From: Zingiber officinale
Lineage: Eukaryota > Streptophyta > Magnoliopsida > Zingiberales > Zingiberaceae
Length of the DNA stretch: 64,000 bases
Reading direction: 5' to 3'
NCBI RefSeq assembly: GCF_018446385.1
Contig: NW_024589859.1
Span: forward strand, 62,001-126,000
The notes beneath the pieces were generated by a model, which was not told the DNA's origin, ran no database searches, and saw only the letters and a list, made by a program, of their open reading frames with translations. The position numbers were made by a program, and so were the translations under genes. Below, piece after piece: positions 1 to 64,000 of this stretch (the stretch's first letter is position 1; each line of letters begins with the position of its first letter).

Positions 1-1031
1 GCCGGCCAAGAAAATTGGAAAAAGAAAATTTATTTTTAATTAATTAATTTTTTCTTTTTCATGGCAAAAGAATTAAGGAAGTTTTTATTAAAATTTCCTT
101 ATTTGCCAAGACCAAGGATTATAAAAGAGGGGGTAGAGGTGCCTTAATGGTGAACAAGTCTATTCTTTTCTTCCTCTCTTTTCCTCCTTGGTGTGGTCGG
201 CCCGTCCTCTTTTCTCTCCTCTCCTTATTGTGGCCGAATCTTCCTTATTGGTGGAGTTGCTTTGGTGGCCGGATCAAGCAAGGAGAAGAAGGAGAGAAAG
301 GAAGCCTAGTCTCTAGCATCCCTTGGAGCTTGGTGGTGGCCGAACCTCTTCATCCTTGGAGGAGTTTTTGGTGGCCGAAACTAGGAAGGAAGAAGAAGGT
401 GTTTGGTGGTTCTCATCTCGGAAGATCGTTGCCCACACAACGTCCGAGGTTAGAAGAGGAATACGATAGAAGATCAAGAGGTCATTAAAGTTCACAAAGA
501 AAGGTATTACTAGTATTTATTTTCCGCATCATGCTAGTTTATTTTTTTTTGTATGAATTCCAAACACAAGAGGCATTAGATCTAGTTTTTCGAATTAGTT
601 TTTTGAGTTTGTGTTTTCTTCTTTTTTGAATTTGTGATTCGATTATTCTTTTTGGTTAACCTAGAGTTATTTAAGGAAATTAAATATTAGCTTTCCTTAA
701 AAGGCTTTGTCTAGGCGGTGGTGGTTGCTCCCATACCCAAGAAGGCCATGTGCCTCGCCATGCAGTCCTGGAAGCCAATTTTGGAAATTAATATTTAATG
801 AAATTAATAACATAGGTGGATTTGAATCAATAGTGTTAAGTTCCGCTTGCGATTCAAATCAAAACCATTAAGAACAGATAAGTTAAATTTGGAATCAATG
901 ATGTTAAGTTCCGTTTGCGATTCCTAATTTAACTTCTAAAGAACACAATAGGTTATTTAAGGAAAGGTTTGACACTTGTACAAAAATTTTTGTACAGTGG
1001 AACCGGTACATTTTCCTAGGACTAACCAACA
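1..1031 (+). repeat. A-family LTR, partial copy A3 (right end)
   Basis: This is the 3' part of an LTR of the same family as A1 and A2. It shares with them the TATA-like ataaaag at about 125, the purine-rich stretch ending in gaggtgcc, the block around aaaggctttgtctagg at 700-780, paired copies of a gttaagttccg motif, the direct gtacaaaa/ttttgtac hairpin near 980, and the terminal accaaca at 1031. The left end lies outside the window. No primer-binding site follows position 1031, so this is either a 3' LTR or a solo LTR. Open frames here (for example 147-488) have no recognisable product and are treated as chance. Confidence 0.8.
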
Positions 1032-1547
1032 GTTTCGACCATCTCGATGAAAAATGACACTTGATCTCTAGTGCGATCAAGTGTTGGAAAGAGGACTCCG
1101 ATCATGGACCATATTAGATGAAGTATGAGCTCGTGACAATGAAAGAAGAGTTATTTCGCTACTACCAGAATAATTGAAGTCATTCCCAAACACAGGTTAT
1201 TTGGAAGGTATGTTTATGCTTGTACATTGCTTCATATATAGTTTTATTAGGTTTTGCTTAAATGATATAATATGCTTATTTTAGATAGTTTAGCATGTCT
1301 AAATAAAATAATTAAATTAGCATTATATGAATCAATCACATGATAGTTTATCTTTGTTATACTTTTAGGATCTTACTTATACAGTTAGATATTACTGCAT
1401 GCTTAGATAAAGATCATGCTTATATTTGTTTTAAAACCATACGAACACTCCTTTGATTTAATTATTAAATCACAAATAAAACTTTAAATTTTCGTTGTGC
1501 ATAGGAGTGTAGAAACATGATATCCGAATTTCAAATTCGGTCCCAAC
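1032..1547. other. Unassigned flank of element F
   Basis: This AT-rich stretch has no supported ORF. It contains a GT...AG-like intron signature (gtatgtttatg near 1208, tgcatag near 1500) that could be a remnant of a host gene or of an element leader, but no flanking exon can be recognised. Its last five bases, CCAAC at 1543-1547, are repeated at 52896-52900 and are the target-site duplication of element F. The sequence from 52896 onward is therefore the original neighbour of this stretch. Confidence 0.5.
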
Positions 1548-1959
1548 TGTAATGCCCGCCCTTCTACTAGCCTTAAACTCTTTTTCTCGTTCTGTATACA
1601 TTTTGAAATTCTTACCTATTATATGCTACTTAGTCCATAGATTTATTCTAACTTGTTACGACTGGTAGGACATGACTTGCAACCAAGCAAAGCCGAAAGG
1701 GAGTTTAAAGCTTCTAACGGGTCTGGGCTGAGTGGCCCTGACAGGTAGGGTACTCCCAACTGGCGCAGGGCACGACCGTGTAAGGGTCACACGCCCGTGA
1801 CCCTTAGCAGAGGAAAAGAAAGTGCACGGCCGTGTGAACTCACACGACCATGTCACTTTGGCTGAGAGGAAAAGAGACATGGTCGTGTGGCTTTGGCTGA
1901 GAGGAGGAGGTGTATGATCGTGTGATTCCACACGGCCGTGTCACCTTGGCCGAGAGAAG
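1548..1959 (-). repeat. Element F 3' LTR, first segment
   Basis: This is the outer end of F's 3' LTR, matching the start of the intact 5' LTR at 50668 (tgtaa, then cgcccttctactagcc). It contains the first part of the ACACGGCCGTGT-type palindrome array (about 1768-1942), with many CG-to-CA/TG variants. It is cut at 1960 by solo LTR A1. Confidence 0.9.
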
Positions 1960-2910
1960 TGTTGGAATGTATACTAAAAGCCTAGCTTTTTGTATAAACA
2001 TTTATTTAGAAATAAGAACATTGGTCAAATGTCTACATTTATATGCTAAGTGTAGTTGTTCAATTAATTTATATTGTAGATAACATGGTGTATGGTGTCA
2101 CACACAGAAGATCATGTTATCAGTTCCTTATAAATTATAAATAGTATCTCATGACTAAGATGGATAGGAACAAACCATTGGAATAGTCGTTGTGTAATTT
2201 GGTATTAGTTTATCTTGACTATAAAATTACACTAGTATACTCTGAGTGTATTGAGCAGGACCATTTAAGGTAAGTTCTTTTTATACTGACTGTATAAAAG
2301 AATAATACTTTTGTTATTATGGAAGTGTGTGCTCTTAATCATGATATAATAACAAGCACATATACTCAATATTCATTTCTTTAATTTATCAAAGGGTGCG
2401 ATTTAGTTCGATAAATCAATAGGCCCGATAAGTTGGGAAATGATATTATTTATATGGTGTGTTGTTGATTATAGAATGAAACTTTGTCCTAGTAATCTAG
2501 GTTGATAATGCCCCCAAGAGGAGCTAATAAGGATTGTCATGTAAACCCTGCAGGTGGACTTAGTCCAACATGACGATAAGTTGAGTGGTACTACTCTTGG
2601 AGCTAGATATTAATTAAGTGAGTTATCAATAACTCATTTAATTAGTGGGCATTCGATATCTTAAACACAGGGAGATTAATACACTCATGATAAGAAGGAG
2701 CCCATATAGTAATATGGGATAGGTGAGGTAGTTCAATAATAACTCTTTAGTGGTACTAGTTATTATTGATAAACTCGAGTTGAGTGTTTGGGGCGAACAC
2801 GGGAAGCTCAAGTTCATCAGGAGACCAAAACCAATTCCTCCTCTCGGTCTCTGTCATAACCTCTTAATTATAAAGTGTTATACCCACCCATACCCACCTT
2901 CTTACCCACC

Positions 2911-3030
2911 TTAAGATGGCCGGCCAAGCTTAGCTTGGAGCCCAAGCTAGGGCCGACCAAACCAAGGTTAGATAGGTCAAGTAGGTGGCCGACCCTAGCT
3001 TGAACCCAAGCTTAGGTGGCCGGCCATAAT
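2911..3030. repeat. GGCCGGCC palindrome array in A1
   Basis: Two perfect GGCCGGCC octamers (2918, 3018) flank decayed copies (gggccgacc, ggtggccgacc), interleaved with aagctt/agcttgg words. In A2 the same region (31295-31401) has four perfect copies with starts 32, 35 and 32 bp apart. Confidence 0.75.
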
Positions 3031-4867
3031 TAAATTAAAAGGGGGTTTTAATTTTTAAAATCTTTCCTTATCTGGAAACAATGGTTTTAAAAGAAAGTTT
3101 AAAATTTAAATATTTTCTTTTATAGCTTTCTACAAAAGATTAAGAGAATATTTGATATCTTTCCTTATTTACAGTTAAAAGGAAGATTTTAATTTTTGAT
3201 AAAACTTTTCTTTTTTGTAACCATCCTCATGGTTTTAAAAGAAAGTTTAAAATTTAAATCTTTCCTTTTATAGTTTTCTACAAAAGATTAAGAGAAAAGT
3301 TTGATATCTTTCCTTATTTGAAGTTAAAAGGAAGATTTTAATTTTTGATAAAACTTTCCTTTTTTTGTAACTATCCTCATGATTTTAAAAGAGAGTTTTA
3401 AAATTAAATCTTTCTTTTTATAGTTTCTACAAAAGATTAAGAGAAAGGTTTGCTATCTTTCCTTATTTGTAGATAGAAAGGAAGATTTTAATTTTGGAGA
3501 AAACTTTCCTTATTGTAATCATCCACATATTTTAATAGAGAGATTTTAATTTATAAAAGTTTCCTTTTATAACCAACCATGAAGGGAATTTTTAAAGAGA
3601 AATTTTTATTTTAAAAATTTCTGGAAACAAATTAGGAAGTTTTAATTTTGTGTTTAAAACTTTCCTTGTTTAGAAGAGTTGTAGGGGCCGACCACATTAA
3701 TAAATAAAAGGAATTTTTAATTAAATTTGCCTTTTCATTGGCAAGGAAATTAAGGAAGTTTTAATTAAAACTTTCCTTATTTGCCAAGACCAAGGAATAT
3801 AAAAGAGAAGGTAGAGGTGCTGTTACGCTCCGCAAGTGTACGGAAATGTCGCAAGTAATATAAAAGATTATCGTATCCACAGGGACTGGAATAAGCACTA
3901 GAAATGTCTCAATGCGAATTAGCTAAACAACTATCCAATCGTTTCAAAAGCAAAGTAAAGGTAAACAAATCTAATATTAGAGATCAACAAACAAGAGTTT
4001 AGTGTTTTGGGTTATGATAAAGGGAGATTCTAGGAGTTTCGGTTTCTTTGTAAGATTTCTTGAATGTAAATGGTTCACCAATTCTTATTCCTCAATTGCC
4101 AAACATGTAGAAAGTTGCCGGTTTCCTCTTGCAATAGACAACCGGCTAAGGACTGAGAAATGTATCTAAATAGGATTAATGAGACATAAACCTACGTTGT
4201 CCTTACACAGAAGCGCACCTATTACTATGCCTTCCTCGGATATCAACATAGAAGCCCACAACTTATTAATCTATAAAGATACAAGAAGCTAATCATAGAA
4301 TCCATCCTACTCTCTTGAATATTCCTATTTCCTCTTCAAGATTATCTCTCAAACGTCCTTACACGGGCTTGCACCTGTCACGTGGATCCCTCGGATGATC
4401 GAGTGAGAGTTTATCTTTACCAAGTCCATAAGAAATCCAAACAATCAATCAAGAATGAGAATTAAGCACAAACCAACATCAATCATTCAAGATCTAATTG
4501 ATACAAGCAAGAGAATGTCATTGAAACAAGAAAATGGCAAATCCATAAGAGATTACATCAATCCATCATACAAATACTCCCTTATTCCTAGAATACAAGA
4601 TCTACTCCATGAATCGAGGAAGAAAACCCGAAAGAATAGGGATTACAAGCATTCCTTGAATCCCCAATCCAAGAAAACAAGAAAAGGGGAGAAGAGAAAA
4701 CTTATCTACGAAGAAGCCTTGTCTTCGGATCCAATCCTCGCTCCGAAGCCGGAATCGTCGAGATCTCCCTTAGAATCGCCCAGAAATCCTCCCAAGAATG
4801 GGAGGAAATCACCAAATCTTGCTTTCTCCCAAAGGGGGAGAGATCCCCTTTCAAATCATGAAGGAGG

Positions 4868-4880
4868 GTTTAAATAGAGG
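4868..4880 (-). promoter_or_regulatory. TATA box of element H 3' LTR
   Basis: On the minus strand the sequence is CCTCTATTTAAAC, a good plant TATA box. It lies about 16 bp downstream (element sense) of the last palindrome of the array at 4896-5284. The identical site in the 5' LTR is 12412-12424. Confidence 0.65.
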
Positions 4881-4895
4881 AGGGATTCGGGCGCC

Positions 4896-5284
4896 ACACG
4901 GCCCCGTGACACGGCCGTGTGAGATTCACACGGCCATGTCCAGTTCCCTCTCTGCCAAAGCTACACTCCACACGGCCAGAACCCTTCTGCTCTCTGGAAA
5001 TGATACACGGCCGTGTGGTGCACACGGCCACAGCCTGCTTGGTCTCTGGAAATGCTACACGGCCGTGTGGTGCACACAGCCACAGCCTGCTTGGTCTCTG
5101 GAAACCTCACACGGCCGTGTAGATCCACACGGCCATGTAAGGCTTCTGCTCTGGTTGGCTTCAAATCTTGACACGGCCGTGTGAGGTTCACACGGCCATG
5201 TCATCTTCCTCTTCTGCTGGTGCCAAAACCCCACACGGCCCGAGCTCCATCCCAGTGCATGGTCGTGTGAGGTACACGGCCTGG
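4896..5284. repeat. ACACGGCCGTGT doublet array, element H 3' LTR
   Basis: Perfect or near-perfect 12-bp palindromes occur in pairs: starts 4909/4928, 5005/5022, 5057/5074, 5109/5127 and 5171/5190, which is 19, 17, 17, 18 and 19 bp apart. Pairs are separated by about 35-75 bp. Variants are mostly CG to CA or TG. Function is unknown; the position upstream of the TATA box suggests an enhancer-like role. Confidence 0.85.
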
Positions 5285-5507
5285 TGCTTTCTCCCTTTGT
5301 TTCCTCCAAGGCTTGCCCAAAGATGTAAATTCTTCACCAAATCAACTCCTGCGTACAGTAAATGCACAAAAAGCAGATCTCCGAACCAAAAGAGTAAATA
5401 TGCTAAAAGGAAAGCTGGAAGTATACAAATGCATAGATCAAGCATGCTCAAAGTATGTAAATGTGCGTAAAAACATGCATAAAAGAGTATATAATCTACG
5501 CATATCA

Positions 5508-5545
5508 CACCCCCAGACTTAAACCTTTGCTTGTCCTCAAGCAAA
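5508..5545 (-). other. Element H polypurine tract and adjacent hairpin
   Basis: On the minus strand AAGTCTGGGGGTG abuts the 3' LTR, the usual plus-strand primer of Athila/Tat-type elements. Just upstream (element sense) is a perfect 8-bp hairpin with stem TTTGCTTG/CAAGCAAA (5526-5533 with 5538-5545) and loop AGGA. Confidence 0.8.
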
Positions 5546-6523
5546 ATGCTGCAATCTAAATTCATATGTTCTATAACACATTCATAAAACCCAGTGCACT
5601 TTCCTAACTCTATCAAAAAGTTTCATTAACAAGCATGATCATGGAAACAAGTAAAGTATGGTTCAAGCATAAGAATCTTGTGCGCAGTGTAAAAGTAACT
5701 CAACACCCTTCAAGTTTCAATCCATGTCCTAGTCAAGTCGTCATCAAATTTGAATTCCTAATGTTTCCAGTGAAAGACAAGTAACCAGTGATAGGCACTT
5801 ACTTACCATTCACTTGGTTCATATTTCTCAACTAACCCAAGGTCTCAAAGGTGTGCTCAATCTCAAGAGAAGCTAAACAGTCATTTCCCCAGTAACCTAA
5901 CTCGGTCTCAAAGGGGTGACTTGCTAGATTCCACTCATGACAACTGTTTTTTATATCCCTTATTGTGTTTTTTTTTTTTTAAAGTGTTTGCATTGTGCAA
6001 AACTTATTCACAAATGTACTTTTAGCACACATGTTGGGATATTTTGATTTTTCCAAATGAGCTTTAATGATTTGAGCCTCATCCAGTAACCAAAATGAAA
6101 GTTGAGAGATCACCATGGAAACCAAGTACTAAGCAAACAAGATGAATCATGACTATTTCAATGACATCAACTATTCAAGCATCAAGCACAAGTGTAGTGA
6201 AGATAAAATCCTTAAGGTTGAACCAAAACTAAAACTCATCACCATAAGATTCTTAGCTTATTAATGCTTCCCAAGATAGAAAAAAGAACTACACAAAGTT
6301 TACTAGTAGCATCATGCGAACATCATGAATCGAGACAATAATCGTGCTAACATTTCACTTGAATCCAAGAAAGCATATAAGTGAAGATTTGATGTTCTCA
6401 AAATTTTTTTGCCATGATTATTTCAAAAACAAGCAAAATAAAGCAACAAGCAATGAAAATAAGAACCAACATGAAAGACTAATCAAAAACTAAAAACTGA
6501 AAACCAAACTAAACAGTACATAA
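5546..6523 (-). other. Element H 3' noncoding region
   Basis: About 1 kb between ORF2 and the terminal polypurine tract. It holds scattered short repeats (for example ggtctcaaaggggtg-like words near 5850 and 5910) and a T-run at 5968. No coding potential is supported. Confidence 0.6.
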
Positions 6524-6562
6524 CACCCCCCTAGACTTAAACATTTCATCGTCCCGATGAAA
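6524..6562 (-). other. Second, internal polypurine-like tract with hairpin in element H
   Basis: On the minus strand AAGTCTAGGGGGGTG repeats the terminal polypurine tract, and directly upstream is a perfect hairpin with stem TTTCATCG/CGATGAAA (6544-6551 with 6555-6562) and loop GGA. The stem ends exactly at the ORF2 stop codon (6563-6565). Either this is a duplicated 3' end or it acts as an internal plus-strand priming site. Confidence 0.6.
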
Positions 6563-8070
6563 TCAGTATGGTGGAGGAGGTGGAGGTGGACGAGGGAAAG
6601 GAGGTCTACGACGTGGTTGGCCAATAGGAAAACTAGCAAAACCTGGAATCTCACCCAAGGATCTATGATACTCATATAAAGCATCAACTTGTTGGCTAGT
6701 AAGCGTCATACTCTGCATAAAATCTCTCATCCTAGCCTGATCAGTATCATAATCCTGCACAAACTCGGCCACTTGACCTTGAAAATTCCTCGTAAACTGA
6801 AAATGATTTTGTACCTCCCTAAACTGATCATCAGATAAAGAGAAGCGCCCCTCCAACATTTTTCGTTGGGAATCTTGCTTCTCATGAAGTGATTCTAGAG
6901 ACGTACGAAAATCTGAAAAATCGAACCTAGAAGATCCCGTGCCATATGCAAAAGAATGCCTAGCAGGCTCCATGAAACTAGAAGGCTGCGTATGTCCAGA
7001 TGACGAGGGCTCATGATGTGGCTCAGTGTCTCCAGGTATAGAAGGGTTATCCTCAAAATCTAACTCAGAAATTACCCAATTAGCCCGGTTACGAATAGTA
7101 GTTCGTTCAGGAAAAGGAAGAGGTAAAGGAGAACCACTCCTCCTAGGAAACGCGAAACCATTCTCATCCCGAACGATCATTTTCATAGCAAGACATGTAT
7201 CAATGTCAATCATGTCATTACCATGAATTATTTCCAACCCATCAACATCAAGATTTAAATTACAAGCTATTCGGGTAATCAAACCACCAAAAACAATTGA
7301 TCCCGATGATGCCCTAGCCGATCTCAATAAGGTTTGAACAAAATGAAAACCAGAGTCAAATTCGACCTTATAAAGCATAGCCCATAAAGCATAAAGCTCT
7401 ATTTTCTTAACCACCCCATCACTCTCTCCCTACCAAAAATAGTTTTACTCATGACTCTATGTAGGTACCTAAAGATGGGGTTTTGCATATGGGAGGCCTT
7501 AGCTCTTGAAGGCTCATAAGGTTGATCTAACCCAGTTATTGCATTCCAAAAATGATTCCAATTAAACCTTGGATCAAACCTACGAGGGCTACCGGTGGTT
7601 ATTCCAAAACAAGAATTAAAGTCACTAAATGCCCATAGAAATTCTTGATTCATTAATCTAAAAGAGATTTTTCCAAAATAATCATCTTCATTAGTAAAAT
7701 GGACATCCAATGAACTTAAAAATTCCAAAACAAGACGAGGATATGTAGGCAAATGTGTGTACATAATATCACTCCAATCCAAAAACCCAATCATCAAATC
7801 TACATCTTCCCTAATTCCAAGCATATCAAGAACAGTTGGGTCCATATATCTAGTACACACTATCTTTCTATTGACAAGAATTGCAAATCTAGTTACTTGA
7901 TCATCATTTCTGAACACAATATTGAATTCATTGTCATTACCTTCGTTGCGTGAAGTCCTTTTGCCTTTGCCCTTCACTGGTTGTTTTCCTTTGTCTCTTG
8001 ATGGCTCCTTCTCTTTGTCTCCACTAGATCCACCACCTCCTTTGCGTAATCTCTTCAAAATATTGGACAT
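6563..8070 (-). pseudogene. ORF2 of element H (plant retroelement protein of unknown function), frameshifted
   Basis: Two overlapping reading frames (8070 to 7399, 223 residues; 7414 to 6563, 283 residues) are one gene broken by a single-base frameshift near 7405-7420; the region GRERVMGW... followed by KKIELYALWAM is split at the break. The N-terminus is Lys/Gly/Ser-rich and basic (GGGGSSGDKEKEP). The middle has FLDWSDIMYTHLPTYPRLV and SFRLMNQEFLWAF, resembling the ORF annotated as 'putative plant transposon protein' in Athila-like and gag-only elements. The C-terminus has a predicted helical stretch (RMRDFMQSMTLTSQQVDALY) and ends in a Pro tract (RRRPPFPRPPPPPPPY). No enzyme motif was found. 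The start Met (MSNILKRLRKGG) follows a 210-bp leader and a palindrome array, so it may have its own promoter. Element G has a matching ORF2. Confidence 0.7.
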
Positions 8071-8282
8071 CTTGATGAGTTTAGATGGGGGAAGAATTAT
8101 TTAGAGTTGTGGAACTTCAAAGAACAAAACTTCAAAGAACAAAAGATCTTAGGTTAAGAGAACAAAAAGTCCAAGTCTTAGAGAGGAGAAGAATCGGATC
8201 TAAGAGATCTTGAGAGATTAGAGAGGAGTTTTTAAGAAATTGGGAGAGAAAGATATGTTTTGGAGAGTTGGGAGTGTGCGGA
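8071..8282 (-). promoter_or_regulatory. Leader/promoter region upstream of H ORF2
   Basis: The minus strand is CT-rich (many CTCTCT and TTCTTT words), typical of a plant 5' leader. It contains a weak TATA-like TTCTTAAAAACTCC about 50 bp downstream of the internal palindrome array and a direct repeat (acttcaaagaacaaa twice near 8115-8145). Promoter activity is inference. Confidence 0.4.
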
Positions 8283-8574
8283 ACACGGCCAAGATCTGGC
8301 CGTGTGAGGTAGGAAGTAGACTTTAGTAGTTCTCCTACACGGGCCGTGTAGATCTACACGGCCTCCCCATCTTCCTTCTCTGGATTCCTCGCACGGCCGT
8401 GTCTGGGACACGGCCTCTCCATCTTTCCTCTCGGAATTCTTTGCACGGCCGTGTCTATGACACGGCCTATACCTTTTTCCTCTCGGGAGATCCCACACGG
8501 CCGTGTCTGGATGACACGGCCTAAACACTTCCCTTCTCTGCAACCTTTGCCTGGCCGTGTATAGCACACGGCCC
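8283..8574. repeat. Internal ACACGGCCGTGT array of element H
   Basis: The same palindrome found in H's LTRs recurs between protease and ORF2, with pairs such as cacggccgtgtctgggacacggcc and related decayed copies. These occur at 8283-8312, 8340-8362, 8392-8417, 8443-8468, 8494-8520 and 8551-8574, a period near 50 bp. Open frames over it read repeated Thr-Arg-Pro-Cys or His-Thr-Ala peptides and are artefacts. Confidence 0.8.
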
Positions 8575-8723
8575 GACTCTGTTTTGCACCTAACCTGAAA
8601 ACCGAATCAAAAGAATGCATCAAACTAAAAGAAATTACAATACAAATCAAAACTAACTAAAAGAACCCTTGGGTTGCCTCCCAAGAAGCGCTTGTTTAAG
8701 GTCTTTAGCTCGACCAAACTTAA

Positions 8724-9281
8724 TCATTCGCTCCTTTTCCTCGCCCTTGGAGGACAGATATACTTTTCGTTTCCGTTGGGAGATCTTCTCCCAACATCTT
8801 CCACCACATTGTCTCCTTCATTTGGTGGCCTTCCATGAGGATGGAAATTCCATTCCTCAAGTTTATAAATGCTTGTCCTGCTACAAGCATTTAAAAGAGA
8901 CGAGACATGGTTAGAGATATTAGATAAATCATATTCCAACTTTTCCTTACCAATTACCAAAGAAAGCTTATGATTTTTGACATCAATTATAGCTCCAGCT
9001 ATAGCAAGGAAAGGTCTTCCTAATATGATAGGAATCCTAGGGTCCTCTTCCATGTCCAACACGACAAAATCTGTGGGAATTACATTCCCATCCACCTCTA
9101 CTGGCACATCCTCTATAATACCCAAAGGGTACCTGCAGGAATGATCGGCAAGTTGAAGTGCCATGGTAGTAAGTTTAATGTTTTTGAGACCTAATTTATT
9201 ACAAATTGAATAGGGAATGAGGCTAACACTCGCCCCCAAATCACAAAAAGCTTTTTCAAAAACTCTTTTCCTATGTTGCAA
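8724..9281 (-). pseudogene. Athila-type aspartic protease of element H
   Basis: The frame shows FCDLGASVSLIPYSICNKLG, the DLGAS form of the retropepsin active site usual in Athila/Tat lineages, followed by LQLADHSCRYPLG and IPIILGRPFLA, the flap and ILGR motifs. It overlaps the upstream linker frame at 9191-9281, and the true protein crosses a one-base frameshift in this overlap. After the protease the frame ends at 8724 with a basic tail and no reverse transcriptase follows. Its role is cleavage of the Gag precursor; the present copy cannot be expressed as a fusion without a frameshift event. Confidence 0.75.
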
Positions 9282-9523
9282 GGAATATAAAAGCTCCCTG
9301 GGTCCTTCAGTTTTGGAGAAGTGTTCTTCTCAAAAATAGCACTACATTCCTCACTAAGCGCAATGGTCTCGACCTCTCCTCTTCTTCTCTTATTTGACAT
9401 GAGATCCTTCAGAAATTTGGCAAATCTAGGCATTTGTAGAATAGCATCAATAAGAGGTACCTCTACACAAATTTCCTTAACCTTTTCTAGAAACTTGCCA
9501 AATTCTTCATCTTTCTTGAGCAT
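9191..9523 (-). pseudogene. Gag-protease linker of element H
   Basis: The frame is the direct in-frame continuation of gag after a single TAG codon at 9557-9559. It contains EVPLIDAILQMPRFAKFLKD and EECSAIFEKNTSPKLKDPG, a conserved segment before the Athila protease. The TAG could be a leaky stop or decay; the single frameshift further on favours decay. Confidence 0.7.
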
Positions 9524-9556
9524 TGTAAGTCTCTGAGGAAAAGGGACAGCTTTGCT

Positions 9557-11197
9557 CTAATGGTTCAGTGGAAGAGTCTCTTCAACCTCAATGGTACTCT
9601 CCCCATTAGCTTGAATCTGATTTGGTATAGGAGGAGAGAGCTCTTCTTCTTTTTGTTTCCCTTTTGAAGCAGTCATTTGGGAGTCTCCCAAGGTCCGTCC
9701 GCTCCTAAGCTCAATCCTATTGCAATGCTCCATAGGATTCACATCAGGTTTTCCTGGAAGCTGTCCTGGTGCTCTGGATGATGAGGGAGCTAGTTGGGCA
9801 ATTTGACTATCCTGGATCTTTTGATGCTTTTCAGAATTATCCATTCTCTGAATGAGCTTTGCTAAATCTTGCTTCATTTCATTCTGATTTGAGATAATTT
9901 CTTCAAGCATCTTTTCAACATTTGACTTTGGTAAGCCTTGAGAAGATAGATGTTGAAAATTTTGTTGCCCAGCTTGAAAATTTGGTCTTGCCCCCATAGA
10001 TGGTCCTTGATCTTGATTGTTTCTGTAAGAAAAATTTGGATGACTCTTCCATCCAGGGTTATAAGTATTTGAGTATGGGTTGTTCTGCCTTTGATTGTAA
10101 CTCATGATTGCATCGCATTGTTCAAGTTGATTGATTTGTGCAGTGAAAGCTCCTAATGGACATGAGTCATTTGAATGCTCTGAACTCCCACATACTTCAC
10201 AAGATGTACTAATAGCATTGATCATATTAGCACTAGTCCCCATATTCTCAAATTTCTTTGTAAGAGCATCCAATTTTGCAGACAAAAGAGTGACTGCATC
10301 TACATCAAACTTCCTTGATGCTTTAATTGTTGGGTTTACAGAGGGGTAGCCACCACTTCTTTCATTTGCCCATTGATGATGATTTTGTGCTACACTTTCA
10401 ATGATTTCTTCGGCTTCATCTAAGCTTTTATTCATAAGTGCCCCTCCAGCAGCTGAATCAAGGGACACTTTGGTATGATAATTGATACCATTGTAAAAAG
10501 TGTGCAACACTAACCATCTTTCCAACCCATGATGCGGGCATTGTCTGAGCATACTATTATATCTATCCCATGCTTCAAAAAGAGATTCTGAGTCAGTTTG
10601 CTTGAAGCTTGCAATTAAATTCCTCATATGAGCTGTTTTGCTTGGTGGATAGAACTTATCAAGAAACTGTTGCTCACACTGCTCCCAAGTGGTGATGCTA
10701 TTAGGGGCTAAAGAATTCAGCCATTGCTTTGCCCTATCTCTTAGAGAAAACCCAAATAACAGTAATCTAACTGCATCTGAAGGAACTCCATTCATTTTCA
10801 TGGTCCCACATATTTCATAAAAGACCTCTAAATGTTGATTGGGGTCTTCATGAGGTCCTCCACCAAATTGGTTCTGCTGCACCATAGATATGATTGCGGG
10901 TTTGATCTCAAAGTTATTAGCCTCCACTGAAGGTCTTGAAATACTAGATCGGAAACCTCTTGCATAGGGTGCTGCATAGTCCTTGAGTGGTCTATTTGCC
11001 ATGCTCAAATGTTCCTGTTCTTCAATTTGCCTTTGCAGAATTCTTCTTTTATGGAAAGTTCTATCAATCTCAGGGTCGAAAGGAAAGAATTCCCCTGCAA
11101 AGTTAGATCTTCGCATACACAAGAACAAGATAACAATTGACAATTCAACAAAAAGGAAAAATAAAAGAATCAAAAATGCAGAATTGAATTTGTACAC
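9557..11197 (-). CDS. gag: Gag polyprotein of element H
   Basis: Long intact frame for an Athila-type nucleocapsid/capsid precursor. Residues 1-27 are a hydrophobic run unlike Gag, and the probable start is Met28 (11116), beginning MRRSNFAGEFFPFDPEIDR. The retrotransposon gag domain is clear (WEQCEQQFLDKFYPPSKT, then SESLFEAWDRYNSMLRQCP). A CCHC-type zinc knuckle follows (CEVCGSSEHSNDSC), then Asn/Gln-rich sequence and a helical segment (EEIISNQNEMKQDLAKL). The product would build the virus-like particle and bind RNA. The frame is open for over 1.6 kb in a mostly decayed region, which suggests recent activity or selection for trans-packaging. Confidence 0.85.
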   Translation of the reverse strand: MYKFNSAFLILLFFLFVELSIVILFLCMRRSNFAGEFFPFDPEIDRTFHKRRILQRQIEEQEHLSMANRPLKDYAAPYARGFRSSISRPSVEANNFEIKPAIISMVQQNQFGGGPHEDPNQHLEVFYEICGTMKMNGVPSDAVRLLLFGFSLRDRAKQWLNSLAPNSITTWEQCEQQFLDKFYPPSKTAHMRNLIASFKQTDSESLFEAWDRYNSMLRQCPHHGLERWLVLHTFYNGINYHTKVSLDSAAGGALMNKSLDEAEEIIESVAQNHHQWANERSGGYPSVNPTIKASRKFDVDAVTLLSAKLDALTKKFENMGTSANMINAISTSCEVCGSSEHSNDSCPLGAFTAQINQLEQCDAIMSYNQRQNNPYSNTYNPGWKSHPNFSYRNNQDQGPSMGARPNFQAGQQNFQHLSSQGLPKSNVEKMLEEIISNQNEMKQDLAKLIQRMDNSEKHQKIQDSQIAQLAPSSSRAPGQLPGKPDVNPMEHCNRIELRSGRTLGDSQMTASKGKQKEEELSPPIPNQIQANGESTIEVEETLPLNH

Positions 11198-11340
11198 AAA
11201 GAATTAGCAAGAAGTGAAAGTTATACAAGAAAGTAAAAAAAATAGAAATCTAATGATTAGTTACAACTATGCAATATGAAAGGAAAACAAATGTTATGTT
11301 TAGTCTAGCTCAATTGATAATTCCTAATGTTATAGCGCAG

Positions 11341-11358
11341 TCCCCGGCAACGACGCCA
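11341..11358 (-). other. Primer-binding site of element H (tRNA-Asp)
   Basis: The plus strand tccccggcaacgacgcca matches the 3' end of plant tRNA-Asp (CCCCGGCAACGGCGCCA) with one mismatch. It lies 6 bp from the inner end of the 5' LTR at 11365 and fixes the element's minus-strand orientation. tRNA-Asp priming is typical of Athila elements. Confidence 0.85.
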
Positions 11359-12411
11359 AAAACTTGTTACGGTCTGCAAGTGTACGGAAATGTCGCAAGT
11401 AATATAAAAGATTATCGTATCCACAGGGACTGGAATAAGCATTAGAAATGTCTCAATGCGAATTAGCTAAACAACTATCCAATCGTTTCAAAAGCAAAGT
11501 AAAGGTAAACAAATCTAATATTAGAGATCAACAAACAAGAGTTTAGTGTTTTGGGTTATGATAAAGGGAGATTCTAGGAGTTTCGGTTTCTTTGTAAGAT
11601 TTCTTGAATGTAAATGGTTCACCAATTCTTATTCCTCAATTGCCAAACATGTAGAAAGTTGCCGGTTCCCTCTTGCAATAGACAACCGGCTAAGGACTGA
11701 GAAATGTATCTAAATAGGATTAATGAGACATGAACCTACGTTGTCCTTACACAGAAGCGCACCTATTACTATGCCTTCCTCGGATATCAACATAGAAGCC
11801 CACAACTTATTAATCTATAAAGATACAAGAAGCTAATCATAGAATCCATCCTACTCTCTTGAATATTCCTATTTCCTCTTCAAGATTATCTCTCAAACGT
11901 CCTTACACGGGCTTGCACCTGTCACGTGGATCCCTCGGATGATCGAGTGAGAGTTTATCTTTACCTAGTCCATAAGAAATCCAAACAATCAATCAAGAAT
12001 GAGAATTAAGCACAAACCAACATCAATCATTCAAGATCTAATTGATACAAGCAAGATAATGTCATTGAAACAAGAAAATGGCAAATCCATAAGAGATTAC
12101 ATCAATCCATCATACAAATACTCCCTTATTCCTAGAATATAAGATCTACTCCATGAATCGAGGAAGAAAACCCGAAAGAATAGGGATTACAAGCATTCCT
12201 TGAATCCCCAATCCAAGAAAACAAGAAAAGGGGAGAAGAGAAAACTTATCTACGAAGAAGCCTTGTCTTCGGATCCAATCCTCGCTCCGAAGCCGGAATC
12301 GTCGAGATCTCCCTTAGAATCGCCCAGAAATCCTCCCAAGAATGGGAGGAAACCACCAAATCTTGCTTTCTCCCAAAGGGGGAGAGATCCCCTTTCAAAT
12401 CATGAAGGAGG

Positions 12412-12424
12412 GTTTAAATAGAGG
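12412..12424 (-). promoter_or_regulatory. TATA box of element H 5' LTR
   Basis: Minus strand CCTCTATTTAAAC, about 15 bp downstream of the nearest palindrome. It is the best candidate for the promoter driving the element's genomic RNA. Confidence 0.68.
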
Positions 12425-12438
12425 AGGGATTCGGGCGC

Positions 12439-12838
12439 CACACGGCCCCGTGACACGGCCGTGTGAGATTCACACGGCAATATCCAGTTCCCTCTCTGCC
12501 TAACCTGCACGGCCGTGTGACTCCACACGGCCAGAACCCTTCTGCTCTCTGGAAATGATACACGGCCGTGTGGTGCACACGACCACAGCCTGCTTGGTCT
12601 CTGGAAATGCTACACGGCCGTGTGGTGCACACAGCCACAGCCTGCTTGGTCTCTGGAAACCTCACACGGCCGTGTAGATCCACACGGCCATGTAAGGCTT
12701 CTGCTCTGGTTGGCTTCAAATCTTGACACGGCCATGTGAGGTTCACACGGCCATGTCATCTTCCTCTTCTGCTGGTGCCAAAACCCCACACGGCCCGAGC
12801 TCCATCCCAGTGCATGGCCGTGTGAGGTACACGGCCTG
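12439..12838. repeat. ACACGGCCGTGT doublet array, element H 5' LTR
   Basis: Same array as at 4896-5284 with one additional pair (cacggccgtgtgactccacacggcc near 12510). Paired 12-bp palindromes are 17-19 bp apart. Confidence 0.85.
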
Positions 12839-13968
12839 GTGCTTTCTCCCTTTGTTTCCTCCAAGGCTTGCCCAAAGATGTAAATTCTTCACCAAATCGA
12901 CTCCTGCGTACAGTAAATGCACAAAAAGCATATCTCCGAACCAAAAGAGTAAATATGCTAAAAGGAAAGCTGGAAGTATACAAATGCATAGATCAAGCAT
13001 GCTCAAAGTATGTAAATGTGCGTAAAAACATGCATAAAAGAGTATATAATCTACGCACATCAGGTGCCTCACCTCATAACAATTTATCTTCTATTATTCC
13101 TCTCTTCCTTGTGGTGGCCGGCCCTCTCTTCTTTCTCTTCCCCTATTCTTCTTCTTAAGTGGCCGGCAGCATCATCTTCTTGGAGAGATCTTGGTGGCCA
13201 GATTTTGCTTGGAGAAGAAGAAGAGATAGGAGGCATTGTTTCCTAGCATCCCTTGGAGCTTGGTTGGTGGCCGAAGTTCTTCATCTCTAGGAGATTGTTG
13301 GTGGCTGAAACTTGCAAGGAGAAGAAGGAGGCTTGGGTGGATTCTCGTCTCGGTAGATCGTCGCCCACACGATGCCCGAGATAAGAAGAGGAATACGGCA
13401 GAAGATCGTGAGGTCTATAAGCTACAAAAGGTATAACTAATTATTAGTTTTCGGATCATAACTAGTTCATCCTTTTGTTTAGATCTTGAAATACCAAACA
13501 CAAGAGGCTAACGTTTCTAGGTTTCGAATTTATGATTCGAGTTTGTGTTTCTTTTGTTTTTTCGATCTGGTGATTCGATTGTTCTTAATGGTTAAACCTA
13601 GGGTTACTATAAGGAGATTAAATATTGAATTTCGTTGAAAGGCTTTGTCTAGGAAGTGGTGGATGCTCCCACAACCAAGAAGGTCTAGTGCCTCGCCATG
13701 TTTAAACTGGAAGCCGGTCTCTAAAATAAATATTTAATCAAATTTGTAACATAGGTGGATTTGGATTAATAATGTCAAGCTTCGTTTGCGATCCAAGGCT
13801 AAACTTTTAAGAACAGATAAATTGAATTAGGAATCAATAATGTTAAGTTCTGTTTGTGATTCTAAATTTAATTTCTAAAGAACACAATAGGTTGTTAGGA
13901 ATGGTTCAGGACTTGTACAAAATTTTTGTACAGGGGAACCCGTACGATATTCTGAGTAGCAACCAACA

Positions 13969-13997
13969 GGAAGGAGGCGCATGACCGTATGATTCTA
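13969..13997 (-). repeat. Element F 3' LTR, middle sliver
   Basis: The GGAAG target copy of A1 plus 24 bp of F's LTR (ggaaggaggcgcatgaccgt..., compare 51112-51140) is all that separates solo LTR A1 from element D. Confidence 0.85.
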
Positions 13998-14240
13998 TGT
14001 AATGCCCCGCCTCCTACTGATTAAGCTGTAAGGCCGGGGGTTACTTACATTGTGCTAAACTGAACTATAAGGTGCGGAAAGCTGTACTAGTTAAAATCTC
14101 ACTCTGCTAATGACTAGTAAAATCTATAACTTGTGTTCAAAATACCTTGTCATTGTTGTACATACACTAAAGAATGGGACCTAAACTTTCCATTTGATCA
14201 AAAAGCTGAAATCAGACATTTCTAGCTGAAATCAGACTTT

Positions 14241-14541
14241 CCAATCGATCGGCTGATCGATTGGAGTTATTTGATCGATCCACTGATCGATTCAACGTGC
14301 TACTGTGCACGGAGGTCAATTCTGGATCGATCGGATGATCGATCCAGCCTGGCCAATCGATCCGATAATCGACTCAGAGGCTCTCTGTTCGCGGAATTAA
14401 ATTCCCTGATCGATCGGATGATCGATCCATGGCCAATCGATCAGCTGATCGATTCAACAGCTCACTGTTCGCGACAGATCACTTCCCAATCGATCAGCTG
14501 ATCGATTGGGGACCCTCCAATCGATCGGCTGATCGATTGGA
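14241..14541. repeat. GATCGAT inverted-repeat doublet array, element D 3' LTR
   Basis: Eight inverted repeats with GATCGATC-type arms and 4-bp loops form four doublets with starts 14241/14271, 14323/14353, 14406/14433 and 14486/14517 (30, 30, 27 and 31 bp apart). Outer bases of the arms differ between copies but mostly still pair (ccaa with ttgg, tgga with tcca). The copy at 14485-14510 is a perfect 26-bp palindrome. Spacers between doublets share ctgttcgcgg-like words, so the whole is a tandem array of about 80 bp units. Confidence 0.88.
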
Positions 14542-15944
14542 GCTCTAATTTCTGCTGCATTTCAAAAATTTCATGTACAACATGAATGTATCAACTAATA
14601 AACACTAAACTCTTACTAAGCATGTCATGATTCATAACTTACCGACTAACATCAAGGTAACTAGAAGTCAAGGCATAACCTAATGCATACCTTCACGATT
14701 CATAACATTTAGACATTCAAAAGATGCAGAAAATAAACTATAAGGAGTTCTAATCCTTTGACTTGCTGGTCTCCAAGGTCTTTATTCCAAGTTCCTTTTC
14801 ACACACATCTTATCGTATTGCCCTCCAGCCTCCGCTAATCCATCTTCCCTTTACCTTTATCTGCAGTATAAGGAAAATGAAACTATAAGCTTGGGAGTTT
14901 AGTAAGAACCATCTACCTCACAAAACATGCATTCGAAAAAATCATGCTTTCAAAAGATGCTATTTGAAATACATGCTGATGATCATGCTGAAAATGCTAA
15001 AACATGGCATATGGACATACAAGTCATAACAATCAAAGACTGAACATGAAGCTATTTGTTATATCAATAAGAAAACTAAATTGAAGCTGAGCTGTATCCA
15101 CATATCTGGGTTGTGAAGTTTGAAAACTATTTTCATAAATAGATAAAAATACTAATCATGCTGCTGATGGGCCCAGCAATTGTACTTGCTATGCGCGCAT
15201 CCCTAACTAGATCCGAGGTAGCTAGTCCCGAATCTAGTAGGGTTTACTATGTTATGTAAACCTAGGGATGACTATGGGAGCCCAACCCAAGGACAACTAA
15301 GAGTCCAGTACAGTGCCACTGATAAAGTAAAATACTGATTCATAAGCTAGTTTATCTTATCTTGTTCTGGATAGGTTATTTGAACCTAGAGCTAGGTTAT
15401 CTAAACCTAGAGGCGACTATGGGAGCCCACCCATTGGACCGTAGTCCCATATAACTGAAACAAGATTAAGCATGCTATTTAAAATGCTTCTATGGCATTT
15501 AACTGAGTCATAAAAAAAACCTATTGTATCATATAACTGCACGAGTTATTTTATCGAGCACTTGGTGTGCTCTAACTCTCCTCAACTTGATAATCATGCA
15601 TGTGGCTGAACTAAAAGCATAAAAATGCACGATTAACTACTTATACTGCAGGTGAGGGGTTACTTACTTCCTGCGCTATGTTTCTTACAATTCCGATCGC
15701 TAGGTTTCCGGAGAAGAAGGTCTCTTCGGCGATCTTCTTACGTCAACGTGTTCTTCTCACGGAGAGGAGCGTCCTCGTATCGGAGTTGTCGCTGGAAGGT
15801 GCTCCTACAGCCCTAGGGATGGAACCCTAGTTCTCTTGGGCTTGGGCGCCGAGAGGGTGAGGATGAGGGAGGGCGGCGTCGGGTGAGGGTGAGGGATAAC
15901 AGGAGTTGTCGATCAAATATATCCTAAATCCTCACTTAAATTCC

Positions 15945-15954
15945 CTATTTATAG
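15945..15954 (-). promoter_or_regulatory. TATA box of element D 3' LTR
   Basis: Minus strand CTATAAATAG, a consensus plant TATA box; the same site in the 5' LTR is at 42963-42972. It lies about 80 bp downstream of the tRNA-like module and about 1.4 kb upstream of the palindrome array, so in this family the array would be transcribed. Confidence 0.6.
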
Positions 15955-16032
15955 TAAGTGATTAATGTGACCCAACTCAATCATAAATATAATTTCTCTC
16001 CTCTTCTTTCAACACACCCCTGCTGGGGCCCC

Positions 16033-16099
16033 CTGGTTACTAGAGTCAACCTATAAGTCATAGAGTCCATAGGTTGCGGGTTCAATTCCTGCTTAGGCT
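16033..16099 (+). other. tRNA-like module in D LTR (antisense)
   Basis: The plus strand has a perfect pol III B-box-like GGTTCAATTCC (16079-16089) about 45 bp after a weak A-box-like tggttactagagtc. It also has a stem-like repeat (ctataagtcatagag/ccataggttgc). F's LTRs have a counterpart in the same place (44868-44930, 52750-52812). It looks like a tRNA-derived remnant, not a functional tRNA gene, since no complete cloverleaf can be drawn. Confidence 0.4.
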
Positions 16100-16223
16100 G
16101 TTTTACATTTTTATTTAATTTTTGCTACTTCTGCTACTCCAAAAATTTTATAAAAATATTCTAAAATTCCATAAAAATAATAGAATATTTCTAAAATTGA
16201 TTTGAAAATTTTCGGGCATTACA

Positions 16224-16260
16224 ATCCCCCATGCCTTATAAAAAGTTCATCCTCGAACTT
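16224..16260 (-). other. Element D polypurine tract and hairpin
   Basis: Minus strand CATGGGGGAT abuts the 3' LTR. Upstream (element sense) is the hairpin AAGTTC/GAACTT (16243-16248 with 16255-16260) with loop GAGGAT. Confidence 0.8.
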
Positions 16261-17707
16261 AGAATAACTCTGGGTACTTCTGTCTCATACTAGCTTCTGT
16301 CTCCCAAGTCGTCTCTTCTGCTGTGTGATTTTGCCATATGACTTTTACTAATGGTACCTCCTTGTTTCGGTAGTTATTAATTGCTCGATCTACTATCTGA
16401 ATAGGCCGACCGTCATAGCTGAGGTCTTCGCGGACTTGTACCAACTGAGGCTCAATCACCTGGGTGGCATCTAGGATATGCTTCTTCAGCATAGAGACAT
16501 GAAATACGTTATGGATAGCTGACATCTCCTGGGATAGCTCTAGCTCATATGCTACCTTGCCAACTCTTCTAGTGATAAGGTATGTTCCCACATATCCGGG
16601 ACTTAATTTTCCCTTCTTCCTAAAACGCATTACTCCCTTCATGGGAGCCACTCGGAGAAATACCATATCTCCAACTGAAAACTCTAAGGGTCGGCGCCGT
16701 GTATCAGCATAGCTTTTCTGGCGGCTCTGAGCTGTCTCTATCCTCTAGCGGATCTGCTGTATGGCTGCTGTGGTATCTGCTACTAGATCTGTCTGAAGTT
16801 CTAGTTCTTTCTGTTCACCACTTTCATACCAACAGATTGAAGATCTACACCTCCGCCCGTAGAGAGCCTCGTAGGGTGTCATGCCGATAGTGGCCTGATA
16901 GCTATTGTTGTATGCAAATTTTGTTAAGCACAGATATTTGCACCAACTTCCCTTGAAGCCTAGGGCACATGCTCGGAGCATATCCTCGAGTACCTGATTT
17001 ACTCGCTCCGTTTGACCATCTGTCTGAGGATGGAAAGTTGTGCTAAACTTTAACCTGGTGCCCAATGCTGACTGTACACACTCCCAGAAGTGTGACGTGA
17101 ATCTACTGTCTCTGTCTGATATAATGGTTCGTGGGACTCCATGCAGTCTGACAATCTTCTTGAGATACAACTGAGCCAGCTGTTCCATGGAGTAGGATAT
17201 CCTGATAGCTAAGAAGTGGGCTGATTTAGTCAATCTGTCGACTATTACCTAAATGGTATCAAAACCATTCGTGGTCTTGGGTAATCCCACTATGAAATCC
17301 ATAGAAATATCCTCCCACTTTCATTCTGGAATCTGAATAGGCTGCAGAACTCCTCCTGGTCTCTGGTGTTCTGCCTTGACTCTCTGACAGGTCAGACAAG
17401 TACTGACATATCTAGCGATGTCTCTTTTCATCCCAGGCCACCAAAAACGTTTCTTTAGGTCTTGGTGCATCTTAGTGGAACCAGGATGCATCGCATAAGG
17501 AGTCTTGTGAGCCTCATCTAGGATCTTCCTCCGTAGTTCCTCCTGATCCAGAATGCATAGTCTGTCACCGAAATACAATACCCCACTATCAGATACTCTG
17601 AACTCTCCACTTTCTGATTCTGCTAACCCTTGCTTGATTTTATGAATTTCAAGGTCCTGATCCTGAGCTGTCTGGATGTCACCAAGCAGGGTAGATGCTA
17701 AGGTCAT
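16259..17707 (-). pseudogene. Integrase and chromodomain of element D
   Basis: In minus-strand order: zinc-binding HHCC region (HPGSTKMHQDLKKRFWW, then CLTCQRVKAEHQ), catalytic core (TKSAHFLAIR, IISDRDSRFTSHFW with the second Asp, HPQTDGQTERVNQ with the Glu), the GMTPYEALYGRRCRSS segment, the C-terminal VFHVSMLKKH motif, and a terminal chromodomain (VPLVKVIWQNHTAEETTWET). The domain would insert the cDNA, and the chromodomain targets chromatin. At least three in-frame stops stand where Trp is expected (near 16745, 17250 and 17322), so the copy is dead. Confidence 0.85.
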
Positions 17708-18429
17708 AGTAGAGAGCTATCCAACTATAAGTTCGAGACCAAAATCTGTAATTTCCTTCTGTAGGGGCGGTGACAAGGCTGCTAAGGATAGTAAGGTGGC
17801 ACTGGACTTCCTGCTAAGTGTGTCTGCCACCTTATTGGTTTTTCCTGGGTGGTAGAGGATGTCTATGTCATAGTCCTTGACCAGCTTGAGCCATCTGCGC
17901 TGCCGCATATTCAGATCCTTCTGGGTGAAGAAGTACTTCAGACTCTGATGATCTGTATACACTCTACACTGAGCTCCATACAAGTAATGTCTCTAAATTT
18001 TGAGGGCGAAGACAACTGCTGCAAGCTCAAGGTCATGAGTAGGGTAGTTCCTCTCATAATCCTTGAGTTGTCTGGAGGCATAGGCGATCACCCTGCCATT
18101 TTGCATCAGTACTGCTCCTAGTCCCAATTTAAAAGCTGTCTGTGTTTTCTGGCAGACTCAGAATGGGAGCACTGGTCAACCTTCTTTTTAGCTCGATGAA
18201 ACTGTTCTCACAGTCCTCTGTCCACTGAAATTTTCTGTTCTTCCTGGTGAGAGTTGTCAGTGGGGAGGCTATCCTAGAGAAATCCTCTACAAATTTTCTG
18301 TAGTAGCCTGCTAGTCCCAGAAAGCTTCTGATTTCACTGGCGTTCTTAGGTCTTTTCCAGTTACTCACAGCCTCTATTTTACTGGGGTCTACCATGATAC
18401 CATCCTTGGAGATGATGTGACCCAGGAAG
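17708..18429 (-). pseudogene. Element D reverse transcriptase thumb and RNase H
   Basis: The frame shows the gypsy RT connection ([19 protein letters not shown], then [17 protein letters not shown]) and RNase H ([20 protein letters not shown] with its catalytic Asp, then YHPGKTNKVADTLSRKS). A TAG replaces Trp near 17995, and a frameshift separates 17984-18128 from its neighbours. The 5' side stops at 18429 because solo LTR A2 is inserted; the reading continues at 32354. Confidence 0.82.
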
Positions 18430-18627
18430 TGTTGGTTAGTCCTAAGAAAATCGTACCGGTTCTACTGTACAAAATTTTTTTGTACAAGTGTCGAACCTTT
18501 CCTTAAATAACCTATTGTGTTCTTTAGAAGTTAAATTAGGAATCGCAGACGAAACTTAACATCATTGATTCCAAATTTAACTTATCTGTTCTTAATGGTT
18601 TAGATTTGAATCGCAAGCGGAACTTAA

Positions 18628-19083
18628 TGTTGGGTTTTTCGGGCCACGAAAATCGCTTTTCGCATCGCGGAAATCCCGAAACCCCCGCCACCGGATCCGT
18701 GCGAAGATAAAACTTTCGAAAAATTACGAGTACGAGTTTCTAAACCTCGATCTACAGTAGATCTACAAAGGAGAAGGAATATACCCTTGATGCGAAGCCC
18801 TTCGCAATCCCGCTTGTCCTCGGTTCGCCGGATCTCGAAAGTGTCAAAGTAGACACTTCTCTATGGGTATCTACACAAGCAAGAGATGGAGAAAAACCTC
18901 TAAGGATGTGCTAGCAACCTTAGAGATCAGTAAGTGAGGAGAGGGAGAGCAAGAAGAAAACTCTAGAGGAAGAAGAAGATGGAGTTACTCATGCAAAATG
19001 AAACTCCTCCCTTGATTAAAATTGGCCACCCACAATTTTTGGCTTGTAACTCCCATGGAATATCAAGAGTCACCACTCTTGGT
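18628..19083 (-). repeat. Element C 3' LTR, outer segment
   Basis: 456 bp matching 62946-63400, including the GC-rich start and gatctacagtag. It is cut at 19084 by element B; the bases before the cut, ttggt, are B's target duplication. Confidence 0.88.
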
Positions 19084-20081
19084 TGTTGGAGATCGAACGG
19101 CCGGCTTGAAGGGGGGTTGGATAGACGGCACCCCCGGATACTCGCTTCTTTCTACAACGTTAGTGCGCAAGCGGAAATGGAAACAAAGCAAGTAGAAAGC
19201 TAAATACTAAAGGAAAGAATAAGAAATGCAAACCAAGCTAACACGTTGTTTAACGTGGTTCGGAGATTAGGGCTCCTACTCCACGGCTGTCCGTAAGGTG
19301 GACGATCCCGATCCTTCGGTGGATTACTCCTCGGAAAACTTCCGGCTAGCTCAAACCTCCTTGTGTGTGGAGAAACCTCACCACAACCCTCACAAGAGCT
19401 CCTTTGACGCTAGGGCACAGGTAGACTACTAATAGAGATTAACCACCTCTATTTCGTCAACTCAAACCAAGCTCCCAAGCTTTGGTTTTATAGGCCACGG
19501 GTTGGAAAACCCCGCCTACCAGTCGACTGCTAAAACATGCAGTCGACTGCCCTCTGTGGAAATTCGACCGTTACATCCCAACGGCTCGATTCCACACTAA
19601 CCGAGTGATCAGAGACATTCCCCAGTCGACTGCTACAGTACTGCTACAGTAGCGCTACAGTACTGCTACAGTAAACCCTAAAACTAGGATTTTACTCCGA
19701 GTACAATCTCTCATGCACTCGTACCCTCACCCTTATGACTCATTTGACGCTTCATTTGCAGCTTTGACCTCTTGCCTTCAAGCCTACTTCCATTGGCTCT
19801 CGCCCATCGGATGCATTCAAGCCCACGGCTCGTCCCCAATGCCATCCTTCGCGTATGCCTTGAAGTCGCTTCCATCGGCCCTTGTCCTCGCTGCCTTGTC
19901 CACGGTCCCTCGGATGCTCCATCCTTCACCGGACCCGAAGCCATCAACCTGGGTCACATGTGTATCCTGCAAACCTGCACAACTCAAATACACATATCAA
20001 ATACAAGGGTGAACCTAACTTAAACCCTTTGCCCAAACACCAAAACACATGGTCCCGCGGACCATTGGGATTGCTCCAACA
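19084..20081 (-). repeat. Element B 3' LTR
   Basis: TGTTGG...CCAACA. It contains CAGTCGACTG palindromes (19520, 19540, 19623), a TATA box (minus strand CCTATAAAACC, 19487-19498), and tandem CTACAGTA words at 19633-19675. It lacks the 13-bp-spaced palindrome trio seen in the 5' LTR. Confidence 0.92.
19487..19498 (-). promoter_or_regulatory. TATA box of element B 3' LTR
   Basis: Minus strand CCTATAAAACC, 22 bp downstream of the palindrome at 19520. The same arrangement occurs in the 5' LTR at 23236-23247. Confidence 0.6.
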
Positions 20082-20110
20082 ATCTCCCCCTTTTTGGTGT
20101 TTGGCAATAC
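20082..20110 (-). other. Element B polypurine tract and boundary-spanning inverted repeat
   Basis: Minus strand AAAAAGGGGGAGAT abuts the LTR. The adjacent ttttggtgtttggca is the inverse of tgcccaaacaccaaaa inside the LTR end (about 20029-20044), so a stem could form across the LTR/polypurine junction. Confidence 0.7.
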
Positions 20111-21112
20111 GTTTAAGTTAGGGAAAACATATAGCAAATAAACATGCTAAAACAAATGGACTTACGTTGCCAAGGCTACACACTTGGACTTACACCGCCG
20201 AATGGACTTACGTTGCCAAGGCTACACACTTGGCAACCGCCGAAACAATGCACAGGGCTTTTTAAGAACCTATCCCAAGGCTCCCCCTACACCTAAGCTC
20301 CCATTGAGCTAGGATTTTCCACATAAGGCTTTTTAAGGACCTATCCCAAGGCTCCCCCTACACAAAGGTACTTTCAGGTTTTCCTAACTAAACCTTACTT
20401 CTCCCCCTTTGCCTAACATCCAAAAAGTTCTCCAACAATATCCCAATTATTGAAAACTTATCATCCAAATGACCCTAAACTCATGTATGTATCACCCATG
20501 GATCCCATACATCTATATGAGCTGACCCGGTCAAAATCTAGTGCTGAAAACACTTTCAGACTGGTATCAGTCGACTGCAAGAAGTACCAGTCGACTGCCC
20601 CCATGAAAACGAGCTTACAGAGACATTCTGTGCTCGTGAACAGTGTTACCAGTCGACTGGTAACTGTACCAGTCGACTGGTACACTATTCATGAAAAAAT
20701 CAGCCTTTTCTGGCCAACTTCAGAAATACGCCAGAAATTCCACAGACCTCCAAAAATTCCCAAATTTTGTGGAGAGGTCTATTATATCAATATCTACTTG
20801 GGAAAAATATATATAAAAATATATCTATCACCAATCCCAAGATTGACACAAAACACAAAACTAGCTAAAAAGTTCAATTGAACCTTGACCTAAAGTCCTA
20901 GTTTTGGCTTCCTCTTGATGTATTTTCCCATACTAACCCACAATGCATCCCTAGCATTGGTTTATATGGCATCTATACATCCAAAACCAATTATCATGCT
21001 ATGTGACCCCAATGTCATATTTTCAAGCATGAAACACAACCCATGTGTGCCAATTCCCTAGGTTTAAGACTCAAGTCCGTCTCCAAACCACTTGGCACAT
21101 TCCATGGCTCCT
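20111..21112 (-). other. Element B 3' noncoding region with internal CAGTCGACTG array
   Basis: One kb without supported coding. It has a direct repeat of cttacgttgccaaggctacacacttgg-type words at 20160-20240 and another of ggctttttaag..ctatcccaaggctccccctacac at 20255-20365. Two palindrome pairs lie at 20568/20588 and 20650/20670, each exactly 20 bp apart. Confidence 0.75.
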
Positions 21113-22780
21113 CTAGACTCCCAAGTAGTACCCACCTGAGATCCATTTGCCATGGGTCCCAATTTGACTCTTTGAGCTCCCCCTAGAACTCTTAGCCTTA
21201 GCCACCTCCCTAGGTGACTCATCCATAATGGCTAGGCCACATCGGTCCATCCCCGGTGACACTTGGCCTACAAACGTAACTTTCTTAACTTTGGACACCT
21301 TATCCTTAGTTAATTTCTTCTTACCATTAAATGGCTTTCCCTTGCCATTTATTGACTTCTCCTTGCTATAGTCATATGCAACCCGAGCATAAGACTTTCC
21401 CTTAGCCTTGGAGACCTCTCCCTTGCCATGATCATTTGTCATCCTAGCATATGAACTCTCATTGGCCTTGGAGGGACTAGATCGGTATCCCAAGTCCGAT
21501 CTATCATTGTTGGGTCTTTGGCTACCCAACATCATCCTTAATTCCTTAGATCCAACATTGAATCTCTTAAGGAATTGTTCCAACTTATCAAGCTTTCCCC
21601 TTAAAGCTTGATTCTCCTTCTCTAGGTTTCTAACCCTAGAGTTAATTTGTCCAAATTGGACATTCCTAGACCTACCTTTCCTAGGCATGTGTCTCCCCTT
21701 CTTGGGATTAATGCCTTGGTTCTCTATTACCTTCTTCTCCTTAGGTAATGAGAATTTAACTTTCCTAGGTCTATCATGCATAGGTATCCTAGGGTTATGA
21801 TCAACATTTACCCTATTCTTATCATGATATTTAAATCCAAAATTTTGCATGGGCATACAATGATAATCACAATCATTTCTCCTAGCATGCATGGGAACAT
21901 GAAAATTTGAATTGCATTTCAAATTAGGGTATACCTCCCTTACCCTTGAAGCTCCCCCTTGATTTGAGCTCTTCTTCTTCTTCTCCCATTTCTTTAGATG
22001 CGCAAGTTTCTTGATTTCCCTCTTCTTGGGACATTTTGTGTGGTAGTGGCCCTTCTCCCCACATGTGAAGCATGTAATGCACATTCTCCTCCTTTGGGCT
22101 TCTTCATTCCTACAACCCATGTTAGTATTCAAAATAACTTGATTGGGTTTAGGAGTTACCTTCTTCTTACCCAATGGACACCTACTCTTGTAGTGTCCCT
22201 TCTCATTGCAACCGAAGCAAATGATATGGTCCTTTGACTTTGCTTCGGTGGAGGTGCTCACTAGGTTGACCTCCAAGATCTCTTCTCCCTCCGTCTTGGA
22301 TTCTTCTTCAACCCTTGAGGATGTTGACGATGCTTCTTCATCCTCCTTCTCCTCCTTGGAAGTTGAGCATGACTCAACTTCCGTTTGCTCCTCTTCAACT
22401 TGAGCAACTAGACCCATCTCAATGGGTTCTTCGTCCTCTTGTGTAGGTTTAGGTTCTTCTTGTAGAACCATCTTTACCTTGCTCCACAACTCGTGGGCGT
22501 TCTTATACTCACCTACACCATTTATCACATGATTAGGCAAAATATCAATCAATATAGATATTACCTTTGAATTTGCCTCCGATCGTGTGGTTTGCTCTTC
22601 CATCCAATGTCGTGGTCGGAGCCTTTTTCCCTTCTTGTCTCTTGGGACTTCGAACGGGTACTTGATCACCATCATTGTATCCCAATCCGTGTCGAAGAAG
22701 ACTTCCATCTTCATCATCCAAAATGTGATGTCCCCAAGGCTTCCTCCTTCAAACTTTGGCGGTTCTATCAAGCTGGTCAT
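21113..22780 (-). CDS. gag: Gag of element B
   Basis: An intact 555-residue frame starting MTSLIEPPKFEGG. The copia Gag capsid-like domain is at the N-terminus (ITFWMMKMEVFFD, then PNHVINGVGEYKNAHELWSK). An acidic Glu/Ser-rich stretch follows at about residues 115-175, then two CCHC zinc knuckles near residues 190 and 235 (CFGCNEKGHYKSRC and CFTCGEKGHYHTKC). Then come a basic region and a coiled-coil-like segment with ENQALRGKLDKLEQFLKRF. It resembles SIRE-type Gag. It would bind RNA and form particles; enzymes must come from another element. The open frame over 1.67 kb argues for recent mobility. Confidence 0.88.
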   Translation of the reverse strand: MTSLIEPPKFEGGSLGDITFWMMKMEVFFDTDWDTMMVIKYPFEVPRDKKGKRLRPRHWMEEQTTRSEANSKVISILIDILPNHVINGVGEYKNAHELWSKVKMVLQEEPKPTQEDEEPIEMGLVAQVEEEQTEVESCSTSKEEKEDEEASSTSSRVEEESKTEGEEILEVNLVSTSTEAKSKDHIICFGCNEKGHYKSRCPLGKKKVTPKPNQVILNTNMGCRNEEAQRRRMCITCFTCGEKGHYHTKCPKKREIKKLAHLKKWEKKKKSSNQGGASRVREVYPNLKCNSNFHVPMHARRNDCDYHCMPMQNFGFKYHDKNRVNVDHNPRIPMHDRPRKVKFSLPKEKKVIENQGINPKKGRHMPRKGRSRNVQFGQINSRVRNLEKENQALRGKLDKLEQFLKRFNVGSKELRMMLGSQRPNNDRSDLGYRSSPSKANESSYARMTNDHGKGEVSKAKGKSYARVAYDYSKEKSINGKGKPFNGKKKLTKDKVSKVKKVTFVGQVSPGMDRCGLAIMDESPREVAKAKSSRGSSKSQIGTHGKWISGGYYLGV

Positions 22781-22821
22781 CTTGTGCTTCCTTGGCGGTT
22801 AGTCCAACGGAGAGCGCCCTC

Positions 22822-22833
22822 GCTCTGATACCA
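22822..22833 (-). other. Primer-binding site of element B (initiator tRNA-Met)
   Basis: Minus strand TGGTATCAGAGC, two bases from the 5' LTR at 22836, the standard initiator-Met primer complement. Confidence 0.9.
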
Positions 22834-22835
22834 CT

Positions 22836-23879
22836 TGTTAGAGATCGGACGGCTGGCTTGAAGGGGGGTTGGATAGACGGCACCCCCGGATACTCGCTTC
22901 TTTCTACAACGTTAGTGCGCAATGGGAAATGGAAACAAAGCAAGTAGAAAGCTAAATACTAAAGGAAAGAATAAGAAATGCAAACCAAGCTAACACGTTG
23001 TTTAACGTGGTTCAGAGATTAGGGCTCCTACTCCATGGCTGTCCGTAAGGTGGACGATCCTGATCCTTCGGTGAATTACTCCCCGGGAAAACTTCCGGCT
23101 AGCTCAAACCTCCTTGTGGGTGGAAAACCTCACCACAACCCTCACAAGAGCTCCTTTGACACTAGGGCACAGGTAGACTACTAATAGAGATTAACCACCT
23201 CTATTTCGTCAACTCAAACCAAGCTCCCAAGCTTTAGTTTTATAGGTCACGGGTTGGAAAACCCCGCCTACCAGTCGACTGCTAAAACATGCAGTCGACT
23301 GCCCTCTGTGGAAATTCGACCGATACATCCCAACGGCTCGATTCCACACATTCTGTTCGCTGCCAGTCGACTGCCCCAGTTGACTGCACCAGTCGACTGC
23401 TAAAACATGCAGTCGACTGCTACAGTACTACTACAGTAGCGCTATAGTACTGCTACAGTAGCGCTACAGTAAACCCTAAAACTAGGATTTTAATCCGAGT
23501 ACAATCTCTCATGCACTCGTACCCTCACCCTTATGACTCATTTGACGCTTCATTTGCAGCTTTGACCTCTTGCCTTCAAGCCTACTTCCTTTGGCTCTCG
23601 TCTATCGGATGCATTCAAGCCCGTGGCTCGTCCCCAATGCCATCCTTCATGTATGCCTCGAAGTCGCTTCTATCGGCCCTTGTCCTCGCTGCCTTGTCCA
23701 CGGTCCCTCGGATGCTCCATCCTTCACCGGACCCGAAGCCATCAACCTGGGTCACATGTGTATCCTGCAAACCTGCACAACTCAAATACACATATCAAAT
23801 ACAAGGGTGAACCTAACTTAAACCCTTTGCCCAAACACCAAAACACATGGTCCCGTGGACCATTGGGATTGCTCCAACA
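22836..23879 (-). repeat. Element B 5' LTR with CAGTCGACTG array
   Basis: Palindromes start at 23272, 23292, 23364, 23377 (one mismatch), 23390 and 23410; spacings within groups are 20, 13, 13 and 20 bp. The TATA box (minus strand GACCTATAAAACT, 23236-23247) is 25 bp downstream of the first palindrome in transcription sense. Tandem CTACAGTA words follow at 23420-23470. Confidence 0.92.
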
Positions 23880-23884
23880 TTGGT

Positions 23885-25240
23885 AACTTCCATGAGGTGG
23901 CATTTGGTCAAGTCAAACTTGACCAAATGAAGAAGCCTTGATGATGTGGCATTGGTCAAGTCAAAGTCAAGTCAAAACTTGACTCTTCATCTTCCTACTT
24001 ATGTCATGTCAAACTTGACCACTTCTCTCCCTTGGTTGATCTAATCTAACCATTGGTTCAAGTCAATTTTAATTTAATGAATCTCTATTCATTGAATTAA
24101 ATTAATTTAATGAGTCTAAGTCCAAATTAGACTCATCTAATACATGAACCAAATTGAGTCCAACTCAATTAGCCTACTTTGAATTACTCTTAATCCAATT
24201 TGGTTCATCACATGAACCTAATCCTTTAGGTTCATCAAAAGAACCTAATCTCCATCTAATTGCCCTTTGTGTGTGACCCTATAGGTTCTTATAACATTGG
24301 CAATGCTCCTAAACCCTTTTAGAAGCATAAGTAATGAGCGGTATCTAGCAACACATCATTACTACCCAAGTTATAAGAATGTTGAGATCCAACATCACCT
24401 TGTGACTACTAATTTTGTCCTCACAATATATGACAAGTGTCCTTCTATCCTAGACATCTAAATTGATCAATGTGAGGCATAGACTGTGTCATCCTCTAAT
24501 CAATCTAAATCTTGAACTCCAAGTAGACTCACTAAATCAAATGTGCTCAATATCTCATATTGACTTATTTGGGCATGGCCATGCACTTCGTGGTCTCACT
24601 CTATCAAGAATATCGATGTCGCTCCCGTCATATAGGAGGGATAGATCCCATCTACATCACTCACATCCCTCTGCATAATTTGTTACATACCCAGTAATCG
24701 CCTTTATAGTCCACCCTGTTACGGGTGACGTTTGACGAAACTAAAGTACATAACTCCTTATGTAGGGAACCATGGTGACTTCAGGTCTAAGGACTAGTAG
24801 TCATACTAATAGCCACATGAGAAAGTATATGACACTCATATAACGATCCATGATACTTTCTCATGGCGGGTAATTGAGTATACATTCTCTAATGCATACC
24901 CATGTGTCAACTTGATATCTCCATATCCATGACTTGTGAGATCAAGTCATCGAGTTGACCTACATGCTAGTCTTATTGCATTAACATTGTCCCTGAATGT
25001 TAATACTCGACTAGGAATGATTAAGAGTAGTGTTCCCTATATCATCTCACTATCGATTCAGCTAACCGATTGATATAGGTAAGAACCTTCTACTCAAGGA
25101 CGTTATTATACTTAGTTTATTTGGCACCAATACAAGTAAGTATAATAACCAAAAACCAAATGCCTTTATTTATATAGAATATGATACAACAAGTCCAAAA
25201 TACAATCATCAAATGATTGTCTCTAGGGCTCTAGCTAACA
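23885..25240 (-). repeat. Element C 3' LTR, inner segment
   Basis: Continuation of C's LTR after B. It contains inverted words around ggtcaagtcaaacttgacc (23906, 23950, 24005 regions), several gactca/attgagtc words, and the terminal ctagctaaca. It matches 63400-64000 of the second copy. The small frames here are not genes. Confidence 0.88.
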
Positions 25241-25261
25241 ATCTCCCACTAGCACTAGTGC
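25241..25261 (-). other. Element C polypurine tract with palindrome
   Basis: Minus strand AGTGGGAGAT abuts the LTR. The perfect palindrome GCACTAGTGC (25252-25261) lies directly upstream in element sense and contains the RNase H stop codon. Confidence 0.7.
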
Positions 25262-25911
25262 CAATCAGTGTAGACTCTAAGCCCCAATGACCTAGTGTGA
25301 CCATCATGCTTCCTCTGTGCCAAAGCCTTGGTCAAGGGATCTGCGATGTTAGCCTCTGTAGGTACTCTGCAAATCTTCACATCTCCTCTCTCGATGATCT
25401 CTCGAATGAGATGGAAGCGCCGTAATATGTGTTTGGTCCGCTGGTGTGAGCGAGGTTCCTTTGCCAGTGCTATAGCTCCATTGTTGTCACAATAGAGCTC
25501 AATGGGGTCAGCAATGCTAGGAACCACCCCAAGTTCAGTGATGAACTTGCGAATCCAAACTGCCTCCTTTGCTGCCTCTAATGCAGCAATGTACTCGGCT
25601 TCTGTTGTAGAATCAGCTACTATATCCTACTTCGAACTCTTCCAGTTGACAGCACCACCATTAATGCAAAATACGATCCCCGACTGCGATCTATAGTCAT
25701 CCTGGTCAGTCTGGAAGCTAGCATCACTATAACCCTTTACAGCTAGCTCATCATCGCCTCCATATATCAAGAAATATTCTTTAGTCCTTCTTAAGTACTT
25801 AAGAATATTCTTGACCGCTACCCAGTGACTTTCACCTGGATCTGACTGGTATCTGCTCGTCATGCTCAAAGCATACGAGACATCAGGTCGAGTACATAGC
25901 ATGACGTACAT
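25255..25911 (-). pseudogene. Copia RNase H of element C
   Basis: Minus-strand frames give CTRPDVSYALSMTSRYQSDP, GYSDASFQTDQDDYRSQSG (with an RNase H catalytic Asp), STTEAEYIAA (in the gap) and LYCDNNGAIALAKEP (third acidic site), ending in TEANIADPLTKAL. An in-frame TAG at about 25627 stands where Gln is expected after Ser-Lys. The domain degrades RNA in the RNA-DNA hybrid; this copy is inactive. Confidence 0.85.
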
Positions 25912-27078
25912 GATCGATCCTATGGCTGAGGCATAGGGGATCTAATCCATGCGGTCTCTCTCCTCTCTAGAAGAGGGACCTTGAGTCTTCGAAAGACTCA
26001 CGCCATGTGACATCGGTAGAAATTCCTTCTTGGAGTTCTGCATGGCAAACCGTAGGAGTACGTTGTCAATGTATGTACTCTGACTTAGGCCAAGCAATCT
26101 CTTAGATCTATCTCTATAGATCTGCATCCCTAGAATGCGGGATACCTCACCCAAGTCCTTCATTGAGAAGCAACTCCCTAGCTAGGTCTTGACAGACTGA
26201 AGCATAGGGATGCCCTTCCCAATGAGTAGTATGTCATCCACATACAATATGAGGAAGACAACTATATCCCCTACAACCTTCTTGTAGACACAAGACTCAT
26301 CTTCATTCTTGATGAAACCAAACTGTTTGATTGCATCATCGAATCGAAGATTCCAGCTCCGAGAAGCTTGCTTTAGTCCATAAATGGACCTATGCAGCTT
26401 GCATACTTTGCTAGTATGCTTTGGATCTACAAAACCCTCAGGTTGTGTCATGTACACATCCTCGAGTAGGTTTCCATTCAGAAATGCGGTTTTGACATCC
26501 ATCTGCCATATCTCATAGTCATGGTAAGCTGCAATAGCAAGCATGATCCGAATGGACTTAAACATCGCTACTGGAGAAAAGGTTTCATCATAGTCAATAC
26601 CATGAATCTGCTTGAAACCTTTAGCTACCAAGCGACCCTTATAGATAAGTCCATCCATGTCAGTCTTTCTCTTAAAGACCCACTTACACCCTATGGGTTT
26701 TACCCCTTCAGGTGGATTAACCAAAGTCCATACTTGGTTGGTGTACATGGATTCCATTTCAGATCTCATGGCCTCTAGCCATTTCTCGGAATCTGGTCTC
26801 ATCACAGCTTCCTGATATGTGGTAGGCTCATCCTCTATGACCATAATGTCATCATGGTCAGACAAGAGAAATGAGTATCTGTCAGGCTGACGACGTACCC
26901 TATCAGACCTGCGAAGAGGTATGTCTACTTGAACTGCTTGTTGTTCCTGGAACAACATCATCCACAACACTTTGTGGTTCCAGTTCAACTTCCATCGAGG
27001 CTTCAGTGCTATTGTTCGCATCTTGAACTTTTTCAAGATCGAACGTGCTCCCACTAGTCTTTCTAGAAATAAAGTCAC
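25912..27078 (-). pseudogene. Copia reverse transcriptase of element C
   Basis: The frame shows the copia RT start (VWTLVNPPEGVKPIGCKW), GRLVAKGFKQIHGIDYDETF, QMDVKTAFLNGNL with the first catalytic Asp, KLHRSIYGLKQASRSWN, and the YVDDILL active site. In-frame TAG codons occur at about 26182 (Trp expected) and 25942. A frameshift near 26930 separates it from integrase. The domain copies element RNA into DNA when intact. Confidence 0.88.
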
Positions 27079-28771
27079 TTTCTAGAAAGACTCTAGTCTT
27101 TGCCACAACTACCTTGTGTTGACTGGGAATGTAGAAGTAATATCCCTTAGTTTCTTTGGGATATCCAATAAAGTAGCACTTGTCGGATTTGGGTCCTAAC
27201 TTGTCTGAGACTTGACGACGAACGTAAGCCTCACAACCCCAAATCCTCATGAAAGACACCTGGGCATCTCTCCCAGTCCATATCCTATATGGTGTCTTTA
27301 TCACGGCCTTGGATGGAACTCGGTTGAGTATAAAAGCTACCGTTTCTAGAGCATAGCCCCAAAGGAATGTCGGAAGATCTGTGTGACTCATCATAGACCG
27401 TACCATATCTAATAAGGTACGATTCCTCCTTTCAGATACACCATTCCACTGTGGTGTTCCAGGAGGAGTGAGTTGGGATAGAATCCCACACTCACCTCGA
27501 TAGTCACGAAACTCATGGCTAAGGTATTCTCCACCTCGATCTGATCGAAGTATCTTAATACTCTTGCCAAGCTGGTTCTGTACTTCATTCTTGAATTCTT
27601 TGAACTTTTTAAAGGATTCTGACTTATGTGTCATCAAGTACACATAACCATATCTACTGAAGTCATTAGTAAATGTGATGAAGTACCTATAACCGCCTCT
27701 AGCCGCGACATTGAAAGGGCCACATACATCACTATGTATAAGTCCTAACAAATCAGTCGCTCTCTCGCTATACCCACTAAAGGGAGTCTTGGTCATCTTG
27801 TCTCGTAGGCATGACTCGCATATCTCATATGATTCAAAATCAAATGAGTCCAGCAAACCATCCTTATGGAGCTGGGATAAGCGCTTATCATTTATATGAC
27901 CTAAGCGACAGTGCCAGAGGTAGGTTCGGTTCATGTCATTTGACTTGAACCTCTTGGTATTTATGTTATAGATAGGGCTCTCAAGGTCTAGAATATAGAG
28001 TCCATTCATCAGAGGTGCACTACAATAGAACATATCGTTTAAATAGACGGAACAACATTTGTTCTTTATTGTAAACGAAAATCCTTTCTTGTCCAAACAA
28101 GAAACTGAAATTATGTTCTTAGTCAAGGCAGGCACATAACAACAATCATCTAATTTTAGTACAAGCTCAGAGGGTAGAGATAGATAGTAAGTTCCTACAG
28201 CAATAGCAGCAACCCGTGCTCCATTGCCTACTCGTAGGTCTACCTCACCCTTCGTCAATGCCCTGCTATTTCTCAGCGCTTGTACATTAGTACAAATGTG
28301 CGAAGCACATCCGGTATCTAATACCCACAATGAAGAAATAGAGAGGTTGACTTCTATAACATGTATACCTGAAGTAGAAATCTTATTTCTCTTTTTCTTA
28401 AGATCTTCCAGGTAATTTTTGGAGTTCCTCTTCCAGTGCCTTGCTTGTCCTTGATATAGGTGACAAAGATGTTCAACCATATCGTAAGCGCCCATCAACT
28501 CATGTTGCTTCTGAAGCTCAGAGTTCATGGTCGCGAGCATAAGACAGGACACATCTAATGCGTCATCTTGATACTTCTTGTAAGCATCTCGGTCTGCTCT
28601 CGTGGCAGTGGCAGGAGGAGCCTCTAGAATGGGCTGCTCCAAAATGTACAGTTTACGTTCTTGGGTGAGAACTATTCTCAGGTTCCTGTACCAGTCCAGG
28701 AAGTTTGCTCCGTTGAGCTTGTCCTTCTCGAGGACAGATCGCAGGGAGAAGGTGTTCGTATTCGACGTCAT
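26903..28771 (-). pseudogene. Copia Gag (internally deleted), protease and integrase of element C
   Basis: A 622-residue frame. The Gag N-terminus ([20 protein letters not shown], then [14 protein letters not shown] sequence) runs to about residue 110. The frame then jumps from YQGQAR to [13 protein letters not shown], the second half of a zinc knuckle, so the rest of the Gag capsid and the first knuckle cysteines have been deleted in frame. The protease follows ([16 protein letters not shown]). Integrase has its HHCC region (HCRLGH...CESCLRDKM) and the catalytic DDE residues ([27 protein letters not shown]). The start Met follows a noncoding leader. Without a complete Gag it cannot form particles. 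Confidence 0.88.
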
Positions 28772-30012
28772 GGTAATCTACAACAGAAATAAATGTAGAA
28801 ATAAGTATCATATTCTTAATCATTTAATTAGGCCTTTAACTAAATGATACTCCCACTGAATTCTATAATTCATGTGGGACAAAATCCACATCATACTAAC
28901 CCTTGAGTTAGCTTTGGCTAATACGCCCAAGACTTAGTATGATCGGTAGGTAACGATTACCAATTACATCTCTATGCAACTCTTGTTTATAGGATCAAAA
29001 TCCGCATTTATATTAAAACTCGAGTTAGCTTTGGCTAATACGCCCAAGAGTTAATATAAACGTGATTTTGACCTATCTACCAACCATTGGATAATGTCTA
29101 TAGTTAAACTCGATCCAATTGAGTTCACTAGTTACTCAATCTAATTGAGTTGTACTCACCCATGCATTGATAGGCGGGACCAAAATTGTCCCTCCGTACC
29201 CTACCAAGATAGTATGTGTTGCTCTGCTTTGGCAGATTCAACAACAACATGCGATCGAGGTAGTGGTAGGTATCACGGCATAGTAGGCATTACGAGTTGA
29301 TGCGATTTAGATCTAATCTAAACGATGATGCGTATCATATACTCGATAAATCTAATCTAATCGAAGGGTGCATCATGTGCACGACTTAGATCTAATCTAA
29401 TCGTTAGACACTAATTAATTACTTAATTAACTAGCATGCATCACATACACACAAAAGCAATTAATTAAATAATTTTGTGATTATGTCATGGCCCTACTAC
29501 GATCTTCTCAAGCCAATGAGAAGATCGGATGGTCAACCTAAGGTCAACTGCTTCTCAAGTGCCTTCCTTTTGACCACCTTGTGTTGCTCGCGCCTTCCTC
29601 GTAACTCCGTCTTGAGTGGATCTTCCACCGCTTCAAAATTTACATTACATTTTGAAACTCGAGTTACATTCAAGTCTAAATCTAATTTACAACGAGAATA
29701 TAAATAGGGAGGTACGACGCGCAGGTCGCGTATCAAATACAACACACACAAACATATGACGGCACGCAAGCCGTATTATAAATTACAACACAAATTATCC
29801 AATCGAATTGGGTCTTTGGGCCATGACTATCACAAAAATAATATATAATTTGAAATTATATATTTTTATAATTTTATTTAATTTTTCCTATAATTTTTAC
29901 AATTTTTACGAGTCCAATTTCCCGGCGGTCCCGATTAGCGATTTCGGGCGCAATCGCGGAGCAAATCCCCTTCCGGGGTTAGGGGCAGTACCCCTACCCG
30001 TGATCTAACCAT
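28772..30012 (-). other. Element C leader region, 5' end deleted
   Basis: Noncoding sequence. It contains a direct repeat of gttagctttggctaatacgcccaaga (28908 and 29027 regions), several gatctaatctaa words at 29300-29410, and a GC-rich stretch at 29920-30000. No primer-binding site or LTR is visible before A2 resumes near 30013. Confidence 0.6.
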
Positions 30013-31294
30013 CGCGAGTTGCTTCTAAGAGCCTTCTTGGATATGGGAGCAATCACCACCACCTAGGCAAAGCCTTTTAAGGAAAGCTAATATTTATTTC
30101 CTTAAATAACTCTAGGTTAACCAAAAAGAACAATCGAATCACAAATTCAAAAAAGAAGAAAACACAAACTCAAAAAAACTATTTCGAAAATTGTAGAATC
30201 ATATGCCTCTTGTGTTTGGTATTTCCATAAATAACTATACAAAGAAAACTAGTATGATGCGGAAAATAATTACTATTTATACCTTTCTTTGTAAGCAAAA
30301 TAACCTCTTGATCTTCTACCGTATTCCTCTTCTTATCCCGGACGTTGTGTGGGCAACGATCTACCGAGATGAGAACCACCCAAACCCTTCTTCTCCAAGC
30401 AAGTTTCAGCCACCACATAAGCTCCAAGAGATGTGAGGTTCGACCACCACCACCAAGCTCCAAGGGATGCTAGAAACGAAGCCTTCTTTCTCTCCTTCTC
30501 CTAGCTAGAACCGGCCACCATGGACTTCCCTTATGTTGATGCCGCCGGCCACAAAGAGGAAGAGAAAAGAAGGATAAGAGGAGACCCTAGGGCCGGCCAC
30601 ACCAAGGAAGAAAAGAGAGGAAGAAAATAATAGAGTCGTTAGCCATGAAGGCACCTCTACCCCCTCTTTTATATTCCTTGGTCTTGGCAAATAAGAAAAT
30701 TTTAATAAAAACTTCCTTAATTCCTTTTCCATGAAAAAGAAATTTTAATTGATTTAAAATCAATTCCTTTTTTCAATTTCAATGGCCGGCCACTTATTTC
30801 CCCAAAACAAGGAGAGTTTTAATTAAAACAAAAATTAAAACTTCCTAATTTGTTTCCAGAAATTTATAAAAAATTTCTCCAATAATTTTTCCCTTCATGG
30901 TGGATTATAAAAAGAAAATTTTATAAATTAAAATCTTTCTTTTAAACATGTGGATAATTTTCAAAAAGGAAAGTTATCTCTAAAAATTAAAATCTCTTTT
31001 CAATCTACAAATAAGGAAAGATATCAAATCTTTTCTTAATCTTTTGTAGAAACTAATAAAAGAGAATATTTAATTTTTAAAACTCTCTTTTAAATTATGA
31101 TCATGGTTAAAAAGGAAAGTTTTCTCAAAATTAAAATCTCCTTTCAAACTACAAATAAGGAAAGATTTCAAAATCTTTTCTTAATCTTTTGTAGAAAGTT
31201 ATAAAAAGAAAGATTAAAATTTTAAACTCTCTTTTAAAATCATGATATCCACATAAGAAATAATTTTAATAAAAATCCTTTTTAATATTCTAGT

Positions 31295-31401
31295 GGCCGG
31301 CCACCTAAGCTTGGGACCCAAGCTTTGGCCGGCCACCAACTTGGCTCATCCACTAAGTCTTGGCCGGCCCTAGCTTGGGTTCCAACCTAGCTTGGCCGGC
31401 C
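31295..31401. repeat. GGCCGGCC palindrome array in A2
   Basis: Four perfect octamers start at 31295, 31327, 31362 and 31394 (32, 35 and 32 bp apart), each near an aagctt or agcttgg word. Confidence 0.8.
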
Positions 31402-32353
31402 CCATTAGGATGGGTAAGAAGGTGGGTATGTGGTGGGTATAAATCTCTATATGCAAGAGGCTACGATAGGGACCGATAGGAGGAATTGGTTTTGGTCTCC
31501 CGATGAAATTAAGCTTCCCGTGTTCGCCCCGAACACACAACTTAACTTCATCAATAATAATTCATACCACTAAAGAATTATTATTGAACTACTGCACCAA
31601 TCCCAAATTATATTTTTGGGCTCCTTCTTATTATGAGTGTGTTAATCTCCCTGTGTTTAAGATGTCGAATGCCCACTAATTAAGTGAGTTACTGACAACT
31701 TATTTAATTAATATCTTAGTCTAAGAGTAGTACCACTCAACCTTATCGTCATGTCGGACTAAGTCCACCTGCAGTATTTAACATGACAATCTTTATGAGC
31801 TCCTCTTGGGGACATTATTATCCTAGATTACTAGGACACAGTTTCCTTCTATAATCAACAAGTCACACTATAAGTAACATTATTTCCCAACTTATCAGAC
31901 ATTTTAATTTATCGAACTAAATCTCACCCTTTGATAAGTCAAAGAAATAAATATTAAATATATGTGCTTATTATTATATTAGGATTAAGAGCACACACTT
32001 CCATAATAAATAAGGTCTAGTTATTTTATTAAATCAGTATAAAAAGAACTTACCTTAAATGGTCCTGCTCAATACATTTAAAGTGTACTAGTGTAATTTA
32101 TTAGTTAAGATAAACTAATGCCTAATTACACTACGACTATTCTAATGGTTTGTTCCTTTCCATCTTAGTCGTGAGCTACTGTTTATAATTTATATAGAAC
32201 CGATAACACAATTTTCTGTGTGTGACACCACACACTATGTTATCTACAATATAAATTAATTGAACGTCTACATAAATGTAGACACTTGACCAATGTGATT
32301 CTTATAAATGTTTATACAAAAGCTAGGCTTTTAGTATACACTCCAACAGGAAG

Positions 32354-33183
32354 GATACCTGATCGAGCCAGAATTCACATTTTATGAACTTGGCGTACAG
32401 CTGGTTCTACTGAAGGGTCTGCAGTACTATCTTCAGGTGCTCTGCATGTTCTTCCTGAGTTCTGGAATAGATAAGAATGTCGTCGATGAACACGATAACA
32501 AACTTATCTAAGTATTCTCTGAATACTCTATTCATGAGGTCCATGAAAGTAGCTGGAGCATTCGTCACGCCAAAGGGCATGACTACGAACTCATAATGTC
32601 CGTATCTGGTTCTGAAAGATGTTTTGGGCATGTCACCTTCTTTAACTTTCACCTGGTGATATCCCAATCTGAGGTCTATTTTAGAGAACACCGCTGCTCC
32701 TTTTAGCTGATCAAACAGGTCATCTATCTTGAGAAGAGGATACATGTTCTTAATCGTGACTTGGTTCAGTGCTCGGTAGTCTATACACAGGCGTATGCTC
32801 CCGTCCTTCTTCTTCATGAACAATACAGGAGCTCCCCATGGTGAGTGACTAGGGCGTACGAAACCCTTGTCGAGCAGCTCCTGTAGTTGCTCCTGAAGTT
32901 CCTTCAGTTCGGCTGGAGCCATGCGGTAGGGTGTTTTGGAGATGGGATTCGTACCGGGGATGAGTTCTATCTCAAATTCAATCTCCCTCTCTGGTGCTAG
33001 GCCCGGTAACTCCTCAGGGAAGACTGCTGGGTAATCACATACAACTCGGACCCCTTCTAGCTTTTGGTCCTTGTTCTGACTGGTACTGACTACATGTGCC
33101 AAGAATCCTGTACCTCCTGAATCCAGTAGTTTCTGTGCTTTCAGAGCTGAGAGAAACTTCTTGGCCTTTCTCCTTGGTTCTCT
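32354..33183 (-). pseudogene. Element D reverse transcriptase, N-terminal and palm
   Basis: From the CACTA boundary to the A2 boundary: [20 protein letters not shown] (linker), [51 protein letters not shown] (first Asp), [17 protein letters not shown] and [10 protein letters not shown] (the FIDD active site). No internal stop is seen in this part. The remaining thumb and RNase H are at 17708-18429 beyond A2. Confidence 0.88.
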
Positions 33184-33186
33184 GAT

Positions 33187-33400
33187 CACTACAAGAAAAA
33201 CTCTCATAGACATCGATGGAACAACAACGGTTTTAAGCAAAAATCGATGTCTTTGAGTATTTTACACCGATTTTTCCAAAAACCGGTGTCTATGAGCGCA
33301 GATTTTCGCTCATAGACATCGATTTTTTAGGCGATGTCTATAAGAGCCTTTTTTCGTTAATAGACACCGATTTTAACAGCGGTTTTTAAAACCCGGTGTC
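33187..33400 (+). repeat. 5' terminal and subterminal repeats of CACTA element
   Basis: Terminal CACTACAAG then repeated gacatcgat, accggtgtctatgag and acaccgattt words in direct and inverted orientation, matching the region at 38870-39192. Confidence 0.85.
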
Positions 33401-33586
33401 TATGATAAAATAAAATAATTTAATTTTTCCACCCATACTTAGCCAAAATTTACAACACTTCACTCTTCCCTCCAAACTAAACCTATATTGCGCCGTCCAC
33501 CCATACTTAGCCCTAAACCTATATCGTCGCGACGTACCACCACTTTCCTCCGGCGATCGAAAACCACCTTCCCTACTCGCGCCACA

Positions 33587-34933
33587 ATGCGGGGGGCCTC
33601 CACCGGAATCGTCTACGGCGGCCTCAAGTACCAGGTCGCAATGGCGGTAACCACTCCAACTCCTTTCTTCTTTGGAACTCTACTAATTCGTCTTCCTCTC
33701 CACTCCTTCCCCAGGCCCGATGCATCACCGACGTTAAGGCCGACGTTGACCACACCAGCTTCCTCGCCGGAACTCTCAGCCTCAAAGAGGAAAACGAGGT
33801 TCATCTCTCTCGTCGATCTCGATCTAATGATTTTGTGGGTGATTTCGGTGTTTTTGTTTATTAGGTGCATCTGATCCGACTTTCGCCGTCAGGATCGGAG
33901 CTCATATGCGATGGTCTCTTCTATCACCCAAACGAGATCTGGGATCTCAAGACTTGCCCATTCGATCCCAGGATTTTCTCTACAGTGTTCACTTCTAGTG
34001 AGTAAACGATGACTTGGAGCCGTAGTAACTTGGTCTTGAATTAATGGGTGGCAGTGTGTTCTTCAGAAATGTAGAATAGTAAGTAGGTGAGTGTTTCTGA
34101 ATGCGAATAAGCTAAGCTAGATGACCCTTATGTTTAGTCTCGATGTAGTTCTGTAATTGGTTTTTTTCTAGGAAAGAAAGGAAATTTGTTTAACCACATA
34201 AGCTGTTCGAAAATGGAATGATAAATGTATGGTTTATTCACTCATGAGATTTAGCCTTGCATCATATATCTAACTTTTGAATCCTTTTTAATTTTGTGAA
34301 TTATAGAAAAGGGACAGTATATACAGGTTTACATGAAAAAATCCTTTCAGGGGAAAATTTGTTCGTGGAGCTATAGTTTATTGTGGAAATATTTGTTATT
34401 TTGTTTATCTTGTTTAGCACTTCTCTCATTCTTGTTGTGTCTGAATGAGTTAAAACTCATACTCTGCCCTATGATATTTTTTGAGCACTTTTGTTTTCTA
34501 TTTGAATGAAGTACAGTTATGCTAATACTTTTAGGGTATTGATCTTTTTCTGTGAAATGATTCCAGCCCTATCTGTGTTAAAACTAATAAAGTTTGCATT
34601 GAACTAAAGGTGAAGCATATGGGGCTTCTGTTTGGAAGATTCCTGAGCTCTATGGACAGTCGAATGCCCCACAACTCGAACAATTGGTCTCCCTTGACAA
34701 GCATTCTTTTAAGATCAAGTGGTAATCTCATTTTGGCATGTTTGTGTTTTCCAGTTTTTGCTGATATTAAAAGAAAAGAAGATACTTGGGCTCCAAGCAC
34801 CTTTTAATGACTCCTTATTGGTATGCTTGTCAGCGTCCTTTGGTGGCCATCTGGGAAGCATGATAGACTAATCAGCATTGATGAAGGAAATCTTTTCCTT
34901 TGGAGTATAGATTCGTCCAATAAAGTAGCCAAG
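33587..34933 (+). pseudogene. Captured fragment of an EIPR1/TSSC1-like WD40 gene
   Basis: Five exons with introns retained can be read: 33587-33634 (starts MRGASTGIVYGGLKYQ), 33715-33798 (ARCITDVKADVDHTSFLAGT), 33865-33997 (HLIRLSPSGSELICDGLF, HPNEIWDLKTCPFDP), 34610-34721 (EAYGASVWKIPELYGQ) and 34834-34933 (VLWWPSGKHDRLISIDEGN). GT and AG splice sites flank most exons. The match is to the N-terminal part of the plant homologue of EARP/GARP-complex and dynein-interacting protein 1, a WD40 protein of endosome-Golgi traffic. The rest of the propeller is absent. Retained introns show capture at the DNA level. Confidence 0.82.
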
Positions 34934-35310
34934 GTAAGCTCCTTAAAGAACCTTCTATTATCTTTAGAAAGACTAATGGTTGTGCTATTAGGTTCCTTTG
35001 TGATATGAATGATAAACCTTGTAATGTGATAGTTGTCTATTGCTTTAGGTTTATATTAGTATATTTCAGCTGATTGTAAAATTTTGAATCTGTTATATAG
35101 AAAAAAATTATGAGAAGACAATTCTAAAGCTTTACAAATTTATTTGTCAACTCATAATGTTGATGCTTTAAGCAGATTTAGTTTTGGTTTGCAGAAGCAT
35201 CAGGTGCATGGTTTATAGTTTAAGGTATGAAGCATATACAACTTTCCAAGTTCTTGGCCATGGAAAATTAGATCTAGTCTCCCACCTAGGGAGAATGGAA
35301 ACTTTTCTAG

Positions 35311-35547
35311 GCCATCAACAAAATTAAAGATCATGCCGTAAGCATAGAGGGAAAAAGTCTTGAAGAGAAGAAATCCTTGTTGGCTAAATGTGCAGCTACT
35401 ACACTTTCTTCAAAGTTAATTGGTGGTGAGAAGGAGTTTTTTGCAAACATGGTTGTGGAGGCTATCCTTGCAATTGGCAATGATGATAGGCTTAATTTGA
35501 TTGGGATAATATGCGTTGCTGTGCACTTAATTAGCATGCGGGATGAG
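35311..35547 (+). pseudogene. Captured exon of a CCT-eta (TCP-1 subunit eta) chaperonin gene
   Basis: An open exon reads INKIKDHAVSIEGKSLEEKK, then AKCAATTLSSKLIGGEKEFF and AILAIGNDDRLNLIGI, the apical/intermediate part of cytosolic chaperonin subunit eta. It is preceded by an AG acceptor (35309-35310) and followed by GT (35548). After Ile the sequence departs from the chaperonin (CVAVHLISMRDE), which could be intron read as exon or a fusion to neighbouring element sequence. Only one exon is present. Confidence 0.8.
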
Positions 35548-35636
35548 GTAAATGTGATAAAGTGTTGTCTAAATTTTGTGTACATTTAAAGTATGTCACA
35601 TATCTAATATATATATGGTTGCATCTACATATGTAG

Positions 35637-38625
35637 AAGACCAGGAAGAAACAAGTTGACAACAGACAAGAGAAGTCTAAGTTACAATCGTCCAATGTGC
35701 CAAGACCCTTACACATCTTATATAGTTATTTTCAGCGTCTTGATGAAACAGAGAATGTGATTTTGGAATTAGTTCCTGATGTATTTGGCATGGAGCGCAC
35801 AGTCCATGTTAATTGCGATGACATATTTCCCTTTTGTGAATTGAAGCCAATCACAGACACTTGCATAGTTGTGTATATGTGGTAAGCTTTCAATTGAATT
35901 GGACTTTATTTATGTGTTTCATTAATTTAGATTTCATCATTTTTTTGGGATATTTTCCAATTATAGGCATCTATATAGAAAGATGCAGGAAAAGATGTTG
36001 CTGCAGGATTTCAGATTGGTGGATCCAGTGCCTGTGGAATATGTACCATCAAGAAATCAGAATAGAGATTTCATCCAAGAACATTTGAATAAAAGGGCTT
36101 GTTACTTAAGCAGTAGGCTAATTGGTACCTCATCTGGTCAATTGGTTGTTGTACCATGCAACGTTGGGTGAGTAAGAATAACATTATATATCACTCTCAC
36201 TTGCATATTTTGAGAACTTGCAAGATGCATATATATACTAATTATATTTCTTTGTGTAGTTTTCACTGGATTTTGACTATCATCAATGTTGAGAAGGAGA
36301 TTATTTTTTTGTTGGATCCTCTTAGTCACCGCATTCGTGATCAAGATTGGAAATATGTTGTCAACATGTAAGTTTTTTGGCTTTTTTTCTTACCTTTGTT
36401 GAAACATGTAAGTATTTTGATGTGGCAATACAATTCCCACGGGTTATATGCATGAAGGGCCTTGAAAATGTATAATGCGGAGGCTGGAAGGAAAGGGAAA
36501 AAACAACCAACATGGGTAGTTGTCAAGGTATGTCCTTTTGATTAGCAACTGTTTCACTATCCTTGAAGGAGTTATTCCAATATTTCTTTTCTAACATAGG
36601 CTCCTCAACAACCGGATGCGGAGCAATGCGGTTTTTATATCATGCGATATATGAAAGATATAATTGAAAATTTTGGAGTTGACTACAAGGATTCACTTCC
36701 AGCAATGGTAATAATACAATATTTTCCATTTTGCGTATAAGCCCTAAAGATAATTTGTTGCATTTTCCAACATTGTTTCAGTATCATAATTGATACAAAC
36801 TCATTGATTTTGATTGATTATGAACGTCTCTTAGCTTTTGAGATCTTGCTGCTGCTATGCTTTTCCCCTGGTGCTTGATGTGTTTCTATGTTACAATGAT
36901 TTTTTTATGAACAACCGGATGCTTTTCCCCTGGTGATTTTGATAATTTCTATGCTTTTCCCCTGGTGCTTGCTATGATTTTTTTGATACAAACCGGATGT
37001 TATGCTTTTGTTACAATGATTTTTTTTATACAAACCGGATGTTATGCTTTTGTTACAAACCAGATACTAGTTGGAGACTAAATGATTGGCTAAGAAGAAA
37101 GGAATTAGAGATTAGGAGCTGCATGAGTAGAGTGGCTGGATAAGCTATCGTAAATGGTAACCTTAGGATTAAAGTATTGATTACATTTTTTTTATTCATG
37201 GGTGCCTGTGGATATTTGAACCTGCTCAACTTCCTCTAAATATCTAACACATTGATACTCGAATTTAACCTAACCTATTAAGATAAATGGGTAATCAAAC
37301 CTAAAGAAGAAAATTGATATGAGTAATAAAGAAGAAATCTCAAATTGAGGCATGGTTGGACTGGTTTTATTGTTAAGCTCAAGGGCCCTAGCCTCAGATT
37401 GCAGCCAGGAGCATAATCACTCTTGCTGATAGGTGAATTACAAACACTTGACTTTGCAAGTAAACAAGTAGCTGACTTACCTGGGCCCTCTTTTAAATTT
37501 TTTTATTAGATTTGTAGTTTGTGTATGCTACTATATTTCAGATAGTTCCTTTTCCATTATTCCTTGTTGAACATTCTTTTGATATGTATGTTATATTTTA
37601 TTTATTTACATACAATTTTATTCATTATTTCTAAAAGCCAACCAATATACTCTTTTACATGAAACCCTTAAATTAGACCTCATTTTGAAAAGCTTTCTAT
37701 TAAGACCACAATAAACTTTCTTTCACATTAGGAAGCCCTGTCAAACTGGGCAATGAAGGGGTTGCTAGCTTATTTATATGTATTATAGATGCGATCATGA
37801 AGTTTCATCAGTTGAAAATTTGAAATTCTGGTCACCAAAATGGAATTAGATTTTCTGTACTTTATTTGTTTGATTTCCTGATCATCTGAATTCCACGGAC
37901 AGCTAAATCTGAAGAGGGAATTGGATTAAGGAGTTGAAAGTGAAAAGGATAGCGTGTTGTTTTTCCATTGCGGATTGACAGTAGGACCTAGAATCAAATA
38001 ACTTGGTACCTAACCGCCTTATATACCAAGTATAAATTTTATTCTTTATTACTCATATCAATTTTATTATTTAAGAAGGCAGCTGCCTTCTTGCCGCATT
38101 CCTTGCTGCTGTGGTTGGTAGCAGAAATCACAGAAAATAGGGGGCTTAGTGTAGGATATTCAGGATACCAAGATGGCATCAGAGGTAATATAATAAATAG
38201 TATATCTCTTCATCAGAGGTAGCTTTGTTCTTCTATGCTTCCTTCACTGGATTTGTTGTGTAGTCATATTTCTTTGTTCAACCATTATCATGCCTAGTAA
38301 GTTGTTGTATGATGCTGTCGGTTCTTATCAATCTGTACACTTGAATTAGAAGGAGCAAATTATCTATGTTATATTCTAAGCAGCATATACTAAGTGTCAT
38401 ATATGAAAGTTTTAGATTCTATGTTATATTCGTTATCTTCCACAGCAACCTTTAAAAACTCAGTATTCTATTTTATTTGATACATGTACATATTTGTTTT
38501 AGTTATTTGACGTATGGTTGATTTATGTGTTTTTACAGTTTACAAATCTCAAGTACTCCAGAGTTGAAATTGATGAAGTGCGGTTCGAGTAGGCTGAATG
38601 CATGCTAGATTACATTTGAAGTGCG
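35637..38625 (+). CDS. Ulp1-like cysteine protease (C48) gene carried by the CACTA
   Basis: Exons inferred from open frames and GT/AG sites: about 35637-35880, 35967-36169, 36259-36368, 36458-36528, 36600-36705 and 38540-38625. The protease domain has its catalytic His (HWILTIINVEK, just after the third splice), Asp (LLDPLSHRIRD) and the Gln/Cys region (APQQPDAEQCGFYIMRYMKD). A C-terminal segment VEIDEVRFEWAECMLD is typical of transposon Ulp1-like proteins. Such proteases are common passengers of plant CACTA and MULE elements and may act on SUMO or related modifiers. The triad looks intact. Exon borders are approximate and the last intron is 1.8 kb. It lies downstream of the EIPR1 and CCT fragments in the same orientation. 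Confidence 0.7.
36706..38537 (+). other. Long intron or noncoding interior of CACTA
   Basis: Noncoding, AT-rich. Between 36850 and 37070 a short unit (tatgcttttcccctggtg, ttacaatgattttttt, caaaccggatg) is repeated imperfectly. The rest shows no repeats or coding signal I can support. Confidence 0.5.
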
Positions 38626-38869
38626 GTTCTACCTTGATGTGTTAAAAGAATGTTCTACCTTGATTTTGATATCTATTAGCTAGCTTTTGATGTAAAAAGA
38701 ATGTTTGGGTATTTTATGGATACTGTTGTAAGAAGATTATTTATATAATTTGTGAATATTTGTGTATTTTATGGATATTGTTAAATGAAGAATATTTGTA
38801 TAATTTGTGTATTTTTTTTTATTATTGTCGATTTTTCATTATTTCGGAAATCAAATTTGTGCTGTTAAA

Positions 38870-39192
38870 AAATATACATATTACATCGGTTTTCCACCGC
38901 TGCAAAACCGGTGTTATTAACTAATATTACATCGGTCATTTACCGCTGCCAAAACTGGTGTTATTAACATACAATATTACATCGGGTTTACACCGTTGAT
39001 GAAACAGTGTTGTTAAGTGATACTACACCGGTTAATAACCGATTCGAAGATCGGTGTCGTTAAGTGATACTACATCGGTTTTAACCCGATGTCTAAAATG
39101 GCAGACTTTTAACATCGACTTCATAGACATCGGTCGAAAATGAAATAGACACCGGTGGAAAATCGATGTCTATGAGGATTTTTGTTGTAGTG
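38870..39192 (+). repeat. 3' subterminal and terminal repeats of CACTA element
   Basis: At least five acatcggttt..accg.tg units at intervals of 40-60 bp, then gacatcggtcg, accggtggaaaatcgatgtc and the terminal inverted repeat ending tgtagtg. Confidence 0.85.
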
Positions 39193-39195
39193 GAT

Positions 39196-39681
39196 GTACC
39201 CAAACTGCACTCCTACTTCGGGTTGGAATACAACTTTCTGTTTATGACACTCTGTGGAGGTACCGTACTTGATCAGAAAGTCCATTTCCAAGATGACATC
39301 GTAGTCAGCCATATCTAGCACTACCAAATCACCAAAAAGCTCTCTGTCTGCTATAATAACTGGCACTGCTCGGAGCCAGTGCGTGGATGCCATAATCTCT
39401 CCTGAAGGTAGTGTTGTAAAAAACTGACCACTGAGTACCTCTGGAGATATTGCCAACTTTTCGACGAATGTCCTGGATATATAAGAATGGGTTGCCCCAG
39501 TATCGAATAAGATAGTTGCACTTTGCTGTAAAATACTGATCTGACCTGTAATAACTGTCGAGGCATTCGCTACGTTCTCTCTGGTGAGTGAGTAGATCCT
39601 CACGTTCGTTGTGGCTGAGGGGGCTTCTAGTCTGCCTTGGCTGATGTGTGGACCATCTAAAGCTGCCTGCATCTGGTGCAA
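39196..39681 (-). pseudogene. Element D aspartic protease
   Basis: The frame shows the retropepsin site (ATILFDTGATHSYISRTFVE), then SGEIMASTHWLRAVP and DLVVLDMADYDVILEMDFL, a variant of the ILGMDWL motif. It runs into the CACTA at 39195. The region upstream joins gag with a stop at about 39682. It would mature the polyprotein. Confidence 0.85.
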
Positions 39682-40800
39682 CTAGGCTATTTTATCTTCG
39701 TACTGAATCAGCTGCGGTGGGGGAAAATTGGTCTTGTTCGGGCATTGCTTAGCCATATGCCCTTCCTGGCCACATTCGAAGCATCCTCGAGTGCCCTTGC
39801 GACAAGCTCCGGGATGGAATTTCCCACAAGTAGAACACTTGGGATAGCTAGGCTGTTTACTAGCTGGTCCTCCTTTTGGGTAACTCCCTGGTTTACATTT
39901 ATTACTGGAGTTCCCTTTCCAGTTAGAGCTATGGCCCTGGTGTTTCTGAGTACCTGAGCCTCCTTGGCCTTTGGACTCTGAGAAGGCTTGCTTTTGCTGT
40001 TTGATGCTGTTCTGGTAATGCTCGGTGATTAGAGCACTACTTACTTGTTCTTCAGTGGTTTGCGGCCTATGAACGCCGCTGGCCACGTTCATTGCTATTT
40101 CTGGCCTTAGCATTTTGAGCATTAACCGGACTCGTTCTCTTTCAGTGCCGACTAGTTTGGGGCATAGACGAGCCAGTCTGTTGAATTTCTTCACGGCCTC
40201 CTCAACTGAAAGGTTGCCCTAACGAAATTCGATGAACTCGTCATAGTGGCGGTTTGTGACCCGCATGTAAAAGAACTCCTCAAAGAATTCTCTCTCGAAG
40301 TCGGCCCATGTCATCTGGTTCACTGGACGCTTCACCTTAATCCTCTCCCACCACATACATGCGTCTCCTGCCAGGCAGAAGGAGGCGCATTTCACCTTTT
40401 CATACTCTGGCCAGTCCAGAAGCTCCATCGTACTCTCCAGTGTTTTGAACCAGACTTGGGCATCCTATGGTTCACTGGTGCTTGAGAAGTTCTCTGGTTT
40501 GATTTTCTGCCACTGGATCAGATAAGCTTCTCTCCTTACCCCTGCTGATGGGGCTACTGGTGCTGTAGGTTGGATTGGTGGAACCTCTATCACTACTGGG
40601 GTTGCTAAATTAGGTTCCGGAGTGGCAGTGGGAGGGTTCTGCTGATTAGCCCTTAGGGTGGCTATCTCTTATTGCTGTTCAGCTAGTTGCTTCTGTAACT
40701 GAGCCACTACTGCTGTAAGGTCTGGGGGAGGCACTGAGCTGTCTGCCTCATGCTGGGGCTCAGTAGCTGGTGCCCTTTTAGCTGGGCATCCTCGTACCAT
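39682..40800 (-). pseudogene. gag: Element D Gag
   Basis: Start Met at 40800 (MVRGCPAKRAPATEPQHEAD) after an LTR-proximal leader. The gypsy Gag domain is readable (MELLDWPEYEKVKCASFCLA, WWERIKVKRPVNQMTWADFE, FFYMRVTNRHYDEFIEFR, KKFNRLARLCPKLVGTERER). A Cys/His-containing CSTCGKFHPGACRKG and a CCHC knuckle (CFECGQEGHMAKQC) follow. In-frame stops occur near 40669, 40466, 40218 and 39682. Typical chromovirus Gag, now broken. Confidence 0.85.
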
Positions 40801-41001
40801 TTTCTGGAGAGATAGAGGACATACATAACTAATACAATCATGTTTATATAACTACTAATATCATGTTAGATGCTATCATATATGTACATGCTTTAGTTAT
40901 CTATAAACATAAAAGCAAGAAACATAAATAAAGTGAGAGATATCCTTACTTGGAAGCTGCAGGTTGTATGCTGATGTGTGTGTGGAGGAAGTATGGAACT
41001 T

Positions 41002-41013
41002 ACTCTGATACCA
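41002..41013 (-). other. Primer-binding site of element D (initiator tRNA-Met)
   Basis: Minus strand TGGTATCAGAGT, three bases from the 5' LTR at 41017, one mismatch to the initiator-Met complement. Confidence 0.85.
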
Positions 41014-41016
41014 CTC

Positions 41017-43241
41017 TGTAACGCCCCGCCTCCTACTGACTAAGCTGTAAGGCCGGGGGTTACTTACATTGTGCTAAACTGAACTATAAGGTGCGGAAAG
41101 CTGTACTAATTAAAATCTCACTCTACTAATGACTAGTAAAATCTATAACTTGTGTTCAAAATACCTTGTCATTGTTGTACATACACTAAAGAATGGGACC
41201 TAAACTTTCCATTTGATCAAAAAGCTGAAATCAGACATTTCTAGCTGAAATCAGACTTTCCAATCGATCGGCTTATCGATTGGAGTTATTTGATCGATCC
41301 ACTAATCGATTCAACGTGCTACTGTGCACGGAGGTCAATTCTGGATCGATCGGATGATCGATCCAGCTTGGCCAATTGATCCGATAATCGACTCAGAGGC
41401 TCTCTGTTCGCGGAATTAAATTCACCGATCGATCGGCTGATCGATCCATGGCCAATCGATCAGCTGATCGATTCAACAGCTCACTGTTCGCGGCATATCA
41501 CTTCCCAATCGATCGGCTGATCGATTGGGGACCCTCCAATCGATCGACTGATCGATTGGAGCTCTGATTTCTACAGTATTTCAGAAATTTCATGTACAAC
41601 ATGAATGTATCAACTAATAAACACTAAACTCTTACTAAGCATGCCATGATTCATAACTTACCGACTAACATCAAGGTAACGAGAAGTCTAGGCATAACCT
41701 AATGCATACCTTCGCGATTCATAACATTTAGACATTCAAAAGATGCATAAAATAAACTATCAGGAGTTCTAATCCTTTGACTTGCTGGTCTCCAAGGTCT
41801 TTATTCCAAGTACCTTCTCACACACATCTTGTCGCATTGCCCTCCAGCCTCCACTAATCCATCTTCCCTTTACCTTTATCTGCAGTATAAGGAAAATGAA
41901 ACTATAAGCTTGGGAGCTTAGTAAGAACCATCTACCTCACAAACATGCATTCGAAGAAATCATGCTTTCAAAATATGCTATTTGAAATACATGCTGATGA
42001 TCATGCTGAAAATGCTAAAACATGGCATATAGAAATACAAGTCATAGCAATCAAAGACTGAACATGAAGCTATTTGTTATATCAATAAGAAAACTAAACT
42101 GAAGCTGAGCTGTATCCACATATCTGGGTTGTGAAGTTTGAAACTATTTTCATAAATAGATAAAAATACTAATCATGCTGCTGATAGACCCGGCAACTGT
42201 ACTTGCTATGCGCGCATCCCTAACTAGATCCGAGGTAGCTAGTCCCGAATCTAGTAGGGTTTATTAGGTTATCTAAACCTAGGGACGACTATGGGAGCCC
42301 AACCCAAAGACAACTAAGAGTCCAGTATAATGCCACTGATAAAGTAAAATACTGATTCATAAACTAGTTTATCTTATCTTGTTCTGGCTAGGTTATCTGA
42401 ACCTAGAGCTAGGTTATCTAAACCTAGAGGTGACTATGGGAGCCCACCCATTGGACCGTAGTCCCATATAATTGAAACAGGATTAAGCATGCTATTTAAA
42501 ATGCTTCTATGGCATTTAACTGAGTCATAAAAAAAAACCTACTATATCATATAACTGCACGATTCATTTTATCGAGCTCTTGGTGTGCTCTAACTCTCCT
42601 CAACTTGATAATCATGCATGTGGCTGAACTAAAAGCATAAAAATGCACGATTAACTAATTATACTGCAGGTGAGGGGTTACTTACTTCCTGCGCTAAGTT
42701 TCTTACAATTCCGATCGCTAAGTTTCCGGAGAAGAAGGTCTCTTCGGCGATCTTCTTACGTCAACGTGTTCTTCTCGCGGAGAGGAGCGTCCTGGTATCC
42801 GAGTTGTCGCCGGAAGGTGCTCCTACGGCCCTAGGGATGGAACCCTAGTTCTCTTGGGCTTGGGCGCCGAGAGGGTGAGGATGAGGGAGGGCGGCGTCGG
42901 GTGAGGGTGAGGGATAACAGGAGTTGTCGATCAAATATATCCTAAATCCTCACTTAAATTCCCTATTTATATTAAGTGATTAATGTGACCCAACTCAATC
43001 ATAAATATAATTTCTCTCCTCTTCTTTCAGCACACCCCTGCTGGGGCCCCCTTGTTACTAGAGTCACCTTATAAGTCATAGAGTCCATAGGTTGCAAGTT
43101 CAATTCCCGCTTAGGCTGTTTTACGTTTTTATTTAATTTTTGCTACTTCTGCTACTCCAAAAATTCTATAAAAATATTCTAAAATTCCAGAAAAATAATA
43201 GAATATTTCTAAAATTGATTTGAGAATTTTTAGGCGTTACA
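41017..43241 (-). repeat. Element D 5' LTR
   Basis: 2225 bp, near-identical to 13998-16223. It carries the same four GATCGAT doublets (about 41260-41562), TATA box (42963-42972) and tRNA-like module (about 43051-43117). Several palindromes show single decays (for example ggcttatcgat, aattgatccg). The outer end is followed by F's LTR sequence at 43242. Confidence 0.92.
41260..41562. repeat. GATCGAT inverted-repeat doublet array, element D 5' LTR
   Basis: Same four doublets and spacing as 14241-14541. Differences are mostly single substitutions in one arm. The third doublet has exchanged ggat for ggct in the loop. Confidence 0.85.
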
Positions 43242-45011
43242 TTCCTCACGGCCGTGCCACCTTGGCCGAGGGGAAGAGGTGCACGGCCGTGTGATTCCAC
43301 ACGATCGTGTCACCTTAGCCGAGGGGAAACAACAGGAGGCCGTGTGAACCCGCACGACCATGACACGGGCCGTGTGGAGGTCACATCCCTTGCTCCGTAA
43401 AAGAGGTTGATCTCCCCCTTGTAATCATCCTTGGCCTACCATTTTATCCCTTTACTTAAGGAGGAGTCTTTGACACACAAATTACTATCAAACTATAAAT
43501 TTAACATAACAACCCTTACTAGTGTTTCAGGTAAAGCGGAAATAAGGAAATACATTAGCTCCAAAGTTTAACTTAGCAAATTCCAGGATCTTCTTCCACT
43601 ATTCCATTGCACACACACCAAAACACTGCTCCAGCTGCGTCCTCCTACTCGAGCTTTCCTTTACCTTTATCTGCAGTATAAGGAAATGCAAATCTATAAG
43701 CGGATGCTTAGTAAATACCATCTACTCACAAAATGATGCATTTAAGGAGGATATGTTTTCTTTTTAAAACTGCTTGCAGAAAGCACAAAACTTACACTTG
43801 ACCGTAATTCACGTTAAAACGCTTAAATCCGAATTACATACATGGCATGCATTTTTAAATAGGTTGGTATGCAAAACATTAACTCAAACAGTGCTAGTAA
43901 TATAATGAAAACAGGAATGTTGGCATACCAAAGCGGTCACGAATGCTGCACTTTAGAACTCAATTTCTCAACTTAGGAAGCTTACACTAAAACAAACCAT
44001 GAAGTTTGAAATATTATAGTACATAATTAGTGAAAATAGTAATCAACTTGCTTGGGTCCGACATTATATCACTTTGCGCGCATCCTTAATAAGATCCGAG
44101 GTAGCTAATCCCGAACCTATCAAGGTACTACTAGGCGGTCTAGGAGCCCACCCATGGACCTTGTGTCTAGTACATGTCTTTCTAAAGTAAAATACTTTCT
44201 TTTAACTATTAATTTCTTGTACTTGCACTTGCTTGACATTTAACCAAACATCTTATGGACGCTTAATTCCCCCATACTCATAGGGAAGCACTTTAGACAC
44301 TTGATTATACTTCTTAGTTCCAAAACTTAATGGGAAGCAAATCAAGACGATCTAAATATGCTCTTAATCCCAAAACTTTTAGAGGGCATCAAACATAACA
44401 TGACATGCTTCTTCCTTAACTTGTTTAAAGCATATCTCAACATGCATCTCCTAAATCATGCATAAAAGACATTACAAAATGCATCTTTAAAGTGACTTAT
44501 ACTTCAGGTGAGGGGTACTTATCTCCTTTCGCTAGATCTTACTATTCTAAGGTGTAGGGAAGACCAAAATCCTCCCTCGTATGCCTTAATCTCCGAGTCA
44601 CCTTTCACCCACATACTACCTCCTTGGAAGAAACCCTCCTCTTAGATTCCCTCCTTGGAAAGCTTCAAGACTTGGAGCCCTAGGTTTCTTGGCCGAAACT
44701 TGAAAGGAGGGAGAAGAGGATTCGGCTAGAGAGGAAAGGAAGAGAAAGATTAGGTTTTGTTCTCATCCAACCCCTTTTATACTAAGTGGAAATTGGAGCA
44801 TCTCTTCCCATACAATCTACATATAATGAATTGTTTCATATTGCTCATGTGATGCTTTATCACCATCCTAATGGCAACTTAAACTAATCTCAACTAAGAG
44901 GTCTCGGGTTCAAATCCTAACCCGGGCCATTTATGAATATATTTTTATTTCTTTTCTCTTCTTTTATTTATTTTTGTCCTTTTTGAATAGAGGAAATTTA
45001 TGGGTGATACA
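43242..45011 (-). repeat. Element F 3' LTR, third segment
   Basis: Continuation of F's LTR beyond element D: the rest of the palindrome array (43250-43385), the shared gcgcatcc/gatccgaggtagcta block at 44080-44110, TATA-like ttttatac near 44775, the tRNA-like module (44868-44930), and the LTR end gggtgataca. Confidence 0.9.
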
Positions 45012-45183
45012 ATCCCCCATACCTTATAAAAAGTTCATCCTAGAACTTAGAACAGTTGTGAATATATTTTTATTTCTTTTCTCTTTTTTTATTTATTTTT
45101 GTCCTTTTTGAATAGAGGAAATTTACGGGTGATACAATCCCCCATACCTTATAAAAAGTTCATCCTCGAACTTAGAACAATTG
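44934..45183 (-). repeat. 125-bp tandem duplication of LTR end plus polypurine tract in F
   Basis: 44934-45058 and 45059-45183 are near-identical. Each contains the last part of the LTR, the polypurine tract (minus strand TATGGGGGAT) and the AAGTTC/GAACTT hairpin (45031-45048, 45156-45173). The element therefore has two candidate 3' ends. Confidence 0.85.
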
Positions 45184-46671
45184 CGGATACTTCTGTCTCA
45201 TATCTTCCTCACGTTCCCATGTTGCCTCTTCATGCTGTTGACTTTGCCACAACACTTTGACTAACGGTATCTCTTTATTCCTCAGCTTCTTAATGTCTCG
45301 ATCTATTATCTGACTAGGTCAACTTTCATAACTGAGATCCTCTTGCACTTGTACCATTTGTGGTTCCATCACTTGGTTTGCATCGGGAACATGCTTCTTC
45401 AGCATTGAGACATGAAATACATTATGAATAGCTGACATTTCCTGAGGTAGTTCCAACTCATAAGCTACCTTGCCAACTTTTTTAGTAATCAGGTAAGGCC
45501 CCACATAATTTAGACTCAACTTTCCCTTCTTTCCAAACCGCATCGCTCCTTTCATAGGAGCTACTTTGAGGAATACTGAATCCCTGACCTCAAATTCTAG
45601 CGGTCTTCGGCGCACATCCACATAGCTCTTCTGCCGGCTCTGAGCAGTTTCTATTCTCCAGCGAATGTTCTGAATGACTTTGGTGGTGTCCTCGATAAGG
45701 TCTGTTTGGAGTCTCATTTCCTTCTTTTTGCCACCTTCATACCAACAGATAGGAGATCTACATCTCCTCCCATATAGAGCCTCATAGGGTGTCATTCTGA
45801 TAGTATCTTGATAGCTATTATTGTATGCGAACTCTGCTAAACATAGGTATCAACACCAACTCCCTTTGAAATCCGAGGCACAAGCCCGTAGCATATCCTC
45901 CAAAACTTGATTTACTCATTCTGTTTGCCCATCGGTTTGAGGATGAAATGCTGTGCTAAACCGCAACTTAGTGCCAAGAGCTCTCTGAACACACTCCTAG
46001 AAGTGTGAAGTAAAGCGACCATCTCTATCAGAAATTATGGTTTTGGGAACTCCATGCAATCTGATAACCTCTTTAACATACATTTGTGCTAGCTGTTCAA
46101 TGGAGTAGGAGGTTTTGATAGCTAGAAAATGAGCGGACTTGGTCAATCTGTCCACTCTTACCCAGATAGCATCGAATCCATTCGTAGTCCTGGGTAGTTC
46201 TACTATGAAGTCCATAGATATATCCTCCCACTTCCATTCTGGAATCTAGATAGGCTGCAGAACCCCGCCTGGTCTCTGATGTTCTACCTTAACCTGTTGA
46301 CATGTTAGGCAGGTACTGACATATCTCGCAATATCTCTTTTCATTCCTAACCACCAGAAGCGTCCCCTTAAATCTTGGTACATCTTGGTGAAACCAGGAT
46401 GCATAACATAGGGCGTTCCATGGGCTTCCTCTAGAATTTTCTGTCGCAGTTCTTCTTGATTAGGGACACAGAGGCGATCACGATAATATAGTATCCCACC
46501 ATCTGATACCCGAAACTCCCCATTTTCTCCTTCCTGTATTTCCTGCTTGACCTTCTGAATATACGGATCTTCATCTTACTGTTTCTGTATATCGTCAAGT
46601 AGGGTTGATACTAGTGCCAAGGTAGAGAGCTGCCCGGTAATAATTTCAAGCCCAAACTTTACTATTTCTTT
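45184..46671 (-). pseudogene. Integrase and chromodomain of element F
   Basis: Minus-strand pieces: zinc-binding region (near 46270-46400, RYVSTCLTCQQVKVEHQ), core (MDFIVELPRTTNGFDAIWVR, TKSAHFLAIKTSY, IISDRDGRFTSHF, HPQTDGQTE), MTPYEALYGRRCRSPICWYE, VFHVSMLKKHVPD and a chromodomain beyond the stop at 45319 (IPLVKVLWQ, EEATWERE). Stops interrupt it near 46247, 46000, 45935, 45850 and 45319, most at Trp or Arg codons. Confidence 0.84.
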
Positions 46672-48230
46672 CTATAGGGGATGTACCATAGCAGCTATAG
46701 ACGATAAAGTTGCACAAGATTTCCTACTTAGTGCATCTACCACTTTGTTCGCTTTCCTTGGATGGTAGAAGATTTCACAGTCATAGTCCTTGACCTGCTC
46801 CAGCCATCTCCGCTGTCTCATGTTCAGGTCTTTTTGAGTGAAGATATACCTAAGACTCTGGTGATTTGTGTAAATCTTGTACTGAGCTCCATATAAGTAA
46901 TGTCTCCAAATTTTGAGAGCGAACACTACCGCTGCTAACTCAAGGTCATGAGTAGGATAGTTCTTCTCATAATCCTTGAGTTGTCTCGAGGCATAAGTGA
47001 TGACCTTGCCATTCTGCATCAGTACAACCCCGAGTCCCAATTTAGAAGCATTATTGTAAATGTCGAAGCTTTCTTTATTCTCTGGGGGAGTCAGGATTGG
47101 GGCACTGGTCAATCTCCCTTTCAGTTCAGTGAAACTCTTCTCACAATCCTCTGTCCATTCAAACTTTCGGTTCTTTCTGGTAAGTGATGTCAGTGGTGTG
47201 GCGATCCTGGAGAAGTTCTCTACAAATTTCATGTAGTAGGCTGCTAACCCAAGGAAACTCCTTATTTCACTAGAATTCTTAGGTCTATTCCAGTTACTCA
47301 CAGCTTCTATTTTTGTCGGGTCTACCATAACCCCATCCTTAGAAATAATGTGGCCTAGTAAGGACACTTGCTCGAGCCAGAACTCGCACTTGGAGAACTT
47401 TGCGTACAATTGGCTCTGCTGAAGAATTTGTAATACTATCTTCAGATGTTCAACATGTTCTTCCTGAGTTCTGGAGTATATAAGGATATCATCTATGAAG
47501 ATAATTACAAACTTGTCTAGATACGCCTTGAATACCCTGTTCATCAGATCCATAAAAGTGGCAGGAGCGTTCGTCACTCCAAAAGGCATAACCACAAACT
47601 CATAGTGCCTATACCTCGTTTGGAATGCCATCTTCGACACATCATCCGCTTTCACTTTCACTTGATGATATCCAGATCGCAAGTCTATCTTGGAAAAGAC
47701 CGTGGCTCCCTTTAACTGAGCAAATAGATCATTAATTCTTGGCAGGGGATACTTGTTTTTGATGGTTACTTTATTTAGCGCTCGGTAGTCCACGCACATT
47801 CGCATGGACCCGTCCTTCTTCTTTACAAACAACACTGGAGCTCCCCATGGTGAGTGACTATGGTGAATAAAACCCTTGTCAAGAAGCTCTTTTAGTTGTC
47901 CCTGGAGTTCTTTCAATTCTGCCAAAGCCATGCGGTAGGGTGGTTTTGAGATTGGATGGGTACCAAGGATGAGTTTAATCTTAAATTCAATTTCCCTATA
48001 CGGAGCTAAGCCTGACAACTCATCCGGAAACACTTTCGGGTAGTCACATACGACTCTAACCTCCTATAGCTTTTGAGTTCTTTCTTGCTGGGTGTTAACC
48101 ACATGAGCTAGAAACCTGGAACATCCATCGGCTAACATTTTCTGAGCTTTTATGGCCGATAAGAATTTATGGGTTCTCTTCCTTGATTCTCCGATGAACT
48201 CAAATTTAGACTCTGCCTCAGGTTAGAATA
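46672..48230 (-). pseudogene. Reverse transcriptase and RNase H of element F
   Basis: A 453-residue open frame (48033 to 46672) plus an N-terminal part with a stop near 48065. RT motifs: [49 protein letters not shown] and [10 protein letters not shown]. RNase H: the usual TDAS reads NNAS ([10 protein letters not shown]) and the usual YTDHQS reads YTNHQS, so two catalytic Asp positions appear changed to Asn. Both changes fit G-to-A transitions on the coding strand. Confidence 0.86.
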
Positions 48231-48297
48231 AGACTCTTTGCTTATGACACTCGATGGAAGTACCATACTTGCTCAGAAAGTCCATCCCAAAAATGAC

Positions 48298-48939
48298 TAT
48301 TGGGGTTGCAAGGTTGCAAACATAGTCCCATATTGGAAACACATGGGAAAGATCATGAGTTTATAAGAGAAAAGATATCTCCATTGGTATGAGGCCTTTT
48401 GGGGAGAGCCCAAGAGCAAAGCCATGAGGGCCTAGGCCCAAAGTGGACAATATCATACCATTGTCGAGATATCTAAATTATTTTCGATCCAACAATTGGT
48501 ATCAGAGCCCGGACTGCCAGAAGGTTTAACCGTCGACTGTGCACAAGAGCTATGCTCTGATTGAGCCATGTGGGTACAATATTGACCTCGAACAAAGAAA
48601 GTGGGGGCTCCTATGTTCAGATCAAGAGGACCAGACACCAGGCAGAAAGTCCTAGTAGGTCGGGTGGACAGAGGGGCAGGAAGACCTGGTGGGTCAAGGA
48701 TCAGACGTGGGAAGCCTATGGTCCTTTGTTTGAGGGGGGGATTGTTGGGGTTGCAAGGTTGCAAACATAGTCCCATATTGGAAACACATGGGAAAGATCA
48801 TGGGTTTATAAGAGAAAAGATATCTCCATTGGTATGAGGCCTTTTGGGGAGAGCCCAAGAGCAAAGCCATGAGGGCCTAGGCCCAAAGTGGACAATATTA
48901 TACCATTGTGGAGATATCTAAATTCTTTTCGATCCAACA
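48298..48939 (+). mobile_element. TRIM (terminal-repeat retrotransposon in miniature)
   Basis: 642 bp with two 197-bp terminal repeats (48298-48494, 48743-48939) that differ at only a few bases, a perfect ATGAC duplication (48293-48297, 48940-48944), an initiator-Met primer site TGGTATCAGAGC (48497-48508), and a purine tract TTTGAGGGGGGGA before the second repeat. The 248-bp interior has no coding function. The first base pair of the left repeat has decayed from TG to TA. It moves only with borrowed enzymes. Confidence 0.93.
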
Positions 48940-48944
48940 ATGAC

Positions 48945-49330
48945 ATCATAATCTGACATGTTTAACATTATTAGATCATTGTACAATTCTCTGTCTGAAA
49001 TTTTGACTGGCATAATACGTAGCCAGTGTGTAGATGTCATTATCTCCCCCTAGGGTAGTGCCATTAAGAACTGTCCGCTTAGGACCTCCGGGGGTATACC
49101 TATCCTTTCAGCAAATACTATGGAGACAAACGAATGGGTTGCCCCAGTATCAAATAGCACAGTTGCATATAGATTAAAAATGCGTATCTGACCTGTGCAA
49201 CGGTGGAGGCGTTTGCTACCTCCTCTCTGGTTTGGGAGAAAACCCGAGCATTTGTAGAACTTGGTGGAGCTTCCAGTCTACCCTGGCTAATTTGAGGACC
49301 CTCTAATGTGGCCTGCATCTGGTGTAACTA
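48945..49330 (-). pseudogene. Element F aspartic protease remnant
   Basis: Minus-strand sequence retains the region before and around the active site (LEGPQISQGRLEAPPSSTNA, then an ATVLFDTGATHSFVS-like stretch shifted by a frameshift at about 49190 and a stop near 49118). The C-terminal half is interrupted by the TRIM. It corresponds to D's protease at 39196-39681. Confidence 0.7.
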
Positions 49331-50431
49331 CGCCTGGTTGCCTCCATATTGAACAGGTGGTGCTGGAGGTAGGTTGCTCTTGGTCAGGCAATACTTGGCT
49401 ATATGCCCTTCTTGACCACACGTATAACAACCACTAGTGCCCTTGTGACAGATTCCAGGATGCATCTTTTCGCACGTGGAACACGTGGCATACTTAGGCT
49501 GCTTGCTTACGGATCCTCCCTTATTATTACTCCACTGCTTTCTCTTGGAGCTCCCCTTCCAGGTTGAACCTTGGCCCTGAGTTTTCTGAGTGCCAGAACT
49601 CCCTTGACCTTTGTTTTCAATCTATACTGGCTTCTGCTGCTTGATGCTATTCAGGTAATGCTCCGTGATCAGTGCACTACTAACCAGTTCTTCTGTAGTC
49701 TGCGGTCTATTTATTCCGCCCGCCACATTCAGAGCTATCTCTGGCCTCAACATCTTGAGCATTATCCTTACTCTCTCTCGTTCCGTGCTGACCAGCTTAG
49801 GGCATAGGCGAGCTAGTCTATTAAATTTCTTCACGGCTTCGTCCACCGTTAAATTTCCTTGTCGAAATTCCGTGAACTCGTCATAATGCTTATTCGTGAC
49901 TCGCATATGAAAGAACTCTTTGAAGAACTCAGTCTCAAAGTCAGACCAGGTCATTTGATCCACTTTTTGTTTTGCCTTGACCCGTTCCCACCACATTGTT
50001 GCATCACCAGTAAAGCAGAAGGAAGCACACTTAATCTTTTCTACCTCCGGCTAGTCTAGTAGCTCCATTATGCTCTCCAGGGTTTTGAACCATGCCTGGG
50101 CATCCCATGGTTCATTGACGCCAGACAAATTCTTTGGTTTCAATTTCTGCCACTAGATGAGGTACGCTTCTTGCCTCACTGCCTTTGCTAGTGCTACAGG
50201 TGTAACTGATGGAACTTCGACTGTAGTAGGCATCACTATAGTGGCTTCCGGTGGGACAACAGGAGGAGCTTGCTGATTAGTAGTCAGGGTGGCAATAACC
50301 TGCTGCTGCTCCACCAATTGTCTCTACAGTTGATCTACTACTTCTAGAAGGTTGGGCTGGGGTACGGACTCATTCTCCACTGGTTGAGGTTCATTAACTC
50401 TCGGTTGTCTAGCCGGTCATCCTCTAGCCAT
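49331..50431 (-). pseudogene. gag: Element F Gag
   Basis: Start Met at 50431 (MARG, then a TGA). The Gag domain is readable: AWFKTLESIMELLD, WWERVKAKQKVDQMTWSDFE, FHMRVTNKHYDEFTEFRQGN, KKFNRLARLCPKLVSTERER. The knuckle region has CSTCEKMHPGICHKG and CYTCGQEGHIAKYC. Stops near 50418, 50325, 50157, 50054 and 49622 inactivate it. Closely related to D's Gag. Confidence 0.83.
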
Positions 50432-50652
50432 TCTACATATCCATAGACCAACTAGTGAGATATTTCGTCAGCCTATCATCATTCTTATTTGCTATTATTT
50501 GTACTTTCATTTATAAGCATGTTAAATCTTAACAAGCATTTCTTACTAATCATAACGAAATTAGATGCATAAAAGTTATGAAAATAGTACTTTCTTACTT
50601 GGAAGTTGTAGGATCAGTGCTTGATGTGTGTGTAACGGAAGGATGAAACTTG

Positions 50653-50664
50653 GCTCTGATACCA
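50653..50664 (-). other. Primer-binding site of element F (initiator tRNA-Met)
   Basis: Minus strand TGGTATCAGAGC, three bases from the 5' LTR at 50668. Confidence 0.9.
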
Positions 50665-50667
50665 AAC

Positions 50668-52895
50668 TGTAACGCTCGCCCTTCTACTAGCCTTAAACTT
50701 ACAAGACACACATTACCCTTTTTCTCGTTCTGTCTAAATTTCGACATTCTTACCTATTATATGCTACTCAGTCCATAGATCTATTCTAACTTGTTACAAC
50801 TGGTAGGACATGACTTGTAACCAAGCAAAGCTGAAAGGGAGTTTAAAGCTTCTAACGGGTCTGGGCTGAGTGGCCCTGACAAGTAGGGTACTCCCAGCTG
50901 GCGCAGGGCATGGCCATGTAAGGGTCACACGACCGTGACCCTCAACAGTGGAAAAGAAAGGGCACGACCATGTGAACTCACACGGCCATGTCACTTTGGC
51001 CGAGAGGAAAAGAGACACGACTGTGTGAATCCACATGGCCGTGCGGCTTTGGCCGAGAGGAGTAGGTGCACGGCCATATGATTCCATACGGCCATGTCAC
51101 CTTGGCCGAGGGAAGGAGGTGCACGACCGTGTGATTCCACACGACCGTGTCACCTTGGCCGAGGGGAAGAGGTGCACCACCGTGTGATTCCACACGGTCG
51201 TGTCACCTTGGCCGAGGGGATCTGTACGGCCGTGACATGGGTCGTGCGGAGGTCACCCCTTGCTCCGTAAAAGAGGTTGATCTCGCTCTTATAATCATCC
51301 TTGGTCTACCATTTTATCCCTTTACTTAAGGAGGAGTCTTTGACACATAAATTACTATCAAACTATAAATTTAACATAACAACCCTTACTAGTGTTTTAG
51401 GTAAAGCGAAAATAAGGAAATACATTAGCTCCAAAGTTTAACTTAGCAAATTCTAGGATCTTCTTCCACTATTCCATTTCACACACACCAAAACACTGCT
51501 CCGGCTGCCTCCTCCTACTCGAGCTTTCCTTTACCTTTATTTGCAGTATAAGGAAATGCAAATTTAGAAGTGAATGCTTAGTAAGTACCATCTACTTACA
51601 AAATAATGCATTTAAGGAGGATATGTTTTCTTTTTAAAATTGCTTGCGGAAAGCACAAAACTTACACTTGACCGTAATTCACGTTAAAATGCTTAAATCC
51701 GAATTACATACATGGCATGCATTTTTAAATAGGTTGGTATGCAAAACATTAAGTCAAACAGTGCTAGTAATATAATGAAAATAGGAATGTTGGCATACCA
51801 AAGCGATCACCAATGCTTCACTTTAGAACTCAATTTCTCAACTTAGGAAGCTTACACTAAAACAAACCATGAAGTTTGAAACATTATAGTACATAATTAG
51901 TGAAAATAGTAATCAACTTGCTTGGACCCGACGTTGTACCACTTTGGGCGCATCCTTAATAAGATTCGAGGTAGCTAATCCCGAACCTATCAAGGTACTA
52001 CTAGGCGGTCTAGGAGCCTAGGGGCGATTTAGGAGCCCACCCATGGACCTTGAGTCTAGTACATGCCTTTCTAAAGTAAAATACATTCTATTAGCTATTA
52101 ATTTCTTGTACTTGCACTTGCATGGCATTTAACCAAACACCTTATGGGTGCTTAATTCCCCCATACTCATAGGGGAGCACTTTAGGCACTTGATTATACT
52201 TCTTAGTCCCAAAACTTAATGGGAAGAAAATCAAGATGATCTAAATATGCTCTTAATCCCAAAACTTTTAGAGGGCATCAAACATAACATGACATGCTTC
52301 TTCCTTAACTTGTCTAAAGCATATCTCAACTCTCCTAAATCATGCATAAAAGACATTACAAAATGCATCTTTAAAGTGACTTATACTGCAGGTGAGGGGT
52401 ACTTACCTCCTTTCACTAGATCTTACTATTCTAAGGTGTAGGGAAGACCAAAATCCTCCCTCGTATGTCTTAATCTCTGAGTCGCCCTTCACCCAGGTAC
52501 TAACTCCTTGGAAGAAACCCTCCCCTTAGATTCTCTCCTTGGAAAGCTTCAAGACTTGGAGCCCTAGGTTTCTTGGCCGAAACTTGAAAGGAGGGAGAAG
52601 AGGATTCGACTAGAGAGGAAAGGAAGAGAAAGATTAGGTTTTGTTCTCATCCAACCCGTTTTATACTAAGTGGAAATTGGAGCATCTCTTCCTATATAAT
52701 CTACATATAATGAATTGTTTCATATTGCTCATGTGATGCTTTACCACCACCCTAATAACAACTTAAACTAATCTCAACTAATAGGTCTCGTGTTCAAATC
52801 CAAGCCCGGGCCATTTATGAATATATTTTTATTTCTTTTTTCTTCTTTTATTTATTTTTGTCCTTTTTGAATAGAGAAAATTTATGGGTGTTACA
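50668..52895 (-). repeat. Element F 5' LTR
   Basis: 2228 bp, TGTAA...TTACA, followed by the CCAAC duplication. On the minus strand: tRNA-like module (52750-52812), TATA-like GTATAAAAC (52658-52666), then about 1.4 kb, then the ACACGGCCGTGT array (50906-51250) near the LTR's 3' end. Confidence 0.92.
50906..51250. repeat. ACACGGCCGTGT doublet array, element F 5' LTR
   Basis: Tandem units of about 53 bp, each with two palindromes separated by gattcc or similar (starts about 18 bp apart) and then caccttggccgagggg. Most palindromes carry CG-to-CA/TG or C-to-T decay (acgaccgtg, acggccatg). It uses the same core palindrome as element H although the elements belong to different lineages. Confidence 0.85.
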
Positions 52896-53284
52896 CCAAC
52901 ACTAAGTCCTAAGCATCCCACACCATTCTAGGTTTGAAAATACACAAGCAAAGTATCATACTGTGCTTGTGAGATGTTGGCTGCTAGAACTATAGGAATA
53001 AGTATTTCTATGGTAAGACCTAGGCTACTATAAAAAAATAAAATATTTTGAAATCTATTTGGAAACAAACTTTGAAAAGGGAAATTTTGAAAATATAATT
53101 TTAAAAAACTATTAGTAAAAATTTTGAAGACATATACTAAAGGAAAGGACCTATTCTATAGAATATTTGCATAAACAATTAAAGAGCAAATTAAAAATCA
53201 CATAGATAAAAAGTACGCATAACCAACAAGTATCAAATACATGAATAGTCATGAGTGTATCAAAATAGGTATCTAGTCCTAAAA
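52896..53284. other. Flank of F, 3' side of element G ORF2
   Basis: AT-rich, noncoding. It starts with F's CCAAC duplication. It may be the 3' noncoding part of element G; no polypurine tract or LTR could be recognised. Confidence 0.45.
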
Positions 53285-54560
53285 TCACTCGTCCTCATCA
53301 TCATCGGTAGCTCGAAGATAATCAAATATCCTACGCTACTTCTTCTCTAAGGCATCAACACGATCAGTCATATCCTGGAGAAAATCTTCAATTTGTCCTT
53401 AGAGGAAGTTGTATTGATCTGTTATCCTGGTTTCGAGGGAGTCAAACCAGCCAAAAATGTCATCTCGAAGATGACTAAAAAAGTCTCTGGTCGGTGGTGG
53501 GGGTGCATAAGAACTGCCCTGAGCAGTATCAAAAAGAGGTGTCAATGCAAATCTTGGATAAAAAGGCTGCTGATGGTGCTCTTCGATCGGAATCGGCTCC
53601 TCCTCAACTACATCTTCCTCGACTACAGCTGGTGCGTATCGAGGGTGGGTCCATTTATACACAAGTCCTTCAGCACTAGTCCTAATCCCAGCTAAAGACA
53701 ACTACCTAATCCCAACATGATCAAAATCGGACAACTCAATCAACTCACCACGGTGAACTCCTACCCCTAGAGAAATAATGTAAGTAGTGAGTACGTGGCA
53801 CTGGATCATGTGAACTTTATTCGAGATACTGTACCCCAAATAGTAGATAATAGATTTGAACACCCAGTAATCTAAGTCAAAGTCAAGTTAGTGTCTTAGT
53901 GCGTACATCAGAAAAAGATGTACTGGACGTAGAACTTCCTGATCTCCAGACGACAAAGGATGAATGCAAGAAACTACCATAAAGGGCATTGTCATTTAGA
54001 CTAAATGGTACAATATACATCTTTTTGGGTCGTGCCCCCTCAAAGAAATCAACATACATAAGATCAAGAGTAAGATGCACGAAAAGAGTGGGCAGTATGT
54101 CAGGAAGGGAAGCGCTAAAAAATATATGGTTAACAGAAGATCGAATTCTCAAAAATTTGAGAAACATCTCAAGGTCAAATAGCATATCCCTAGTTGCAAC
54201 GCTAGTTTTATAATGATGGGAATCAATTTCACACAAATTATGATAGAATTCAGAACACAGAATAGGGTTGTAAGCATGTCGACAGAAGATAATGCTATCA
54301 AGTTGAAAATGTTGAGTAATGTCTATGACCTCAGGACAATAAGTTTGATAGAAAGGAAAGTCAAGACAATGAGTTCTGATAACTTTAAATTTTTTATTAG
54401 GAAAAGATTGACGTAGATCTTCAGTTGAGAATCTAGGGTCCTGGCTAGGATTTAAGGAGCTAGCCTCCCGTTGTGTAGTTGTACGACTCTTTTCACTATT
54501 ATTAAAGGAATGAAATAAATAAATCTAAATAGATATAGAAATAAGATTTAGAAAGAGATT
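53285..54560 (-). pseudogene. ORF2 of element G, decayed
   Basis: Minus-strand frames read, without a clear first Met, REASSLNPSQDP, FKVIRTHCLDFPFYQTYC, CSEFYHNLCEIDSHHYKTSV, IFFSASLPDILP and DLMYVDFFEGARPKK. After a frameshift near 53880 come VYYLGYSISNKVHM and GVHRGELIELSDFDH. After a stop near 53702 come LVYKWTHPRYAP and EDVVEEEPIPIEE, and a C-terminal helical part (DFLQDMTDRVDALEKK) ending in an acidic DDDEDE at 53285. The layout (conserved middle, helical end) resembles ORF2 of element H. A GT...AG intron-like gap may lie between 54565 and 54500. Function unknown. Confidence 0.6.
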
Positions 54561-54664
54561 ACTGAGGCATTTTCACATTCCGAGAAAGGTTGTAGGTGGC
54601 GAAATAGACGAAGACGACATAGAAGGAGAAGAAGGAGGGGTGAGAGTGGAATGAGATCCAGTGT

Positions 54665-54679
54665 CGTATTTATAGAGTA
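54665..54679 (-). promoter_or_regulatory. TATA box upstream of G ORF2
   Basis: Minus strand ACTCTATAAATACG, a consensus TATA box. It is followed by a CT-rich leader (CTCATTCCACTCTCACCCC...) and an ATG at about 54623-54621 (reads MSSSSISPPTTFLG). It is immediately downstream, in transcription sense, of the palindrome array at 54681-55010, so ORF2 probably had its own promoter. Confidence 0.65.
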
Positions 54680-54680
54680 T

Positions 54681-55010
54681 GATCGGTCAACTGATAAGGG
54701 GTTCGGTCAACCGATCCCTTAAAAACCTACGTTTTTGACAAATGGTTGGAGTTTGATCGATCAAACCTATGTTTCGGTCGACCGATAAATTGAACAAGAT
54801 ATGATATAAATTAGGTTTTCAGTTGATAGAACCTGTGTTTGGTCAGCTGAATAATTGAAGACGGTTCAATTTTCGGTGATAAATTTATGATTTCGATTGA
54901 CCGATTCCCGTGTTCGGTCGATCGAACCAATAATTGCTTGACTTTATGAGTTCAGTGCGTAATTCTAAGGAATGGTTTATTTGGTTGACCGAATAAGGCG
55001 TTCGGTCGAC
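54681..55010. repeat. Internal TCGGTCGACCGA array of element G
   Basis: Repeated palindromes built on TTCGGTCGACCGAA with decayed forms (ggtcaaccgat, ggtcgatcgaac, gatcgatc). Paired copies are about 20-22 bp apart. It includes the perfect 16-bp GTTTGATCGATCAAAC near 54746. The same motif family occupies G's LTR. Confidence 0.8.
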
Positions 55011-55262
55011 CGATCTGGTTTTTTTAATAGATAATTAAGTTTATTAAGTCAGGTTAAGATTTAAGTTTGAATCTTATTATTTATTAGGTTGTAAAATATT
55101 TTAAGTTTTAAAATAGTTATAATTAAGTTTAAAAATTTTAATTAAGTTAGTTTGTTTTGATTATATTTTAATTTAAAGGTTTTAATTAATTTTGAGGTTA
55201 AGTTAACAATTTTAGATTTAATAATTTCATTTTAATTTATGTTAATAGTAATAATTTTTTAG

Positions 55263-55298
<36 letters not shown>

Positions 55299-55690
55299 TG
55301 ATTCAATAATTATAAGTTGAGTTTTAAGTTGGATTAATATATACTTTTTATTTTATGTTGAATTTAGTTAAATTGACTTTAGATTTAAGTTTTAATTATT
55401 TTCCAAATTTAACTTTAAGTTAAGTTTAAAATAATTTTAGATTTAGGTTTGAATTAATTTATGATTTAAGTTATGTTTTAAGTTCAAGTTAATTAGATTT
55501 AAATTGAATTAAGTTTAAAATTTTAAGTTTAAGTTAAAGTTTTAGTTAATTTTATTTTTAATTTTACATTTAAATTTAATTAGGTTTTAATTTAATTAAG
55601 TTAACAAAAATTTAAGTTTAAGTTTTAATTAATTTTAGATTTTAAGATTTAAGTTAGAGTGGATTCGATTAGATTAGATAAAGAGCCTAC
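55011..55690. repeat. AT-rich low-complexity tract in element G
   Basis: Degenerate repeats of ttaagttt(t)a and ttaattttaga, with a (TTA)n run at about 55264-55300 and a poly-A run near 55691. A complementary low-complexity tract (aactcaaatccaaa, ctctaaattta) lies in element I at 60180-60330. Confidence 0.75.
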
Positions 55691-57751
55691 AAAAAAAAAA
55701 AAAATAAATAAAAAAGGTTGTTTAACCCATGTTAGATTCAAACTTAGCTTTGGGTTAATTAAGCAGGCTTCCTAAGGATAAGTTTTCACTTCAGTGGCAA
55801 GACATATGACCTTCTTATGTATCAACAGTGGACCACTTACTGAATACTTTCTAAAATATTCCTTCCCCGAAAACTGAATACTAAGTTTTGGTCTAACTAG
55901 CCCATGTTTGACTGGGGTAGTTTCGGTCAGATCCACTAAGTCTAGTATACCAGGTAGAATACACAAGATTCAGGCTAGACATGCCTTTGACAAAGCTTCC
56001 TTGACGTACTATCATCCCAATCGATTCCGATGCTATGTTATTAGGGTTTGGTAAAACTTTTTAATTAACCGTTCTAAACTAAGCAAAGAGTAAACCTAAT
56101 CCTAAATATGCAAAGTAGGTTAATAAAGTTGGTTTAACAGTCTTTCTATTTGCTCCCCTTGAGTGATAGCTTAGATATGTTCTATCTAAGTAATGAATTT
56201 GACTCTTAGGGATCAAATATTGGTTTAGTTTGATTGATTTGGTTAAACAGTTTTTAGGGACCCATGCTTGGACTTGATTTCTAACATTTTGACTGATTAG
56301 AGATCGATATGATTTGTTGGTTTTGTTAGGGTTATAGCCAAGTCCCGATTTGTTGTACACAGATCGTTGTAACTCAAGTACCATATTTAGACACTTGGAT
56401 CTCAGCTCGAATTTTTCCAACATTTTCTTTAGTCGCTCAACTTGACCTTTCAAGTTGGAATTTTCTTCTCAAGTCTTGCAACTCGAGTTGTAGTTCCAAC
56501 TTGAACTTGGTTAGCAGAATTACTCAAGTTAACTTGCTCCTTAAGGTGATCAATTTCCTTAAGTAGTAAGTTATTTTATTTTTTGTTAATTTTTTAAATA
56601 GACATTTGACTACTTTAAGTAAATTTGACTTGGAATAAAATGTTACCATATCGAGACCTTTGAAAACAGATACGAATCCGTGGCTTCACTTAGACTCGGT
56701 GTCGGTCTCAGACTTGTACTCTTCCTTGGACTTGGAATCTTAAAGATGGCTCGAGTGCTTCAGTTCTTCCGCATCAGACTTTTCAGAAGATGACTCGTCC
56801 CACGTTGCTTTGAAGGACTTCTTTCTTCTTGTTGATTTTGAATTTTCCTCCCTCCAGTCAGGGCATTCCTTTTTGAGATGCCCCTTTTTATTGCATCCAT
56901 GACAAATCATTTCTGATTTGTTTTGTATCTGGTTGACTGGTGTCTTCCTGGTGCTCCTTTTGAATTTCTTCCTTGTTAGTAGTTTTCGAACCATGTTGAC
57001 TAGCTCCTCTTCATTGGTTGAGTCTGAGTTAGACTCATTTTCTGATTCCTTCTTGGCTCTGATCTTGGTTTCTTTGCTTGATCCTACATATAAAGAAATT
57101 CCTTTCTCAACTTGATTCAAGTTAGATTGTTCATGTAATTCTAATCCATAAAATAGTTTATCTAGTTTAAGAATTGAAAGATCCCTCGAAACTTTGTATG
57201 CATCTACTATCGATGCCTACAAAGCATTTCTTGGGAATGCATTTAGTGTGTACCTTATTATGTCACAATTCTCTAGGTTGTGTCCGATTAGATGTAGGTC
57301 ATTGAGAATGTCTTTGAGTCGATTGTGTAGTTGCGTGGCCGTCTGTCCAAGAAGCATTTTAATATCAAAAAAAATTATTTAATAACAAATCCCTTTTGTT
57401 TACTTGAGATTCGTCGGTTCCTTCATGCAAGTTTACCAGATGATCCCAAAGTTCTTTTGCATTTTTGTAGGGCCCGATTCGATTCAGTTCCTCCATCATT
57501 AGGCCTCATTGAATGGTGTTAATTTCTTTGTAGTTTAGTTGCACCTTCTTGATCATCGGAGGAGTCCAGTCTTCTGGTTCTACTGGCTTTTCATCTACCA
57601 TCGGGGGAGTGTATCCTTTGAGTATGGTGAACCAGAGTTCGATGTCAGACTTGAGGTAGCACTCCATTCTGTTCTTCTAGTAGCTGAAGTTCTCTCCTTT
57701 GAACAATGGAGGGTGGACTGTGCTATATCCTTCTTGGTAGGAGTTTGTCAT
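55691..57751 (-). pseudogene. gag: SIRE-type copia Gag of element G
   Basis: Start Met at 57751 (MTNSYQEGYSTVHPPLFKGE), copia Gag N-terminus (NFSYWKNRMECYLKSDIELW) and LNRIGPYKNAKELWDHLV. A CCHC knuckle lies near 56870 (CHGCNKKGHLKKEC), then an acidic Ser/Glu region, a coiled-coil segment (VERLKKMLEKFELRSKCLN) and WVPKNCLTKSIKLNQYLIPK, typical of the Gag-Pol border of SIRE-like elements. Several stops and frameshifts (near 57510, 57221 and 56730). The part 55691-56078 is a more decayed continuation without clear domains. Confidence 0.8.
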
Positions 57752-57918
57752 CTTTGCTATCAAAAAAAAAATGAAAAAGAAGATTTCCATGACTCTCATC
57801 TTGGGATTAATAGTGCAGGATAAAAAGATTAAGAATGAAAAAAAAATCTTTTTAAGAGGAGAAGAAAAAGATTTTAAAATTGCTTTGAAAAATTATTAAG
57901 TATTTTCAGGGCTACCAT

Positions 57919-57930
57919 GCTTTGATACCA
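57919..57930 (-). other. Primer-binding site of element G
   Basis: Minus strand TGGTATCAAAGC, two bases from the LTR, one mismatch to the initiator-Met complement. Confidence 0.8.
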
Positions 57931-58396
57931 ATTGAAGGATCGATAGAAAGTGATAGAGGGGGGGGGGGTGAATATCGCTCTTTAAAAACTTTTTTTTTCA
58001 TATCATAAAACCAATCAAAGTAAGCAGCGGAAATTAAAACAGATAACTCAAGTGGTTATTTGGTTCGGAGCCTACGTCGATTCCTACTCCAAAACCCATG
58101 ATCCTTGATTGCACCATTAGGCAATTCACTATGATTCTTCTTTCTAAAATCTTCGGAAAGAAGCAATGCGTACAAATGCAAGTAGAAGATAGTAACAACC
58201 TACTATCTTCTTTTCAATTTAATTACAAAGCAAGCTTAAATAAATATACCGACACAAGTGGAAAACGAAGCTTGGTCGACACTTTAACGATGCAGCAACT
58301 TGCTTAAAGACGAGTAGCAGAGTAGTAGCACGAGCAGCTTTGCACAGAGATGAATTGGTGAAACTGATTCGTTGCTAAGCCTCGGACCTCGAGCTC

Positions 58397-58410
58397 CTTT
58401 TTATAAGAAT
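58397..58410 (-). promoter_or_regulatory. TATA box of element G 5' LTR
   Basis: Minus strand TTCTTATAAAAAGG, within about 10 bp of the last palindrome of the array. Confidence 0.62.
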
Positions 58411-58414
58411 CATC

Positions 58415-58805
58415 AACGTTCGGTCGATCAATCCTTGGGTTTGGTTGACTGAACCCACTCCCTTTCCTTCTTCGCTGAGATATGATCTTCGGCCATTGAT
58501 GACATTTGATGGTTCGGTCGATTGATCACCTTGTTCGGTCGATCGAATAGTGAATTTCCCTATTCGCAATGATTCGCACTGAATGCCTCATTAATGTAGT
58601 GGTCATTTGGTCTATCGATCTCCACATTCGGTCAACCGATCAACCTGACTTCCTTCTTTGCTTTGGGTTGAGTCTGTCTGCCATGTCATCATTGTTCAGT
58701 ATATCGATCTGCTGGTTTGGTCAACCGATCAAGCTTTGAATGGACTTTGCCCTGTTCTGCTCTGGTTTGATTTTTTATCTGAATTAACTTAGTTCGATCA
58801 ACCGA
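58415..58805. repeat. TCGGTCGACCGA doublet array, element G 5' LTR
   Basis: At least five pairs of palindromes (for example near 58425/58446, 58515/58536, 58615/58636 and 58705/58726) about 21 bp apart, most decayed at CG. Pairs are separated by about 65-80 bp. Confidence 0.78.
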
Positions 58806-59345
58806 TAAACTTCAGTTCATGCAACACAGAGTTAGAATGAAAACTCCTGCAAAATAAAGTTAGCATAGTAATAGTAAGATGCATGAGTAGTAACTGACAG
58901 TAACACTGTCTTGATCTCAACTTAGAAACCTTCCCTGTTTCTTTAGTTGGATTAGTGACCTAGAGTTTGTTCCTTCCCGGAACACGACCTCACTGTTGCT
59001 CCTCCAGTTGCTTACCTCAACCTACCTGCCAAACCTTGGTCCTCCAGACCTGTTTGGACTTTGTCGCTTAGCATTGGATCGACCACCCCAGACTTTCCCT
59101 CGATCTTTGGTCCTCTAAACCTATTGAGCTTCCCTACCAAGTGTCAAAGCCTCTCGACCCACTTGGTCTTTCCTCCTGGCTTCCACAATCTACTAAGTTT
59201 TTCCTGCCTAGTCATGACTAGGGATTTCCTGTTTGAGTAAATAACTTGCACACTCAGTTAACCTGTTAGATCACCACAAGACTTAACTTGAACCTTTGAC
59301 AACATTAAAACTTAGGTTTGATGCTGGTGCACCTTGCACCAACAA

Positions 59346-60108
59346 AATGTTTACCAGAAAGAAGAATGACTTTTGTAAGAAAGACCTTCAGAAGATGATT
59401 AAGTCGAACTCCAAGTCAAATATCACTTGCTATGGATGAAATAGAAAGGGACACTACAAGCACGAGTGTCTGAATATCAAAGAATATAAACCAAAGAAAT
59501 TTAAGAAGAAGAAGGCCTTCAAAGCGACTTGGGATGAGTTATCCTCTAAAGGATCAGACAATGATGAGCCAAAGCAAAACAACTACCTCACACTAATGAC
59601 ATCCAGACTAGAATCTAAATGCGAATCAGATCAAGATGACAAGTTCAAATATGAGTCAAGCCATGAATCCGTATTCATTTTTGAAGGGTCTAATGAGGTA
59701 TACTCAAATCTATCTTCAAAGTTTTTCAAAATCATTGCATGTATAAATAGGAAACTATCTAGATATGAAAAATAAAATAAAACCTGATCCTTAAGGAAAA
59801 TCAAACCCTAAAAGAAAAAAAACAAATCAAATTCAATGACTAAACCTACTCAAACTAAAAATCCAACTCAAGTTGAAAAGCTTGAGGAAGAATATTCCAG
59901 TTTGAAGGGTGAAATTGATAAATTAAAAGAACTATTAGAAAAATTCATAACTAGATCCAAGCACCTAGATATGATACTTAGATCCCAACGAGCTGTGTAC
60001 AATAAATTTGAACTCGGATACAAGTCCAGCTCAATAAATAAAACCTTTATTTCACTAATAAGCCAAAATAAAAACCAAACCAAAGCTAGGTTCCAAAAGC
60101 TTATCTAA
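59346..60108 (+). pseudogene. gag: Gag remnant of element I
   Basis: Reads KMFTRKKNDFCKKDLQKM, then a knuckle in which the second Cys codon has become TGA (CYG-stop-NRKGHYKHEC, about 59431-59470). A Lys-rich and acidic part follows (KKKAFKATWDELSSKGSDND), then after stops the coiled-coil ORF 59836-60108 (VEKLEEEYSSLKGEIDKLKE, RSKHLDMILRSQRAVYNKFE). Homologous to G's Gag at 56079-57120. Confidence 0.75.
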
Positions 60109-60999
60109 CTAAGCAAGTAGGACTAAACTGTATTATATACCGAAAAATGAAATCCACTACCTAAAACGAAATAAATCAAATAACTCAAATCCAAAGCTAA
60201 ACTCTAAATTTAAATCTAATAACTCAAATCCAAACTTAAACTCTAAATTTAATTATAACAAATCAAATATAAACTCAAGCTATAATCAAGTTTATTACAA
60301 CTATAAATCAAATTGACATAAACCAAAAATTTAAAACAAAACCCTAATCCAATAATTCAAGGGAGACAACAAATTAGTTGGTATCTCTAAAATAATAGTT
60401 TACCCAATTAGGTAATTATGACTAGACTAAAAAGATAAGTTGACTCTTGTCCAACCTAGAATCAGGGTGGAGCGAGATGATAGTATATTAGGGAAGCTTA
60501 GTCTAGATAATCAAGTAGGGTAAGGTGTACCCTATTTAGTCTACTTAGCTAAGTAGAACTATCCGAAGCTATCTCACCACATCCTAAACTAATTAGACCA
60601 ATGTTTATCAATAGGGAAATTAAATGTCTAATTTCTTAAAAAGACTTTGTTTAGAAGTGATTGCTGCTCTGATATCCAATATGTCCCCTATGCCTCGCCA
60701 GAGTCTGAAAGTCGATTTTTGAAATATACATTTAATTAATTGATGATTAAACCTAAATCTAATACAAGGGTAAACTATCTTCAAAATAAAATTTAAAACA
60801 TAAATCATCTCACAAAATTATAGGATACCCTTATTTGAAAGCATAGATCAGGTGAGTTAATTAAGATTAAAATAAAATAAAATTAAAATTAATTAAACTG
60901 AATCAAAATTTAAATTTAAAACATGATTTAACACTTAATTTAACCTGACTTAAGCTTAATCATGTTATCCAAACTGATAATGACCCCCTACCTTTGTAG
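60109..60999 (+). other. Decayed spacer of element I with an A-LTR-like block
   Basis: Low-complexity AT-rich DNA, then 60605-60760 resembles the block at 700-790, 13620-13740 and 30040-30110 of the A-family LTRs (gactttgtttagaagtgattgctgctc, then tgcctcgcca). No coding potential is supported. Confidence 0.6.
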
Positions 61000-61445
61000 G
61001 AATCTAAGTGGATTTTGTATAGTGGTTGTTCTAGATACATAACTAGGGATTACACCAAATTCACCAAACTAAAATACAAAAACCTATGAATAATTGCCTT
61101 TGAAAATAATGGTAAACATAAGGTAATTGGAGTTGGTAATATTAAACCCAAGTCTAATTTCTTTATCTGTAAAGTATTGTTTGTTAAAAATTTTAAATTT
61201 AATTTCCTTAGTATTAGTCAATTATGTGATTCTAATTATAAGGTTAGGTTCTCATCATATAAATGTTTAATTAAACACGTAAAAAATCCTACCTTAAAAT
61301 TGAAAGGATTTAGGTATAATAATATTTATACAATTAACCTAGCTAGTTCCTCACTCAAGTGTCACTTAACACAGAAAGACGAAACTTGACTATGACATAG
61401 AAGAATATCCTACACTAACTTTAGAAACCTCACTAAATTAAATGG
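61000..61445 (+). pseudogene. Protease/integrase start remnant of element I
   Basis: Reads ESKWILYSGCSRYITRDYTK, where SIRE-type proteases have DSGCSRHMTGD: the catalytic Asp is Tyr. It continues with IGVGNIKPKSNFFICKVLFV and LSISQLCDSNYKVRF (the region before the integrase zinc-binding domain) and SLKCHLTQKDET. One in-frame stop near 61087. Dead copy, cut at 61449 by LTR J. Confidence 0.75.
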
Positions 61446-61448
61446 ATT

Positions 61449-62590
61449 TGTCACGCCTCGAGAGTAAGGTTGTCCGAAAAAAATCGGGCATCACCTCCCC
61501 TGTAGCAGTGACATATGGAACCAACATACATAACCAATAGATATACATATGCAAAATATAGCCAACTCGGCTAGAACAAAACACATCCACGTAGATAATA
61601 AGCAGCCCACTCGGCTGGTAAATCAAACACAGCAGAAAACAAAATAACAAGAACCAAAATAGCAAAACTATTCACCGCGGGCCGACCCGGTTTGACTCCT
61701 CGACAAAACAAAACCAAATACAAGTTAACACAAAGTCCACAATGAATTATTACAATACCAAGTTCACAAGTCCAAATCATAACCAAAACGATAAACCAAA
61801 ACTAGAAATCCGTCCTCGGAAGCGACGTGGGACCGGCAGTCAGGATCCTCCTCCAAGTGTACTGGCATCAACTAACGGCTACATGGTGAAGTTACCAATT
61901 TACAGGGTGGTGAGTATAAAGACTCAGCGGGTAAAGAATAGATAGTGCATGAGTAAAATAAATAGCCAGGAATACAACAGGATACAGTCTCGGGAAGATA
62001 AATAGCAGATACTACTGTATAAACAATGTATATAAATCCATACCTGATACCATATCCTAGGCTAGTAGTGTAGGGTCAGAGGTAACATAAACTGCTACAG
62101 TACTGCTCTATATTACCAATATCACAAGTAAGGTATACTGACAAGGTAATAAGTGCCCAAGCATATATAACAGGCATGTGATAACATAATTGCATAAGCA
62201 AGCATATAACAACATAAGCAAATATAACAGAAAATAGCGTATGCACGGATGGTCACTCCCACCCACCCCTCAAGTACCATGATATGGATGAGAGGCAGGG
62301 TTAATGACAGATTGTAGACCACTCCATCTACCACTACTCTCGAGTGGCCGAGGGGACAGTTGCATAGTAGCTGAATAGCCACGTCTGTGACGGGGTCCCT
62401 GCTGCTCGCGACTCCAACTATCACTACCCATGAGTGTGTGAGTGGGGGGCACGACAGGACAAGCGGCACGCTCCAGCTACCACTATCCATGAGTGTGCTA
62501 GCGTGCGACCCTGGCCAACGACCCTCTCAACCATAAGGGAGACATGGTCATCGGCATGCATGCAATAACATGATGCGTAAATGCAACAGT

Positions 62591-62689
<99 letters not shown>

Positions 62690-62945
62690 TATATATATAT
62701 ATATATATCTATATATATATATATATATATATATAAATCAGAAATCAGGTATACTACATGAAGCCGCATGCTCAATACTAAGCATAAATAAATAGTAGTT
62801 CAAATAGGTAAACACAGTGTCTAGTATCTGCTAGTTATCAAGGATAACAACGGGAACTGTACGGATACGAATGTGAGCATCTCAAAAATTGAGTGGATAA
62901 AATATCAAGCACAAGAAATAATACGAGTGGAGTCAAGGTAAACTC
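61449..62945. repeat. Element J: LTR fragment
   Basis: Begins tgtcacgcctcgagag, an LTR-like start. At 62325-62520 three related units (ccatctaccactactctcgag, ccaactatcactacccatgag, ccagctaccactatccatgag) repeat every 65-80 bp, followed by an (AT)n run. It is interrupted at 62946 by a C-family LTR. The TGTCACGCC start is common in plant chromovirus LTRs, but no coding region is present to assign it. Confidence 0.55.
62598..62733. repeat. (AT)n microsatellite
   Basis: About 136 bp of nearly pure AT dinucleotides with three ga/ct interruptions (atatagat, atatctat), able to form a long hairpin. Apparent frames here are artefacts. Confidence 0.95.
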
Positions 62946-64000
62946 TGTTGGGTTTTTCGGGCAGCGAAAACCGCTTTTTCGCGTCGCAGAAACCCCGAAA
63001 GCCCCGTCACCAGATCCGTGCAAAGTAAAAATAAAACAAAATTTGAGTACGACTTTACTAAAGCTTAGATCTACAGTAGGAGAAGATCTTTACCCTTGGT
63101 GAGAAGCCCTTCGCGTATCCCGCACTTCCAAGTGATGTCGGATCTTGAGGTTGTCAAGTGTACAACTCTCTAGAAGTATCCACACGAACAAATAGGTGGA
63201 GAAACCTAACACAAAGGTGTGCTAGCACCTTGGTAAGGTTCGACCAAGAGAGGAGAGGGAGAAAGGTTGAGAGCTTGAGGAAGAAGATGAATTGAATGAG
63301 AATGAATGCCTTGAATTGCATTCACTTGCAATTCAAAAGTGGCCGACCACATTTGGTGTTGTAACTTCCATTCCCATTTAATGTGGCCATTAAAGAGAAG
63401 GAGATTTGTAACCTCCATGAGGTGGCACACACATGTTCTAAACATGATGATGTGTAACACCATTATTGGTCACTTAATGCCAACTCACAAATGATGTGGC
63501 ATAAAGTCAAGTCAAACTTGACTTTTCCTCTTCCTCTCAAATCAAATCAAACTTGACCAAATCTCTCTCATGGTTGATCTAATCTAACCATTTGATTCAA
63601 ACCAATTTAATATAATGAATCTAATTCATTTAATTAAATTGATTCAATGAGTCATAATCTAAATTAGACTCATTGAACATATGAATCAACTTGAGTCCAA
63701 CTCAATTAACCCAATTAGGATTACTCTTAATCCAATTTGATTCATCACATGAATCTAATCCTCTTGGTTCATCATATGAACCTAATCTCCATCTAATTGT
63801 CCTTAGTGTGTGACCCTATAGGTTCTTGTAACGTTGGCAATGCCCCTAAACCCATTTAGGAGCATAAGTAATGAGCGGTATCTAGCAACACATCATTACT
63901 ACCCATGTTACAAGAATGTTGAGATCCAACATCACCTTGTGACTACTAATTACGACTCCTCACAATATATGACAAGTGCCCTTCTATCCTAGACATCTAG
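62946..64000. repeat. Second C-family LTR (C2), right end outside window
   Basis: Starts tgttgggtttttcggg and matches C's LTR through 24460 (for example gatctacagtag, ctccatgaggtggca, cctaatctccatctaattg, gagcggtatctagcaacaca). It shows that C's LTR before B's insertion was uninterrupted and gives the empty-site sequence (gtaacctccatgagg at 63410). Orientation of the parent element cannot be told. Confidence 0.88.

Follow-up and report, generated by a model that had tools for sequence, protein, structure and literature searches.

Arrays of paired palindromes lie close to promoters in LTR retrotransposons of Zingiber officinale, and we put at roughly 0.55 the probability that they are dense sets of putative DNA-binding sites: the product of an accessory open reading frame (aORF), probably a dimer, would bind them and activate or de-silence both the LTR promoter and the promoter of the aORF itself. 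As judged from sequence, the elements may thus encode a protein recognising their own DNA. The stretch of DNA analysed (the window; 64,000 nt of assembly GCF_018446385.1, contig NW_024589859.1, positions 62,001-126,000, forward strand) had been described in an earlier note as carrying a separate array of paired palindromes in each LTR family. That observation was largely correct and extends past the window, with mostly one word per family. The features of the window are collated in Table 1.

Table 1. Elements, arrays and promoter motifs of the window, in window positions.
Feature	Position	Strand	Basis or remark
F array, left LTR, first part	1768..1942		word positions
A sites GGCCGGCC, 100 bp apart	2918..3026		word positions; candidate LTR
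H 3' LTR	3821..5507	-	98% identity to 11365-13062
H array ACACGGCCGTGT in 3' LTR	4896..5284		word positions
288-aa open frame past and overlapping H accessory ORF	6563..7429	-	no Pfam family at E<=0.001
H accessory ORF	7399..8100	-	PF03078 ATHILA ORF-1
H internal array, directly upstream of accessory ORF	8283..8574		word positions
H aspartic protease ORF	8724..9329	-	PF13650
H gag ORF	9557..11203	-	PF03732
H 5' LTR	11365..13062	-	LTR pair
H array in 5' LTR, then TATTTAAA	12439..12838		word positions
D LTR copy	13995..16227	-	LTR pair; strand inferred from F homology
D array ATCGATC-N4-GATCGAT	14241..14541		word positions
B 3' LTR	19083..20081	-	LTR pair
B array CAGTCGACTG and ACTGCTACAGT repeats	19520..19673		word positions
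B internal array, two 20-bp doublets	20568..20684		74% over 119 nt to array before accessory gene L032
B gag-like ORF and zinc knuckle	21113..22798	-	PF00098
B 5' LTR	22835..23879	-	LTR pair
TATAAA, 27 bp downstream of B array	23239..23244	-	motif scan
B array in 5' LTR	23272..23471		word positions
A array GGCCGGCC, spacing 32-35 bp	31293..31401		word positions; candidate LTR
D LTR, second copy, 96%	41014..43241	-	LTR pair
D array of second LTR	41260..41562		word positions
F array, left LTR, remainder, separated by nested insertions	43247..43385		word positions
F reverse transcriptase / RNase H ORF	46672..48063	-	Pfam profile
F right (5') LTR	50662..52895	-	LTR pair
F array in right LTR, decayed word variants	50906..51250		word positions
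G accessory gene, two frames, PF20167-like	53651..54488	-	tblastn with L012 ORF; no own Pfam match
TATAAA, 8 bp downstream of G array, before accessory gene	54669..54674	-	motif scan
G array TCGGTCGACCGA and decayed forms	54681..55013		word positions
Second G stretch, decayed forms only	58415..58805		word positions; candidate LTR

The words named previously were present in the respective stretches of H, D, B and A, the D sites containing the inverted GATCGAT arms as described. The G word was intact at 54774 and 55002, with no intact copy in the second G stretch, and the F word CACGGCCGTG was represented in the right LTR by decayed variants without an intact copy. The palindromes had been called CG-centred, which applies to B, G, A and the D arms and not to H/F, the word of which is GC-centred with one CG on each side. 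Location in LTRs was confirmed for only four families, H, D, B and F, each of which has an LTR pair. The search found none for G, and the A stretches are copies of each other in inverted orientation, not an LTR pair. A purely LTR feature was too narrow a description, since arrays occur in LTRs and at a putative internal promoter: H and B contain internal arrays, and the first G array precedes the accessory ORF.

CG-centred palindromic 10-mers were in twofold excess in a 200-kb sample (65 against 30.9), AT- and TA-centred ones in 1.3-1.4-fold excess, and GC-centred ones in none (39 against 37.8). This excess and the CG centre of most words would suit CG-dense arrays working through methylation, with readers of dense mCG recruiting demethylases and no word-specific protein; this explanation is highly improbable, as it leaves fixed spacing and word identity unexplained and the H/F word is GC-centred.

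Abundance was determined genome-wide by counting doublets, defined as two CG-containing palindromes with 0-30 bases in between, with the reversed word as control (in brackets): CAGTCGACTG 29,410 (7), AAGGCGCCTT 26,929 (0), CGGTCGACCG 11,618 (54), CAATCGATTG 9,653 (0), CACGGCCGTG 2,559 (1) and GGCCGGCC 55,427 (4,236). The D motif occurred 239,928 times (control 117). All seven words counted across the genome are palindromic, and both non-palindromic intermediates examined were rare, CAATCGACTG forming 432 doublets compared with the above counts of CAGTCGACTG and CAATCGATTG, and CGGTCGACTG 494 compared with that of CGGTCGACCG. Chance was assessed in the window and in 20 10-kb loci placed at round positions: identical CG-containing 8-mers at most 60 bp apart comprised 66 palindromic versus 982 non-palindromic pairs, a palindromic share of 6.7% against about 0.4% expected.

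Set against the conditions that the earlier note named as refuting, the results mostly spoke in favour of its reading. Spacing in the listed copies was non-random. Five B pairs were exactly 20 bp apart (19520/19540, 20568/20588, 20650/20670, 23272/23292 and 23390/23410), and the A sites in 31295-31394 followed at intervals of 32, 35 and 32 bp. Typical spacings were 17-19 and 35-36 bp for CACGGCCGTG, 20 bp along with 12-13 bp for the B word, 21 bp mostly and 14 bp in some for the G core word, often 30-31 and 50-53 bp for the D motif, and mostly 25-35 bp for the A word. The intervals of 12-14, 17-19 and 35 bp do not fit whole helical turns, and the helical-phase argument was therefore rejected. 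Spacers were compared at 50 listed places per word. Among the matches listed, the B word was spaced by exactly 20 bp in 35 of 50, where 23 distinct spacers occurred (median pairwise identity 0.50; five mutually less than 60% identical); CACGGCCGTG was spaced by 35-36 bp in 19 of 50, and its 35-bp doublets had 15 distinct spacers (median pairwise identity 0.36; seven mutually less than 60% identical); and AAGGCGCCTT was spaced by 20-23 bp in 40 of 50. Spacing is kept more strictly than the spacer letters. Homologous tandem repetition of the whole unit including its spacer was not found for CACGGCCGTG, the 35-bp spacers of which are diverse.

It is very improbable, and already disfavoured, that the arrays arose neutrally, from a palindrome formed by chance and duplicated in tandem. 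Such an origin would agree with the arrays being in part tandem repeats, with the unequal number of sites in the two LTRs of one element, and with the 432 asymmetric CAATCGACTG doublets, which exceed the roughly 179 predicted by decay, so that some asymmetric arrays may arise; it is opposed by the spacing held though spacers differ, by the uniformly palindromic words with their rare intermediates, and by the different words borne by related LTRs.

Whether the arms decay like their flanks, as the earlier note had asked, received a divided answer: the arms were more conserved between elements and not within them. Between elements, 282/319 non-CpG palindrome columns were identical compared with 6143/7721 other LTR columns, the palindromes being ahead in nine of ten pairs (the exception, L021-L031, gave 17/23 against 631/779). 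The corresponding values within elements were 219/234 and 7252/7571, with the palindromes higher in four of eight. CpG columns differed little (between elements 106/148 against 647/939; within, 99/115 against 659/772). A Fisher test on the differences gave p 0.038, with pairs that reuse elements and an array alignment that may favour matches, so support for arm constraint is weak. Coupled change of the arms within the living CAGTCGACTG family was rejected, as symmetric variants matched independent decay: among second sites listed with G3 to A (n=51), 4 were symmetric and 47 were not, which is the expectation of independent decay with p taken as about 0.055, and symmetry is thus visible between families only.

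Thirteen LTRs were scanned for promoter motifs. TATAAA or TATAAG followed the array by 11-51 bp in five; the remaining eight had no such match, three of them having TATTTAAA about 30 bp past the array. Both LTR copies carried sites in 7/7 loci, these having been picked for two arrays. Arrays also stood upstream of a TATA box before the accessory gene in L032, L035 and G. Hairpins of self-complementary doublets in element RNA, serving packaging or dimerisation, are very improbable; palindrome copies can indeed pair with each other as well as with themselves, but hairpins need complementary arms, not individually palindromic ones, and the arrays upstream of these TATA boxes would be absent from the aORF mRNA.

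Seven of the eight PF20167 genes fetched were preceded by an array, each with at least five sites of one CG palindrome per 400 bp (background 1.4% of 20,000 windows from the 20 sample loci); these seven represent two words and related copies. The only gene without an array, L034, has other repeats where the array would be expected, over roughly the initial 215 bp of the sequence retrieved, and its array may therefore have been displaced. Arrays precede the aORFs of H, L030, G and L012 as well, that of L008 being decayed, with exact-word counts below the five-site mark (H 3, L030 2, G 2, L012 4, L008 1). The LTR word equals the word before the aORF in H and L030, which form one family; in L012 the aORF-promoter word recurs where a direct repeat ends; this repeat, cut by the locus end, is probably the LTR. 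The LTR and internal-array words of L027 are AGGCGCCT and GATCGATC, and the aORF queries used found no match in this locus, nor in A, D and F in the window.

The accessory proteins were assigned by Pfam profiles and tblastn. PF03078 matched the aORFs of H (E 3.8e-21) and L030 (5.1e-24, above cut-off; PF20167 3.9e-4, below cut-off), and PF20167 matched that of L012 (1.1e-9, below that profile's cut-off); 150/150 genome places scored with PF20167 were above cut-off, and a first look yielded 7,315 PF20167 candidates in this genome. The G accessory gene matched the L012 ORF at E 4.8e-44. No known DNA-binding domain, and no DUF1985, was detected at E<=10 in six accessory proteins scanned (L040-L044 left out; the filters drop most weak matches), and a sequence search of solved structures (E<=1) gave no match for the L040 protein. 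The predicted structure had a mean pLDDT of 59.7, the C-terminal helix being of low confidence (43-54). Identity of the accessory domain was 65-88% within the ATCGATC class and 15-40% between classes of known word; that members of one class have both word and protein in common is expected from shared descent, whichever model applies.

The main rival explanation is that host transcription factors read the arrays as dimers, sites in LTR and aORF promoter being kept for co-expression and other families using other factors. LTR elements relying on host factors exist, for example ONSEN with heat-shock factors. Palindrome binding by dimers is frequent among transcription factors, the position by TATA boxes fits ordinary plant promoters, and arrays are present in elements without an aORF match. 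We nevertheless consider it unlikely: a separate factor would be required for each of the words, of which there are at least seven, at thousands of places, and strong divergence of accessory proteins with different words is not called for, although plain descent within classes makes this divergence argument weak.

Sites for a dimeric protein with one specificity per family, similar to VANC, had been proposed before, and, the helical-turn argument apart, this remains the best-supported reading, given fixed spacing, palindromic words and arrays before diverged aORFs. The aORF product would be a nuclear protein that dimerises, perhaps via its C-terminal helix; one dimer would occupy each palindrome, and adjacent dimers would cooperate at the set spacing. 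Bound to its own promoter and to the LTR, it would raise transcription or block silencing. Non-autonomous elements such as B may retain the sites and borrow the protein in trans, and word turnover would reflect co-evolution of protein and site. We give even odds to a broader proposal, an undescribed, widespread self-recognition class in which PF20167/PF03078 proteins act as dimeric, DNA-binding activators or anti-silencers whose specificity has diversified to seven or more palindromic words sharing one spacing plan, in copia-type and Athila/Ty3-type elements, and are parasitised by non-autonomous elements through LTR words. The genome itself offers a candidate target site for accessory proteins of this kind. 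Should LTR elements indeed be activated word by word, they would furnish orthogonal protein-DNA pairs of natural origin, would be the second example of co-evolution like that of VANC, and would explain how non-autonomous elements attain high copy number.

VANC proteins are anti-silencing proteins of VANDAL (MULE) DNA transposons in Arabidopsis (PMC5735166). That report describes dense, family-specific short motifs in non-coding DNA beside element genes, motifs changing between families, an element-made accessory protein, and fast gain and loss through tandem repeats; dense family-specific arrays in non-coding regions were likewise found here. According to the same report, the VANC motifs YAGTATTAY and AGTTGTCC are non-palindromic, whereas the present arrays are palindromic; VANC21 motifs are arrayed in a single orientation, which was not found for the palindromic motifs here; VANC carries DUF1985/DUF287, neither of which was found in the accessory proteins scanned; and the hosts are DNA transposons, compared with copia and Athila/Ty3-type LTR retrotransposons. 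Foamy-virus Tas, an element-encoded protein, binds the LTR promoter and an internal promoter, two places that share a word here in H and L030 and probably in L012; the accessible text (PMC4929722) does not mention paired palindromes for Tas sites. Additional ORFs of plant LTR elements, of which the PF20167/PF03078 ORFs are members, include a reported sunflower Athila aORF that resembles PF20167 and bears a nuclear localisation signal, maize Grande gene23 with its own promoter, and Retand aORFs with a different domain, TRP28, predicted to be DNA-binding; the accessible portions of these reports (PMC7264820, PMC11728184, PMC11963269) do not tie them to arrays of palindromes, nor to any site that they have in common with the LTR. 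Retand also has family-specific tandem arrays within LTR elements, located between pol and 3' LTR, for which palindromes or a promoter position are not mentioned in the text available (PMC11963269). No publication tying LTR palindrome arrays to aORFs was found in a search that left subscription journals mostly outside. Homologues beyond this genome comprised one protein, P0001, among 7,994 candidates scored.

The palindrome arrays were placed relative to the long terminal repeats (LTRs) of the window (C78:62001–126000), which were delimited by self-comparison (table); families A and G had no direct-repeat pair in this comparison. The words that the earlier note had placed in each family were present at the positions claimed; those of F and G had partly decayed, and those of H, D, B and A were intact. 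In F, a block of nested elements of about 41 kb splits the left LTR within its palindrome array (1959/43241); palindromes are reportedly, according to a 2019 title, often targeted by LTR elements. The B palindromes are adjoined by an 11/22-bp array of ACTGCTACAGT (19629–19673, 23416–23471), in which the same half-site (CAGT/ACTG) is arranged facing outward.

LTR pairs of the window from self-comparison
Family	Left LTR	Right LTR	Identity	Remark
H	3821–5507	11365–13062	98%	
D	13995–16227	41014–43245	96%	
B	19083–20081	22835–23879	91.5%	
F	1542–1959 + 43241–45011			left LTR in two pieces

Ten-base palindromes were in excess in the window, both CG-centred (28 against 6.4 expected) and GC-centred (33 against 11.2). 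A 200-kb sample was composed of 20 loci at round positions, content not being considered (5 on contig C1, most of the rest 50 kb into a contig). It gave an excess of CG-centred palindromes (10-mers, 65 against 30.9; 12-mers, 32 against 9.6), a mild one of AT- and TA-centred 10-mers (136 against 101.2 and 128 against 93.4), and none of GC-centred 10-mers (39 against 37.8). Further words were obtained from this sample: AAGGCGCCTT (loci L011, L016, L019), AATCGATT (L014) and GGGCGCCC (L012, L022). Doublets, that is, identical words separated by 0–30 bases, were counted on the forward strand of the whole genome (3.09 Gb, 211 contigs, with elements of plant type), with the reversed word as control: CAGTCGACTG, 29 410 against 7; AAGGCGCCTT, 26 929 against 0; CGGTCGACCG (G core word), 11 618 against 54; CAATCGATTG, 9653 against 0; CACGGCCGTG, 2559 against 1; and GGCCGGCC (A word), 55 427 against 4236. 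The D motif ATCGATC-N4-GATCGAT occurred 239 928 times (control, 117). All these counts would be doubled if the assembly contains two haplotypes.

Had neutral duplication built the arrays, a word one step short of being palindromic would be expected to form doublets at the frequency of its neighbours, and neither of the two tested did: CAATCGACTG gave 432 doublets (203+229) against the 29 410 and 9653 of CAGTCGACTG and CAATCGATTG, and CGGTCGACTG gave 494 (251+243) against the 11 618 of CGGTCGACCG. Within one living family, symmetric variants were no commoner than chance decay predicts. Spacing was measured on the first 50 places listed per word. Among these matches, B words were separated by exactly 20 bp in 35/50 and by 12–13 bp in 9/50, CACGGCCGTG by 17–19 bp in 24/50 and by 35–36 bp in 19/50, and AAGGCGCCTT by 20–23 bp in 40/50; listed CGGTCGACCG doublets were nearly always spaced by 21 bp, a few by 14 bp. 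The spacings in L014 (20, 33, 12, 19, 20) resemble those of B despite the different word. Spacer sequence is less strictly preserved than spacer length: the listed 20-bp B spacers comprised 23 different, partly similar sequences (median pair identity 0.50; five mutually below 60%), and the listed 35-bp CACGGCCGTG spacers 15 (0.36; seven mutually below 60%).

Seven loci of the same genome were selected for two arrays about 3–8 kb apart and, conditional on this selection, in all seven a long direct repeat carried sites in each of its copies (in L029 the left one had a single intact site); the same was found in L019 from the unselected sample. TATAAA or TATAAG followed the array, in element orientation, in 5 of the 13 LTRs scanned (B and L028, 27 bp; L029, 38 bp; L025, 51 bp; L027, 11 bp) and not in the other 8; TATTTAAA followed about 30 bp after the array in H, L030 and L019. 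The D and F arrays, which differ in word, occupy the same relative place within the final quarter of their LTRs, and these LTRs have two stretches in common (73.6% and 75.2%). Short common stretches (65–76 nt) link L012 with L011, L026 and L027, and L014 with L025. Array-bearing elements carry copia-type gag (PF14223; L025, L027, L012) or Athila-like/Ty3-type genes (window H, F, D), so the plan crosses both superfamilies. L027, without accessory match, has AGGCGCCT arrays in its LTRs (709–952, 8167–8377) and a GATCGATC array inside (1898–2092), which speaks against one word per element or for a second promoter module.

Arrays also stand ahead of accessory genes (PF03078 or PF20167 ORFs of LTR elements). 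The internal H array (8283–8574) lies upstream of a PF03078 ORF, an arrangement repeated in L030. In L012, three GGGCGCCC-type sites are followed by TATAAA 9 bp on and then by a PF20167 ORF, and tblastn with the L012 protein retrieved the ORF (53651–54488) behind the G array, which TATAAA follows by 8 bp, and the L008 ORF, ahead of which a AAGGCGCCTT array has decayed. Searched for PF20167, the genome yielded 7315 first-look candidates, of which 150 were scored, all above the cut-off. Eight promoters were fetched from these best-scoring 150 so as to cover a range of scores and frame lengths. At least five sites of one palindrome were found in 7/8, a count that includes related, non-independent copies, against 1.4% of 20 000 400-bp windows; L034 alone of the eight had no array. 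The palindrome was GTCGAC in L032 and L035, where four sites spaced by 20, 13 and 20 bp precede a TATA-like box by 13 bp, and ATCGAT in L033 and L036–L039. By the same measure H had 3 sites, L030 2, G 2, L012 4 and L008 1, all below five. No TATAAA or TATAAG occurred within 300 bp of the array ahead of the accessory gene in the ATCGAT group or H. To judge by coordinates alone, a CAATCGATTG doublet lies some 975 bp ahead of the sole PF20167 place of the 150 on C1 within the listed CAATCGATTG range. A, D and F had no accessory match within the window. B, L025, L028 and L029, which carry gag-like ORFs and arrays, had none either.

The same palindromes are arrayed in LTR and accessory-gene positions, and the accessory proteins behind different words are strongly diverged. 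The accessory protein is a putative reader of the palindromes that would act as a dimer and would activate or de-silence; B, L025, L028 and L029 would be users in trans. VANC proteins activate or de-silence VANDAL elements via motifs that are non-palindromic (PMC5735166). Foamy-virus Tas binds the LTR and an internal promoter (PMC4929722).

Eleven accessory sequences were aligned. Identity over the domain was 65–88% for pairs with the common ATCGATC word and 15–40% for pairs with different known words, ranges that leave out L034, L044 and P0001 (a homologous protein from outside the genome), for which the word is absent or not known; likeness within a word class is what descent gives. L044 and L040 were 96% identical. 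No Pfam DNA-binding domain was found in the six accessory proteins scanned (E≤10; L040–L044 left out). The AlphaFold model of L040 was weak (pLDDT 59.7, pTM 0.55); it shows a mixed domain over roughly 54–260 and a C-terminal helix at pLDDT 43–54.

Elsewhere in the window, two copies of about 200 bp (48295–48941), 97% identical and 445 bp apart, match L034 as well, over its first 130 bp, and through this stretch L010, and a long (TA)n tract lies at 62595–62735.
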